A model generated the notes under the pieces. That model made no database searches and was not told the origin of the DNA. It saw only the letters and a program-made list of their open reading frames with translations. A program made the position numbers and the translations under genes. Positions 1-64,000 of a DNA stretch of 64,000 nt are shown one piece after another. The stretch is from Cephalotus follicularis (lineage: Eukaryota > Streptophyta > Magnoliopsida > Oxalidales > Cephalotaceae): the NCBI GenBank assembly GCA_001972305.1, contig BDDD01003374.1, positions 62,001-126,000 of the forward strand, written 5' to 3'. The stretch's first letter is position 1; each line of letters opens with the position of its first letter.

Positions 1-576
1 GAGAAAAGAGAAGGGAAAGAAGAAGTTACCGTCCGGTGGAGGGTCTGGGTTGATCGTCGCTCCTTCTTGGCCCGGCGGCTTGCTCCGGTGTCGTCCGACG
101 CGCCACAGCCCTCTCTTACTCTCTCTCACGCCTCTCCTTCGTCTCTCTCTCAACTCTGTCTTTCTTTCTTCTTGCACGGGCGCACGGACCCGTGTCTCTT
201 TCTTTCTCCCATAAAATGAGTTTTCCTTTACTTTGTTATTTTCTTGCCTTTCTTCTACGTATTTTACTAGCAAAACATTAAGGACTAGGTCCCGTTCATT
301 CTGCAAATTGCGATATTAAATAATCTAGTCGCCATGAAAACAATCGTAATAATAATGCGGACACTGGGTTTTACTGTAACGCATTAAAAATAGGCTTTAT
401 TGACCTTTTTAGGCAATATAATTGCGGCTTCTATGCGAAATACCCTAAACATTTCCTTATCGTTCCACTTCCAAAACCCGACATTATAAAGGGAAAACAT
501 CATCAAATTCAAGAATTTCACTATCCTTATTAATTTCGTAATAAGATTACATTTTGAGAAAAACTCGGGCATCACA
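1..576 (-). mobile_element. Family A LTR, copy 1 (partial, cut by window edge)
   Basis: This stretch matches 4814-5343 in the same order: a purine-rich GAGAAAAGAGAAGG run, TTACCGTCCGGTGGAGG, a CT-rich block, a GCACGGGCGC block, CGCATTAAAAATGGGCTTTATTGAC-like text and a terminal GGGCATCACA. It is therefore the distal part of a family A LTR whose other end lies before the window. Sense is taken as minus because the family A LTR at 40497-42273 sits next to a minus-strand polypurine tract. No coding potential is supported. Confidence 0.7.
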
Positions 577-648
577 GTCGCACCCCGAACCACAAGAATA
601 AACCCCCACGATCCGATGTGTGATATACCTTCCATTCAGTCATTCAAT

Positions 649-1152
649 AATATAATTCATACTCCAAAAAGTGCTACAAATTTAAAACTTTAAACAATCG
701 TATTACAACAGTGGAATTAATCAATCCAAATAAAAACTAACTCTTAAAATCTCCCAAAATTTTGGCATGAAGTATTCGTTTATCGGACTAAACCCCCTGT
801 AAAGAAAAACTCAATTTATATCTTGGGCTCAGCCCTCAACAACCACAACCCCGAAGGAGGAAACAACAGTATATCACAATGTATGGACCCTTCCATATCC
901 TATATAATTCATACTCCAAAAAGTGCTACAAATTTAAAACTTTAAACAATCGTATTACAACAGTGGAATTAATCAATCCAAATAAAAACTAACTCTTAAA
1001 ATCTCCCAAAATTTTGGCATGAAGTATTCGTTTATCGGAATAAACCCCCTGTAAAGAAAAACTCAATTTATATCTTGGGCTCAGCCCTCAACAACCACAA
1101 CACCGAAGGAGGAAACAACAGTATATCACAATGTATGGACCCTTCCATATCC
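649..1152. repeat. 252-bp tandem duplication
   Basis: Two units, 649-900 and 901-1152, follow each other with a period of 252 bases. Only two substitutions stood out by eye (GGACTAAACC against GGAATAAACC, and ACAACCCCG against ACAACACCG). The duplicated text is the proximal part of the family A LTR, present once at 31560-31745. Confidence 0.9.
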
Positions 1153-1951
1153 TTTACATCAGCACACATATAAATCAAGCATTGCCACAAGCCGGTAGGT
1201 CAAATACAGAAATAAAACATATTTCTATTTCATCTTTAGATTGGTCTCTTATACAACAACCATAAATACATCCATATTCCAATATATGTCCTTTTACAAT
1301 ATCACATTTACACAAAGTAGGTGGAGGAGATGTAAATCCTTACCCTGCGATTTAACCTGGCTCGTCCCTGCTGCGCGTCACCTGGACCTGAACCTGACCC
1401 ATTACATTACAATACAATGCAATGGGTCAGCAACCCGAAGGTTGTGTAGGATACACATATGCAAGGTACATATAGGAGTGCAGCAGATAAGTATGCTATA
1501 TGAGAGATGTATGTACAATATGAGAGATATATGCACGATAATCTATATAAACCCTGCTATGAAATCTAGCATTTAGAAGCATGTTGTTTCCCATCGTAGT
1601 CACCATTCAACAACCATATCCATACGATTCCAACATAGTTCCATTATCAATCGGCGTCCATATCATTCCAAAATCCCTTCAAAGCATATATAAGCTCTTC
1701 TCGGCCTTCCTTACCGAGGTAACAGACTAGGCACCCTTGGCATCCTAGCCAGAGGTCCTCATTCTACTGGTAGACTAGAGTAGCATTCGTAGTAGAACAG
1801 GGAAGAGAAGATGGACATTCTCTAACACTGGTCTCTCTAGTTACAACCACCATCAACGTCCATATACCATCACAATCTGGACCATCAAGATCCATAAAGA
1901 TATGATCCGCAACCATATCGTACTCATTCCATAACCGCACGATTCGTAACC

Positions 1952-2081
1952 GTACCATCCGTAAGGCGGAAGGCTATACTATATACCATGCATGCAACAA
2001 TATAAAGATATGTCATGCATGCCACAGGGTAGTAAGGTGCTATGCATGTATCCAGTGTAATCATAAGTCATGTGGTGAACA

Positions 2082-2113
<32 letters not shown>

Positions 2114-2447
2114 CAATATGCCATGTGATGTCATGTGTATAAATGGAAAATGTGGATAGCTTCAATATACTAGTCGTCCCTAAGTGGGGTATATTTAGCT
2201 AGTCCTAATTACATCAAAGGCCATAGGCCTGCAGACAATCCATATAACAATCCATATCATTCATAGGGACAATCAGTCCATAGGGTCCATCCCACCCTCG
2301 ACGCACTTTTGGTGTCGGTACCATCCGTAAGGCGGAAGGCTATACTATATACCATGCATGCAACAATATAAAGATATGTCATGCATGCCACAGGGTAGTA
2401 AGGTGCTATGCATGTATCCAGTGTAATCATAAGTCATGTGGTGAACA

Positions 2448-2479
<32 letters not shown>

Positions 2480-2683
2480 CAATATGCCATGTGATGTCAT
2501 GTGTATAAATGGAAAATGTGGATAGCTTCAATATACTAGTCGTCCCTAAGTGGGGTATATTTAGCTAGTCCTAATTACATCAAAGGCCATAGGCCTGCAG
2601 ACAATCCATATAACAATCCATATCATTCATAGGGACAATCAGTCCATAGGGTCCATCCCACCCTCGACGCACTTTTGGTGTCG
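1952..2683. repeat. 366-bp tandem duplication containing (TG)13
   Basis: Units 1952-2317 and 2318-2683 both begin GTACCATCCGTAAGG and end TTTTGGTGTCG. They look identical, including the same length of TG microsatellite (2087-2112 and 2453-2478). Equal microsatellite length implies a very recent duplication or an assembly artefact. Confidence 0.9.
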
Positions 2684-2719
2684 AGAAGGTGTGAGGAATG
2701 AGATAACACTGACCACAGC

Positions 2720-2955
2720 AACGTATCATAATTCATATTGGTCATCTCACAACGTGGGGTAAACTCTTTTGTATGGTCTACACCACGATGTGAGATAAGT
2801 TCTGTACATAATGGTCCGCAATCACAATGTGAGGTAAAACTCTTTTGTATGCTCCACGATCACAATGTGAGGTAAGCATACTACAGAATGGTCAACCACA
2901 ATGTGAGGTAAAACTCTTTTGTATGGTCCATGATCACAATGTGGTATAAACTGTG
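2720..2955. repeat. Minisatellite inside LTR A
   Basis: Roughly 50-60-bp imperfect units share CACAATGTGAGGTAAA, ACTCTTTTGTATGGTCCA and CGATCACAATG, repeated four to five times. The equivalent position in the 40497 copy carries a different minisatellite (40920-41155). Confidence 0.7.
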
Positions 2956-3263
2956 GTCTAACATTCATGACATTCACGACAGAAATGAAAGTCAGGAATG
3001 GGCTATCTCGTTAGTCTCATACAATACAATCAATCAACCCATCCCGTAGTTGTGACGCAAAATCATGTATGCTTTTAAATGATAGGGACAATTTTGTAAA
3101 GGATCTCATAGGATCCACATCCGTCAAATCATGTAATATCATTTCTGTAATCATGAGTCATTTTGTTTCATATTCAATGGCCATTTTAGTTTCCAGAATC
3201 CATTTTGTAATCAATTTTTATATATCATTTGGTTGGTCCCTATCAGGTTATAATGAATGGAAA

Positions 3264-3427
3264 GGAAGTCCAAATGGAAGTATCCACGCCCATATGTTCC
3301 AATGGAACCATCCTGACCATTTTGAAATCCATAAAACAACGGAGAGGAAGTCCAAATAAGATATCCGCAACCCGATATCCCAATGGAACTAACCTAACCA
3401 TTTTTGAAAACCATTTCGAAACCATTT
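3264..3427. repeat. 82-bp imperfect tandem repeat
   Basis: GGAAGTCCAAAT recurs at 3264 and 3346. In both units it is followed by a CCCATAT or CCCGATAT block, then CCAATGGAAC and CTGACCATTT or CTAACCATTT. Short open frames here read repeat DNA and have no recognisable product. Confidence 0.65.
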
Positions 3428-3625
3428 GCGTAAAACTCTTTTATTGAGAACTTTCATTAAAACTTCACTTTGAACATTGATTTAGAAATCAAATGTGATA
3501 CAAAAGGATTTCCATAGGTTACAAAGCCTTAGGGAGGCTTCCTACGAAATCCATTTGTATAGAAACCCATTTCGGATCAAAACCACATAAAACAGATGAG
3601 TTTAACTAAAACGAGGCACTAAGCA

Positions 3626-3770
3626 TCGATGCTTAGCCCTGAGCGTCGACAATTTTAGAAAACACAAGTATGAAGCATCAATGGTTTGTTTGAAAGCATA
3701 AGGCGTCAACTGTTTGGTTTAACCCATAAAAGCGTCGACAGTTAAGAAGAAAGCGTCGACAGTTTTATCA
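3626..3770. other. GTCGAC-core motif array in LTR A (array 1)
   Basis: Sites include AAGCATCGATGCTTAG, GAGCGTCGACAATT, AGGCGTCAACTGTT, AAGCGTCGACAGTTAAG and AAGCGTCGACAGTTTT. Exact GTCGAC lies at 3645, 3734 and 3755. Several are hybrids with a GCGTCGAC left half and an ACAGTT right half, joining the two motif flavours seen elsewhere. Function unknown. Confidence 0.75.
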
Positions 3771-4479
3771 GAAATATCATTTTGCAAAACAGTTCCCAAT
3801 TCAGTGAAAACCATATCCAAAAAAGTTCAAAGCCCTTTTTAAGATTCATCCCATAGCCCTTGAATTGAGAGAAGGCAAGAACTCATCTCCTCTCAATTCA
3901 ACATCTAAACCTTATACCATATGTAATATAGACATCCCTCTGTATACTTGTATGTATATATATATGTGTGTGTGTTCAATCATGCATTCATACAATTACA
4001 ATTAGTACACATATCAATCCATATAACCATTTAGAATGCATAAATGCAATGCAGGTAGTATAACCTACTCTAGTGATCTACCATTCGTATAATATCATCC
4101 CATACTAGCGTATATAAAAGGGATCAAGCAATAGTCATATGAGCACGTACCATCTGAGTAATGTATACCATACCTGTTAATGATTGAGCTTGCGAGTCGG
4201 GAGGACTTGCAGTAGAATCGACGAACTGCCACCTCCTCTAAGCTCCACTCGTTGTTGCTAGCACAGCTCCATCTTGTGTCAGCAGAGCTCTATTTCTCTT
4301 TTAGCATCACTGCAATAACCATCACACATTCGTTACAACCTGCACAAAGGTAGCAATTACACATTGTCGTCACCAGAGTTCTGACCAAATTCCGGCAAAC
4401 CCATCAGGGCTCTGACCATGTCATAAACAAGTTCCAAATTGAACAGTCTACAGAAAACCGCTCAAGACTCGCCGTGAAT

Positions 4480-4700
4480 CAGCGTTGAAACCCCCTGTCA
4501 TGGCCGGCAGTGAGTTCAACTCATTGAGTTGACTCGCTGGTCAACCACAATTCTGATCACCACCCAAAAACATCATACAATCATCAGGTCAACACACCAC
4601 TACCTTAAACCGGCCAAGACTCGGCGCTAAACGCGCGGTCAAAGGCAGCAGCGAGTTAGGTTCACTGAGTCAACTCGATAGTTCAAATCCGACCGATTTT
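4480..4700. other. GACTCG/GAGTTGACTCG motif array in LTR A
   Basis: Repeated words are AAGACTCGCCGTGAATC, GCAGTGAGTTCAACTC, TTGAGTTGACTCGCTGG, AAGACTCGGCGCT, GCAGCGAGTTAGG and ACTGAGTCAACTCGATAG. The same words are arrayed in copia D LTRs at 43381-43640 and 55020-55400. Confidence 0.6.
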
Positions 4701-5343
4701 GGCTGAATGGAGCCTCAACAGTGGTCAAAACGGGCAGAGCTAGCCTTCTAGATGAAGACCAGCACCATCCGCGATGCTAACCAGCTGCAAAACGCACGGC
4801 AGAGGCGAAAACATTGGGGAAAGAGAAGAGAAAAAGAAGGAAAAGGGGAAGAGGAATGAGGAGTTACCGTCCGGTGGAGGTCCTGGGCTGCTCATCGTCC
4901 TCTCCTGTTCAGGTGGCTGGCTCCGGCGTCGTCTCCGGCACCCTCTCTCCCTTTCTCTCCCGTTGTCTCTCCCGCTGTATCTCTCTCTCTCACGTCTTTC
5001 TTCTTTCTATGCACGGGCGCCTTATGCGCCCGTGTCTCATTTCTTCTTCCTTTAAACTTTGCCTCTTCTTTAGTATTTATCAGCCAAAATACTAAGGTCT
5101 GGGTCCCGATTATCGTATTGAGACATAAATTATCCAAACGGCAACCAAAATAATCACAATAATAATGCGAACATAGGGCCTTATTGTCACGCATTAAAAA
5201 TGGGCTTTATTGACCGTTTTGGGCCTAGTAATTACGGGCTTTAATGAGCAATGCCTTTTATCACTCCGGACCTCCATCGGCTTATCACGGCCATACACTG
5301 TACCAATATTACAATAATTATTTATGAAATTCCGAGTGTTACA

Positions 5344-6011
5344 TCAGGTGTTATAAGCCTCCCTCAGATGAGTCATCAAGTTATTTTCATTAAAGCATGC
5401 CACCTAGCATTCCCTATCTTCCAATTTGATGACACCTAGCATTCAACTTCCTAAATTGGTGACACTTGGATTCTTATCCTCGCAAATTGCTGAGACTTAG
5501 CTATATATCAGGAGTCATAACTCCCCCAGTTTGACAGCTGCCTTTAGTTAGTTTAAGGTACTAAGCTGGCTGACAAAGATAAACTCTGCATTTGGACTTT
5601 TCTGCACAGGCAAAGCGCTGAAGCTTTGAAGCCAAGCGTCGTCGGTTACTCACAAAGCAACGCCGCATTTTGTAGAGTGTTGTCGATTAAGGGTTTTGCC
5701 AATGACCAATTTCAATCGCTTTTGAAGAGTCGTTGGTTGAAACGTAAGCATCGTTGGTTAACTACAAAGTGTTGTCACTTTGTTTGAGCCGTCGATGCTT
5801 TCAGAGTACTTGTGTTGGGGCTTCAGGATTCCAGTCGATGCTTGAGGAACCCGTCAGTGCCCAAGCTAAACTGTCGACGCTTTTAAGTTAGACAATCGAT
5901 GCTTTATTCTAGCCAGTTGATGCTTAACACAAGTTGATACAAAACAAGATATATAACATGACATAAATCAAAAGATCTTCAATAAACAACAACTCAACGA
6001 ATTTTATTACA
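5344..6011. other. Unassigned LTR-like remnant ending TTATTACA, with GTCGAC-type sites
   Basis: The segment lies between the end of family A copy 2 and the first base of the copia reverse transcriptase. It holds degenerate sites (CCAAGCGTCGTCGGTT, GAGCCGTCGATGCTTTC, AACTGTCGACGCTTTT with exact GTCGAC at 5873, GACAATCGATGCTTTA). It ends in TTTTATTACA, which resembles an LTR 3' end. I cannot find its other end or a family match, and no coding frame is supported. Confidence 0.4.
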
Positions 6012-6453
6012 TATCAAAAATGCTTTCTTACATGGTGATTTGGCTGAGGAAGTCTACATGAAGCAACCTCCTGGGTTTGTTGCTAAGGCGGGGAAATTAG
6101 TCTGTAAACTACGGAAATCTTCATATGGATTGAAACAATTTCCTCGTGCATGGTTAGGTAAATTCAGTGATGCTTTGGTGCGCTTTGACATGCGTCAATG
6201 TACGATTGATCATTCAGTTTTTAGTCTCACATCTACTGTTGGCTGTATTCTGTCAGTTGTTTATGTTGATATTGTGATTACATGCAGTGATACTAGCGGC
6301 ATTCAGAGGCTGAAACAATTTCTTCAAACTAAGTTTAGCACCAAGGATCTCGGCCATCTATGTCATTTTCTCGGTATTGAGATGGCTTTACTCAAGACAG
6401 GGTACTACTCTATCTCAAAGGAAGTACACCTTGGGCATACTTGGAGATACAGG
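6012..6453 (+). pseudogene. pol: Ty1/copia reverse transcriptase fragment (part 1)
   Basis: The frame from 6013 reads KNAFLHGDLAEEVYM, then KQPPGFV, KSSYGLKQ, DHSVF and GIEMA, all hallmark copia RT blocks, in a single plus-strand frame to about 6435. The catalytic YVDD box reads YVDIVIT at 6262-6279, so one Asp codon is missing and the polymerase should be dead. A one-base slip near 6435 moves the next block, LGDTG, to another frame. The gene is cut at 6453 by the 6454-13069 insertion and resumes at 13075. Gag, protease and integrase are absent: the remnant at 5344-6011 abuts the RT core on the left. Confidence 0.9.
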
Positions 6454-8367
6454 TGTGACACCCGTGTTATATTTTAGAGTTTAGTTAATCAAAGAGTTTA
6501 TTTTGTGAGCATGCCAATTATATTTTGATATGTGACTTTGGTGAAATTTTAAAGCATTCACTAATGAATTGATAGGCTAAGATATGAAATTTTATGATGG
6601 CTAAGTTACTAGTATGTTTATATGTTAAATATATTGAATTAAGGCCCAAGGTTATTTTTAAATGTATGGCAAAAATTCTCATGGATCTAGGGCCTAAATT
6701 TTTATGAGAATTCCTTGTAATTAAGGCCCAAATTGTCTCATTTAGAAGCCTAGACGATTAAGCATGGAATTAAGCCCAAAAACCAAGAATTAATCATGCC
6801 AAAATTTTGGCCAAGCTCCACATTTATCTCCAGGTTTCTAGCGCCTTCTATTCTTAATGTCTTATTTCTTTTACAAAGAGAACACACATGACATCTCTCA
6901 TTTCCTCTCCTTAAAGCTTAAGCTTACTCCACCTACAAGGCTTCCATCCCTTCCTCAACTTTCTTCTAAGAATGCAAGCTTATAAGTGAGCCATATTCCA
7001 TTATTCTAGCTCATAAGTGGCTTCTCTTCATTTTCCTGGCAAGTTTTGGTAAGTCACTTTGCCCTCTTTGTTAAGTTTAGTTAACATGTTTACATTACAG
7101 TCAGAAATTTCGGGTTTTACATTGGTGAAGTGGAGTAAATATTCTCCATGGTTTTAAAGAATGACTAATGAATGTTGGTAATCAAATAGCTTAAGAATAT
7201 GGTAGTATTTTAACATAGAGATCACTACTTTGATGCTGTATAATTTCGGCCATCTTAGTAAGTAAGGAGAATTGATTATTTATTTAAGGATATTATATGG
7301 TAATTAGTAAGTTGATAATTATATATATAGTGAGGGATTCTAGAAAGTAGAAATCAATTTAATTACTTTAAGTATTTGAAATTTGGTCTCCATGATGATG
7401 ATAAAGGATTAGAATTTCTTTAGTAGTAAGGAGATTAGATATTATTAGTAAGTGACATGCTTAGAGATATGGGTGAATGTAAGGAATTTAAGTCAAATTA
7501 ACCATTCCTTATGTGTAAAGAATTCGGTCATGGTAAGATTTATGGAAAATTGAAGTTGTATAATGTATTTGGTAAGATGCTAGTAAATATGGGGATTAAG
7601 AAATTAAAGGAATTAAGTTATTGGTTGATATCGGCATCTATAGCTGTCATGTTGCCGAAATGGCGTTTTAGTCACTTTTCTAACCTAGAGTGGTCTGATT
7701 GACTTCAAATTTTAATGGTAGACCTTAGGATAGGTTTAAATATTACCTGTAAATTTTTGTGCCAAACAGACTTAGTTTTGACCAAAAAGTTCGCTGTTAC
7801 GCTAAAATCGTTTTGAAACAGAGATTTTACATAGGAGCTTATAACTCTGCTTATCCATTTGAATTGATTTTTTTGAGCAGCAGAATCTTAGATATGTTTA
7901 AACACATTCCTGAAAGTTTGGTGTCAAACGGATATGATTTTGGCCAAAAAGTCTCGTTTTTGCAGTTTTTATGGAAAAATAGTTCAAACCTTAGTTTTTC
8001 AAAGTAGCTCATAGCTCCGATCATCAGTTTGACTTCATTTATTAGTGGTAGACTCTTGTGTAAGAATAAACACATTTCCCAAAGTTACAACTCTATTAGA
8101 TTTTAAAAATGGTAAAACGGTGTTAACTTTTGCTTTTGCGAAAAACTCGTTTAGCAATGACTTTACAAAGGAGACTAAAGCTCAGCTTGTCGATTTCACT
8201 CGATTTTTGAATGACAGACTACTGGGATCTTTTAATTATGATCTGGAAAGTTTCACTTTGATACGACATATTAATGTATATAGCAGCTCATATGTGCATT
8301 TCATGCATTCTATATGTATAAGCGTTTGATATGTAATTAATGAGATATCTATATAATGCTATTGTAG

Positions 8368-8434
8368 ACGAGGATCCTGTATCCGATCCAGGGCATCGCG
8401 GTGTTAGTTAGTGCTAGCTGAGTTCAGTAAATCA
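8368..8434 (+). other. Putative small LTR exon between splice-like signals
   Basis: TGCTATTGTAG ends at 8367 like a 3' splice site, and ATCA|GTGAGTGGGAC begins a 5' splice-like site at 8435. The two related LTRs have the same arrangement (8962-9021 and 61217-61274), with 58-67-nt intervals. A later branch-like GACTAACCCCC and TTTTGCAG at 12319-12348 could accept the second intron. Prediction only. Confidence 0.3.
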
Positions 8435-8961
8435 GTGAGTGGGACATTCCCTTCCTTTGTTTTACTTTGAGATTCTTGTTTATTGCATATGCCCTGTTGT
8501 TTGTTTTATATTATGATTCGGTCAGGATTTGTACGCCTGTATGTCCTTTGATAAACATATTTTGTAACGCCCTGTAGCTGTTTTGGAGTCTAAAAAAAAA
8601 CTTTTTCTATGGTGTATAATTTTTGTTTTTATGGGCTTTGGACTTATTTGAGTAAGAGAGGAAAGTTAAGTGTTAATTTTGTTATAAGCCCAAGTGTAAA
8701 GTGTGATTAGAAATAGTTGGAGGACTTAAGTGCAAAGCTTGTTGATGAAGTTTCCAAATCCCAAGGTTTAATGATGGTTTTGTGGAGATTAGCAAAGAGA
8801 TAATTTCTTTTGGTGTTGGCTTTTCCCTTAGCTTCGACAGGTTAGAGTGAAAGAGAGCTCTAGTTCTTCTTCTTCATCGTCCTTGTCTTTGACGAGCGGG
8901 AGGAGAAAAGCAGTTTGAAGCTTTCCAAGCTTAGCGGAGAAGCAGCCAGGCGCAGTAGCAG

Positions 8962-9021
8962 ACGAGGAGAAAGACGAGAAGTTCTCGTCAGAGGAAGCCA
9001 GTAAGAACGCAGCCAAGAACA
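8962..9021 (+). other. Putative small LTR exon (E copy)
   Basis: AGTAGCAG precedes and ACA|GTGAGTGGGAC follows. The interval starts ACGAGGA, as does the one at 8368. The downstream acceptor is damaged here (TTTTGCAATGG at 10109 instead of GCAG or GTAG). Prediction only. Confidence 0.25.
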
Positions 9022-9269
9022 GTGAGTGGGACATCCCTTCTATGTTTCTAGTTGTTTCATGATGTTCTTGATAACTCATTCAGTTTTCAATTTTCAGTAT
9101 AGTGAGAGCTTTCTAACAGGAATTTGTTTCCCTAGCATCTTCGTATGTTTTCCTTGACAAAAGAGAGAGAAAGAGAGAGAGTTTACGAGCACTAGAGCTC
9201 AAGTTTCTTCTAAGTGAATTAGTCACTTTCTAGAGAAGGTAACGCGTATGTGCTCAACCCCACTCCTCG

Positions 9270-9500
9270 ACCTACTATTGTCTATGATGGGAAGTCAAGC
9301 GAATCTGCCCCCAGGTCCTACCTAGATCTCCTTTACACTATTGTCTATGATGGTGTTTAGGGTTTGAGTGCAGTCGATCACTATGTACATAGCTCCAACC
9401 TCCTCAGTCTACTATTGTCTATGATGGAAAACCGAGCGAGACTGTCCCCAGGTTCTACCTGGATCTCTTTTACACTATTGTCTATGATGGTGTTTAGGGT
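9270..9500. repeat. Imperfect 137-bp tandem repeat in LTR E
   Basis: CTATTGTCTATGATGG occurs four times, as two long units whose first copies lie at 9275 and 9412. Each unit also holds GGTTCTACCTGGATCTC-like text and GTGTTTAGGGTTTGAGT. A single related word, CTATTGTCTATTATGG, occurs at 11587 in the host LTR. Confidence 0.7.
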
Positions 9501-10479
9501 TTGAGTACAACAGAGCTAAGTTGCCAAAACAGAGATTAGAGCCTTTTAGTAAGTCTTCTAGAGTAGGATTTTGTCCTCAGCAGTCATGCCTTCAGCTCAG
9601 ATAAGTAAGTAAAACAAAGAAATAGCAAGCTTAGAGGAGAACCATGGGTTCTCGGCAGATACTGCCAAGCAGGCTTCAGCCTAGATCAGCTCAGCTCAGC
9701 GCCACTATAAGTTTGCAACTATATTATGTAAACAGCAAAGCAAAGCATAGCAAAGAAAAGTAAGTTCCAAGCTAGTCTCATCATTCTCGGCACCTCATGC
9801 CAAGTTGGATCCTCTTCCAGAGTACTTCAGCAAGTTTTTGTTTTATCTCAAGTTTTTCTTCAGCTTTTGTAAGTATCTTAGAGCATTAGTTAAGAAGAGG
9901 AAAGAGTAAGCTTTTCTTTCATGTCCTTTGAGTGTTTCATCATATGTGAGCCACGACAATTATGTTTGTATAGTTGTTTTTCCCAGTTGGGATCCTTAAT
10001 CATGCTCATGGCATGCTTTCTTTCAGCACATTCATTTTAAAAAATATACTAGAGGATGTTTTGTTCTCATTCACTTAGTCAGTTGGACTAATCCCCTCGA
10101 AGATTCTTTTGCAATGGACCTAGCAAGAGGAGGAGAAGATCCTCTAGACCAGTAGTAGAGAGCTCAGGAAGGTAGCTTTTTGACCTCGACATCTCGGATG
10201 ATGCGGACCAGAAGTCTAGTATTGCATAGCATTGGGCATTCTTTGGGTTCCTTTACCCTTATTTTTGTAATAGAGTAGACGTGAGCCTTTTTTTTGGTAT
10301 GATAACCTTAAACATGAAAGATATGCTATTCTTTTTGCCGAGTTGAGGAGGCAATGTATGTTTATGCCAGAGGTGAAACTTGTAATGATTTTATACTTTC
10401 AAGAATGATATGGATGTTTTGAGTTAGTAGATTAGGTTTATCTTGTGTTTTATGGATATTTCCTGTTATGAGTTTGGTG

Positions 10480-11245
10480 TTTTCAGGTCTGTCCGAGGAG
10501 CTGGGGAGTCCTCAGATTTCTAGCAAAGGTTAGCTTAGCAGGGGAGATAGGTTTATGCTTGGGTGGACGGCTTAAGCTTAGAGAGTTTTACCCGATGAGG
10601 CATGGTGTCCTCTGGTGATGTTGGGCCTTTGGCGAAAGAGGCCGAGATGAGTCCTCGGGATGAGGTTAGGGGATCCAACCTTATGTTGGCCGGGGAAGAT
10701 TTCAAAGTTCTTAGAGTAAAAATGTTTAATCTTATGCTGTGCGTTTTGATGTTAGTATAGTAGTGTTTTTGGGTTAAGTAGGGGAGAAAGGTAGCGGGGG
10801 ACAAGGTGCGTCCTCGGGGGTTGAGAAGACCTTAGAGTTTATGTTTTCGTGTGAGGCGTGCGAGGATCTCTCCCTAGACTTTGTGTGAAGCATCCCTGGA
10901 GTGATCCTCTGCACTTTTCCTAGAGCAGTTTAGTTGAGAGTGCAGTTATGTTTAGTGTTGTCCTCGGATGTTGACAGAGGAGAAAGACCCGAGGACAAGG
11001 AGTGTCCCCGGGCATGTTTTGTCTACAGGTTGTTAAGTGAGCTTGTGAGTTGCACATGTGTGCTCTCTTCTGGGGTTTTATGTTGTTGCACGTTTAGCCC
11101 AGGCCTTCTCCTCGGGCTTTTTGCATGATATGTTCCTGGGGAGTCTTCAGATGGCTCCTCGGGTAGCTCCTGTTAGAGAGGGTTGTTGGCAGGAGCGCCA
11201 TCCTCGGCCAGGGCTCGTCCTCGGTAGAGTTAGCGGGAACGGGTC
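10480..11245. other. GTCCTCGGG/CCCGAGGAC motif array in LTR E
   Basis: Short words GTCCGAGGAG, GTCCTCTGG, GTCCTCGGGATGAGG, GTCCTCGGGGG, GTCCTCGGATG, CCCGAGGACAAGG, GTCCCCGGGC, CATCCTCGGCC and GTCCTCGGTAG recur on both strands. The 60566-63361 LTR carries the same array at 62800-63110. Role unknown. Confidence 0.6.
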
Positions 11246-12934
11246 ATGCCATATTTCTTGAATTGTATAGAGTTATTGATTTCTTGAGCGAGACTTGAGA
11301 TCCCACGTTTTATGTTGAGTATGTTCATTGTTTATAAAGTGATTCATGAGTATATATGTATGACACAGATTCTGGGTGACTAAATCGCCTTCCTATATTA
11401 TGTATCGTTGTTTTTGCGATACCGTATTTGTACTCTGATGCTGGTACAAGTGATATGTCATATATGATATTGGTCCAGGGTGAGGTGTATATTCGACGCT
11501 CAACTCTCCTTAGCTGGCCCATTGGTCTCTGATGGGGTGTTATGTGGGATCTGCCCCTGGGTTCCATATCTGGATCTACAGCATGCTATTGTCTATTATG
11601 GTATGCTGAGTTTGAGAATAGCAGAGCTGCTCTGTCGCCTACCCCTTGACCCAGTTTCAGATATTGTGTACCAGTGATGGTGTACCAGATTTTGTGCATT
11701 GGATATTGTGCACCAGATTCAGATATTGTGCACCAGTTCGTACACCAGATTTATCCTTAGGCACTCTGCACCGGTGTATGAGGGATATGTACAGTCCTAT
11801 AGCCTATGGATCAGATAGTATTGCTGCAGCCAGATTCAGTATTACCATTAGATATGGCCATATGGGAATTGACAGATATATTGGGAATTGACGGATATAT
11901 GTTGATGACAGCATAGTTGTACCAGCATCCAGTATTTCAGACAGCATAGTTGTATAAGTATTCTAGACAGTATAGATAAGCTAGTATTTCAGATATTATA
12001 TTATATGGGCACATTTCTTATTTTCTGATTTCTGATCATATTCGTAATTCTGGATATTTGATTTTCACTCTGATCTTATTGTGATTCTTTTGCACTCATG
12101 GAGTACCAGCTTGAGTTTTGAGGTTTGTTCAGTACACTTTCATTTTGAGTTATGAGTTTCTTTTTATTTGAGTCTGATTGATATTCTTTTCATGGATTAA
12201 TTCACTTTATTCATTGTTTTATATATCCTTGATATTTGCTATATAGTTTTCATTCAGCACATCCGATTCTTAATTGATGTAACAGGGAATGACTTGTCCC
12301 AACTCACTTAGTCATTTAGACTAACCCCCTCCCAGATTTATTTTGCAGTTGAGGCAGGAGTGGATGATCCAGTAAGATAGTAGCAAGTTTTGGAGGTAGA
12401 CCACAGGCCCAAGCACCATTCACTGGCAGTCATGGCCAGTTCCACATGCGTACATTGGGGCATTTTGGGGTTAATTTATTATATTATATGAGATAGTTGG
12501 CAATTGCTGAGTTATTGTCCCATTTTTGATAAATTATGATTGTATAGTGGTGTGATGAGACATGTATGATTTTGATGATCCTGTGACAAAATATAACTAG
12601 AATGAACTGTTGATTCCTCCTTCGGGAGTATGATGAATATAAATTGTGATTTCTTACAGGTGAAAATTTTTGAGAAATGTCCATTTTTATGGGGAACTCT
12701 TGAAGTTTTTCTGCAGAATTTCCACCCTATTTAATGGACAAATAAATAGATAATTTTTATGGATATTGAATTGAAATGAAAATAATAGGCTAAGGAGGTC
12801 AGAAATGAAATAAATTGGTGGGTGCTAGGTTATAAAGGGTTTGTCGATGTGTTATGTTATAAGGATAAAAGGTTAAATAAGTGTTTAAAATTTATAAAGA
12901 TAGTCTATTGGACAAGTTAATATAAAAACTCTAA

Positions 12935-12990
12935 AGTTAAGCGTGCTCAGTCAGGAGAAGTTTTAAGATGGGTGACCATATGGGATGTTG
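12935..12990 (+). ncRNA. 5S rRNA-derived segment near the LTR end
   Basis: AGTTAAGCGTGCT (12935-12947) and AAGATGGGTGACC (12965-12977), followed by a TGGGA block, match the 3' half of plant 5S rRNA in order and spacing. These are the internal promoter A-box and C-box regions. The 5' half of 5S is not visible, so it is not a functional 5S gene. Cassandra TRIM elements are a known precedent for 5S sequence in LTRs; this LTR is far larger. Confidence 0.7.
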
Positions 12991-13074
12991 TATTAAGTTT
13001 AACGTAGTTAGCCTATTGTAAAGCACGGCTCGTCGGAGTGGGTTAAGGTTAAAGGGACGGGTCGTGTCAACAGG

Positions 13075-13271
13075 TCTAATGGGAGCAAAACCTGTTGATA
13101 TCCCAATGGACCCAAATGTGAAACTTGATAATGAAAAAGGGGATTTGATGCATGAGCCTACAAAGTATAGAAGACTTGTTGGCAACCTTAACTATCTAAC
13201 AATAACTAGACCAGATATCTCTTTTGCAGTTGGTGTGGTAAGTTAGTTTATGAGTGCACCTCGTACACCTC
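13075..13271 (+). pseudogene. pol: Ty1/copia RT fragment (part 2)
   Basis: This continues the gene interrupted at 6453. It reads GLMGAKPVDIPMDPN, then YRRLVGNLNYLTITRPDISF, the C-terminal copia RT blocks. A TAG at about 13244 replaces the usual Gln before FMSAPRTP, so the frame is broken. LTR F is inserted directly after this block at 13272. Confidence 0.9.
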
Positions 13272-13454
13272 TGTTGACATTTTTGTCTCAGTCCTAAATT
13301 TTGATGATAACATATTTACATCTAATCATTTTTAGTTTATGTGCAAGGTGACAATGTTGAAAGTCAGGTAAAAGGACCTGCTCTTAAGTTCCCTGATTGT
13401 ACATCATGCAAGTTGACAAAGTTGACATTCAGGCAAAGGATTGCCTAAGGTGCA

Positions 13455-13690
13455 GAGCTCAGAGGCTAAAGGCAGACCTCAGACGTCAAGACAGAGCTAG
13501 GGAAAATTAAAGGCAGACCTCAGACGTCAAGGCAGAGCTAGGGAAATTAAAGGCAGACCTCAAACAATTGAGAGCAGATATGAGGTAATTGTTGAAGAGC
13601 AGACTTGCGTTAATCGTTGCAAAGCAGACATACGTTAAATGTTGTAGAGCAGACCTGCGTTAACTGTTGCAGAGCAGACCTCTGAGGCAA
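13455..13690. repeat. Two minisatellites in LTR F
   Basis: First, about 50-bp units share GGCAGACCTCAGACGTCAAG and GCAGAGCTAGGGAAA. Then about 30-bp units share AGAGCAGACCTGCGTTAA and TGTTGC, four imperfect copies at 13575-13690. Confidence 0.7.
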
Positions 13691-14088
13691 AGCAAATGTA
13701 GTCATAGGTAGAGGTCATAGCTCAAAACTCCAAGTCATATATCAAAGCTTGAAGGCAGACCTCGGAGGCAAAGTAAATGTACTAAGCATCAACGGTTAAG
13801 GAATGAAGTCTGAACAAGCAATACAAACCAAAGACGTTTTATTTAAAGTGGCAAAGCTTTACCAAGCGCCAGAGATGAAATGCCAAACAAAAAAGATTTA
13901 CACAGAAAGACTGAAAATAAGGCGTAACGGCAATATCAAAGCATCAACACTTAGATCGAAACCAGCAACGCTTTATCAGCAGATTCTGATATCCTTAAAT
14001 CTTATCAATGCTGAATCAATGACAGAACTTTCCAAAACATCTCTAACGGCTCTCTAATATCTCCAACGGCTATATCCTGTAAAAACTC

Positions 14089-14097
14089 TATAAATAG
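14089..14097 (+). promoter_or_regulatory. TATA box of LTR F
   Basis: TATAAATAG lies about 820 bases into the LTR, followed by an A-rich leader. It is the best TATA match in the LTR and probably marks the U3/R border. Confidence 0.6.
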
Positions 14098-14297
14098 GAG
14101 GCTTGGATCAAACAGCAAAGAGAAGAACAAAAGCAGCAAAATACAACAACCAGCACAACAATTATTCATGTCAAGATTCTTTCAAGAGCTTTATAGTTGT
14201 GTTATCTTGAGCCATTGTTGTGAGCTTATTAATTATATACCCAACCTTAGAGAGGTTATACAAGATCACCAATCAACATTGTATTAGTTTGATTGTA

Positions 14298-14385
14298 AAG
14301 GGGAGTGAACCCGAAGTGTGATTATCAAGGGGAGTGAACCCAAAGTGTGATTACCAAGGGGAGTGAATCCAAGGTGTTGTGATTG
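14298..14385. repeat. 29-bp repeat, three units
   Basis: GGGGAGTGAACCC, GAAGTGTGATTATC and close variants follow one another three times with a period of about 29 bases, downstream of the TATA box and so presumably in the transcribed R/U5 part. Confidence 0.75.
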
Positions 14386-15710
14386 AGTTCAATCACAGAA
14401 AAGTGTAAGGGGCACTGAATTGTTCCTGTAAAGTAATTCGGAGATTGTATTCAAGGTTGAATACTAGTGGAATTGCAAGAGGTCTTGAGAAATTGGACGT
14501 AGGCAAGAGTTTGGCTTAACCACTCTAAACCGTGTTTGCAAAATCTTCTAACCATCACTCTTCTTTTTCAAGGTTGTAAAGTAATTCAGAGTTTGTATTT
14601 GGAGATTGTATTCAAGGTTGTATTAACACACCCCGTTTTCATTAACACACATGGTTATCATTTAATCCAATCTTATCAAAATAATCATAAATTTAAAACT
14701 TTGCAGAAGCATTCAATATACTGGATTATTTAAAGGGTATTCGCATGCAGCCCATACTACATGCTACCAAGTACGAGACAAGTTATATATTACACATCAG
14801 AAATGTAAATATAACATAATGGAGTATGACTTATTACAATTTCAACAACCTTAAAACAAAGAAGCTCTCCAAAGTACGGCTTCAACAACAAGTATCCAAT
14901 TCCTTCATTAATCTATAATAGTAGGTATTAGCCTTTGTCCTCACTCGGCTAAGTAGGAGATATGCATGAATGTGAAAATATAAATGTAATCATGCATGAT
15001 AATTTATATCTTTTAAACAGTATATATATATGAATCAACATATATAAGCAAGCATGCCAAGTGACTACAATCAGTCAATTATCAAGAATACCACACAAGG
15101 GTACAAACAATCAGTTGTCCAAAGACCAGTAAAGAGTGTCACATGCCGCTAACTCCAAGCCCCAACTGTGCACCACCTAACTAACACCATGCACTCCGAT
15201 GATGATAAAAAAAGGTAAACAGTGTTGTTGACACTTGGTGGGCAGCTAACATTCAAGATATGCAATGCATATAAGTTTGGTGTATATGCTCTAGCCAACT
15301 CCTAGCACCTAGGCTCGCCTCTGTAGTCCGTGATACACTCCGATCACAAGACCATTAGAAACTATCAATCACAAATAGTACAATATAGTATAGATATTAC
15401 ATATATAATGTAATACAACAGTAGTCTCGTTTTGAGAAAACAGTAAAACAGTTCAGTAAAATCTTTTTTTAGAGAAAGCAGTAACAGTACAGTAAGTTTT
15501 CATTTAAGAAAACTTTAAACAGTCAGTAGTTCTCACTTGGAGAAAACAGTAGTGGAAAACCTTTAGTTATGCATATAGCACTCATTAGTTTAAAATCCTT
15601 GAAAACAGTAATGAAAACAGTAAACAGTTATTTTCATGGTATGCAATGCATAATAGTAATTCAGTCAATTTCAAGGATTGAAGCATAAACAAGATAAAAT
15701 TATCTACTGT

Positions 15711-16146
15711 CCAGTATGGCATCAACGTGTTCCTTAGGCATCGACGTCTATCTTAGGCATCAACATGTTTCCTCTTTGGCGTTAAAGTAAATCAGTGTAC
15801 AAACAGTATAACATCAATTGTTCTTAAGGCGTTAATGTGTATCCTTGGCGTTGACGTGTATATAGGCGTGAACGTTACCATTAGGTGTCAACGCGTTAAG
15901 GTAGAACCTTAAACGTGAACATTTATCTTTTGGCATCGACGCGCTCAGGTAGGAACCTTACGCGTCAACATTACCTATTGACGTCGACGTTTTCTAAGTC
16001 AGTAGCTTTAAACGTCAACGTCATCCTTCCTTGGCGTCGACGAGAATCAAACGCAACCAGGTAAATAGTCGATTATTTCAGTAAGGCATTAACGCATATA
16101 TTTTGGCATCGACGAAAATCAAACGCAACAGAATACACAGTCCAAA
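15711..16146. other. GGCGTCGACG motif array in LTR B (distal array)
   Basis: About 17 variants of GGCGTCGACG occur in 435 bases, among them GGCATCAACGTG, GGCATCGACGTC, GGCGTTGACGTG, GGTGTCAACGCG, TGACGTCGACGTT and GGCGTCGACGAG. Exact GTCGAC is at 15983 and 16036. In sense coordinates the array lies about 990-1,425 bases into the LTR. Confidence 0.85.
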
Positions 16147-16679
16147 ATCAACCCAAGCAAGCATGGATTCAACAGTTTAACATCAACATGCAAGCACAGA
16201 TGAGCTGTCATAACGCAATATACATGCAATATCTCATATACATGTCATAAACCCTACCTCTGATTCCAAGTTAGGAATCGAAGTCCACCTCTTCAAGTCT
16301 CTCTGACCAGTAGCTTTTAAGCTCCCAGGTACGGCTCGACAGTTCCAATCCAAGTTCAGTTCCATTCTTGGTTAGAGCTTCCAAGCTTCCGATTCGAGTA
16401 TGGAAAAGTTGGTCTCTCCCCTCTCCTTTCTTTCCAGTTTTCTCTCTTTTCCTCTCTGTTTTCTTTCTCCTTCTTTCACTATCTTGGTGCCGACGGAAGA
16501 AGAAGATGAGAGGTGTCCTTTATGGACGAGTGAGTCTCTCTCTTTCTCCTTTCTCCCTGCCCTCTGACGCGCACATGCTCCCTTTCTCTCTTCCCTCTGT
16601 CACTGCGCGCATGGGGAACTGGAGAAAATGTCTTTCACGCGTCTTCTGTCAGTGCTTTTGTCTTATTCTATCAAGAGTT

Positions 16680-16960
16680 TAGGCATCAAAGTCAACCCTT
16701 AGGCATTGACGCGTTGACCATCCTTCTTGGCGATAACAGGCTCCGCGAACAGCGTTAACGCTTATCTCTTAGTTCCCTTCTATGGCGTCGATCTCATAAC
16801 TTGGTGTGAACGTATTAAGGCAAGGAACCTTAAGTGCGACCCCTTTGCTTAATGGCGTCAACTCTATTACTTGGCGTTGACACTCAAAGCGTCTCCAATT
16901 ACCTGTCAGGTTCTTGGCGTCGACATCTTTCCATGGTGTTGACGTCTATGTATCAGAATT
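16680..16960. other. GGCGTCGACG motif array in LTR B (proximal array)
   Basis: About ten sites occur, including GGCATTGACGCG, the perfect palindrome AGCGTTAACGCT, GGCGTCGATC, GGCGTCAACTC, GGCGTTGACAC and GGCGTCGACATC (exact GTCGAC at 16919). It lies about 180-460 bases into the LTR in sense, probably upstream of the promoter. Confidence 0.85.
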
Positions 16961-17136
16961 TAGCCCCTTATGTTATTTCAAATAACCTCCAATTTATTTC
17001 TATTTTCTCCCCTTTTCCTTTAATTCAAGAACAATAATTTATTGGAATCAAGGGATAATTAAACAAAATTTGAATTCAATGTGTAATTTATTTATTATTG
17101 TACAATATACATTAAATCGAAATTACGGTTATTACA

Positions 17137-17149
17137 TTCCCCTCTCCTT
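17137..17149 (-). promoter_or_regulatory. Polypurine tract
   Basis: The minus strand reads AAGGAGAGGGGAA immediately before the LTR start TGTAATAACCG. This is the plus-strand priming site of the retrotransposon and it fixes the element's orientation. Confidence 0.9.
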
Positions 17150-18323
17150 ATAGAAATTTCGTCCTCAAATTTTGCCTTTATATTCAGAACAAATGAGGGA
17201 ATGTTTCCATCATTTCAACTTCACATTCCCATGTAGCTTCTTCAGCTCTGTGAAACTGCCAAAGTATCTTCACCATTGGAATAGTCTTATTCCTCAATAC
17301 TTTCTCTTTCCTTTCAAGAATTCGCATTGGCCTTCCTTCATAAGATAAGTTGTCACTGATAAATCCAGGATCGTAGCTCAGTATATGAGAAGGATCAGGT
17401 ACATATTTTTGTAGCATGGAAACATGAAATACATTGTGCACATTAGATAAGTTGGGTGGTAGTGCAATCTGATATGCTACTTCTCCAACTCTCTCCAGTA
17501 TCTAGTAGGTCAGATGTAGCGTGGAGATAACTTTCCTTTCTGACCAAATCTGTGTATCCCTTTCGAAGGCAAGATTCTCAGAAAAACGTGATCTCCCTTC
17601 TCAAACTAAAACTTCTTTCTCCTTCTATCGGCATAACTCTTCTGCTGACTCTGTGCAGTAAGCAACCTTTTCCAGACAATCATGACCTTATCAGTAGTTT
17701 CTTGAACAAGGTCAGGTCCCAATACCTGTCTTTCACCCACTTCATCCCAGCATATAGGCGATCTACATTTCCTTCTGTACAAGGCTTCATAAGGAGCCAT
17801 CCCAATGCTAGAATGATAACTATTGTTGTAGGAGAACTCAATCAATGGTATGTAATCCTCTCAACTTCCAACAAAGTCAATAACGTAAGCCCGGAGCAAA
17901 TCTTCAAGAGTATGAATGGTACGCTAGGACTGTCCATCAGTCTGTGGATGAAATACAGTACTAAAGTTTAAGATTGTCCCCATCGCTGCTTGGAACTTCC
18001 TCCAAAACCTTGAGGTAAACCTTGTATCACGGTCAAAAACAATACTGACAGGCACTCCATGTAACCTTACAATCTCCCAGATATATAATCGAGACAACTT
18101 CTTGATGGAATAGGTCATGTTCATCGGAAGAAAGTGATCAGATTTAGTGAGTCTGTCCACTATGACCCAAACTGCTTCATGTCGATTCTGTGACCTTGGC
18201 AATTCAGACACAAAATCCATGGTTACATGCTCCCACTTCCATTCAACCACTGGCAATGACTATAACAATCCGATAAGTTTCTGATGTTCTGCATTCACTC
18301 TCTGAAAAGTCAAACACCTTGCC
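17150..18323 (-). pseudogene. pol: Chromovirus integrase core, C-terminus and chromodomain
   Basis: In sense order, 18256-17924 reads WKWEHVTMDFVSELP, then VIVDRLTKSDHF, LHGVPVSIVFDRDTRF and TVFHPQTDGQS, the integrase catalytic core with two acidic residues visible. 17845-17606 reads EFSYNNSYHSSIGMAPYEAL. 17441-17184 reads HNVFHVSMLQKYVPDPSHIL and then a chromodomain-like tail with RNKTIPMVKILW and EEATWE. Frames shift between the three blocks. The N-terminal part of integrase continues beyond the C LTR at 19737. The chromodomain is expected to target insertion to heterochromatin. Confidence 0.9.
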
Positions 18324-18554
18324 TGTGATGACCCGAATTTCTAGTAAAGATATTAATAATGGAAAGATGATTGCTATTGTGTAGTTGGAGAATATTTCAA
18401 GGGACCCGTAGTATGAACCTACGCTCGGGGAGTACGGGGGTTCTGCTCCCCAGAGAACGGACGGGGGGTCCAACTGCCCGGACAGCGGGAGGGGGTTCAG
18501 GGGGCAGAACCCCTAGAAGAAAATTTTACTGACTAAGTGTTGAGAAAGAAAACT

Positions 18555-18760
18555 GTCCCAAAGCGCCGACGCTTTGGTAGTAACAGTCGACGCTTAAAAT
18601 GTAAAAGTCGATGCTTCGAGATCAAGAATTGAAGGTTGACCTGGAGGAGACTTAAAGCGTCGACGCTTTGTAGGAAAGCGTCAGCGCTTTAGTCGGGATA
18701 GAAGTGAAAAACTCAGGTAAAGGCTGTGACAGTCGACGCTTAGAGGTAAAGAGTCGACGC
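18555..18760. other. GTCGAC-core motif array in LTR C (copy 1)
   Basis: Sites are AAGCGCCGACGCTTTGG, ACAGTCGACGCTTAAA, AAAGTCGATGCTT, AAAGCGTCGACGCTTTG, AAAGCGTCAGCGCTTT, ACAGTCGACGCTTAG and AGAGTCGACGCTTTG. Exact GTCGAC is at 18586, 18659, 18732 and 18753. The array lies about 230-435 bases upstream of the TATA box, so within U3. Confidence 0.85.
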
Positions 18761-18989
18761 TTTGCCCTGTGTCAGGTGAAGAATCCTAGCTTTTTATGCC
18801 ATTTTGGAGGATTTAAATGGTTTGTAGGGCACGTGTCAAGCAAGGATTGGATGAATTATGATATGTTGCTACTATAGGGCAGGTGGCATCAGCTGAATTG
18901 TTTTAATTTCATCACATGGAGGCAAGCTCACATGGGTGAGGTCATGGATGACACCACCCAAGCTTAGCCTCCAAGTTTCCCTTTCTCCT

Positions 18990-18996
18990 TATATAT
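18990..18996 (+). promoter_or_regulatory. TATA box of LTR C (copy 1)
   Basis: TCTCCTTATATATGTGTGCC is conserved between this LTR and the copy at 24977-27131 (TATATAT at 25674), with GCTGAACAA shortly downstream in both. It is the likely core promoter. Confidence 0.55.
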
Positions 18997-19736
18997 GTGT
19001 GCCTTGTTAGCTGAACAAGAGGCTTGTTTCTGCTGAGTTGAAGAGGGAGAATTCGTGCGAGAGAAGAAGAGAAGGAGATCAAGTGAGGTAAGGAAATTCT
19101 ATACCCATTTTATCAAAGTATTCCTCTGTTTTGAATCAAAATTTTGCAGCAGATAGTTTAATTCATATCTTGCTGATTTCTTGATGAAAGTTTGAATGGT
19201 TTAATGTTTTGAAAACCTCACGATGTCTACTTTAACTCTTATGTTTTATACATCGCGAAATTCTATCAAATTCTTGATGAAAAACTATGTTTTCTTCTAC
19301 TGCTCAGGTCCCGATTTCAAAAAGGAAATTACAAATTTAAAAATTAATTGCAGCTTCGTTTCTCAATGGAATTTTATGATTTTTATCTCTGTAGATTCAT
19401 TGAGATGTCTACTTTAACTTTTATGTTTTAAGTTTTCTATGAAAGTGATTATTTCTATACGAAATATCTATTTTAGAAAAGTTATGCAAAACTGTTTTCT
19501 AAAGATTTTTGAGTTAATTACTCAAAGTGATGAGAAATGTTTTAATGTAAGCATACGCGATCCTGTGAAGTTATTAAGTAATAATGTTAGGTTTTAAATC
19601 TAAGCCAAGATTAAATGATATGAAATGGATCGTTGAATGATTAAAAGATTTGATGGTCAAAGGTTACACCCACGTAACGCACCGATCTTCGGAGCTCGCT
19701 TTGAGCTTAAAGTGGACTCGGGTCGGGGGCGCTACA

Positions 19737-20621
19737 AAGCCACATATTCAGCAATATCTCTCTTCATGCCACTCCACCTATAATTTTTCTTCATGTCATG
19801 CCACATCTTAGAGCTACCCAGATGTACACTATACTGTGATTTATGAGCTTGCTGCATTAACTCATCCCTTATGCTCGGAATGAATGAAGAATTCAGAGTC
19901 AGGATCTAAATTCTCACGGATGTTCCACAACTCCATGTCACTGAACTGTGCATTCAGAATGAGATCAAGAAGTTCCGACTGGGCTCTAAGATTTGTCGCA
20001 ATAACTCCTCTGGAAACCATGAATGGATTCCATCTCTAAAAATCCTCCAATAGCTTCAAATGTGAAACCATCGAACCAGCAATCATCGCCTTGCGACTCA
20101 GTGCATCCGCAACAACATTCGCCTTTCCTGGGTGGTATTGGATATTACAGTTGTAATCATTAAAGAATTCAACCCACCTTCTCTGTCTCATGTTCAGTTC
20201 TTTCTGAGAAAACAAATACTTCAAGCTCTTGTGGTTAGTAAATATCTCGAATTAAGCGCCATAGAGGTAATGTCTCCATTTCTGCAAAGCGAACACTATG
20301 GCAGCCAATTCAAGATCATGTATAGGATAACTCTCCTCGTACGGTTTCAACTTCCTCGATGCGTATGCAATCACGCGACCACGTTGCATGAAAACACATC
20401 CCACGCCTTTCCCAGAAGCATCACTATAGACAGTAAAATCCTCACATCCTTCAGGTAATGCCAACACTGGAGCAGAAATCAACCGACTCTTCAACTCTTG
20501 AAAACTTGCATCACAAGCGTCATCCCACACAAAGCTTGAATTTTTCTGAGTCAACCGTGTCAACGACACAAAAATCTTTGAAAACCCTTGAATAAACCTT
20601 CGATAATAGCTAGCCAACAGG
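19737..20621 (-). pseudogene. pol: Chromovirus RT C-terminus, RNase H and integrase N-terminus
   Basis: In sense, from 20621: [11 protein letters not shown], then [15 protein letters not shown], the RNase H block [39 protein letters not shown], then [14 protein letters not shown] and [15 protein letters not shown], ending at about 20036. The integrase zinc-finger region follows (19980-19740), with YSVHLGSSKMWHD and MKRDIAEYV. At least two frame changes occur. Upstream RT, protease and gag are missing because the frame runs straight into truncated B LTR sequence. Confidence 0.9.
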
Positions 20622-20633
20622 GTAATAGGAGTT

Positions 20634-22164
20634 CTTGAAAATAGTAATGAAAACAGTAAACAGTTGTTTCCATGGTATGCAATGCATAATAGTAATTCAG
20701 TCAATTTCAAGAAATGAAGCATAAACATGATAAAATTATCTACTGTCCAGTATGGCGTCAACGTGTTCCTTAGGCATCGACGTCTATCTTAGGCATCAAC
20801 ATGTTTCCTCTTTGGCATTAACATAAATAAGTGTACAAACATGATAACATCAACTATTCTTAAGGCGTTAATGTGCATCCTTGGCATTGACGTGTATATA
20901 GGCGTCAACGTTACCATTGGGCGTCAACGTGTTAAGCTAGAACCTTAAGCGTGAACATTTCTCTTTTGGCGTCGACGAGTTAAGGTAGGAACCTTACACA
21001 TCAACGTTAGTTATTGACGTCGACGTTTTCTAAGGCAGTAGCTTTAAACATCAACGTCATCCTTCCTTGGCGTCAACGAGAATCAAACGCAACCAGGTAA
21101 ACAAACGATTGTTTCAGTATGGCGTTAACGCGTATATTTTGGCGTCGATGAAAATCAAACGCAACAGGATACACAGTCCAAAATCAACCCAAGCAAGCAT
21201 GGATTCAACAGTTTAACATCAACATACAAGCACAGATGAGCTGTCATAACGCAATATACATGCAATATCTTCATATACATGTCATAAACCCTACCTCTGA
21301 TTCAAAGTCAGGAATCGAAGTCCACCTCTTCAAGTCTCACTGACAAGTAGCTTTTAAGCTCCCAGGTCAGGTTCGGCAATTCCAATCCAAGCTCAGTTCC
21401 ACTCTTGGTTCGATTCTGATTCGAGTATGGAGAAGGTGGTCTCTCCCCTCTCCTTTCTTTCCTGTTTTCTCTCTTTTCCTCTCTGTTTTCTTTCTCCTTC
21501 TTTCACTCTCCCAGTGCCGGCGAAAGAAGAAGATGAGAGGTGTCCTTTATTGATGAGTGCGTCTCTCTCTTTCTCCTTTCTCCCTTCCCTCTGACATGCA
21601 CATGATCCCTTTATCTCTTCCCTATGTCACTGCGGGCATAGGGAACTGGAAAAAATGCCTTTCACGTGTCTTCTGTCAGTGCTTTTGTCTTATTCTATCG
21701 AGAGTTTAGGCGTCAACGTCAACCCTTAGGCGTTGATGCATTGACCATCCTTCTTGGCGATAACGGGCTCCACGAACCGCGTTAACGCTTATCTCTTAGT
21801 TCCCTTCTATGGCGTCGATGTCATAACTTGGTATGAATGTCTTAAGGCAAGGAGCCTTAAGTGCAACCCCTTTGCTTCTTGGAGTCAACTCTATTACTTG
21901 GCATTGAAGTTCAAAGCGTCTCCAATTACCTATCTGGTTCCTTGCGTCGACGTCCTTCCATGGCGTCGACGTCTATGAGTCAGAATTTAGCCCCTTTATG
22001 TTATTTCAAATAACTTCCAATTTATTTCTATTTAGTCCCTTTTTCCTTTAATTCAACAACAATAATTGGTTGGAATCAAGGGATAATTAAACAAAATTTC
22101 AATTCAATGTGTAATTTATTTATCATTGTACAATATACATTAAATCGAAATTGCGGTTATTACA
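20634..22164 (-). mobile_element. Family B LTR, truncated 5' LTR
   Basis: It matches 15597-17136 base for base over long stretches, including both motif arrays (20750-21180 and 21710-21985, exact GTCGAC at 20971, 21019, 21946 and 21965). It lacks the distal 1 kb present at 14624-15596. In sense it starts TGTAATAACCGCAATTTCG at 22164. Confidence 0.9.
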
Positions 22165-23410
22165 GAAAGCGAATGTGCATGCTTCACGTAAAAGAAAAAA
22201 CATCAATCTTATGCTTCCTAAAAAGTGGCCTAGCTTGGGACTTAAACAACAAGTGATCACACGAGCCTAGTGTGACCATTGGGTCTCCTAGGTGAACTAA
22301 TTAAACTACTTTATTACAAATGCAAACCATACATACATGGCCTTCACTTGGTCTTGCAGTCTCCATGTCCTCCTCTTCAAGCTCCTTTGCACTCCATCTT
22401 TACATTACATTCATATAATAAAAGAAAATAAATACAATGGAGGGAAAAGAGAATTCTATCCTAAGAATTAATTAAGGAAAGGGGGAATTAATGGTACACG
22501 CAGGCAACCTTTTAACAGACCAAATAAAACCCATGAAATAAAGTAATTAAATTAATTCATCCACAAAAGAAACAAAAAACTAGGTCTATTCCCAAGTCTA
22601 CTATCATGCATAAGGAAAATTCAATTAAATATATCCTATATTTAATTCCCATATTCAATGGCCTGTCAATTCAATTAGTAGCCAAAACTAACATTAGCTC
22701 CCACTAAATTACTTAAAATCTAGTGTCCCTTTAATAATTCCTAACTATTTAATTTTATGGCCTTGCCACAAAATTAAAATTTAATTCAATTAATAGTTAA
22801 CAAACTATTAATATAATTCTCTTATAATTAATTACGTTTAACGTGTGTGAACTTTGTGCACAGATGTATTAAATTGATGCCTAAAAATTCCAGTATGTGC
22901 CTGTCAAATCCATACACTGTTCTTGCCAGTAACTACATGAAAATTGTGCAAAAACTGCATTGAAAAGCTTACAGGAAGCTTGTAGAAAACTTGCAGGAAT
23001 TGTGCTGGAAACTGTCGGTAAGAGTGTGGAAACTGCAAGAATCTGGTGTTTTGAGCTCCCCATTAATTCCTACCAGGTCCAATAGCTCCAATCCAGTTTC
23101 CAAACTCCAAGCTCCAAGTTGGTTCAACAATGGAGGAATGGTTTCTCTCTCTTCCTCTCTCTTTTCTTCCCTGATTTTCTCTCTTTGTTTCTCTCTATTT
23201 CTTCCTCTCTTCTTTCTCTTTCAGTCACTAAAGAAAAGGAATGAGATTGGCATGTTTTAATGGCGCGTTCTCTTTCTCTCTCCCACACCCGCATACATGA
23301 CATGCACATGGCGCCTTTCTCTTTTCTCCCATCACTTCTCACCTGCCGCATGACACCCATGTGTCATGCTTTCACTTCCATTTCAGCCACTGCAGGCTCA
23401 GGAGTCAGGT
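22165..23410 (-). other. Copia D leader-like sequence plus unassigned CT-rich DNA
   Basis: About 22250-22720 matches 53995-54480, the leader between PBS and gag of the copia element at 43-57 kb: shared words are TCTCCTAGGTGAACTA, ACATGGCCTTCACTTGGTC, CTTCAAGCTCCTTTG, CAGGCAACC and CATCATGCATAAG. No PBS was found at its right edge. From 22870 the sequence is unassigned, with a strong CT-rich run at 23140-23290. No coding frame is supported. Confidence 0.5.
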
Positions 23411-23429
23411 GTACATGTTTTATCGGGAA

Positions 23430-23444
23430 CACGTGGCCCACGTG
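23430..23444. promoter_or_regulatory. Paired G-boxes
   Basis: Two CACGTG words are separated by three bases (CACGTGGCCCACGTG). CACGTG is the plant bZIP/bHLH G-box. Whether it acts in this decayed LTR is unknown. Confidence 0.4.
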
Positions 23445-24094
23445 CAGCGGAAGACATATCAATCCGAACATTAGGGATTAGGGCCGATTAACTTTAATTT
23501 CCCCAAATAGATTAATCCCCAACCAATGGGATGCCCTAATCCATGTTCGAATTGTCCCAATAAATGCAAGGAACTCTAATCAACATTAAAACAAACCGAA
23601 ACCAAAACCAAGCACAAGGAATTCAGGATTCGAGCAGGGTTGCCGTAAACCCTAACAAATGGGCACACACATAGAATCACAAGGCAAACACACAACACCC
23701 TAGCCTAATGCCCAAGAAACCCAATTCAACACATCCCTAACCCTAAGGGATGGAAAGAAAGCACCAACAAAACCCATGGAGGTTTGGCAAGGGTTTTTCC
23801 AAAAACCCTTACCAACACCCACTACCATGGCGACACAAGGGGAGAAGACGAAGAGACTCTTACCGATGGTGAAGACTACTACCTTCAAGATAAGCTCCAT
23901 CTCCACTTGAATCCAAGTGCTCCAAGCTCATCCAAGCAAATCCTCAAACCACGAATGAGAAAGATGAAGGCCAAGTGTTTAACCTAGTCTAAATCACTCT
24001 AGGCAAAGATAAAGAGCAGTGTGCAAGTTATCTCCACATATTATGAGCTTTGAGTGGTGAAAGGAGGCTTGAAAATGGTTGCAATTCGCACAAG

Positions 24095-24600
24095 GCGACG
24101 TAGGCGTCAACTTGTAGGCGATAGGCATCGACGCGTACGCAAGCAAGAAGAAGAGACAGCATAGCAGAGAAGAGAGAGAAAGAGGAAGTCTCAAGTGTGT
24201 TCAACAAACTTCTCTCAAGCCTTTTATAGTGTTGACTTTCTCTCTCCAACTGTAGCGCGTATCAGCCTGTTTAGGCATCAACGCCATGCGTCTCATATTA
24301 TCTAGGTGTCAACGCCATGGATAAGATGAAACAGGCGCCGAGTCCATTTGTCTTCACATCGATGCGTAAAACCCATAACGTCAACGAACATACCTACTGG
24401 TTTTTAAATCATCAATGCCAAGCTCTCCATAGCGTTAACGCCCAGTGGCTTTCTCTAGTTATGGCGTCGATGTGTAGCCCTCATGGCATCGACGCGCAGA
24501 GCAACTGGTTTTTACAGTGTTAACGCAATCCCTTGGCGTCAACGCCCAATAACTTCAACTAGAGATGGCGATGACGCATGCTCTCCATGGCGTCGACGCC
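24095..24600. other. GGCGTCGACGCC motif array in a copia D LTR
   Basis: About 12-14 sites occur, including AGGCGTCAACTTG, AGGCATCGACGCGT, GGCATCAACGCCATG, GGTGTCAACGCCATGG, AGCGTTAACGCCC, TGGCATCGACGCGC, TTGGCGTCAACGCCC and TGGCGTCGACGCCC (exact GTCGAC at 24592). This is the same flavour as the gypsy B LTRs upstream, although the host LTR is copia. Confidence 0.85.
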
Positions 24601-24976
24601 CAAAGACAAAAAGATAATCTCTTCACATTTTCAAAAGCCTTCGCAATGAATATTTCATCGTGGCATTGCATGGACCTAAATCCATCAAATGAAATACTCA
24701 CTAGCCAAGAAACATCTTCCCCGATGTTTTCCTTTCACTAAAAGATATGTGTACCACCAAATATCAACCTGTTCAAAGTCAGGCAGGACCCGAAAGCCTT
24801 CCGATCTCCGGTATGATGATAAATTTCTGGAACATCCCGATTTCTGGTACGACCACTCTAACAGTACACCGACTATCAGAGCAGCCCCAGTGTGAGCGCC
24901 AGTCAACCCCGGATCCATGTATTACCACGTCTATCAATCATGGTACGAATAGCCAGTCGCTCTATCCAGTCATCAG

Positions 24977-27131
24977 TGTAATGACCCGAATTTCTATTAA
25001 AGATATTAATTATGGAAAGATGATTTGCTATTGTGTAATTGGCAAATATTTCAAGGGACCCGTAGTATGACCCTACGCTCGGGGGGTTCGGGGGTTCGCT
25101 CCTCGGTGAGCAGACGGGGGGTCCCGCTGCACGGACAGCGGGCAGGGGCTCGAGGGTAGCTCCCCCGGAAGAAAATTGAAATTGGTTATTGCTTTGGACC
25201 AGAAATTCTGGCTTAAGCGCCGACGGTTCTAGGTAAAGAGTCGACGCTTTGGAGGCAACCGACGACGCTCCAAATGTAAGCTTCGACGCTTTGAGATCAA
25301 GTATTGAGGTTGACCTAGAGGAGACTTAAAGCGGTGACTCATTGTAGGAAAGCATCAGCGCTTTAGTCAGGATAGAAGTTGAAGAACTCAGGATAAGCCC
25401 TTGACCGGCGACGCTTAGGGATAAAGAGTCGACGCTTTGCCCTGTGTCAGGTGCATAATTCTAGATTTTTGTCCCATTTCTGAGGATTTAAATGGATCGA
25501 GGGACACGTGTCAAGCAAGGGAAGGAAGACTTATGATATTTTGATGGAAAAGGGCAGGTGGCATCAGCTAAATTGGCTTAATTTAATCACATGGGCAACT
25601 AGGAGGCAAGCTCACATGAGTGAGGTCATGGATGACACCATGCAAACTTGGCCTCCAAGTTTCTCTCCCTCCTTATATATGTGTGCATTCTTAGCTGAAC
25701 AAAGGGTTGGTTTCTGCTGAGTTTAGAGAGGAGGATGCTTTTGCGTTAACTACACAAATGAAGAGAAATGTTTTATGAATGCATTTGAGTTAAGTACTCA
25801 AATGATGAGAAATGTTTTATGAATGCATTTGAGTTAATTACTCAAATGAAGAGAAATGTGTTATGAATGCTTTGAGCTGGTCACTCAAAGTATTAAGAAA
25901 TGTTTTATGAAATGTTTTATGAAATGAATGAACAACTACTGGATTGCGATCCAGTGATGATTAATCTCGTAAAGATTAATGAATGAACCACCTTTGGATG
26001 ACGATCCAAGTGGAAAGAATCCGAGATGGATTAATGTTAATGGAGCGTAAAGTGCTCGCGGACATGCATGTGATGTAAGGATAGTAATCGGGGAGTGCAC
26101 AATGTCCCGGTGAAGCGGTGTGAAAGTGTTCATTAAAGGTTCACGACCATTAAGTTTTATGAAATGTTCTGTTTAATGAGATATGAACAGAAAAGGGGTT
26201 TTAAAGATGTTTTGTTATGAATGTGAAGAAAACGATTTTTACTGATATTTTCAAGTATGGCTATGATACAAGCCAAAAGAAGGTATGATTGGAAAACATT
26301 TTTGACTGTTTTCAAGTATGTCGGTGTTATACACCAGAAAATGTATGATTTTAGAAATGTTCTGGTTTTATAAAACTAAAAGATGATTTTCAAAGATATT
26401 ATGAAATGTATGATGATTGAAATGTTTTGATATAAATTATAAAAAATAACAGATTTCGATAACGTTTTATGACTATGATTCTTACTGGGCTCTTTAAAGC
26501 TCACTCCTTTCAATGTCTTGTTTTCAAACAAATCTTCCAGGAAATGTTGAACGTGAAGTTGCGAGCTTTAGAGGAAGTTCGCAAAAGAAAAGTAAGGAAA
26601 GGAAGTATGATATGCTATGAAGTTATGTGTTAATGTCATATGTTAATGTTTTCCGCTGTGTAATGTTTTATGATAGACGATATATAGATGTGAATGTATA
26701 GAAACAAATGCTATAGGTTATGATATTTTTATGTAAGATAATGATATCAAAAGTTATTGAACATACTTGAGAGTATGAGAAGTTAATTGTAAAGGTGAGT
26801 ATATGATTGTTTTATGATGTAAAAAGATTTATGTTTTTCCGCTGTGTAAGGTTACATGTTAAGTGATGTACAAATGCAAAGGTAGTAGAAACGATCATGA
26901 TAACGAGAATATGATATTTTGAAATTGGTGTTTTCAAAGATGTAAGCATATGTGATCCTGTGAAGTTATTGAGTAATAATGCAAAGTTTTAAATCTAAGT
27001 CAAAATTAAATGATATGAAATGGATCGTTAAATGGTTAAACGATTTGATGGTCAAAGGTTACACCCACGTAACGCACCGATCTTCGGAGCTCGCTTTGAG
27101 CTTAAAGTGGTCTCGGGTCGGGGACGCTACA
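24977..27131 (+). mobile_element. Family C LTR, copy 2
   Basis: The ends TGTAATGACCCGAATTTC and GGGTCGGGGACGCTACA match the 18324 copy. It carries the motif array (exact GTCGAC at 25240 and 25428), the TATA region at 25674 and a minisatellite absent from copy 1. The flanks (ATCAG, TATAA) are not a target duplication, consistent with loss of flanking D LTR sequence on the right. No coding frame is supported. Confidence 0.85.
25735..25925. repeat. About 50-bp minisatellite in LTR C
   Basis: Units contain GAGAAATGTTTTATGAATGC, ATTTGAGTTAA and TACTCAAATGA, repeated about four times with decay. The other copy has a single unit near 19510. Confidence 0.75.
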
Positions 27132-27173
27132 TATAACCACCTCGTAGCTTGCAGGGTCACCCTATACCCAACA
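27132..27173 (-). mobile_element. Tip of a copia D LTR
   Basis: CCACCTCGTAGCTTGCAGGG and TCACCCTATACCCAACA match the right ends of the D LTRs at 45466-45500 and 57130-57165. It is the outer end of the LTR interrupted at 24976. Confidence 0.65.
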
Positions 27174-27345
27174 GTCGAATGTTGCAAAAGAAGCTATTTG
27201 GATGCGAAAGTTCATAACTGAACTTAGGGTGGTTCCATCTATATGTCGTCCAGTTATAGTATATTGTAACAATGATGGGGCTATTGCACAAGCCAAAGAA
27301 TCGATGTCTCATCACCGTGAAAGAGATTTAGATGATAATGATACA
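27174..27345 (+). pseudogene. pol: Ty1/copia RNase H fragment
   Basis: The plus-strand frame from about 27190 reads AKEAIWMRKFITELRVVPSI, then VIVYCNNDGAIAQAKE and SHHRERDL. These are the C-terminal RNase H blocks of copia pol, where normally SHHR is followed by a HI(E)-KYH block; here the frame decays at once. It may be the far end of the copia gene broken at 13271, since strand and order agree, but about 110 residues between the two are missing, so the link is unproven. Confidence 0.8.
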
Positions 27346-30027
27346 TTTTAGGTCACAAATACTAAAGGGGTTTCATTTTAATTTTTTAACAAAAGAATGT
27401 CCAAAGTTAAGGAACACCCTACAAATCTAAGTCAATGAATATCCATACCAAAACCAATGATCTCTAATCAACTATCAAATTGAACCAACAATCATCAAAA
27501 CATACGTTAAACCCAAAAGTGGACTGTCCTTTCGAGAGAGAACCTCTTCCTTCACTCTAGGTTTTCTCTATAGTAATATTAAGTGTCGCTTAGTTTTTGT
27601 AGCATCGTTGTTTCCATTTTGGAACTTTTGGTTTTTTTTTTTGGTCTTAGCTTCCCGTTAAGGGATCTTTGTAGTGTCTCTCTAAGTTTCGTTCTATCCT
27701 AGGAACTGTATTCTCGGTAATAAGATCTTGTCTTCTTGCTTTGTGAGATGACTCTATTTTGAAGTTGCTCTCTTGTCCCATTGGGTTCTTTGTTCGTGGA
27801 GGTCTTCAATGTTCAGAGAAGGGAGGTTCGGTCCTCTACTCGATCTTTGTAGATGGGCGCTCGGTCTCTGGGGTTGGACTAGTCTTTCTTTTGTGATCTG
27901 TTTGATCGTGCATCTAGGTGTGGGATCTGAGTCACCCATCATCTCTGTGGTGCTGGGCTCTTTGTTCCTTAAGCATGCAGATGAGTCGATAGTCGTTCAA
28001 CTCTTTGACGTTGTTTCTGCTGTTGACGGTTTTCCATTGCTGTCAGAGCTAACATCTTGCCGATAGAAGTAGCGGATGGTAAGCTGGAGATGCTGGGGTG
28101 TCATTGACGACTAGATGACATCACCACCCTCTTTGCGGCGCATGATGGATTACACGAACCCCAATTTCCGTCATGTTTCGGATTGGGTTTGGCAATTGGG
28201 CTTGAAGTGTGCAGCTGTTGGATCTAATTCAGGATTTGGGTTGTCTTTTAAAGTCATTTTTGGGCCTGCGCTTTTACTCTCTGCGTGTTAGACTTTTTTC
28301 TTAAAGGGTCATTTAGATCTCTGAGCTTTTTGGCGTGTCTCCCTCCGAATCTTGGCTTGCTGTACAGAGGAGCTGAAGGCTTGTTGGAGAAGCTGCGGTG
28401 ACGGCATCATTCTTTGTGTGGCGTGTCTGTTGCGACGTCAGCTAGGGTTCCAAGCAGTTGGTTATGGAGTTTGGGTTTAACATGTTTGGGCCTTTTCTCA
28501 ATCCTGGTTTGGGTCTGGTGTGGGTTCTGTCTTTATGGGTCTTCCTTTTCTGGTTAGTTGAGCCTGGTTTATGTTTGGGTACTGGGCTTGTGTGTTGAAG
28601 GAGTTTTGGTCTGGGCATCTACTGGTTTATCTTTGTGGGCCGGTATATGTTTGGGTTTAAGGCTTGTTTCTATCTGGGCTTTTGCTGGTTTGTGGTGGGG
28701 GCCTGGTACAGGCCAGTGCTAAGGGAATTTTGTTCTCTCTGTCTCGGCCTTGATATCGTCCTGGTTGAAGTAGGATTCTCGGGTGGGGCAAGACAGCTGG
28801 ATCTCGTATCTGGGTGTGTCTTCACTCAGTGAGCTTTGGATTCTGGTTCTATGTCCACCTTCTTTTAGGCTTGCTTCTGAACGCTCTCGTTCCTGGTGTT
28901 GTTCTAAGCTTGATAGTGGATCTCTCGGTTTAGTACAGTGGTTGGGGCACTGGAAATCCAAATTCCTCTGTTGTTTCTTCAACACCTTCTGAGGTTATTG
29001 ACATCACCTACTCCTCTTCTTTATCCCTTTCAACTGATGACTCCATCTCCTGTTTCTCTTGGGTCCCTAGGCGTTGTGGTCTCTTGAGAATCCGTGTGCC
29101 TTTCATCTTGTTGGTTTGGGTGTTGGAGCAGATGGTTCTCTTTTCAGGGTAGTTGCCTTATCTCTTTGGTCGCTGGTGAGTGTCTATATCTTCTTGCTGT
29201 TTGAGATGTGTCACTACGGTACATGTTGTTGTGTGCATTGTGTGGCCTGGACTGTCTGCTTTGCGTATTGGCTGCAGGGAGCTGTAGTGCATAGAGGTAC
29301 GGCAGGTCTTAGCATTGTCCGGCAGGATGCTTTGGCTTGCGGTAAACTCTGCCGATGTTGTAAGGGTTCTGTCAGGGATCCGCTTTCCCTTGCTATGTTT
29401 TGCTGTGTATCTGGGGAGTACTCGGATGTGGTATGCAGTGGGTGGCCTTCCTCTCCTTTTCTCTATGGTTTCCATATAGATGATGTTGTGCTTCTATGCT
29501 TGTGATATGGGTGCTTGGAGCATCTTTAGCTCTTGGTCAGTGCCTGGTTAAATTCCATTGATTGGAGCACGAGCTGGGGCGCAGGCATATGTGATGAGCA
29601 TGCCTTGCTAGGGGCTGTGGTTGTGCATTTGTGTGTCAGTAGCAGTTTGCTATGTGTTGTGATGTACCTTTTGGTTGGTTCTATGTTTTGAGGGCTTGAA
29701 TTCTGGCTTTGTTTATGCTTGGGGTGGAGCATTATGTTTTTTGTTTTAAACTACATAGTTGGTTTAGTTGGCTTTATTAGTTATTGTGGGCTTGTATTCC
29801 AGCCTAAGTTTTGCTTAGCTGGTGAGCTTGTATTCTAGCCCATTTTCTTTTTTGTTATTCTGCTTCTGCTCCCCTTAGTTTCTTTTTCTTGTCATTTTCC
29901 CATCCCTAGTTCATACAAGGAACAAAGTGGGATGCTATGGCGGTGGGTTGCTATGCTGACATCCTCAGGGTTTTGCCTGTGTTTTTGTAACTTGCAATAA
30001 AGGTTTTCCACATTTCAAAAAAAAAAA
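27346..30027 (+). mobile_element. Poly(A)-tailed retroposon-like insert, no recognised protein
   Basis: The stretch is T/G-rich on the plus strand and ends with AATAAA (29997-30002), then an 11-base A run (30017-30027) before family D LTR sequence. That layout fits retroposition of a polyadenylated RNA (LINE, SINE or processed transcript). The 5' end is unclear, possibly near 27520 at the GAGAGAGAACCTCTTCC word. Open frames at 27773-28066, 28635-28832 and 29074-29505 are rich in Trp, Cys, Leu and Val, typical of reading T/G-rich DNA, and I recognise no domain. No flanking target duplication was found. Confidence 0.45.
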
Positions 30028-31445
30028 CCCACGGGTGGAGCTAGGGCTTCCCTAACCCTAGTTTCGGCTCAAAGCAATAAAATGCCTGAGTTTCCACACC
30101 AAAACCCTAAACAACCCGTGGTAACAAGATATCCAAACCTTAAGGGTTTGATGGGGTTTCACCTAGAAACCCTAAGGGTTTAGATAGGGTTCCACCAAAC
30201 CCTAGCAACTCGAAAACATACAACGAAAAGAGAGAAGAAAGTTAATATGTCATTACCCAAAGAGATAGCTCTTTCTTTCTAGTAGCTCTCTCTACACATT
30301 TAGGTTCTTTCCTTGTGCTCCAAGCTACTATCCTTAAGCTTCAAGTCACGGGTACCAAGACCTCCAAAAAGGGGTTGAAAGTTGTTGCCATCAACACACA
30401 AATATTAAAGCTTCAATCACATACAATTTAAGGTTTCCTGGATAATAATGTTCCTTAGGACACGTTGTTGTATGGAGTGCTCTAATAACTAAACTAGAGA
30501 TCACACGAGTAAAGATAGATCATAAGATGTGAAATATCTCAACCTATAGTGATCAAAGGATTGTGAGAGGAGAGTGTATATTGTCTTCCTTCTATGAAGC
30601 TCCAGGCTTTTCACTAAGTTCAACAATGGAGGACAAAAGGAAATGAAGAAGGAAGAAGGAAGAAGGAAGAAGAGAGAGCAAGAACGCACGAGCTAGAAGG
30701 ACCGAGAGGTGTGCAATGTTAAAGTGTGTGTGAGACTATCTCTCACTCTCATTTTACTACCCCAAGGTTGGCCCTCTTCACCAAAGAATTGGGCACCATA
30801 CCTTTGCCCATAATGTGTCATACTTTGCCCATACCTTATGTCATGAGTTGGAGTGTCCAACACTTAAACTTTGACTTCATTTAAATTCAAATTAAATGGG
30901 TCATTGAATGAGTGAGGCGACCGAACCTTATGCCTTGTGCAAGGCTAGGGTTCGGCTCGAATGAGCTTGGCTCACTCAAAATCCATGCCGCCCCTAATGC
31001 TCTCTCCTATAAGCACCTAAGTGCTTACTTGTTCAACACACAATCCATTGACCAGAATAATTTATTATGGTGATGCTAAGATTCACCTTCATGAGGTGAC
31101 ATGTGTATAGCAACATGCAAAGTAACATCTCCTAGATGCTAACCTATCACCAAATGACACATGTCCAACATATGTCAACAATTCCAATAATCAGGTGGGA
31201 CTCGAAAGTTCGGTTGGAAATCCGGTACGATGATAAATTCTCAGAACATCCCAGGGTTCTGGTACAACCATTTTAATAATCCCGGACTATCAAAATAGCC
31301 CCTGTATGATATCCAATATCCCTCCGGATCCATGGAACTAATTTCCATGTTGATTAGTCGATTTTGGTTAACCGGTACTTTACCCTGTCATAAGTTTGCG
31401 TGCAATGTACCCTTCGTCATACTTGGCTCCGACCGCAACGTAGGG
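30028..31445 (-). mobile_element. Copia D LTR fragment
   Basis: 31200-31445 matches the D LTR block (GGACTCGAAAG, GATGATAAATTCTC, GAACATCCC, TCTGGTACAAC, CCTCCGGATCC). The upstream part resembles 23640-23960 in layout, with AAACCCTAA-type words. It is bounded by the poly(A) tail on the left and by family A LTR at 31446, where the D sequence stops short of its normal end. Confidence 0.6.
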
Positions 31446-31974
31446 TGTCACGCCCTGAACCGCGAGGGTAAACCCCCACGATCCGACGCGTGAGATACCA
31501 TCCCATTCACTCCATTTCTATCATATAAATAATACACCAAAAGTGCTATAAACTTATAACTTTAATCAATCATAAAACATTGGCGGAATAATTAAATCGA
31601 ATATAATCTAACTCTTATAATTTCCCAAAAATCGGGCATGAAGTATTCGTTTATCGGGCATATGCCCCCTGTAAAGAAAACCACAGTTCTAATATGGGCT
31701 TAGCCCTCAGCAAAACACACTCCCAAAGGAGGAAATCATAAATATATCGTTCTAATATCTCAGATAATGAATCCATGATATAATCAATACATCAACACAC
31801 ATATATGTAATAATCGCAAATTGTAATTCGTGCATATTGTACTCTTGATGAATGAAATATGCACTTACATTGAATTTTAATGTCCAATGGTTATATGAAT
31901 TGTGATTATGGTTTTAATTGAAGAATAAGCTTAAGTAACCAAAAACCAGCCACCTACAGCCGACTGTCACAGGG

Positions 31975-32080
31975 TAACAGTCGACTGCCTAATTATGGAA
32001 GAATAGCCGACTGTCGCAGGGCAACATTCGACCGGTTGGGTTAAGTAAGGACAGTCGACTGTCACAGGATAACAGCCGAC
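31975..32080. other. CAGTCGACTG motif array in LTR B (proximal array)
   Basis: Sites are CAGCCGACTGTCACAGGG, AACAGTCGACTGCC, TAGCCGACTGTCGCAGGG, ATTCGACCGG, GACAGTCGACTGTCACAGG and AACAGCCGACTGG; exact GTCGAC at 31981 and 32053. It lies about 170-270 bases into the LTR, the same place as the GGCGTCGACG array in the 17136 copy. Confidence 0.85.
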
Positions 32081-32964
32081 TGGTCTGGCACAGACAGGTG
32101 TCTGTGCATGGCGTGTAAAACAGAGCAGTGGAAGCCTAAACGTGTCTTGCATGATAGATGCGTGCCACCAGGTGTGCAACATGCAAGAGTGGTGTTTTGC
32201 ATGTGCTCTATTCCTTCTGCAGATCTGCAACCTGCAAAACAGAAAAGAAAAGAGTGAGAAGAGGTGCATGTGAGAGAGAGAAGAGAAAAGAGGGAACCTT
32301 GAGTTATGACTAGAACCGGTCACTGTAACCACGAGTTCTATATATCAGTGTTGCATGAATGTTCAAAGAGGTTAGTAATCGTCTGGAGAGAAGAGTTCAA
32401 TTACTGTATTGATTGTGCATGTTAGTGGGGGTTCCAAGTGGAGTTAGAAGCTTGAATTTAAGAGGTAAGCTTCTACATGATTTCATGTGTTATAATCGTT
32501 CAATAGGTATATATGTACTGATTGTGTACCATATATATCTTCTGTTAACACACACATATAGTTAATTGTTGGAATTGGAGTTGAGTGGATATAAGGTTGG
32601 AACTCAAAAGGAAGGTTGAGGCTTAGGAATTCCTGGTAAGTTACTGGTTTGATTCAGTGTTGATATAGTAGTTAGTCAACCATATTCGGTTACTGATTTT
32701 CGTTGCATATACCTGTTAACATGCACCTATAGCATTAAACTTCTGGATTATTGGTGTTGAGTGAAATTGGAACTCAAATAGAAGAATCAATTCAATTTGA
32801 TTCTGGGATAGCGATTGAGCTAGGGGTATTGACATGTTTTAGAAGATATGATACGTATAGCATGTCTGGATAATTTCTGTGTGATTACATGTTGTTAATT
32901 GGATTGAAATTGGATTGTGACATGCATACCCTGTTTTTATGAAACTGCTGCCTGACGTTTCTGG

Positions 32965-33085
32965 ACAAAAACAGTCGACTGTTTAACTTAACAGTCGACT
33001 GCTCAATGTAAACAGTCGACTGATAAGGACAAACAGTCGACTGCCTAATGAAAACAGTCGGCTATTCTTATGAACAGCCGACTGT
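32965..33085. other. AACAGTCGACTGTT motif array in LTR B (distal array)
   Basis: Six sites, spaced about 20 bases apart: ACAGTCGACTGTTTAA, ACAGTCGACTGCTCAA, ACAGTCGACTGATAAG, ACAGTCGACTGCCTAA, ACAGTCGGCTATT and ACAGCCGACTGTTAAG. Exact GTCGAC is at 32973, 32993, 33014 and 33036. The array lies about 1,160-1,280 bases into the LTR. Confidence 0.9.
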
Positions 33086-34487
33086 TAAGTGACAGATTAC
33101 TGATATTAGCTATTGTTAGGCTGTAAATTGTGTGTAGTTACCCTGGCCTCCACATGGGATGATTGTAATAGTCAATCCTGGTCTTATGTAGTTACATTAC
33201 AGAAAGTAAACAACTTATGCATTCATTGTGAGAGTTATGCAAAAATGACTAAGGTATACTAACATCTTGTTTGAACCCTTGAATTGTAATTGTTCCACTA
33301 TTGTTTAATGATGCTGTTATACATACTGTATAGCTATTAAGTGTTCTTAATTACTATTATTACACTTAATATTAATGATTGAACCCACTAGTACTATAAG
33401 CACAAATATGGATTTTCTTCTTATTGTTTTAAAATGAAAACTTATTGTCTAATGATTTACTGATTTTCCTCCATTGAGAGGCAACCTTACTATACTGAAA
33501 ATCGTTTCCTCCAACGAGAGGTACGGTTACTGAACTGTTAAATGTTTCAAAAGAAAACAACTTTTATATTGCATATTATAGATATATGTAATATTGCTAT
33601 TGAATTGATTGTCTATGTTATTGCCATTAGTCGAGTGATAGGAGACATCACTGGCTACGGGGTGGTCCTATGTGTCAGGAGTTGGCTAGAGCTTCCACCA
33701 CACTTATCTGCAATGCAGATCCTGATTGTTACCTGCCCACTAAATGTCGGCAGAATTGACATGATCTATCATCTTCAGAGTGTAGGGTGATAGTTAGGTG
33801 GTGCACAGTTGGTGCTAGGAATTAGCGACATGTGACACCCAAACCACTGTATTGATTGAATTTACCCTTGTGAGGTATTTTTGAATTGTATTGTCTATGG
33901 ACACTTGGCATGATTACTCATATATATTGAAATACTTATTTACATATGCTATTTCAAAATAAACTGTCATACATGTTTACATTTATATATTCTTTCTCAT
34001 GCATTATTCCTACTTAACCAAGTGAGGACAACGCCCCCTACAATTTCAGATTGACGAAGGAGTTGGTCAAGTGCTGCTGAAGCTTTATTGGAGAGTTTCT
34101 ATCTTGTTTAAGGTTGTTATTTTTGTCTTAGACTGAAAGGAACGATCATACTTCGTTGTTGTTGTTTTTACATTTCCAATATGTAAAAGAATAATTTTTG
34201 TTGGTACTGTATAAGAACGTAGTATGGGCTGCGTGCAGATAATTTTTATAATCAGGAAATGAAATGCTTCCGCTTATGTTATGAATGTTGATTAATGTTG
34301 AATGCTGGATTATTATTTATATATGATATCATCATATATGTTGTCTTAATGAAAAACGGGGTGTGACAATATATAAGGCACTGTCACAAGCCGGCAGGTC
34401 AATAGCTGAAAATAAACATGTCTCTTATAATTACCAAGTCTCGTTGGCTTATTCAGTACAAATCATATAGAAAAACCCATAACGTGG

Positions 34488-34555
34488 GGCAGTCGACTAC
34501 TCAAGGTCTAACAGTCAACTGTTTAAGTGGACAGTCGACTGTTCTGCTCGACAGA
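34488..34555. other. CAGTCGACTG motif array in LTR A (copy 3)
   Basis: GGCAGTCGACTACTCAAGG, ACAGTCAACTGTTTAAG, ACAGTCGACTGTTCTG and CTCGACAG follow each other; exact GTCGAC at 34492 and 34533. The flavour equals that of the B LTR nested in the same host, not that of the other A copies. Confidence 0.85.
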
Positions 34556-35826
34556 AAAGCACAAACAGCAATTTCAATTCCAATTTTCTGTCAAAACTCC
34601 AATATTACAACACTTAGATGATCTTAAACACTTATATAAGACTTATGTGACTTATTAGTTGCATATAAAGCCAAGAAATCATGCAAGGGTAATCATGCTT
34701 TAAGAAGGAGCAAAATTCTAATTCATAGCATGCATAACTATTAATCAATTTCTGTCATATACCAATTTCTAGTTTCAATATATATTTATAACCATTACTA
34801 AACACTTCAGGGCTTGCTAACAATCTCAGAAACATTAACCAAACATACATGGCAGGGATTAAAAACAAAACACACCAGAAACCTATATGCAATGGAGTTT
34901 GATAACCTTAAAGCAAAAACTAAATGCTAATCATAACAACAGAGGAACAAACCTGATTCAGTGAAGCAATGCAGCACAAAACAGATTCCAATTCATGCAA
35001 TTTAGGCTACCAAGCACAATGACATGGTGGAGGCATAACAAGGAGGTATAGTATACATATACCACTTAGAAAAGGCAATTCAGGTCATGCTAAGGCAAAA
35101 AGAAAATCAAAATCTGTTATGATAAGGAAAAATGAGCAAAATTTTGGGATTGATAGGGAGGAAGAGGCAGAAAATCGTTTTTGTGAGGGAGAGGGGAGAG
35201 GTGTACGGGAGAGTGAGTGAAAATATAAGGGAAATAAATCAATTTGCCTAAAATACATTATTCTATTTCCAAATAAAACACCTTTAATAATAATACTGAT
35301 TTTAAAATACAAAACAAATAAACTTTTAACTAAAATTTCATGATTTGTTTTCCAAATTGAAATAATTTGCCATATTACAATATTACACTATTTTATTTCC
35401 AAATAAAATACTTTTGTCATTTTCATAATAAAACTTATTTTCATTCTTTTAAAATTACAAATAAAACTAATATTACTTATCCATGTACATATTCTTTCAA
35501 TATCCAAAAATCCAAAGTAAAATCATATAGCCCAAACACAAGAGCCCATAATAATAAAAAAAAAAGGCCATCATAATAACAAAACAAATAATAATCAAAT
35601 AATAATCCGAAAATATGCACACGAAAATCGGGGTATTACAATTTATTTTATTTTGAATAATTAGGAGTAGTTTTCATAATTAAACCATGATTTCGCATAT
35701 TTCGCCTAGGTTTGATAAATTACAATTAGTTTAACGTTTCCCTGCGTTCGACCCGTTACTTCATGATCCGTACACTTGCGGCTATAAATTTTAAAACAAC
35801 ATTCTTTTTGACAGTGAACAAGTTTT

Positions 35827-35844
35827 TGGCGCCGTTGCCGGGGA
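35827..35844 (+). promoter_or_regulatory. Athila primer-binding site
   Basis: TGGCGCCGTTGCCGGGGA lies six bases after the 5' LTR end GACAGTGAACA. This primer-binding text is strongly conserved among Athila elements and starts minus-strand cDNA synthesis. Confidence 0.85.
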
Positions 35845-36188
35845 AAAGTTTTAAATTAGTTTAAATTTATTCGACTGATTCGTAGTATTTATTTGTGTTT
35901 TATTTTTCTGTTTTTATGTTTCGGTTTACTTTGTTAGCTTAGTTTAATTAGGGACTTGCATAAGCTTTAAAAACAAATTCTAATCATCTTTGCATAAGCT
36001 TTAAACAAACCCTAATTTTGCTAAGTTAACTTTCTACATAAGGTTTTAATAGTTTAGTTTAATTTAGGCTTTAAAAAAAAAAACTTGCGTTTCCTGCTAT
36101 AGTTTTTATAATTGCATTGAGTTAGTTTATGACTGAGTGGATACGTGGCCCAAATAACAGTCTTGAGCGAAACAATCAACAAACACAA

Positions 36189-37566
36189 ATGGCGGACGAA
36201 CGCCCAATTCAAACTCTTCGCGATAGATTCTATCCCGCGAGAACAGCGCAACCATCATGTATCCTGTTGCTTGCTTCTTAAGGGAACAAATTATAGTTGA
36301 AATCTCAGTTTATTAGCATCCTCCCACACTTTCATGGTTTACCCAATGATGATGCATATCTATTCCTTCGCAAGTTCGAGGAGTTATGTGCACTCATGAA
36401 ACTTTAACAACTCTCGGATGACGCCATTAAATTGCGTTTCATAAATTTTTCTCTGAAAGATGGAGCTAAAAAGTGGCTCTACAGTCTCCCGAATGGCTCT
36501 ATTTCTACATGGGACCATTTCACTGTTTCGTTCCTAAAGAAATTCTTTCCACTTCAGAAAACCAATAAACTTAGGAACGACATTCTCCAGTTTCATAAAA
36601 AACCCAATGAATCATTTTCTAGGTGTATGGAACGTTCAAGTAAATCAAATCGATCACAGCACTCCTATGTGTTCTTGGTGTCAGTCCCCAAATCATGATT
36701 TTGAAGAATGCCAAATTTATATTGACAATCAATATGCTCCAGAGAATGTGTCTGCTATGAATCAATACAACCCGTATAGTAACACTTACAATCCGGGTTG
36801 GCGAAACCATCCAAACTTCTCATGGAGTCAAGGGCAAAACATGCGAGAACAATCAAGCTTTTCGGGGTAGCCTTCTAGCGTTGGTGCCCCACCCTCACAC
36901 TTTTTGGGACAACCTTCAAGCTTCCTTAGCCAGTTTGTACCACAACAGACATTTCCAAGGTTCTCCCAAAATTTGAATACTATTCGACCATCCTGTCCAC
37001 CTCAAAATCAATTCTCAAATCAACAAACATCAGGATTGTCGAACCAAAGGGAGGATCCATCTAGGATTTCGTCGCTAGAAAAGAGCATGGAACTTCTTAT
37101 GAGCACTGTGATGACTAGTCAACATAACATGGAAAAACAAATTTCACAACTAGCATCCGCGCTACACGAAAGAGAAAAAGGAAAAATGCCCTCCCAATCT
37201 GACCCGAATCCTAGGACTCCCTTAAACCATTCCGCTCAAATCCAACAACCATTAAATCCGCAAAATTCAGCATCCTCCTCTGGTCCATCAAAACAAGTTT
37301 TTGCCCTAAGGAGTGGAAATGAATACAAGCCAGCTAATCAAACGAAAAACGTGAGCGAGCAAATGGAGGAATCCTTGGCGCAAGAAAATTTACAAGAACC
37401 ATTGGTTGACCTATCGGAGCAATCGACACAATTAAATGCGCACATTGAATTAAGGAAGGAGAAAGAGGGCAAGAAGAAGAACAGCCAGTCGAGGCACCCA
37501 AGCGTTCATTTGACCCACCAGCTCCCTTTCCAAAAAGATTACAAAGCAAGAAAGCCCCAGCGATGA
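36189..37566 (+). pseudogene. gag: Athila gag
   Basis: The ATG at 36189 starts MADERPIQTLRDRFYP and AQPSCI. After a frame slip come FSLKDGAKKWLYSLPNGSI, TWDHFTVSFLKKFFP and KLRNDILQFHKKPNESF (36432-36620), the conserved gag core. A deletion and slip then lead to a CCHC zinc knuckle, CSWCQSPNHDFEEC (about 36670-36710), and YNPGWRNHPNFSWSQ, both Athila hallmarks. The C-terminal part (36904-37566) is Gln/Ser/Pro-rich and open for 220 codons. Stops and frameshifts make the whole non-functional. Gag would package the RNA in cytoplasmic particles. Confidence 0.85.
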
Positions 37567-38510
37567 AAAAGATCATCGAAACATTTAAGCAAGTCCAAAT
37601 CAATATTCCATTGCTTGAAGCCATTGAACAAGTGCCCTCTTATGCAAAAGTACTTAAAGACTTATGCACTAAAAAGAGGATCCTTCAGACTCCGAAAAAA
37701 GCTTTCTTGGCAGCCAACATTAGTGCACTGTTTTTACAAGCCACGATGCGAAAGTATAAAGATCCTGGCTGCCAAAAAATCTCTTGCGTTATTGGAAACA
37801 CAAAAATTGAGCATGCCTTGCTCGATTTAGGAGCAAGTGTGAATTTGTTGCCATCTTCGGTTTATGAGAAGCTTGGACTAGGAGAGTTAAGACCAACCAT
37901 GATGACATTACAATTAGCGGATAGGTCTGTGAAGGTGCCACGAGGGAGAATCGAGGATGTGTTGATAAAGGTTGGTGAGTTTTTCTTTCCTGTCGACTTC
38001 GTCGTCTTAGACACCCAGCCTATTGCAAACTTACATAATCAAATTCCAGTTATCCTTGGTAGACCTTTCCTGGAAACAAGTAATGCGTTAACCAATTGTC
38101 GAAATGGTCTGATGAAATTAAGCTTCGGAAATACGTCCGTGGATTTTAATGTTTTCCGATTGGGTAAGCATTCCGCCGATTGTGCTGAATTGAACGCAAT
38201 CCATGCATTTCCCGATTATATTGATACACACTTCGACATTGATTTTGATGGAAATTTTAACGATTGCATGCAGGATTTAGAGGATGTCGATGGAGGTGAT
38301 TTCGTTGATGCGTTTAGTATGCAGCCATTAGAGCCAGTGGCCCCCTTGTCCACATCCGTACCTAAACCATCAATTGAGGAGCCTCTGAAACTTGAACTCA
38401 AAGAATTGCCCTCTACATTGAAATACTCGTTTCTCGGTGACAACCAAACTCTTCCTGTTATCATTTCATCTGATCTTACTCCAAAGGTGCATGATGAGTA
38501 TTTTCTCTGA
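37563..38510 (+). pseudogene. pol: Athila aspartic protease region
   Basis: A 315-codon open frame. After KKIIETFKQVQINIPLLEA and DLCTKKR comes the protease with LLDLGASVNLLPSSVYEKLG at about residues 86-105; the DLGA box is the Athila form of the DTG/DSG active site. FPVDFVVLD and IPVILGRPFLET follow. The frame ends TLKYSFLGDNQTLPVIISSD, which normally leads straight into RT, but here it jumps into RT text in another frame. It overlaps gag by four bases in a different frame. Confidence 0.9.
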
Positions 38511-38823
38511 CATGGTGGAAGAATTTCTTGAAGTATTTATGGATGACTTTTCTGTACATGGTTCCTCATTTTCTCAATGCCTTCATTACCTAAAATTAGT
38601 ACTCGAAAGAAGTCGAGAGAAGAATTTGGTGCTTAATTGGGAAAAATGCAATTTCATGGTGAAGAAGGGGATCGTTCTTGGACACGTAGTGTCAAAAGAA
38701 GGAATTCAAGTAGATAAAGTGAAAATAGAAGTCATCAAGCATTTGCCTCCACCTCGTAATGTGAAACATTTTTTCTGGGATGATCCTTATCTTTTCAAGG
38801 CATGTCTGGATTTAATTTTGTGA
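38437..38823 (+). pseudogene. pol: Athila reverse transcriptase remnant
   Basis: Homology starts at about 38485 with MMSIFSDMVEEFLEVFMDDF, so the palm box FMDD is kept, followed by LNWEKCNFMVKKGIVLGHVV and LPPPRNVK. Everything between protease and this block (roughly 170 residues in relatives) is deleted. After PPPRNVK the frame jumps to HFFWDDPYLFKACLD, which belongs to the integrase N-terminal region, so RNase H is deleted. TGA at 38821 replaces the expected Arg (CGA), a single transition. Confidence 0.85.
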
Positions 38824-39972
38824 CGATGTGTTCCTAATCATGAGCATCGCTCAGTTCTGTCTTTATATCATGATCAGGCATGTGGTGGTCATTTCGGTCC
38901 GACCAAGACAACAGATAAGGTTTTACAATGTGGTTTTTATTGGCCGACTATTTTTAAAGATGCGTTTCAGTACTGTAGGGCTTGTGCTTCGTGTCAAGCT
39001 TTAGGCCGTGTGACGAAACGAAATATGATGCCTTTGACACCGATTTTGGCGGTTGAGATCTTTGATGTTTGGGGTATTGATTTTATGGGTTCGTTTCCCA
39101 ACTCATTTGGGAATCTATACATCCTTCTAGCTGTGGATTATGTTTCAAAGTGGATAGAGGCGATTCCTTGTAGAACCAATGACAACTCTGTTGTTGTTAA
39201 ATTTCAGAAGGGACATATTTTTTCTCGTTTTGGCACCCCACGTGCCATTATCAGTGATAGAGGTACTCATTTTCGCAATCGTTCGTTTGAAGCCCTTATG
39301 AAAAGATATGGGATCACTCACAAGCTTGCCACACCATATCATCCCCAAACAAGTGGGCAAGTTGAGGTATCTAATCGCCAAATCAAGCAAATTCTCGAAA
39401 AAACAGTCAACCCTAATAGAAAGGATTGGTCCACGCGACTTGTGTATGCTTTATGGGCTTATCGAATTGCTTTCAAGACTGACCTTGGTCAATCTCCTTA
39501 CCGTCTTGTGTATGGTAAAGCTTGCCATCTTCCCGTGGAGTTAGAACATCGAGCCTTTTGGGCTATTAAGCAATTTAATTTTGATCGTTCCGCTGCGAGT
39601 AGTCATCGTGCTCTTCAATTATTTGAGTTAGAAGAAATTCGAAATGATGCATATGACAATGCGAAGATTTCCAAAGTAAAGACCAAAGCCTTTCATGATG
39701 CGCGGATTTTGCAGAAAATTTTTGAAGTAGGAGACAAGGTTCTTTTATATAATTCACGTTTACATTTGTTTCCTGGAAATTTGAGGTCTCGTTGGGATGG
39801 TCATTATATTGTTAAAAATATTTTCTCAAATGGTATTTTTGAGATATGTAAGCCAGGTACTGAAGATGTGTTCAAGGTAAATAGGCAGCGATTGAAGAAA
39901 TTTTTAGAGATTCCGGCTGCGCCGATGGAAGAGGCCATGAACTCGCATGAGCCTCTTTATGAGCCTCCATGA
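38824..39972 (+). CDS. pol: Athila integrase domain, open frame
   Basis: The frame is uninterrupted from 38824 to the stop at 39970-39972 and is in phase with the RT remnant. A zinc-binding region ([11 protein letters not shown], then CRACASCQ) is followed by the catalytic core: acidic residues in [17 protein letters not shown] and [12 protein letters not shown], giving the D-D-E set. The C-terminal part has [26 protein letters not shown] and a Pro/Glu-rich tail. An ATG inside this frame lies at 39010 and misses the zinc finger. It is the best-preserved protein domain in the window; with RT broken the element is not autonomous. Integrase joins cDNA ends to host DNA in the nucleus. Confidence 0.9.
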
Positions 39973-40496
39973 TGATATTCGGTAAACCCTACCCCTTTGT
40001 TCTTTATTTTATTGAATTGTTTCTTATATTTTTGTGATCATGCATTGTTGTTTCTTTAGTATCATACGTCTTGTCATCACCGTTGCACTCCGTATCGACC
40101 TAGCTGCCGTTGGTTATCAAGGTATGATCGTTCAATTACATGGAATTGTTCAATACAATCTACGGTGAGTTTCTATACCCTAAAACCGCTTCTTAATTAT
40201 ATATTGTCTTCACTTTTATTAGTTGTTCTGATTCGTTTTAAAATTGCATGTTTTATTTCTTGGTGTTTAGAATTCAGCGTTTATAATTCTCGAAGTCTTA
40301 ATTTTCTGTTTTGATTATTTATTTTATTTTGAATAATTAGGAGTAGTTTTCATAATTAAACCTTGATTTCGCATACTTCGCCTAGGTTGGATAAATTACA
40401 ATTAGTTTAACGTTTCCCTGCGTTCGACCCGTTACTGCATGATCCGTGCACTTGCGGCTATAAATTTTAAAACAACATTCTTTTTGACAGTGAACA
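39973..40496 (+). mobile_element. Athila 3' region and right LTR piece
   Basis: 40314-40496 matches 35641-35820 (TTTATTTTATTTTGAATAAT, TTTAACGTTTCCCTGCGTTC, CACTTGCGGCTATAAATTTT). The start of the right LTR cannot be placed because the left copy is cut at that point; no clear polypurine tract was found after the integrase stop. The TATAAATTTT word may be promoter-related. Confidence 0.6.
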
Positions 40497-40919
40497 CAAA
40501 CTCAACAACACTACCATCCAAGATCCATTTAAGTATCCTTTCGTCTCGATCCCTTTTTACTGTGATCCATCACATGGGCCTAACCCATTCCATAACCACG
40601 AAATGGGTCAGCGACATAAAGTCAGGTAGGTATACTACATGCCATGTATGCAATGATATAATAATATGCCATGAATGCCACAGGGTAGTAATGTGCTATG
40701 CATGTAACCAATATATCCATATGTCAAGTGGTAAATAATATATATCATATGCCATGTAACGTCATTAGTATGAATGCCAATTGCGGACAACTTCAATATA
40801 CCAACCCTCCCTAAGCGGAGTATATTTAGCTAGTCCTAGTCTTAGGGAGGTTATAGACTAGTAGACGCTTAGTAAGCAATCAAAATCATACATGGGTATT
40901 ATGATAACCTGGCACCTAT

Positions 40920-41155
40920 ATCAGCCCGCCCGGAATTGCGAGGTCCCATCGTAATATATATCGGTCCTCCCGCACTTGCGGGGGTTCGATTGCAATTATA
41001 AGGTTCCATTATAATTTATATCGGTCCTCCAGCACTTGCGGGGTCCCATTTCAATTTATATCAGTGCTCTTGCACTTCCGAGGTCCTATTTCAATTTATA
41101 TCGGTCCTCCCACACCTGTGGGGTCCCATTGGTCCTCCCATGAAGTGGGGTCCCT
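40920..41155. repeat. Minisatellite TCGGTCCTCCCGCACTTGCG
   Basis: About four to five units of 45-60 bases share TATATCGGTCCTCCCGCAC, TTGCGGGGTCCCATT and TCAATTTA. It replaces, at the same place in the LTR, the CACAATGTGAGGT minisatellite of copy 2. Confidence 0.75.
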
Positions 41156-41399
41156 CGTATTGTGCAGTCTAACCTTCATGACCATTCATTGAAAACCGTT
41201 GTATAAAACTCTTTTAGAAACTCTTTTAGGGGGAACTTTTCATAAAACATCTTCCTGGAAGCTCTATTTTTATAATCCAAGTGTTAAGGATAGATTTATA
41301 TAGGTCACGAGGACTTAGGGAGGCTTTCTATGGTATCCATTTCAGGTAAAAGCCATTTAAAGTCCAAAACAGTGTAAAAACAGTCATTTGTGGCAAATC

Positions 41400-41565
41400 A
41401 GGGCACTAAGCGTTGACGCTAAGCAACCAGGCATCGACACTTAGCACTTTAAGCGTCGACTGTTTGGTGTTGGCGCTGACGCTTAAGTGTTTTAAGCGTC
41501 ATTGAAACACAATGCAAGGCGTCGACGGTTAAAAAGGAAAAGGGTAGAACGCGTCGATGCTTTGA
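41400..41565. other. GTCGAC-core motif array in LTR A (40497 copy)
   Basis: Sites are TAAGCGTTGACGCTAAG, AGGCATCGACACTTAG, TTTAAGCGTCGACTGTTTGG, GGCGCTGACGCTTAAG, AAGGCGTCGACGGTTAA and ACGCGTCGATGCTTTG; exact GTCGAC at 41455 and 41521. AAGCGTCGACTGTTT is a true hybrid of the AAGCGTCGACGCTT and AACAGTCGACTGTT flavours. Confidence 0.8.
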
Positions 41566-42273
41566 ACAGAAACATGCGAGAAAACAGTTCAAAATCAGTG
41601 GAAATCATGTCAAAAACCCAGAGAATCCGTTTTAAAACCAGTAAAATCGGATTATTCACATACCCAGCTCCCATTTCATCTATTTATCATGTGAATCCAT
41701 CAACCACTCAATAGCAGGAAGATATTCAAACAAAATGCAGGAATTTGGCAAATAGTATAACCTACCTTTTGAAATGACGATTTAGCTTGCAACAATGGAG
41801 AATTTGCTGTCAAAATGATGAGCTGTCAGTGCTTCAAGCCCCACTACCAAGCTCTCCCTTCTTCCTTGTCACTGCCTCTCTTCCTCCCTTTCTTCTTTTC
41901 TTCCTTTTCTTCTTCCTTTTTCCTTATGTTTTCTTCCTTTCCTGCTGGCTCTCTGTTTCTTCCTCTTTACTCTTCTTTTCTCACGCGGGCTCTCTTTTCT
42001 TTCTTTTTGTTTTTGGCGAGGCAGTGGGTGTGGTAATATAAAGGAGAGAAAAGGTAACCGCCTTTGGCGTTTTGCAATAATCAATAAAGCATTGGCCCCA
42101 TATATATATTTATATATGCTCCTTTCAATTATTTAATGCTGTTTGGCCTTAATAATTCACAAAAGAACTATACCGTATAGCACAATATAGCACATCAATA
42201 AAATAACATATCCAAAGCACCATTTCATAATGTTATTTATTACAACTATTTACAATTAATTGTAGGGCTTACA

Positions 42274-42286
42274 TCCTCCCCTCCTT
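42274..42286 (-). promoter_or_regulatory. Polypurine tract
   Basis: The minus strand reads AAGGAGGGGAGGA directly before the LTR start TGTAAGCCC. It fixes the sense strand of family A and of the flanking chromovirus. Confidence 0.9.
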
Positions 42287-42995
42287 AAAGAAATCTCATC
42301 CCGAGATTCTCTAAGGTCAAAACAGATAAGGATACAATGCTCTCATGTCGTCCTCACTCTTCCAGGTTGCCTCTTCGATTCCGTGATGCTGCCACAACAC
42401 TTTAACCAATGCAATCTCCTTGTTTCTTAGCTACTTGGTTCGGAGATAGAGAATCTGAACAGGCATCTCTTCAAAGCTCATATCTGCCTTTAATTCCAAC
42501 GGCTCATACTGTAATACATGTGAAGTATCTGGGTAGTACTTCCTCAACATTGACACGTGGAAGACATTGTGTACCTCTGATAACTCTGGCGGTAAGGCAA
42601 GCCTGTAAGCAATAGAGCCTACACTCTCGAGGATCTCAAAAGGTCCGATATACCGCGAAGCTAACTTCCCTCTTTTACAAAACCTCATAACTCCCTTGGT
42701 TGGTGAGACCTTGAGGAATACATGATCCCCCACATAGAACTCTAAATCCTTCCTTCGGTGATCTGCATAACTCTTCTGCCGACTTTGAGCTGTTAAGAGC
42801 CTTTCCTTGATCATTTTGGCCTTTTCTGTTGTTTCCTGTACCATCTTTGGCCCTAGGAGACTCTTTTCACCTACCTCAAACCAATATACCAGAGTTCTGC
42901 ACTTTCATCCATATAAGGCTTCAAACAGTGCCACGCCGATACTAACATGGAAACTGTTGTTATAAGAGAACTCCATCAAAGGCAAATGTTCCTCC
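42287..42995 (-). pseudogene. pol: Chromovirus integrase C-terminus and chromodomain
   Basis: In sense from 42985: EEHLPLMEFSYNN, then 42844-42431 with QETTEKAKMIKERLLTAQSR, FYVGDHVFLKVSP, GPFEILESVGSIAYRLALPP and VHNVFHVSMLRKY. After one stop come LRNKEIALVKVLWQHHGIEE and ATWKSEDDMRALYPYLF, a chromodomain-like tail ending near the PPT. It is the 3' end of the pol gene that continues at 57166; the copia element at 42996-57165 splits it. Confidence 0.9.
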
Positions 42996-45500
42996 TATTG
43001 GAAACCTGGCAAGGGTTCCCGGTCGATTTGGCCCTAGGATGCAAGTGTGCATAATTTTAATTTTTCAAAAACACCAAGACAGCAAGTCAATGTTCACACT
43101 AACATCTTAGTACCAAATAAATAAGCCTAGGATATCCGTTTAATTAACAATCGAACAAAAAAAAATCTCAAGCATGCATACAAATATAAACCGAAACCAT
43201 ATAGGTAACCATAAATATAAAATGGAAGCGACCAAACCAACGTTGGAGGCTCCGCCACTTTGCCACTACACGCTTGAAGTAGCCACCACCCATCACTGGA
43301 CCCACGGCCCCGAATCTGGCTAGCCTGTCAGATGCCGATCAAGACACCAACGGACTCCAGATGCACTGATCTATCCACTGGTGGTGGAGACTCGGCGGGA
43401 AGCTCCCCGAAAAGCTCAGGCGCCGCTGGCAGTGAAAGCAACTCGCTTTGTTGGACTCAGCGAGTTCCGATTCAACCAACTGGTGGACCAGCAGCGCCAT
43501 AACCAGCTTCCAAAAGCCCCGATCTTCTCATTGGTGGCTGAGACTCGCTGCGACTCGCCATGGAACGAGCGGTCACAGCGAATCAGCGAGTCTGGCTCAC
43601 TGAGTCGACTCGCCAGACCAAACCAGAGCCGACCACTTCAGCCCCGTGCCATAGAGCACCCGATCTAGGAACCAGCAACAAGGACTCACCGTGACTTAGG
43701 GCGTAAAGCCAAGTCATAGCGGCCCGACGCGTCAACTATTCCAGTTGACTCACCGAACCCAAACTGGCCAGAAAAAGACCGGAAAACAACAAGAAAGATC
43801 AAAATGGATAGAGCCATCGATTTGGCTCCACCCACAGTGATCATCAATGGTGGAAGAGACGTCGGGAGCAGCGTGAGGGTAAAAAACGTGTCACTGTTGT
43901 CAAAGAGAAACAGAGGAGAAACAAGGAGAAAACGGGAGAGAGAGGGGAGGAGACATACCGTGGAAGGACGATCACCTTCTTCCGGACACCGGCGCGAAGC
44001 GCCGTCGTCTTCTCCTGCCGAGCGCGCCTCTTGCTCACTGAACACGTTAAACACATTGCTCTCCATTGCCAAAAACGCATCCGTGCATTTTTGCGTGTGT
44101 TATGGCCATAAGAGACAAAAATTCACTTAAGCCAAAAACCAATTTTCCCTTACACTAAAATGTCTCTCACATTTTTAATTTAAACTTGTTTCTCGCTTTA
44201 ACAATTAAAGACTCTCTTTAATTTGATTTAATAAAAATTAAATCATGCTCCGGCATCAAATCTCTTAATATATTAATAAGGCAAATTGTGGAGACAGAAA
44301 CCAACCAGAAATGTCTAATTAATATATGCTAGTTAAAAACTAGATTTACCACCAAGCGAGTGTAGCATGCATCACTTTTCCAATAATCAAGAGGGACCCG
44401 AAAGCCCGGTGGATTTTTGGTGCAATGATAAATCTCTCAAAACATCCCAAAGTTCTGGTACGACTATCCAGCTAGTAACCCTGATGTGATCTATAATCAC
44501 CCCCGGATCCGTGGACCACAAAGTAGCACGTCTACCATTCGTTAGCCGGTTCCCCAGTGCTTTATCACTGTCATCGGCTTGTGTGTCGCATATCCTTCAT
44601 CATCTCGGCTCTGACTGAGGAATGTCACCCCGATGTAAAACCGCGATAACAATAATTCCATGATCGCACTGAGACTATGGGAGATATCCTCAGAAACCTG
44701 TCGTTCCCAATCTCCCAGTGCCTGGCCAGGATTTTAAGTCTTCAACGGTCATAGATGTTATAGAGCCTATAACCTTCAACACGGGTGTGATGATCCCATC
44801 TTGCGAACTCTCCCATACATCTCGATGCAGCTCCCACAAGGCCCAAAGACTATCCTTTTGACAGCACGTGGCTAGTGCCGGGGAAGGCGAAAATCAAAGC
44901 CAAACAATTACTGCACAATGCATGCCAGCCGCTCAAGTCTAAGGACAAAACCTAAATCACGTATCATATACTAGTCACCTTTGACTAAACACTATCGCGA
45001 CAATAGGAACTCTATTGACAGAGGTGTTGACTCTCCAAATAGATAACCTATGGTGGGTCGGTTCAGTGTCGTGCCTCTGCACGCACCCCACATTAGCTTT
45101 AGGGTAAAACCCAAATGGCAATGAGATGATCCATCCTCCTTTACCATTCAGAGCAAGCATAACATGGCAAGTGTTTTGTGTTCATCAATTGCCCTAAGAA
45201 AGTGAGCCTATGACTTGAAACTTTTGTCACAAGGGAGTAAGGATCTCATTCTCATAACCTCTCAGGCATGAGATCCAACCGTTTATGGACAATGCGCTAT
45301 ATGTGTATTCAGATGACATGGTGATCAACTGATCCATTGAGACAGTTTGGGATAATACATATAGCCAGATGCCAATGATTATTAAATATGCACAATAGAA
45401 TACGAATGGAACTAAGAATGTATGATTCAAGAGTGTGTCATATGTAAAGTACATATGTCTACAGCCTCCTCGTGGCTTGCAGGGACACCCTAATCTAACA
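42996..45500 (-). mobile_element. Copia D 3' LTR
   Basis: On the plus strand it runs from TATTGGAAACCTGGCAAGGG to CACCCTAATCTAACA and matches 54642-57165 throughout (2,505 against 2,524 bases). The terminal TG has mutated to TA. Positions 44188-45500 recur at 47253-48565 inside the tandem duplication. Open frames at 43381-44130, 44975-45160 and 45227-45454 recur between copies only because the LTR does. Confidence 0.9.
43381..43640. other. GACTCG/GAGTCGACTC motif array in copia D LTR
   Basis: Words include GAGACTCGGCGGG, GCAACTCGC, GGACTCAGCGAGTTCC, GAGACTCGCTGCGACTCGCC, AATCAGCGAGTCTGG and CACTGAGTCGACTCGCC (exact GTCGAC at 43604). The matching LTR repeats the array at 55020-55260. Confidence 0.75.
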
Positions 45501-45573
45501 ATCTCCCACTTGGCCCTCCAGCCACGAAGACATACAGGCTAAGCATATCCCACTCTAGCACTGCTCATGGCCT

Positions 45574-46696
45574 CAGTGGTGGAGCCAGGATTTCAATCTA
45601 GTGGGTAAAAAAATAGTAAATTTTTAAAATTAATGCAAAAAAAAATCACACGCACTACCTCCATAAACTTCAAATGAGCGATGCGAAGAAACAGAAATAC
45701 ACAATAAAAAAAAATTGGTAAATATATGTATCAAATTCAGAGCAAAGAAAGACTCAGTAAGAGGTCTAGCTTACACGTGGATAAAAGAGACTTAGAGAAA
45801 AAAAAAATGCATTTGCCACTTATAATTTCTCTTTGTGTTACGTCGTTAGAGAAATAACCAACAGTTGTTGCCGATAACGTACGTCATAGTCGAACCGTTG
45901 TGCATTAATAGTTGACGGTTTCTGTCAATGAGAGAGAGAGGGAATACTCGACTAGAAACAGAGGGTTTTTTCTTTTTTAAAAAAAATAGTTTCTTTTCTT
46001 TGCAAATCTCAAATTAATTGACATAAAACTAATTATTATCTAATTTTTATTTAAGGGGACCGACTTCAATCAATGTCCCATAATTATAAGATTAAAATGA
46101 GGGGAATAAAAAATTCAATGTCCTATAATTAGTATTATAGAAAAATTGTGTTTGAGATACAAATTAATGAACCTCACCGTATCATTAAGAACTTAAAAAA
46201 AAAATATTTAATGTGTGTTCTATTTTTTAGTTTCTAAACTAAAGAACTAGAGTGAGTTTACAAGTTAATAAATACTTTTTACTAACCTTTGTATCGTGAG
46301 TTGCTTTTATGTTATTCTTTTAACCATTCTAAAATTATAAATATGTTAGTATAACAATTAAGTTAATCTGAACTTCAAAACTATAAAATTTTGAACTTTT
46401 CTATATTTCAATAATATTATCAATTTTCTTTTCCATGAAGAATTATTGCAAAAAACGAAAACTTTTAGTAAATTAGTAACTAAGACAACTGAGATTATAA
46501 TAATTACAATTGGATTGAGAGGTTCTAATTTCTATATTTCATATAAAAGAATAAATTCATAATTAATAACATCATAAATGTTTGAAAACAGTATACTAAA
46601 CTCCTAAAAAATTATAATATAATATATCTTTTTTTTTTCTTCAAAATTTCAGTGGGGGCATGAGCCCCCAGTGGGGACCATGTGGCTCCGCCACTG
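45574..46696. mobile_element. hAT-like non-autonomous DNA transposon, copy 1
   Basis: The terminal inverted repeats are CAGTGGTGGAGCCA and, on the other strand, CAGTGGCGGAGCCA. The 8-bp flanks CATGGCCT (45566-45573) and CATAGCCT (46697-46704) differ at one base. An 8-bp target duplication and CAGTGG-type ends fit the hAT superfamily. The 1,123-bp body is A/T-rich with no transposase frame. The element inserted between the 3' LTR and the RNase H end of copia pol. Confidence 0.85.
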
Positions 46697-46704
46697 CATA
46701 GCCT

Positions 46705-47252
46705 TGGTTAGTGGGTCTGCTAAGTTCGCTTCCCACGCGACTCTCTCTATGGTGACATATACTCTCATGATGTCTCCTATATTTCCTCAATAACATCTCT
46801 TTCGAAATGTTACATTCATTTATGATCTCCATGATCAAATGATACCGTTGCTGTATATGTTTGGGCGGTAATGAGACCCGGGTTCCATGGTTTGTGCAAA
46901 GCCCCATTGTCGTCCTTATGAGGCACAACTGGACAACAATGGATAGAACCACATCAAGTTCCAAAAAGAACTTTCGCTGCCAAACCAGCTACCATAACCG
47001 GCATCACATGTTGCAACATACTCTTATGCCATGGTGGAGTCTGCAGTCCTCGACTACCACAAACTCCTCCCACTCACACAGCACTTCCATTTAGGACCAA
47101 CACATATCCTAAAATGGATTTGTGATCATCCGAATCACAATTGAAACTAGAGTTGACCTAACTCTTACGTCTCAATTCACTATATTCTCCATGTGTCCAG
47201 AAATAATCCTGAGTCTTTCACAGGCATTATATCCTCTTGACAATGTCCCAAC
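46705..47252 (-). pseudogene. pol: Copia RNase H C-terminus (unit 1)
   Basis: Minus-strand frames give LRKFFLELDVVLSIVVQL-like text and KHIQQRYHLIMEIINECNIS, the end of copia RNase H. The preceding EYVATC block is in another frame, with stops between. An identical copy lies at 49770-50317. Confidence 0.75.
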
Positions 47253-48638
47253 GTTTCTTGCTTTAACAATTAAAGACTCTCTTTAATTTGATTTAATAAA
47301 AATTAAATCATGCTCCGGCATCAAATCTCTTAATATATTAATAAGGCAAATTGTGGAGACAGAAACCAACCAGAAATGTCTAATTAATATATGCTAGTTA
47401 AAAACTAGATTTACCACCAAGCGAGTGTAGCATGCATCACTTTTCCAATAATCAAGAGGGACCCGAAAGCCCGGTGGATTTTTGGTGCAATGATAAATCT
47501 CTCAAAACATCCCAAAGTTCTGGTACGACTATCCAGCTAGTAACCCTGATGTGATCTATAATCACCCCCGGATCCGTGGACCACAAAGTAGCACGTCTAC
47601 CATTCGTTAGCCGGTTCCCCAGTGCTTTATCACTGTCATCGGCTTGTGTGTCGCATATCCTTCATCATCTCGGCTCTGACTGCGGAATGTCACCCCGATG
47701 TAAAACCGCGATAACGATAATTCCATGATCGCACTGAGACTATGGGAGATATCCTCGGAAACCTGTCGTTCCCAATCTCCCAGTGCCTGGCCAGGATTTT
47801 AAGTCTTCAACGGTCATAGATGTTATAGAGCCTATAACCTTCAACACGGGTGTGATGATCCCATCTTGCGAACTCTCCCATACATCTCGATGCAGCTCCC
47901 ACAAGGCCCAAAGACAATCCTTTTGACAGCACGTGGTTAGTGTCGGGGAAGGCGAAAATCAAAGCCAAACAATTACTGCACAATGCATGCCAGCCGCTCA
48001 GGTCTAAGGACAAAACCTAAATCACGTATCATATACTAGTCACCTTTGACTAAACACTACCGCGACAATAGGAACTCTATTGACAGAGGTGTTGACTCTC
48101 CAAATAGATAACCTATGGTGGGTCGGTTCAGTGTCGTGCCTCTGCACGCACCCCACATTAGCTTTAGGGTAAAACCCAAATGGCAATGAGATGATCCATC
48201 CTCCTTTACCATTCAGAGCAAGCATAACATGGCAAGTGTTTTGTGTTCATCAATTGCCCTAAGAAAGTGAGCCTATGACTTGAAACTTTTGTCACAAGGG
48301 AGTAAGGATCTCATTCTCATAACCTATCAGGCATGAGATCCAACCGTTTATGGACAATGCGCTATATGTGTATTCAGTTGACATGGTGATCAACTGATCC
48401 ATTGAGACAGTTTGGGATAATACATATAGCCAGATGCCAATGATTATTAAATATGCACAATAGAATACGAATGGAACTAAGAATGTATGATTCAAGAGTG
48501 TGTCATATGTAAAGTACATATGTCTACAGCCTCCTCGTGGCTTGCAGGGACACCCTAATCTAACAATCTCCCACTTGGCCCTCCAGCCACGAAGACATAC
48601 AGGCTAAGCATATCCCACTCTAGCACTGCTCATGGCCT

Positions 48639-49761
48639 CAGTGGTGGAGCCAGGATTTCAATCTAGTGGGTAAAAAAATAGTAAATTTTTAAAATTAATG
48701 CAAAAAAAAATCACACGCACTACCTCCATAAACTTCAAATGAGCGATGCGAAGAAACAGAAATACACAATAAAAAAAAATTGGTAAATATATGTATCAAA
48801 TTCAGAGCAAAGAAAGACTCAGTAAGAGGTCTAGCTTACACGTGGATAAAAGAGACTTAGAGAAAAAAAAAATGCATTTGCCACTTATAATTTCTCTTTG
48901 TGTTACGTCGTTAGAGAAATAACCAACAGTTGTTGCCGATAACGTACGTCATAGTCGAACCGTTGTGCATTAATAGTTGACGGTTTCTGTCAATGAGAGA
49001 GAGAGGGAATACTCGACTAGAAACAGAGGGTTTTTTCTTTTTTAAAAAAAATAGTTTCTTTTCTTTGCAAATCTCAAATTAATTGACATAAAACTAATTG
49101 TTATCTAATTTTTATTTAAGGGGACCGACTTCAATCAATGTCCCATAATTATAAGATTAAAATGAGGGGAATACAAAATTCAATGTCCTATAATTAGTAT
49201 TATAGAAAAATTGTGTTTGAGATACAAATTAATGAACCTCACCGTATCATTAAGAACTTAAAAAAAAAATATTTAATGTGTGTTCTATTTTTTAGTTTCT
49301 AAACTAAAGAACTAGAGTGAGTTTACAAGTTAATAAATACTTTTTACTAACCTTTGTATCGTGAGTTGCTTTTATGTTATTCTTTTAACCATTCTAAAAT
49401 TATAAATATGTTAGTATAACAATTAAGTTAATCTGAACTTCAAAACTATAAAATTTTGAACTTTTCTATATTTCAATAATATTATCAATTTTCTTTTCCA
49501 TGAAGAATTATTGCAAAAAACGAAAACTTTTAGTAAATTAGTAACTAAGACAACTGAGATTATAATAATTACAATTGGATTGAGAGGTTCTAATTTCTAT
49601 ATTTCATATAAAAGAATAAATTCATAATTAATAACATCATAAATGTTTGAAAACAGTATACTAAACTCCTAAAAAATTATAATATAATATATCTTTTTTT
49701 TTTCTTCAAAATTTCAGTGGGGGCATGAGCCCCCAGTGGGGACCATGTGGCTCCGCCACTG
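48639..49761. mobile_element. hAT-like non-autonomous DNA transposon, copy 2
   Basis: It is the copy at 45574 displaced by exactly 3,065 bases, with the same 8-bp flanks, so it arose by the tandem duplication rather than by a second transposition. Confidence 0.9.
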
Positions 49762-49769
49762 CATAGCCT

Positions 49770-50317
49770 TGGTTAGTGGGTCTGCTAAGTTCGCTTCCCA
49801 CGCGACTCTCTCTATGGTGACATATACTCTCATGATGTCTCCTATATTTCCTCAATAACATCTCTTTCGAAATGTTACATTCATTTATGATCTCCATGAT
49901 CAAATGATACCGTTGCTGTATATGTTTGGGCGGTAATGAGACCCGGGTTCCATGGTTTGTGCAAAGCCCCATTGTCGTCCTTATGCGGCACAACTGGACA
50001 ACAATGGATAGAACCACATCAAGTTCCAAAAAGAACTTTCGCTGCCAAACCAGCTACCATAACCGGCATCACATGTTGCAACATACTCTTATGCCATGGT
50101 GGAGTCTGCAGTCCTCGACTACCACAAACTCCTCCCACTCACACAGCACTTCCATTTAGGACCAACACATATCCTAAAATGGATTTGTGATCATCCGAAT
50201 CACAATTGAAACTAGAGTTGACCTAACTCTTACGTCTCAATTCACTATATTCTCCATGTGTCCAGAAATAATCCTGAGTCTTTCACAGGCATTATATCCT
50301 CTTGACAATGTCCCAAC
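49770..50317 (-). pseudogene. pol: Copia RNase H C-terminus (unit 2)
   Basis: The same text as 46705-47252. One visible difference is a C for A at 49986, changing one residue. This unit is continuous with the rest of pol at 50318, so it is the original gene-proximal copy in terms of gene order. Confidence 0.75.
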
Positions 50318-51420
50318 GTTTCTAACAGGGATTGGACTAAAATCGACTAGCCAGACCCTTAGGCATATCGACATCAGGCCTAGTACAAAGTATGGCATAC
50401 ATGATGGAGCCTATTGCCGAAGCATAAGGTTGCATATTCATGCGTGTCCTTTCCTCATAAGTCTTGGAAGACATACTCTTGGAAAGGTGAATCCCTTGGC
50501 TAATTGGTAGTAAGCCATATATGGAATTCATTCCATACCATTTTAACCACACACTGATGTACTGGCTTTGGAAAGGTCCGAACAACCTACTTGATCTATC
50601 TCTTATAGATCTTAATTCTCAAAACGTAGGAAGCCCTTCCCAAATTCTTTACGGAGAAGTTCTTGCTTAACTGTACTTCAACATACCTACATCATTCTCT
50701 ATGTGTAGTATGTCTTCTACATACAGTGCCAAGAAAGTGATTTCTAGGTTATCTTGTTTCCGGTAGACATTAGGCTTATCCATATATTTGATAAAATCAA
50801 AATGGATATTTTAGCTACGAGATGCTTTCTAAGGTCGTAGACCTTTGGAGCTTGCACCTCTTGTGCTAATGCTCTTCGGATGTAAACCCCTCAGGTTTGG
50901 AACATTTAGATGTCCTCTTCAAGATAGCCACTCTTGCAGACCGTCTTGACATCCATTTCCCAGAGCTCATTCTCACAATGAGCGGCAATAGCAAGCAATA
51001 TCCGAATGGACTTAAGCATTGCAACTGGTGAGAAAGTTCTTGGTATATACAGACCTCTTGTCTTAGTGTATACCATTTCGCGACCAATTGCGCTTTGAAG
51101 GTTTTTAACCTTGTCCATTAACGCCAATCTTCCTCGTGAAGATTTACTTAGCATCTGATAGGGTTTTAAGCCTTCGATTGCGTATACCAAGTCACTCACT
51201 TGGTAGGCGTATATGGAGTCCTTTTTGGATTTCATGATCTCTTACCATGTCCTGGAATCAGTGCCCTTCACTGCTTCCTTGTAGCTGACAGGCTCCTCAT
51301 CTCACAGACTTTAGGTTTGTCAGTGCCTTTAATGAGAAAACCTTATTTCTTAGGTTCTGTCAAAAACCTTTTGCCAGATCTCCTCATTAGAGGAGTGCCT
51401 TACTGAGACTCTATCTCAGA
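50318..51420 (-). pseudogene. pol: Copia reverse transcriptase
   Basis: In sense: DDEPVSYKEAV near 51300, then MKSKKDSIYAYQVSDLV (from 51235), TFSPVAMLKSIRILLAIAAH, ELWEMDVKT and GYLEEDI. The catalytic box at about 50706-50725 reads FLALYVEDIL, YVED instead of YVDD. 50585-50337 gives MQPYASAIGSIMYAILCTRP. Several frameshifts separate the blocks. The wording is closest to Tork/Angela-type copia, but I do not assign a clade. Confidence 0.85.
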
Positions 51421-52400
51421 TTGGGATCCCTTTCCCAATAATGTCTTTAGAGAAATAAACCTCTAGTTCCTTATCGTCCTTTAGGTTTCTACCTAGTGAG
51501 AACTCTCTTAGTTTCATCTTACTCCCACTGCTTCATGCAATCAGGTATTCCTTCTCTTAGGAATTTTGCAGTACGCGAAACAAAACCATATTTGTTCGCT
51601 GGGATGGTAGAAGTGATATCTTAAGCTCTCCTTAGGATATCTCACAAACCGGAAACGCCTCGATAGTGCCTCCAGCTTAGAAGGTTTCCACCTTCTTATA
51701 TAAGTTGGACAGTCTTAACCCTCAAATGGTTTAGACTGGGTTTCCTCCATTTAAATATCTCACTGGATATGCTCTGCCACCTGCAATGCATAACACCAGA
51801 ATAAGATTTGGAAGATGAATAAAAGACATAATGGGCCTTACCATTATCTACTTCTAATCATAAATCCATGACTATTTCGTAGGATTTTAGACATGTGTTT
51901 TACCAGAAATAATTACCCAAACCGTGATAAAACATCGGCGAAGGAATTGAAGTAGTGAAAACCTTCATTTGCATTGACCGACATTGGTTCACTACCGTCG
52001 GTGTGGACTTAACCTAATATGTCCACAGCCCTTTCTCCAAACTCTAGATTAGGGGGATTTGGTCATCAAGCCAATCAAAACTGGCTTACACATTGGAAAG
52101 GACCACATGTCCTGGATGTCCAAAAGTCCATCCTTAACCATTGTGATTATCTAGAACCTCTAGGATGACCTAATCCACAATACAACAAGTATGAAGGATT
52201 TATATCCTTTTTGTCTTTAATAGTCTTTTGTTATTTATTCCTTGAATTGTTAATGTAATGTATTGGTAATTGTATAAGACGCAGATCTATTTAGTCCACA
52301 TGCCTCTTGCACTAACTAGAACATTGTAATGTTCTTTATACACAGAGATGAAGTCTATAATACATTTTCATTTACAAAATTTATAATTCATAAACGCCAA
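51421..52400 (-). pseudogene. pol: Copia integrase region, decayed
   Basis: Minus-strand text at about 52170-51960 gives VKDGLLDI, then GLMTKSP and a SPHR block, recalling the copia integrase zinc finger and its downstream LLGKMTKSPF and LVHTDVCGP blocks, with stops and slips. I cannot trace the full catalytic core by eye. Confidence 0.5.
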
Positions 52401-53985
52401 TTTCACTGGTTTGAAATTTCATTTCATCACCATGGCGCTAGTCCTTAGCTTTACCAGCTCTCTCAGGTGTCTAGCATCTCTTAGCTACTGCAAAGAGTTA
52501 TAAATGTTAGTCTCATAACCTAGGTTCTCTACCCAAGTTGAACTTACATTGAAAGCTAGATAAAGTATATGGAAGTGCCTTACCACAAGGCATCTCTAGC
52601 TATGGACTATAGCAACATATTACAATATCTTCCAATTGCCTTAGCTTCCCACAATGGAAGTAGGCAAACTCCATATAAAACTTTTAAATCATTTTTCTAG
52701 AATAGAATTCCCTTTGAACTAGCTGTCTCTTCCTTAGGTTTTCACCCTTGGAACTTAGATTCACTTGATCTATCTCCCCTTGAGATTATTCAAGTAAGAA
52801 ATCGAGGCATCACAGACGATCTCAACCTCTCTTGGTCAAAATCTACCTTTACAGTTCTCAACATGGTGCCATACAACTCCTCGAGTTGTGTAAGCATGGC
52901 ACACAAGGTCAGTGAATGCATAACCAGATCATGTGGAATTGTGGCAACATGCCAGCAATTGATATGGTACGAGCTCGATAATCATCGTCCCATTACTTAG
53001 CTCCTATGGCCTTATGATGGTCGGATACACCGTTCACTAGCTCGGGGTTATCTCAGTCATGACATAAGCGACTCTCATGCTCGTGAGAATATTACGCTAA
53101 ACGTGTTTCCATTCAGTGAAATTGGATGTTCAAGTTTAGGAGTTCCAAATGTGTTTGAATAATGTTTGTGCTGTTCGCCAATTTGAGTACATTGTCAAGT
53201 ATGTAAAAACTAGCAACCTATATGAGGAAAAAGAGAGAGAGAATATTAAAAGCTCATTCCATTTACGTTATTATCATAATCCTTGGTCTTTTGTAATTAT
53301 GGCTCCTCCCACTATTCTAATCGTATCCCATATCTTCAATGTGGAACTCGGGAAGCCTCTTGCCTCCTAGTGGGGATCGGAATCTATCCCTCCATATCAT
53401 GGTACCAGCTGTAGCTGCGCAAACCATAATACATGATAGTTAGGCTTAAAGCATCATATTTGCATTAGGGCCTCGCCCTTGAAATGCAAGATCCGATACA
53501 AGTTTAGGCCTCCTGGACCATACAATCCACAGTTGTGGCCATGCCAATAGTATGAACCCGGTATAAGTTCGAACCCATAATCCTCAAAGAAATGAACCCA
53601 TTTTGACACCCATATGCTGTGGCCTGTCAAAGTGTCAAAACATGGTTATTTCCTTCTAGTGCACCTCACACTGAAATTGAATAGAAATGGTCATATGGGG
53701 GACCTTTGTTGTAGCAGTGCTATCCCAAATATGTCAACACCATTCAACAAAAATTATGGAAGGCCAACGATGGGACAGCCTTATGTCCCACCACTTATGG
53801 ACTTATTATTTCACAAGTTTGGAGGAATTTGGTCTCATCAGATTTATATATTTACCAAAGCCGTTTTAGATAAATTTAATTATCTTCCAATCCATTTGGA
53901 TGGCTTAGCATGCTTGACGTGTTTGGAACATCCATTTCATGCAACCTATTTCCCTATTAGAAATAAATATGGTCTAACCAGGGAC
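52401..53985 (-). pseudogene. Presumed copia gag/protease region, unrecognisable
   Basis: By position this must hold gag and protease, but no zinc knuckle or protease motif could be read on the minus strand. A plus-strand frame of 124 codons at 53614-53988 (with MSTPFNKNYGRPTMGQPYV) is longer than its neighbours but has no family I recognise. Confidence 0.35.
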
Positions 53986-54627
53986 TAAATCTATAAGAGA
54001 TCACAAGAACCAATGTGATCACTCGATCTCCTAGGTGAACTATTTAAAACTACTTTATTACAAAATGCACCATGCATACATGGCCTTCACTTGGTCTTGT
54101 AAATTCCTTGATTTTCCTCTTCAAGCTCCTTTGTAATTCTTCTCTTCTTTGTTTACAAAATAAAATTTCTTAAATATATTTAAAAATAAAGAATAGAATA
54201 CAAAATGGAGGGAGAGAGAATAATACAAATAAGGAATTAATGGTGCTCGCAGGCAACCATATTATAGACCAAATAAAGCACAGGTTAATAAAGCGCATTA
54301 AACCATCCACAGAAGAAACCAAAAGCTAAGTCCAGTCCCATAACCAACCATCATGCATAAGACATTTAAAATCTACATCCAACATAGACTTTAAATAAAC
54401 ACAAGTAATTTCAATTTATGATGACCAATCGAAATAATTCCACAAGTCCAACGATATTCCAGTAAACCTCCCACTAGATTATTTAAAACCTAATTTCCCG
54501 AAAAATAAATATTTTATTTTATAAAACAACTATGAGATGGGAACTAAATTAGAATTTCAGGTACTTTAATTATTCCAAAATAGTCAACAAAAACGAAATT
54601 AAAGTCCAATTGAAATTAAAACGGATG
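53986..54627 (-). other. Copia D 5' leader
   Basis: It lies between gag and PBS and matches 22250-22720. It is A/T-rich with GGAGGGAGAGAGAATAAT and CTTCAAGCTCCTTTG words. It presumably holds the packaging and leader functions; no coding frame is supported. Confidence 0.5.
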
Positions 54628-54639
54628 GCTCTAATACCA
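54628..54639 (-). promoter_or_regulatory. Primer-binding site for initiator tRNA-Met
   Basis: The minus strand reads TGGTATTAGAGC, one base from TGGTATCAGAGC, the standard copia PBS, directly beside the 5' LTR end. Confidence 0.85.
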
Positions 54640-54641
54640 CT

Positions 54642-57165
54642 GGTTGGAAACCTGGCAAGGGTTCCTAGTCAATTTGGTCCTTGGACGCAAGTGTGTATAA
54701 TATAAATTTTTCAAAAACACAAAGACAGCAAGTCAAGGTTCACACTAACATTTTAGTACCAAATAAATAAGCCTAGGATAACAATCGAAGAAAAACAAAT
54801 ATCTAGCATGCATACAAAGATAAACCGAAACCATATCGGTAACCATAAATATAAAAGGGAAGCGGCCATACCAATGTTGGAGGCTTCACCACTTTTCCGC
54901 TACACGCTTGCAGCAGCTACCGCCCATCACCGGACCTCTTTCCCATCACCGAACCCACTGCTCGGAATCCAGCGAGCCTGTCAGACGTCGATCAAGACAC
55001 CAATGGACTCCAGATGCACCGATCTATCCACTGGTGGTGGAGACTCGACGGGAAGCGCCCCGGAACGCTCAGGCACCGCTGGCAGTGGCAGCAACTCACT
55101 GAGTTTGACTCAGTGAGTTCCGATTCAACCCACTGGTGGACCAGCCATGCCATAACCAGCTTCCAAAAGCCCCTATCTTCTCACCGGTGGCTGAGACTCG
55201 TCATGGAACGGGCAGTCACAATGAGTCGGCGAGTCTGACTCACTGAGTTAACTCGCCATATCAAACCAGGGTCGGCCACTTTAGCCTCGTGCCATAGAGC
55301 ACTCGATCTAGGCACCAGCAACAAGGACTAGCCGTTACTCGGCGCGTAACGCCAAGTCATAGCGTCCTGACGCGTCAACTAGTCTAGTTGACTCACCAAA
55401 CCCAAACAGGCCAGAAAATGACCGAAAAAAGAAGAGAATGATCAAAATGGATAGAGCCATCAATTTGGCTCCATCCACAGTGATTATCGACGATGGAAGA
55501 GATGCTGTGAGAGGTGTGACGAAAAAAACGTGTCACTGTCGTCAAAGACAAATAGAGGAGAAAGAAGGAGAAAACGAGAGAGTGAGGGGATGAGACATAC
55601 CATGGAAAGACGATCGCCTTCTCCCAGCCACCGGGGTGAAGCGCAGTCGTCTTCTCCTACCGAGCGTGGCTCTTGCTCACTGAACACGTTTAACGCGTTG
55701 CTCTCCCTTGCCAAAAACGCATCCGTGCGTTTTTGCATGTGTCATGGACATAAGAGACAAAAATTCACTTAAGCCAAAAACCAATTTTCCCTTACATTAA
55801 AATGTCTCTCACATTTTTAATTTAAACTTGTTTCTCCCTTTAACAATTAAAGACTCTCTCTTTAATTTGATTTAATAAAAATTAAATCATGCTCCAGCAT
55901 TATATCTCTTAATATATTAATAAGGCAAATTGTGGAGAGAGAAACAAACCACAAATGTCTAATTAATATATACTAGTTAAAAACTAGATTTACCACAAGG
56001 CGAGCATGTGTTCAGCATGCATCACTTTTACAATAATCAAGCGGGACCCGAAAGCCAGGTGGATTTTCATTACGATGATAAATTTTCCAGAACATCCCAA
56101 AGTTCTGGTACGACTATCCAGCTAATAGCCCCGGTGTGATCTATAATCACCCCCGGATCCGTGGACCACAAACTACCACATCTATCAGTCATTAGTCAGT
56201 TCCCCAGTACTTTATCACTATCATCAGTATGTGTGCCGCATATCCTTCATCATCTCAGCTTCGACCGCAGACTAGGGTTTTGATAAATGTCACCCCTAGG
56301 TAAAACTGCGATAACTATAATTCCATGATCGCACTGAGACTATGGGAGATATCCCCGGAAACCTCTCGTTCCCAATCTCCCAGTGCTTGGCCAGGAGTTT
56401 AAGTCTTCAACGGTCATAGATGTTATAGAGCCTATAACCCTCAACACGGGTGTGCCGATCCCATCTTGTGAACTCGCCCATACATCTCGATGCAGCTCCC
56501 ACAAGGCGTAAAGACAACCCTTTTGCCAAAATGTGGCTAGTGCTGGGAAAGGCGAAAATCAAAGCCAAGCAGTTACTACACAATGCATGCCAGCCGCTCA
56601 GGTCTAAGGACACAACGTAAATCACGTATGATCTACTAGTCACCTTTGACTAAACATTACCACGATAATAGGAACTCTATTGACAGAGGTGTTGACTCTC
56701 AAAATAGATAACCTATGGTGCGTCGGTTTAGTGTCGTGCCTCTGCACACACCCCGCATTAGATTTTGGGTAAAACCCAAATGGCAATGATATGATCCATC
56801 CTCCTTTACCATTCGGAGCAAGCATAACACGACAAGTCTTTGCGGTTCATCAATTACCCTAAGAAAGTGAACCTATGACTTGGAACTTTTGTCACAAGGG
56901 AGTAAGGATCTCATTCTCATAACCTCTCAGGCACGAGATCCAACCCTTTACGGATAGGGCGCTATATGTGTATTTAGTTGACATGGTGATCAACTGATCC
57001 ATTAAGACGGTTTGGGATAATACATATAGCCAGATGCCAATGTTTATTAAATATGCATAATAAAACACGAATGGAACTAAGAATGTATGATTCAAGAGTG
57101 TGTCATATGTAAAGTACATATATCTGCAGCCTCCTCGTGGCTTGAAGGGACACCCTAATCTAACA
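54642..57165 (-). mobile_element. Copia D 5' LTR
   Basis: On the plus strand it runs from GGTTGGAAACCTGGCAAGGG to CACCCTAATCTAACA and matches the 3' LTR. The terminal TG has become GG. It holds the GACTCG array at 55020-55400 and the CCCCGGATCCGTGGACCAC block at 56152. Frames at 54808-55238, 55484-55772 and 56407-57197 are LTR text shared with the other copies. Confidence 0.9.
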
Positions 57166-58006
57166 CTTCCTAGCTGCCTCCCCAATCCATAACACACGCT
57201 TGGAGCATATCATCAAGAGTCTGAATCATCCGTTCAGACTAACAATCCGTTTGGGGATGAAAAGCTGTACTTAAACTCAGTTGGGTACCAGATGCTGCCT
57301 GCAGTCTCTTCCGAAATCGGGAAGTGAACCACGGATCTCTGTCACAAACAATGCTAATCGGCACACCATGGAGTCTCACTATCTCCCCAACATATAGAGA
57401 TGCTAACCGACCCAGAGAGTAATTCGTTTGAATTTCAAGAAAATGGGCAGACTTTATAAAGCAGTCGACAATGACCCATATAGCATCATGGTTAGCTCTC
57501 GTCCGTGGCAATCCTGTCGCAAAATCCATAGTGATATGCTCCCATTTCCATTGTGTCATCGGTAACGGCTATAATAGTCCAGCTGGTCTTTGGTGTTCCG
57601 CCTTAATCTGTTGACAGGTCAGGCAGGAAGCAACATATTCAGCTATCTTTCTCTTCATATTATTTCACCAGTAACTAGGCTTAAGATCTCAGTACATCTT
57701 GGTACTCCCCAGATGATCTGCGAAACTAGAGCGATGGGCTTGCGATAGCAACTCATCTTTCAACCCCTTGTCATTAGGAACACATATTCTGCCCTGGTAT
57801 CTTATCAATCCGTCACAATGGACTGAGAATTCGGGCCGTAACCCACCTCGACCATCCAATGAAACTCCAAGTAAATCTATATCCTTTCCTTGAGCCTCTC
57901 TAATCCTATCCATTAACTGTGGCCATGCATGAATCTGGAAAACCATCAAGCAAGCTAATCAATGACTCAAAGCGTCAGACTCCACATTAGCTTTACCTGG
58001 ATGGTA
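57166..58006 (-). pseudogene. pol: Chromovirus integrase (N-terminal and core part)
   Basis: In sense from 57949: DGLIRYQGRICVPND, then LLSQAHRSSFADHLGSTKMY (zinc-finger region), and from 57559 WKWEHITMDFATGLPR, VIVDCFIKSAHF, LHGVPISIVCDRD and STAFHPQTD. A stop follows at the usual GQSER, then QTLDDMLQACVMDWGG. A Trp-to-stop change and the copia insertion end the part here; it continues at 42995. The two visible acidic residues (DF, CDRD) belong to the D-D-E triad. Confidence 0.9.
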
Positions 58007-59263
58007 CTATATCTCGCAATTGTAATCGTTGAGCAACTCCATCCACCTTCTTTGTCTCATATTCAAGTCCTTCTGGGAAAATAAGTGCCTTAAGCTTTTG
58101 TAATCGCTATATACTTCAAACTTCGTGCCATATAAATAATGCCTCCATTTGCGTAACATGAAGACTATCGCTGCCAACTCAAGATCATGAGTTGGGTAGT
58201 TCTCTTCGTGAGGTTTTAACTTTCTTGAGGCATAAGCAATCACTTTTCCATTCTTCATAAGTACACATCCCAAGCCACTTCCGGAAGCATCGATGCACCC
58301 AACAATGTCTTCATCAACCTCTGGCAAGGCCAATATAGGTGCAATAATTAGGCGATGCTTCAAATCTTGAAAACTCTGCTCAGCCATCATCCCAAACAAA
58401 AGCCGTCTTCTTTTAAGTCAATCGTGTCAATGGCATAGCAATCCGTGAGAATCCTTCGACAAAAAGGCGATAATAGCCAGCTAAGCCTAAGAAACTATGG
58501 ACCTCAGACACGTTTGTTGGCCGTCTCCAATCCCTTACCACTTCTATTTTTGTTGGGTCCACAGAAAGGCCAACACTGGAAATGACATGACCTAGAAAAG
58601 CCACCTCTGACAGCCAAAACCCATATTTGTCAAACTTGGCATTCATTCGATGTTTTCTTAAGGTATGCAATGTCAAGTGTAAATGTTCTCCATGGTCCTC
58701 CATAGACTTAAAGTACACCAATATATCGTCAATAAAGACCACAATGAATTGGTCGAGATATGGGCTAAACACCTGGTTCATCAGGCTCATAAATGCGAAA
58801 GGGGCATTGGTCACCCCAAAAGGCATCACCATTAATTCATAATATCCATACCATGACCTAAAAGCTGTATTTGGAATGTCTTATGCTCTACTCTGAGCTG
58901 ATGATACCCTGTTCTCAGATCTAACTTGGAGAACACTGACGATCCTTTCAACTGGTCAAACAATTCATCAATATGCGGCATCAGATACTTATTCTAGAGT
59001 GTAGCCTTATTAAGCTGCCGATAATCAACACACATTCTTAAGGATCCATCTTTCTTCTTGAAAAACGGAACAGGCGCTCCCCACGGGGAAACACTCGGTC
59101 TGATGAAACCCTTATCGAGAAACTCCTGTAATTGTAATTTCAATTCCTTTAACTCAGTAGGGGCCATACGATACGGAGCTCTCGATATAGGTGCTCTTCC
59201 TAGCAGAAGATCTATAACAAACTCCACACTTCTCTCAGGAGGCAAGGATGTCAACTCCTTCAA
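58007..59263 (-). pseudogene. pol: Chromovirus reverse transcriptase and RNase H
   Basis: In sense: 59263-58994 [40 protein letters not shown] and [13 protein letters not shown]; 58832-58413 [20 protein letters not shown], the catalytic [28 protein letters not shown] and [11 protein letters not shown]; 58399-58007 RNase H with [40 protein letters not shown] and [13 protein letters not shown]. All domains are recognisable, but three frames and several stops are needed. Sequence is typical of Tekay/Del-like chromoviruses. Confidence 0.95.
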
Positions 59264-59398
59264 AAACGAATCCGAGTACTCACAGACAACTAGAACATCC
59301 TCCAGCTTCGGAATCTATTTCCTATCGTCGGTCACATATGCCAAGTATCCACTGCAACCTTGCGTTAAACGCTTGTCAGCATGTATAGTAGAAATCAT

Positions 59399-59821
59399 CT
59401 AAACTGCATGATGCTCTAAGGTTCCAATAAACTTGAACTGAGGCTGTCTTGGTATACTGAAGGTTATGACCTTTCTGTTACAATCCACATGGGCATAATG
59501 TGTCGCTAACCAGTCCATGCCATGAATTACATCTAACTCACCCATAGGCAGCACAATCAGAACCGCTAGCAAACTATGACCAGCGATCTCTATAACACAA
59601 GAATTACATATCCATTTTGCAATCACAGACTCTCCCATAAGAGTACTAACCTCAATCATAAAAGGTAAACACTCAGGCTCCACAGTAACATTGCATATAA
59701 AATGAGATGCAATGTATGAATGGGATGAGCCCGGATCAATAAGAGTCCGTGCCATACATCGAGAAACATAAACCATGCCTCCAATCACTGAGGTAGATCC
59801 TCCTACTGCCCTCTGATCCAT
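59399..59821 (-). pseudogene. pol: Chromovirus aspartic protease
   Basis: A 140-codon frame: VSRCMARTLIDPGSSHSYIA gives the DPGS active-site variant common in plant gypsy proteases, followed by MGELDVIHGMDWLATHYAHV and DCNRKVITF. It lies between gag and RT and is separated from RT by a stop at about 59400. Confidence 0.85.
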
Positions 59822-60565
59822 CGCATATACTTTACCCTACATGGTAGGTGTTGATCCCATCGGTTGTTTCCCTCGGTCTCTTCTTGTCACTGAAGGTGTA
59901 CCGGTACCAGAATTACCCTGTTGCTGACGGGAACCACTGCCTTGCTGATACCCAATACTCTGGTTCTACTAAGAACCTCCACGAGATCCACCTGAACCCT
60001 GCCCAGGCTGATCCAAAAAACTGTATCTACCATGAGGGCACTCCCTAGTCCCATGATCGGAAGCCCCACATACCATACATTTACCAGCTCTCCACCAGCA
60101 ATCATTAAATGTGTGATCAGTGCGACCATAATGCACGCACTGCTCAATGAGAGCCTATCCACTGTCACTGGAAAATTTGGAATGACCTCCTTGAGACATA
60201 GACCTCCTAAGCTCTCTCTGCTAGAAGCCATGACCACCACTCCTCCGTTGAGACCCTCTGGTTTGTCCTTTATGTCTAGAAAATTTTGATGGACTGCCCG
60301 TACCCTGAGGCGAGCCACCCTAACTAGTACTACTGTTCCCTGACCTCGGGGACTTGTTACTACTCCTTGAACTCCTTCTTGATTTCCCACATGAGAGAGA
60401 TGGTCTATTGTTATCATTATGAATTCTCAAATTACGCAATTGATCAATTATTAACTCAATCTCCTTGGCTCTACTAGCTATCTTTGGAAAATATCTCAAT
60501 CGTTGCAGTACCAGCTTCAGCCTAATATCTTGTCTCAATCCATTTAGGAACTTCTTAGCCCTTTG
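59822..60565 (-). pseudogene. gag: Chromovirus gag C-terminus with zinc knuckles
   Basis: In sense, AKKFLNGLRQDIRLKLV (near 60550) is the gag core tail, then an Arg/Ser-rich linker. A degenerate knuckle, CVHYGRTDHTFNDC, has Tyr for the second Cys, and an intact CCHC, CMVCGASDHGTREC, lies at about 60035-60076. Several stops interrupt the frame. The 5' part of gag is cut off by the 60566 LTR. A 176-codon minus frame at 59887-60417 is a different, spurious phase. Confidence 0.8.
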
Positions 60566-61216
60566 TGCAATGACCAAGGTCCAATTTTGGGTATTGGAAT
60601 TGTTGTTTTGGGCATTGGAAAAATTTTCTTTTCCTTTGGGAAGAGTTAGGCCTTAAGTGGTTTTGATTGTATGGTTTTGGTCTTGGTTGGTTTTGCTAAT
60701 GCTTTTGCATTTTGGCAGGATGGTGAGGTAGTGTGCAAGTGGGTGTGGCAGGTGGTGTAAGGAATGTAGTGTCCCATCTTGTCAAGCACACACCACTTCA
60801 CGTCAAAGTAGTATAGGCACATCAAGGATCCGTTGTATCAGTGGTTGGTGCCAGAAGTAAGAAGTTGAGAGAAGTGTGTAAGTTTTCTGCACTTTTCTTC
60901 TTAACTTCTGAAGTTTCCATTGGCGAAGACGAGTTTTGCCTAAAGTTCTCGGACCTTGACTTCGTAGAGGTGAGCTCTTCCTTTCTTCATCTTCTTTCCT
61001 CTGTTTGTTCAGCAATGTGTATGCCAAACCTCCCGTTTAAGATGCAGTCAGAGATGGTGACGGTGGTCGTGGTGCCCCATGGTGGTATGTGGAGCGTTGT
61101 GGATGGTCAGGGTGACTATCCGAAGAGATGATCATGCATGTAGGCTTCTTGCATTTTTTCCTCTATTTTTGTACAGACTGTGCTAAGTCTGTGCTTCTTG
61201 TTCTTTGTTCTTGTAG

Positions 61217-61274
61217 CTGAGGAGCCGAGCGTCGATCCTGAGCTATAGGAGATGTGCGGAGGTATGGATAAGTG
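61217..61274 (+). other. Putative small LTR exon
   Basis: TTCTTTGTTCTTGTAG ends at 61216, a strong polypyrimidine-AG acceptor, and GTG|GTGAGTGGGAC starts at 61275. GAG|GTGAGC at 60970 could be the first donor. TTGGGCTAATCCCC and GTTTTTTTGTAG at 62251-62282 could close a second intron of 1,008 bases. Prediction only. Confidence 0.35.
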
Positions 61275-62789
61275 GTGAGTGGGACATTCCTTCTTTTATC
61301 ATGAAACAGTTGAGAGTCCTAAGCTATTTTGTGTCCTCGGATATGTATATGTGTATATATATGTATACATTCCTTCCATGGTGTCTCTGTTCTGGGAGTC
61401 ATTTCTTCCTTGTTTTGACATATTTCTTTCCAGTTGCTATTGATTTTCGAGCTGGTGAGCTTGAGGTTATGGGTGATATTTCCCCTTGTTTTATCCTATT
61501 TATATATGTCATAACTTTTGTTGATACCATGTGTTTTTGGTTCTGGATACTGGTTACTACGAATTGTGAGGATCGATGTGATGCTCTTCCATGGGATTCC
61601 CGACGAAGGATGGTCTGTGCGGTGATTAGCTGACCTTCCAGTTGAAGTTACCATACATGATTGCCGATGACGGTGGTACCTTGCTGTAATTCGCTGGCCC
61701 CTCAGTTGATGTTCGTGATTTGCTTGTTTCCCAGGGGATGGGTTCGACACTGATCAATCGGCACCTTAGGTGGAAAGCCAAGACTTGTGGCTCTCTGTAT
61801 CGATACATGGTAGGTGGTGCACTCCATGCAAGCCTATGATCTTCATTTCTAGTCAGGGACTGTTGAGGTATCGCTGCCGTGAAACTCGATGCCAGCAGAT
61901 GTATGGATTTTGGACAAGGTGAAAGTCCGAGGTGGGTTTTGGTAATGTGGCAGGTACCAGTATTCCTCTGATCAATTGATCCCTAGAGTTTTGATCCTTT
62001 TCTTGGGTCCTCGGGAAATTGGGTTTGGACAAATTGCCTTACTTTTATCTCGCATACTATTGTTTCATAGAATTGTTGATATACGTATCTTTTGCTACTT
62101 TATATATACTCCAAGTTGTCTTTGATTCTTGATAAGTGTCCTCGGGTGGTGAGCCAAGGTGGGCTTTTTAGCCAGTTGGGCATAACCTTTTGCTCAGCAT
62201 CTAGTGTCGTCAGGCATTATGGAATGCTTTCTTTCCCCTCTCACTAGTCTTTGGGCTAATCCCCTCCCAAGTTTTTTTGTAGTTGAGGAAACAGGTGAAG
62301 TACTTCCCACGTCGGACAACGTTAAGGACTTGTTGCGAGGTAGACCGAGGAGTATGCTCTTCCCCTGGCCTTCTGGGCTAGTTCCCTTCATGCATTTGGC
62401 ACATACTTTTGGGTTGTTTTGTAATCTTTTGTAAACAATCTAGTATATGAACCTTGGGAGAATTTGGTGTATAATTTCTATTTTTATAAGATGATGATTC
62501 CTTTTTATGATACGGTGATTGTTTATCTTCCTCCTCAGGAGTCTTTACCTTGATGATGCTTGATGTTTTAGGTTGCTTAGACCTTTGTACCGAGCACCCG
62601 TGGAGAGGTATGAATATATGTGTTGTTCCTGGGGATAGTGGTCAGGCGTTGGATCAACCTTAGGCTAGAATTTTTGCACAGCAGGCTTCCTCGGTGGGAT
62701 GCAAGACCATCACGGTCGTTGTTCGAGCATGTTTCGTGTCCTAGGGATGTAGATGTAAGACCACTAGGTTAGTTAGCATCCTTGGATGT

Positions 62790-63110
62790 GAGGGATGCTA
62801 GGGAACCTGGTTATGGTGAGTCCCTGGGACTTTGGTGTGTCCCCAAGATTTTGTGTGTCCTCGGACTTGAGCGAGTCCTCAGACTTTGGTTTGTCCTTGG
62901 ACTTGAGAGAGTCCTAAGACTTTCGTGTGTCTCAGGACATTTTGGTGTCCTCGGGCATTTTGGTTTCTTGGGTATCCGCGGACGCCTAGTTTGTGTTGAG
63001 GCCCAAGTGCTTAGGAGTTGTTGTCGAGGTGAAGAGTTGTAGCGTTTGGCTCCTCGGGCTTTTAGCAGACCTTCGATGTTAAGTGGGCATGTGTGGGAGA
63101 TGTGTGGATT
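62790..63110. other. GTCCTCGG motif array in LTR E
   Basis: About 30-base phased words: GAGTCCCTGGGACTTTGG, GTGTCCCCAAG, GTGTCCTCGGACTTGAG, GAGTCCTCAGACTTTGG, TTGTCCTTGGACTTGAG, GAGTCCTAAGACTT, GTGTCTCAGGACATTTTGG and GTGTCCTCGGGCATTTTGG. It occupies the same LTR third as the array at 10480-11245. Confidence 0.7.
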
Positions 63111-63363
63111 CCTCGGGCTTAAGCGAAATGGTGAGTTTGGTTTCTTAGTAGTTTCTTTCGAGTCTCAACCCTTTTTCTTGGGACACAGCGTGGTATCGCG
63201 TGTTCCTTGCTCTGGATTTGTCGTCGAGCTTTTACATTTTAAGACGCCTGGAGCTTTTCTTGGTGTTTTTCTTGGGTGGTTTTGGTTTAGAGGGTTTTTG
63301 GCAGGTGTGCCATCCCCGACAGAGCTCGTCTCCCCGGGTGTTTTTGGAACGGGCCCTGTTAGC

Positions 63364-63378
63364 TTGGTATCTGAGTGT
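63364..63378 (+). promoter_or_regulatory. Primer-binding site (tRNA-Met-like)
   Basis: TTGGTATCTGAGTGT lies three bases after the LTR end. TGGTATCTGAG is close to TGGTATCAGAGC, the initiator tRNA-Met PBS. It marks the start of the internal region. Confidence 0.6.
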
Positions 63379-63555
63379 CCGGTTTGGTGTTGTGTAAGCG
63401 GTGGGATGAAGCCTTGGATTAGTGGTAGTTTTGTCGTTGCGAGAATCCTAAGAATAGTGTTTCCTTGGTTTTTCTTGGGTTCCTTGGGTTGTGCATTGCA
63501 TGCATCTCATGTAGATGCTTTTGCTCAAGTAATCCCCTAACGTTGCATATGAAAG

Positions 63556-64000
63556 ATGGTAGTGCCCCGTGGCCAACCCAGTGGACGTGGTCGAATTGGA
63601 AGTCGTGGTCAGGGAAGAGGTAGAGTGGCCTCTCCAGCATGCATGGAGCCTGAAGTTCATGCCAAACCAGGAGTGGAAGGACAGGAAGCTCAGCCGACGG
63701 TGATAGATGATGCTTCGGTAGTGCAGTCTGCTACGTATGTTCCTCCTCAAGTTGGTGTAGATAGTCAGACGGATATGATGCAAACGTTTTTGATGATGGC
63801 CCAAGCTTTGGGTGTTGCTAGGCCTCAAGCCTTACTGGTTGAACGTATGCAGCGCTTAGGAGCTACGACCTTTGAAGGAACGGCCGACTCTGTAGATGCA
63901 GAGGCATGGTTGAGCCGAGCAGAAGAGATCTTTGAACAGATCAGGATCGTGGACGATTCACCACACAGCAGGCTGCTAACAGAAATAAAGCCCGAAACAG
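63556..64000 (+). CDS. gag: Gypsy gag, N-terminal part (runs off the window)
   Basis: The ATG at 63556 opens 148 codons without a stop to the window end. The N-terminus is Arg/Gly-rich (RGQPSGRGRIGSRGQGRG), followed by QTFLMMAQALGVARPQALLV, MQRLGATTFEGTADSVDAEA and WLSRAEEIFEQI. The F-G, A-WL and FE-I pattern is the start of the gag capsid fold in Tekay/Del-like chromoviruses. The start codon is the first ATG of this frame after the PBS. Being uninterrupted, it may belong to the youngest element in the window; the rest cannot be judged here. Confidence 0.8.
   Translation, partial: MVVPRGQPSGRGRIGSRGQGRGRVASPACMEPEVHAKPGVEGQEAQPTVIDDASVVQSATYVPPQVGVDSQTDMMQTFLMMAQALGVARPQALLVERMQRLGATTFEGTADSVDAEAWLSRAEEIFEQIRIVDDSPHSRLLTEIKPET

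Follow-up and report, generated by a model that had tools for sequence, protein, structure and literature searches.

It is understood only in part how silenced plant retrotransposons come to be expressed again. A 64,000-nucleotide stretch of the Cephalotus follicularis genome (contig BDDD01003374.1, positions 62,001 to 126,000; hereafter the window) raises the question of what the hexamer GTCGAC does in the long terminal repeats (LTRs) of several retrotransposon families, where it forms short arrays. GTCGAC occurs 31 times in the 64 kb, against 5.1 expected from a dinucleotide model and 5.5 from a trinucleotide model. It has the highest observed/expected ratio among all 64 palindromic hexamers. 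Among hexamers of any kind with at least eight occurrences in the window, its ratio of 6.1 is exceeded by three overlapping words of the extended site (CGACGC, 10.5; GCGTCG, 8.5; TCGACG, 8.4). The original prediction, about 30 exact copies clustered in 14 intervals and few elsewhere, agrees with the count: 29 of the 31 lie inside those intervals, and just two lie outside, at 37992 (in a pol region) and 57464. One interval, 43381–43640, is not an array; it holds a single GTCGAC in a different context (CGAGTCGACTCG, in an LTR of the copia element E), with no phased array.

The word is concentrated in the array-bearing LTR blocks. Ten such blocks (19.4 kb) contain 28 GTCGAC against 1.60 when each block is dinucleotide-shuffled separately (sd 1.16, maximum 7, 300 shuffles), and the remaining 44.6 kb contains 3 against 3.35; as the block limits were set with the arrays already in view and the remainder includes both E LTRs, which lack arrays, these figures gauge concentration and not the prevalence of arrays among LTRs. 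Without A2 and C2, which are second copies, the count is 22 against 1.22 expected. The two LTRs of element E, which has a weak RVT_2 match, contain 1 and 0 exact GTCGAC and no array, and a matrix trained on the B and C arrays is not clearly enriched in them.

The arrays (sites being GTCGAC or a transition variant unless stated) lie in LTRs of both orientations. LTR A1 (14620–17136, minus strand), from a chromovirus-like gypsy element, starts with TGTAATAACC at 17136 after a polypurine tract, its left end being approximate, and has beside it SH3_Tf2-1 (17184–17501) and a weak rve match (17924–18259), both on the minus strand. It carries array A1b (15735–16115, minus; 10 sites, sense word GTCGACGCCAAG) and array A1a (16685–16945, minus; 7 sites, neighbour steps including 19, 19 and 22 bp). 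A second, truncated A LTR, A2 (20634–22164, minus), is 91% identical to A1 and has arrays at 20750–21150 and 21705–21970. LTR H (31806–34367, plus; TGTAATAATCGC...GGGGTGTGAC) carries array H1 (31955–32080, plus; 6 sites, one of which, TTCGAC, is outside the transition set; AACAGTCGACTGTC) and array H2 (32970–33085, plus; 6 sites at steps of 20, 21, 21, 21 and 20 bp; AACAGTCGACTGYT). In LTR C1 (18324–19736, plus; TGTGATGACCCG...GGGGGCGCTACA), array C1 (18560–18775, plus) has 7 sites with the word GTCGACGCTT, the first two steps and the last being 21 bp. LTR C2 (24977–27131, plus) is 80% identical to C1 over the first part and 93% over the last 192 bp; in its array (25219–25428, plus) a run of four sites with 21-bp steps begins at 25219, and two of the four (GACGAC, TTCGAC) are one-step variants outside the transition set. 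Array B1 (41400–41570, minus; 5 sites, GTCGACGCTT) belongs to an LTR starting at 42273, with one end placed, that adjoins SH3_Tf2-1 in 42431–42904 (minus). Array B2 (3640–3775, minus) has 4 sites with the GC arm on the sense side in 4/4, in an LTR of a gypsy-like element on the minus strand with its sense start at 5344 (TGTAACACTCGG), again with one end placed. Array J (34488–34555, minus; 3 sites, steps of 22 and 20 bp) lies in a putative LTR on the same strand starting at 35640 (TGTAATACCCCG), of which one end is placed.

Two arrays are likely to sit in copia elements. Array D (5630–5940, plus), made of GTCGAC/GTCGAT-GCTT words, occupies a putative LTR at about 5351–6010 with approximate ends and no target site duplication (TSD) seen, and its assignment is based on adjacency to a copia reverse transcriptase fragment (RVT_2 in 5986–6474). 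In these 660 bp the B/C-trained matrix has 9 matches in sense and 7 in antisense, where shuffles give 0.13 each. Array I (24095–24610, minus; 9 sites, word GTCGACGCCATGG) is assigned by the E-like LTR sequence (24994–24747) and E-like leader (22758–22221) on either side of it; it may also be a nested gypsy LTR, and neither a TSD nor a primer binding site was found in its surroundings.

The arrays had been placed in gypsy families A, B and C and in copia D, held to be otherwise unrelated, with shared ancestry excluded as an explanation. That the families are unrelated is only partly right, and the exclusion of shared ancestry is not supported as worded. The LTRs of A and H are 67–73% identical in the head, 69% in the tail and 65% in a middle anchor, which lies 70–80 nt ahead of array 2 in A1, A2 and H, so the arrays are homologous in place. 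B and C have in common a 34-nt block of two units (30/34 identical). Both A and B have SH3_Tf2-1 beside the LTR, and Ty3/gypsy chromoviruses have such an SH3/chromo region on the integrase side, immediately ahead of the 3' LTR; among the best 120 of 7987 relatives, those named to species are nearly all from flowering plants. Such kinship would suit a functionless minisatellite: a GTCGAC repeat of 19–22 bp in an ancestral gypsy LTR would survive in part in the LTRs descended from it, and the copia cases would be gypsy sequence brought in by nesting or recombination, as the failure to find a TSD at I would allow. At matching places, however, the A and H arrays differ in arms and step (GCCAAG and 19 or 22 bp where close in A; CAGTCGACTG and, in H2, 20–21 bp in H) and have the same core.

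The structure of the units also bears on this choice. A palindrome of 10 to 14 bases had been described, which applies in full to H and J only, where CAGTCGACTG is present. A, B, C and D have a directional word, GTCGACGCY, that points downstream in all four, and I has it weakly (6 vs 5 of 9 sites). Of the 53 sites of A, B, C, D and I together, 40 have the GC arm on the sense 3' side and 13 have it on the 5' side; orientation is meaningless for H and J, which are symmetric. Many of the one-step variants (GTTGAC, GTCAAC and GTCGAT) fit C-to-T change at the CpGs of GTCGACGC, from which GCCGAC (4 of 12 H sites) is not derivable in this way. When units are compared with one another, identity is 61% in the arms next to the core, 33% in the flanks and 26% by composition (mean of nine arrays). 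In eight of the nine arrays the arms resemble each other more than the neighbouring flanks do, the flanks being close to chance; A1b is the exception (0.44 vs 0.43), and A1a shows a small contrast (0.41 vs 0.27). The whole-length unit identity of a simple minisatellite is thus absent from the mean of the nine arrays, with A1b again apart. Tandem Repeats Finder reported repeats in H2, with a unit of 21 bp, and in A (parts of A1b), with units of 19 and 48 bp, and called no repeat in the other arrays. The B/C-trained matrix picks up A, D and H well above shuffles. The common orientation, the called repeats and A1b are what a decaying minisatellite could leave; arms that outlast their adjacent flanks are unlike neutral repeat decay, and the persistence of CpG-containing cores within CpG-depleted LTRs also speaks against it. 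We consider this origin possible, but on the unlikely side.

Neighbouring sites tend to be two helical turns apart. Across all copies, 26 pairs are separated by 19–22 bp against 7.0 expected, and 22 non-redundant pairs against 5.8 remain when second copies are dropped. A period scan peaks at 10.5 bp, where a circular test on 60 non-redundant sites gives R = 0.381 (0.088 in the jittered-site null; 0 of 4000) and p = 0.0013 without H2. Subsets gave p = 0.015 for A, I and D alone, 0.0015 for H and J alone, 0.15 for C, B and D alone and 0.10 for I alone. Phasing at 10.5 bp past the nearest neighbours hinges on H2: at distances of 24–110 bp, p = 0.16 when H2 is left out, and the scan peaks at 11.0 instead of 10.5 when it is kept.

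Clustering, conserved arms, free spacers and the 19–22 bp phasing make a binding-site array the best reading, and we give a probability of about one half to the arrays being cis-regulatory elements inside the LTRs for a dimeric, most likely host-encoded factor. The earlier idea of a palindromic site for a dimeric factor is kept in this form, except that the site is not a simple palindrome in most families. Each unit would be a candidate site for a single protein, most likely a dimeric host transcription factor. With about two helical turns between units, the bound proteins would all face the same side of the DNA and could bind jointly, driving the LTR promoter or keeping it open. Clustered, conserved LTR sites with free spacers are the pattern of a host-factor enhancer, and all arrays but A1b, which lacks the arm/flank contrast, agree with it. 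The arrays would have been inherited along gypsy lineages with a turnover in which arms and step change and the core stays, resembling that of VANDAL/VANC target repeats, and would probably have been gained by, or exchanged into, copia-type LTRs as well. A word still recognisable in two-turn arrays despite LTR divergence suggests that several families rely on a single protein, and the array, a short and defined DNA, could be used as bait for it. In the literature consulted, no factor shown to bind the GTCGAC word was found.

The CpG at the centre of the intact core offers a possible on/off switch, because its cytosine methylation could prevent binding. Observed/expected CpG ratios are greater within the array than outside it in 10/10 blocks (8/8 without second copies), partly by definition. 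The central CpG is kept in all 12 sites of H, which is CpG-poor outside its arrays (0.43), and lost in 9/17 A1 sites and 5/9 I sites. Differences between A1 and A2 amount to 15.5% within motif stretches vs 7.1% in the rest, and those between C1 and C2 to 18.6% vs 17.4%; in A1/A2, CpGs have been lost as often within motifs as outside them (17/44 vs 16/39). Nothing therefore protects inserted copies, as the minisatellite origin would also have it. The CpG decay suggests past methylation of the copies and might indicate sites through which a host silencing factor recruits RNA-directed DNA methylation to the LTR. We regard this as most improbable, since elements would be expected to shed such sites and not to multiply them, and the arms are conserved in most arrays.

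A role in RNA, with self-complementary units of the genomic RNA forming hairpins or serving in dimerisation or packaging, would explain the directional orientation and the stable folds of several arrays (z against 100 shuffles: H2 -11.2, B1 -4.5, C1 -4.2, I -3.9, J -3.1, H1 -2.5). Good folding is, however, expected of any palindrome array; A1a folds no better than shuffles (-0.1), A1b is weak (-1.8), and values of -2.3 and -2.4 were also obtained for two of the three control stretches. Position is mixed, which also weighs against the enhancer reading: arrays are found both upstream and downstream of TATA-like matches, which are unverified. D may lie downstream, as may, depending on the match chosen, B1, J and, in A and H, the second array, whereas the first arrays of A and H and C1 lie 150–450 nt from the LTR start, C1 (about 240–430 nt) preceding a TATA-like match located at LTR position 666. 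An RNA-level role is improbable.

The comparison with VANDAL transposons of Arabidopsis proved apt. The VANC target motifs are short, dense, tandem, non-coding and in one orientation, and their variants differ between related families (PMC5735166); the directional arrays of A, B, C and D have this anatomy. AT9TSD1, unrelated to VANDAL, carries VANC6 words and is hypomethylated by VANC6, a precedent for sharing across kinds of element (PMC5735166). A protein encoded by these elements, or by others, might likewise bind the arrays and strip silencing marks, diverged arrays matching diverged proteins, and the CpG-rich patches inside CpG-poor LTRs would fit. VANDALs are DNA transposons whose binder is element-encoded, and here several families of LTR retrotransposons share one core, whereas the VANC21 word is described as rare outside VANDAL21 and the VANC words YAGTATTAY, AGTTGTCC and AGTTGTAC are not CpG palindromes (PMC5735166). 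Neither a VANC-like domain nor another binder gene was found by Pfam in 30 of the 143 ORFs of at least 75 aa, the elements here being incomplete and broken, and sites in inserted copies lose CpG like their surroundings. Such anti-silencing by the elements themselves is quite unlikely; if the binder were element-encoded, it would be a VANC-like system in LTR retrotransposons, of which we know no earlier case. It is also unlikely that a trans-acting system spans the superfamilies, with gypsy and copia LTRs of one plant having converged on or exchanged helically phased arrays of the same CpG-centred word. The reader would then be one host protein, or an anti-silencing protein encoded by an element and exploited by many families, and arms and step would co-evolve with that protein.

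CBF/DREB factors follow the binding rule RYCGAC. GTCGAC, GCCGAC, ATCGAC and their complements fit this rule, but GTTGAC and GTCAAC do not, and it covers neither the symmetry nor the GCY or CAG/CTG arms. Another parallel is offered by the clustered heat-shock-factor sites in the LTRs of ONSEN, where they arose by duplication, and of other COPIA families, several of which duplicated or independently gained them (PMC5059998). As described there, those are clusters of a few adjacent nGAAn motifs bound by HSF (PMC5059998), unlike the 3–10 units per array at 19–22 bp steps in mostly gypsy elements here. In mouse IAP LTRs, dimeric CREB1 binds a CpG-centred palindrome, the CRE TGACGTCA, and is blocked by methylation (PMC9729108). 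IAP is a mammalian retrovirus-like element, and the sections of that source on its CRE do not mention phased arrays (PMC9729108). If the central CpG gates binding, the arrays would be a plant counterpart to this control.

In the control stretch 6500–14600 the matrix had 7 matches over the two strands, and none of 60 shuffles gave more than 3; the matches are degenerate words, chiefly at 13784–13973, and there may be a decayed array there.

The window contains 31 copies of the palindrome GTCGAC where 5.1 are expected. No other palindromic hexamer (64 in all) reaches so high an observed/expected ratio; when hexamers of every kind are compared, it is outranked by CGACGC, GCGTCG and TCGACG, overlapping pieces of the extended site. 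The original prediction had described clusters of this word in 14 intervals, and this observation is confirmed, with 29 of the 31 copies falling within them. Ten LTR blocks (19.4 kb), the limits of which were set after the arrays had been seen and are approximate at the ends of B1, B2, J and D and at the left end of A1, contain 28 copies vs. 1.60 in per-block shuffles keeping dinucleotides. The remaining 44.6 kb, which take in both array-free LTRs of the copia element E (1 and 0 exact sites), hold 3 vs. 3.35 in dinucleotide-preserving shuffles. When A2 and C2, the second copies of A1 and C1, are left out, 22 sites stand against 1.22. The interval 43381-43640 was rejected as an array, having a single exact site in a different context.

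The window is plant DNA packed with nested LTR retrotransposons. A protein search with the B-element protein, which gives no DNA context, found 7987 relatives; of the best 120, nearly all that carry a species name come from flowering plants, and the top identity is 71%. The gypsy LTR A lies on the minus strand, starts with TGTAATAACC at 17136 and adjoins an SH3_Tf2-1 domain and a weak integrase match. The B1 LTR, also on the minus strand, starts at 42273 with SH3_Tf2-1 in 42431-42904, and that of B2 starts at 5344. H is a plus-strand LTR at 31806-34367. For C1 and C2 (plus strand, termini TGTRATGACCCG to (G/A)CGCTACA), the putative LTR J (minus strand, start 35640) and the putative LTR D (beside a copia RVT_2 fragment, with no demonstrable TSD), LTR status is judged by termini and location rather than by complete elements.

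The carriers had been taken for unrelated families, which holds only in part. A and H are homologous over the first 72 nt (67% with A1, 73% with A2), at a middle anchor (65%, A2) and in a tail of about 800 nt (69%, A1), and in A1, A2 and H alike a second array starts 70-80 nt past the middle anchor. What is left is a group of gypsy LTRs, certain pairs of which carry evidence of common descent, together with two probable copia cases, D and I. The array stretch I (24095-24610) is probably a copia LTR, since it lies between E-like LTR sequence (24994-24747, 64%) and an E-like leader (22758-22221, 68%), and E itself has a weak RVT_2 match and a PBS. Alternatively, I may be an inserted gypsy LTR; its middle part cannot be aligned with E and shows a weak, purine-rich resemblance to A, and a TSD for I was found under neither reading.

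The sites read in the sense direction are GTCGACGCCAAG in A, GTCGACGCCATGG in I, AA..GTCGACGCTT in C and B, GTCGA(C/T)GCTT in D and AACAGTCGACTGTY in H and J. In A, B, C, D and I the GC arm lies downstream of the core at 40 of 53 sites and upstream at 13 of 53; by family, the downstream and upstream counts are 9 vs. 2 in B (n = 9), 11 vs. 2 in A (n = 17), 11 vs. 4 in C (n = 14), 3 vs. 0 in D (n = 4) and 6 vs. 5 in I (n = 9). With B and C as its training set, a matrix gave, at a looser cut-off, sense/antisense matches of 10/3 in A1, 9/1 in A2, 9/7 in D, 8/6 in H, 3/3 in I and 2/2 in J, where shuffle means were at most 0.5 per strand; by this measure a strand bias is present in A only. Among the controls, E2 had 3/0 and E1 had 2/1, and none of four stretches without arrays exceeded 3 on either strand. 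A fifth stretch, 6500-14600, had 5/4, and 7 matches in total passed a stricter cut-off, where none of 60 shuffles gave more than 3. These bunch at 13784-13973, two of them spaced 21 bp, with no exact GTCGAC there. The stretch represents a control that failed or else a decayed array, possibly in another element. On the minus strand at 13784-13973, degenerate words like AAGTGTTGATGCTT and AACCGTTGATGCTT lie downstream of a TATA-like TATTTATAGAG. A W-box (WRKY) reading of the variants GTTGAC/GTCAAC was rejected, these being taken as CpG decay of GTCGACGC.

Neighbouring sites follow one another at 19-22 bp in 26 pairs, where 5000 random placements predict 7.0 (maximum 18), and in 22 pairs vs. 5.8 (maximum 15) without second copies. 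The steps are 20, 21, 21, 21 and 20 bp in H2 (the second array of H), 21 and 21 in the first of C1, 21 and 22 in B1, 22 and 20 in J, three of 19 and two of 22 in A1, and three of 19 in A2. In a period scan over 7-15.75 bp, R is highest at 10.5 bp, where it reaches 0.381 against 0.088 in the jittered null (0/4000). The value at 10.5 bp was 0.289 (p 0.0013) without H2 and 0.263 (p 0.005) for distances of 24-110 bp only, where the maximum shifts to 11.0; with both restrictions it was 0.170 (p 0.16). The phase had p 0.015 in A, I and D alone and p 0.15 in C, B and D alone. The two-turn neighbour step is thus firm, and the longer-range helical phase, which leans on H2, is suggestive. A pure 21-bp lattice was rejected, as period 21 reaches 0.218 vs. 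0.381 at 10.5 and the close steps of A are 19 or 22.

Sites were picked by their core and not by their arms, so core conservation is no evidence here. In nine arrays, which do not include J, D and A2, mean identity between units is 61% at the eight arm positions flanking the core, while the next three positions per side and positions 8-14 both reach 33% against a composition expectation of 26%. H, B and C show this contrast strongly and I and A1a (one of the two arrays of A1) moderately; in A1b, the other, it is absent (0.44 vs. 0.43). All 10 blocks have a higher CpG observed/expected within the array than outside, which is in part a matter of definition. The central CpG says more: all 12 H sites keep it inside a CpG-poor LTR, while 9 of 17 A1 sites and 5 of 9 I sites have lost it. 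Comparison of copies shows no extra conservation of the motif stretches (differences of 15.5% vs. 7.1% elsewhere for A1/A2 and 18.6% vs. 17.4% for C1/C2), and CpG loss between A1 and A2 is similar in motifs (17/44) and elsewhere (16/39). Inserted copies therefore appear to decay as other methylated DNA does, and constraint, if any, would have acted on active masters. A hypomethylation footprint in inserted copies was rejected, none being visible in A1/A2, as were RNA hairpins as a common property, A1a giving no hairpin signal.

The best reading is that these are predicted cis-regulatory protein-binding arrays inside LTRs, to which we give a probability of about one half, a value brought down slightly by the arms of A1b, by the differences between copies and by the control stretch that exceeded its shuffles. 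Such an array fits the concentration of sites in these LTRs, the conserved arms next to free spacers, the two-turn steps and the turnover that A and H show at a fixed place. The symmetric core would suit a dimer, as originally predicted, and the directional arms could reflect asymmetry of the dimer or a partner. CBF factors recognize RYCGAC; the site variants GCCGAC (4 of 12 H sites), ATCGAC and GTCGAT match this rule, which makes a DREB-type factor a candidate binder, not more. The central CpG might act as a methylation switch by analogy with CREB1, for which one study describes such a switch at TGACGTCA in IAP LTRs (PMC9729108).

The interpretation given in the original prediction is partly supported, and its analogy with VANDAL elements is structurally good. 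VANC targets are described as densely packed, arranged in tandem with one orientation and variable among related elements, and VANC6 words occur also in the unrelated AT9TSD1 (PMC5735166). The VANC system has its own binder, whereas no binder gene was found here in the 30 ORFs scanned of 143. Two-turn phasing, directionality, the arm/spacer contrast and A-H array turnover are additions to that prediction. Three exact array patterns had no match in viral contigs, protein-guided scans of which gave no relatives, and one exact pattern matched 4 bacterial records among genome contigs. No paper on GTCGAC palindromes in LTR retrotransposons was found in the open-licence literature, which is weak as evidence of absence; one match for GTCGAC was set aside as cloning primers.

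Several further features were noted in the window. A 76-bp GC-rich stretch (74%, E 1.6e-8) is common to the gypsy-like B2 LTR (4618-4692) and the copia E LTR (43552-43627) and lies near words like GAGTCRACTCG; it may come from an exchange between the superfamilies or be an insert common to both. Direct repeats of 180 bp (97%) at 35641-35820 and 40317-40496 bracket an array-free gag-protease-RT-integrase gypsy element with one GTCGAC. Tandem repeats of 40 and 60 bp (GGTCCTCC...GGGGTCCC) lie at 40941-41130 within the B1 LTR, close to its array. A tandem duplication of ~3070 bp (44188-50323, 99.5% identical) starts inside the copia E LTR at 42998-45500, and recent ones, whose units of 252 bp and 366 bp are 98-99% alike, lie at 650-1153 and 1936-2683. 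Splice-donor-like GGTAAG/GGTAGG was seen by eye in or adjoining the LTR leader of A, B1, C, H and I, and in both A and H the second array follows downstream of such a word, perhaps in an LTR intron.
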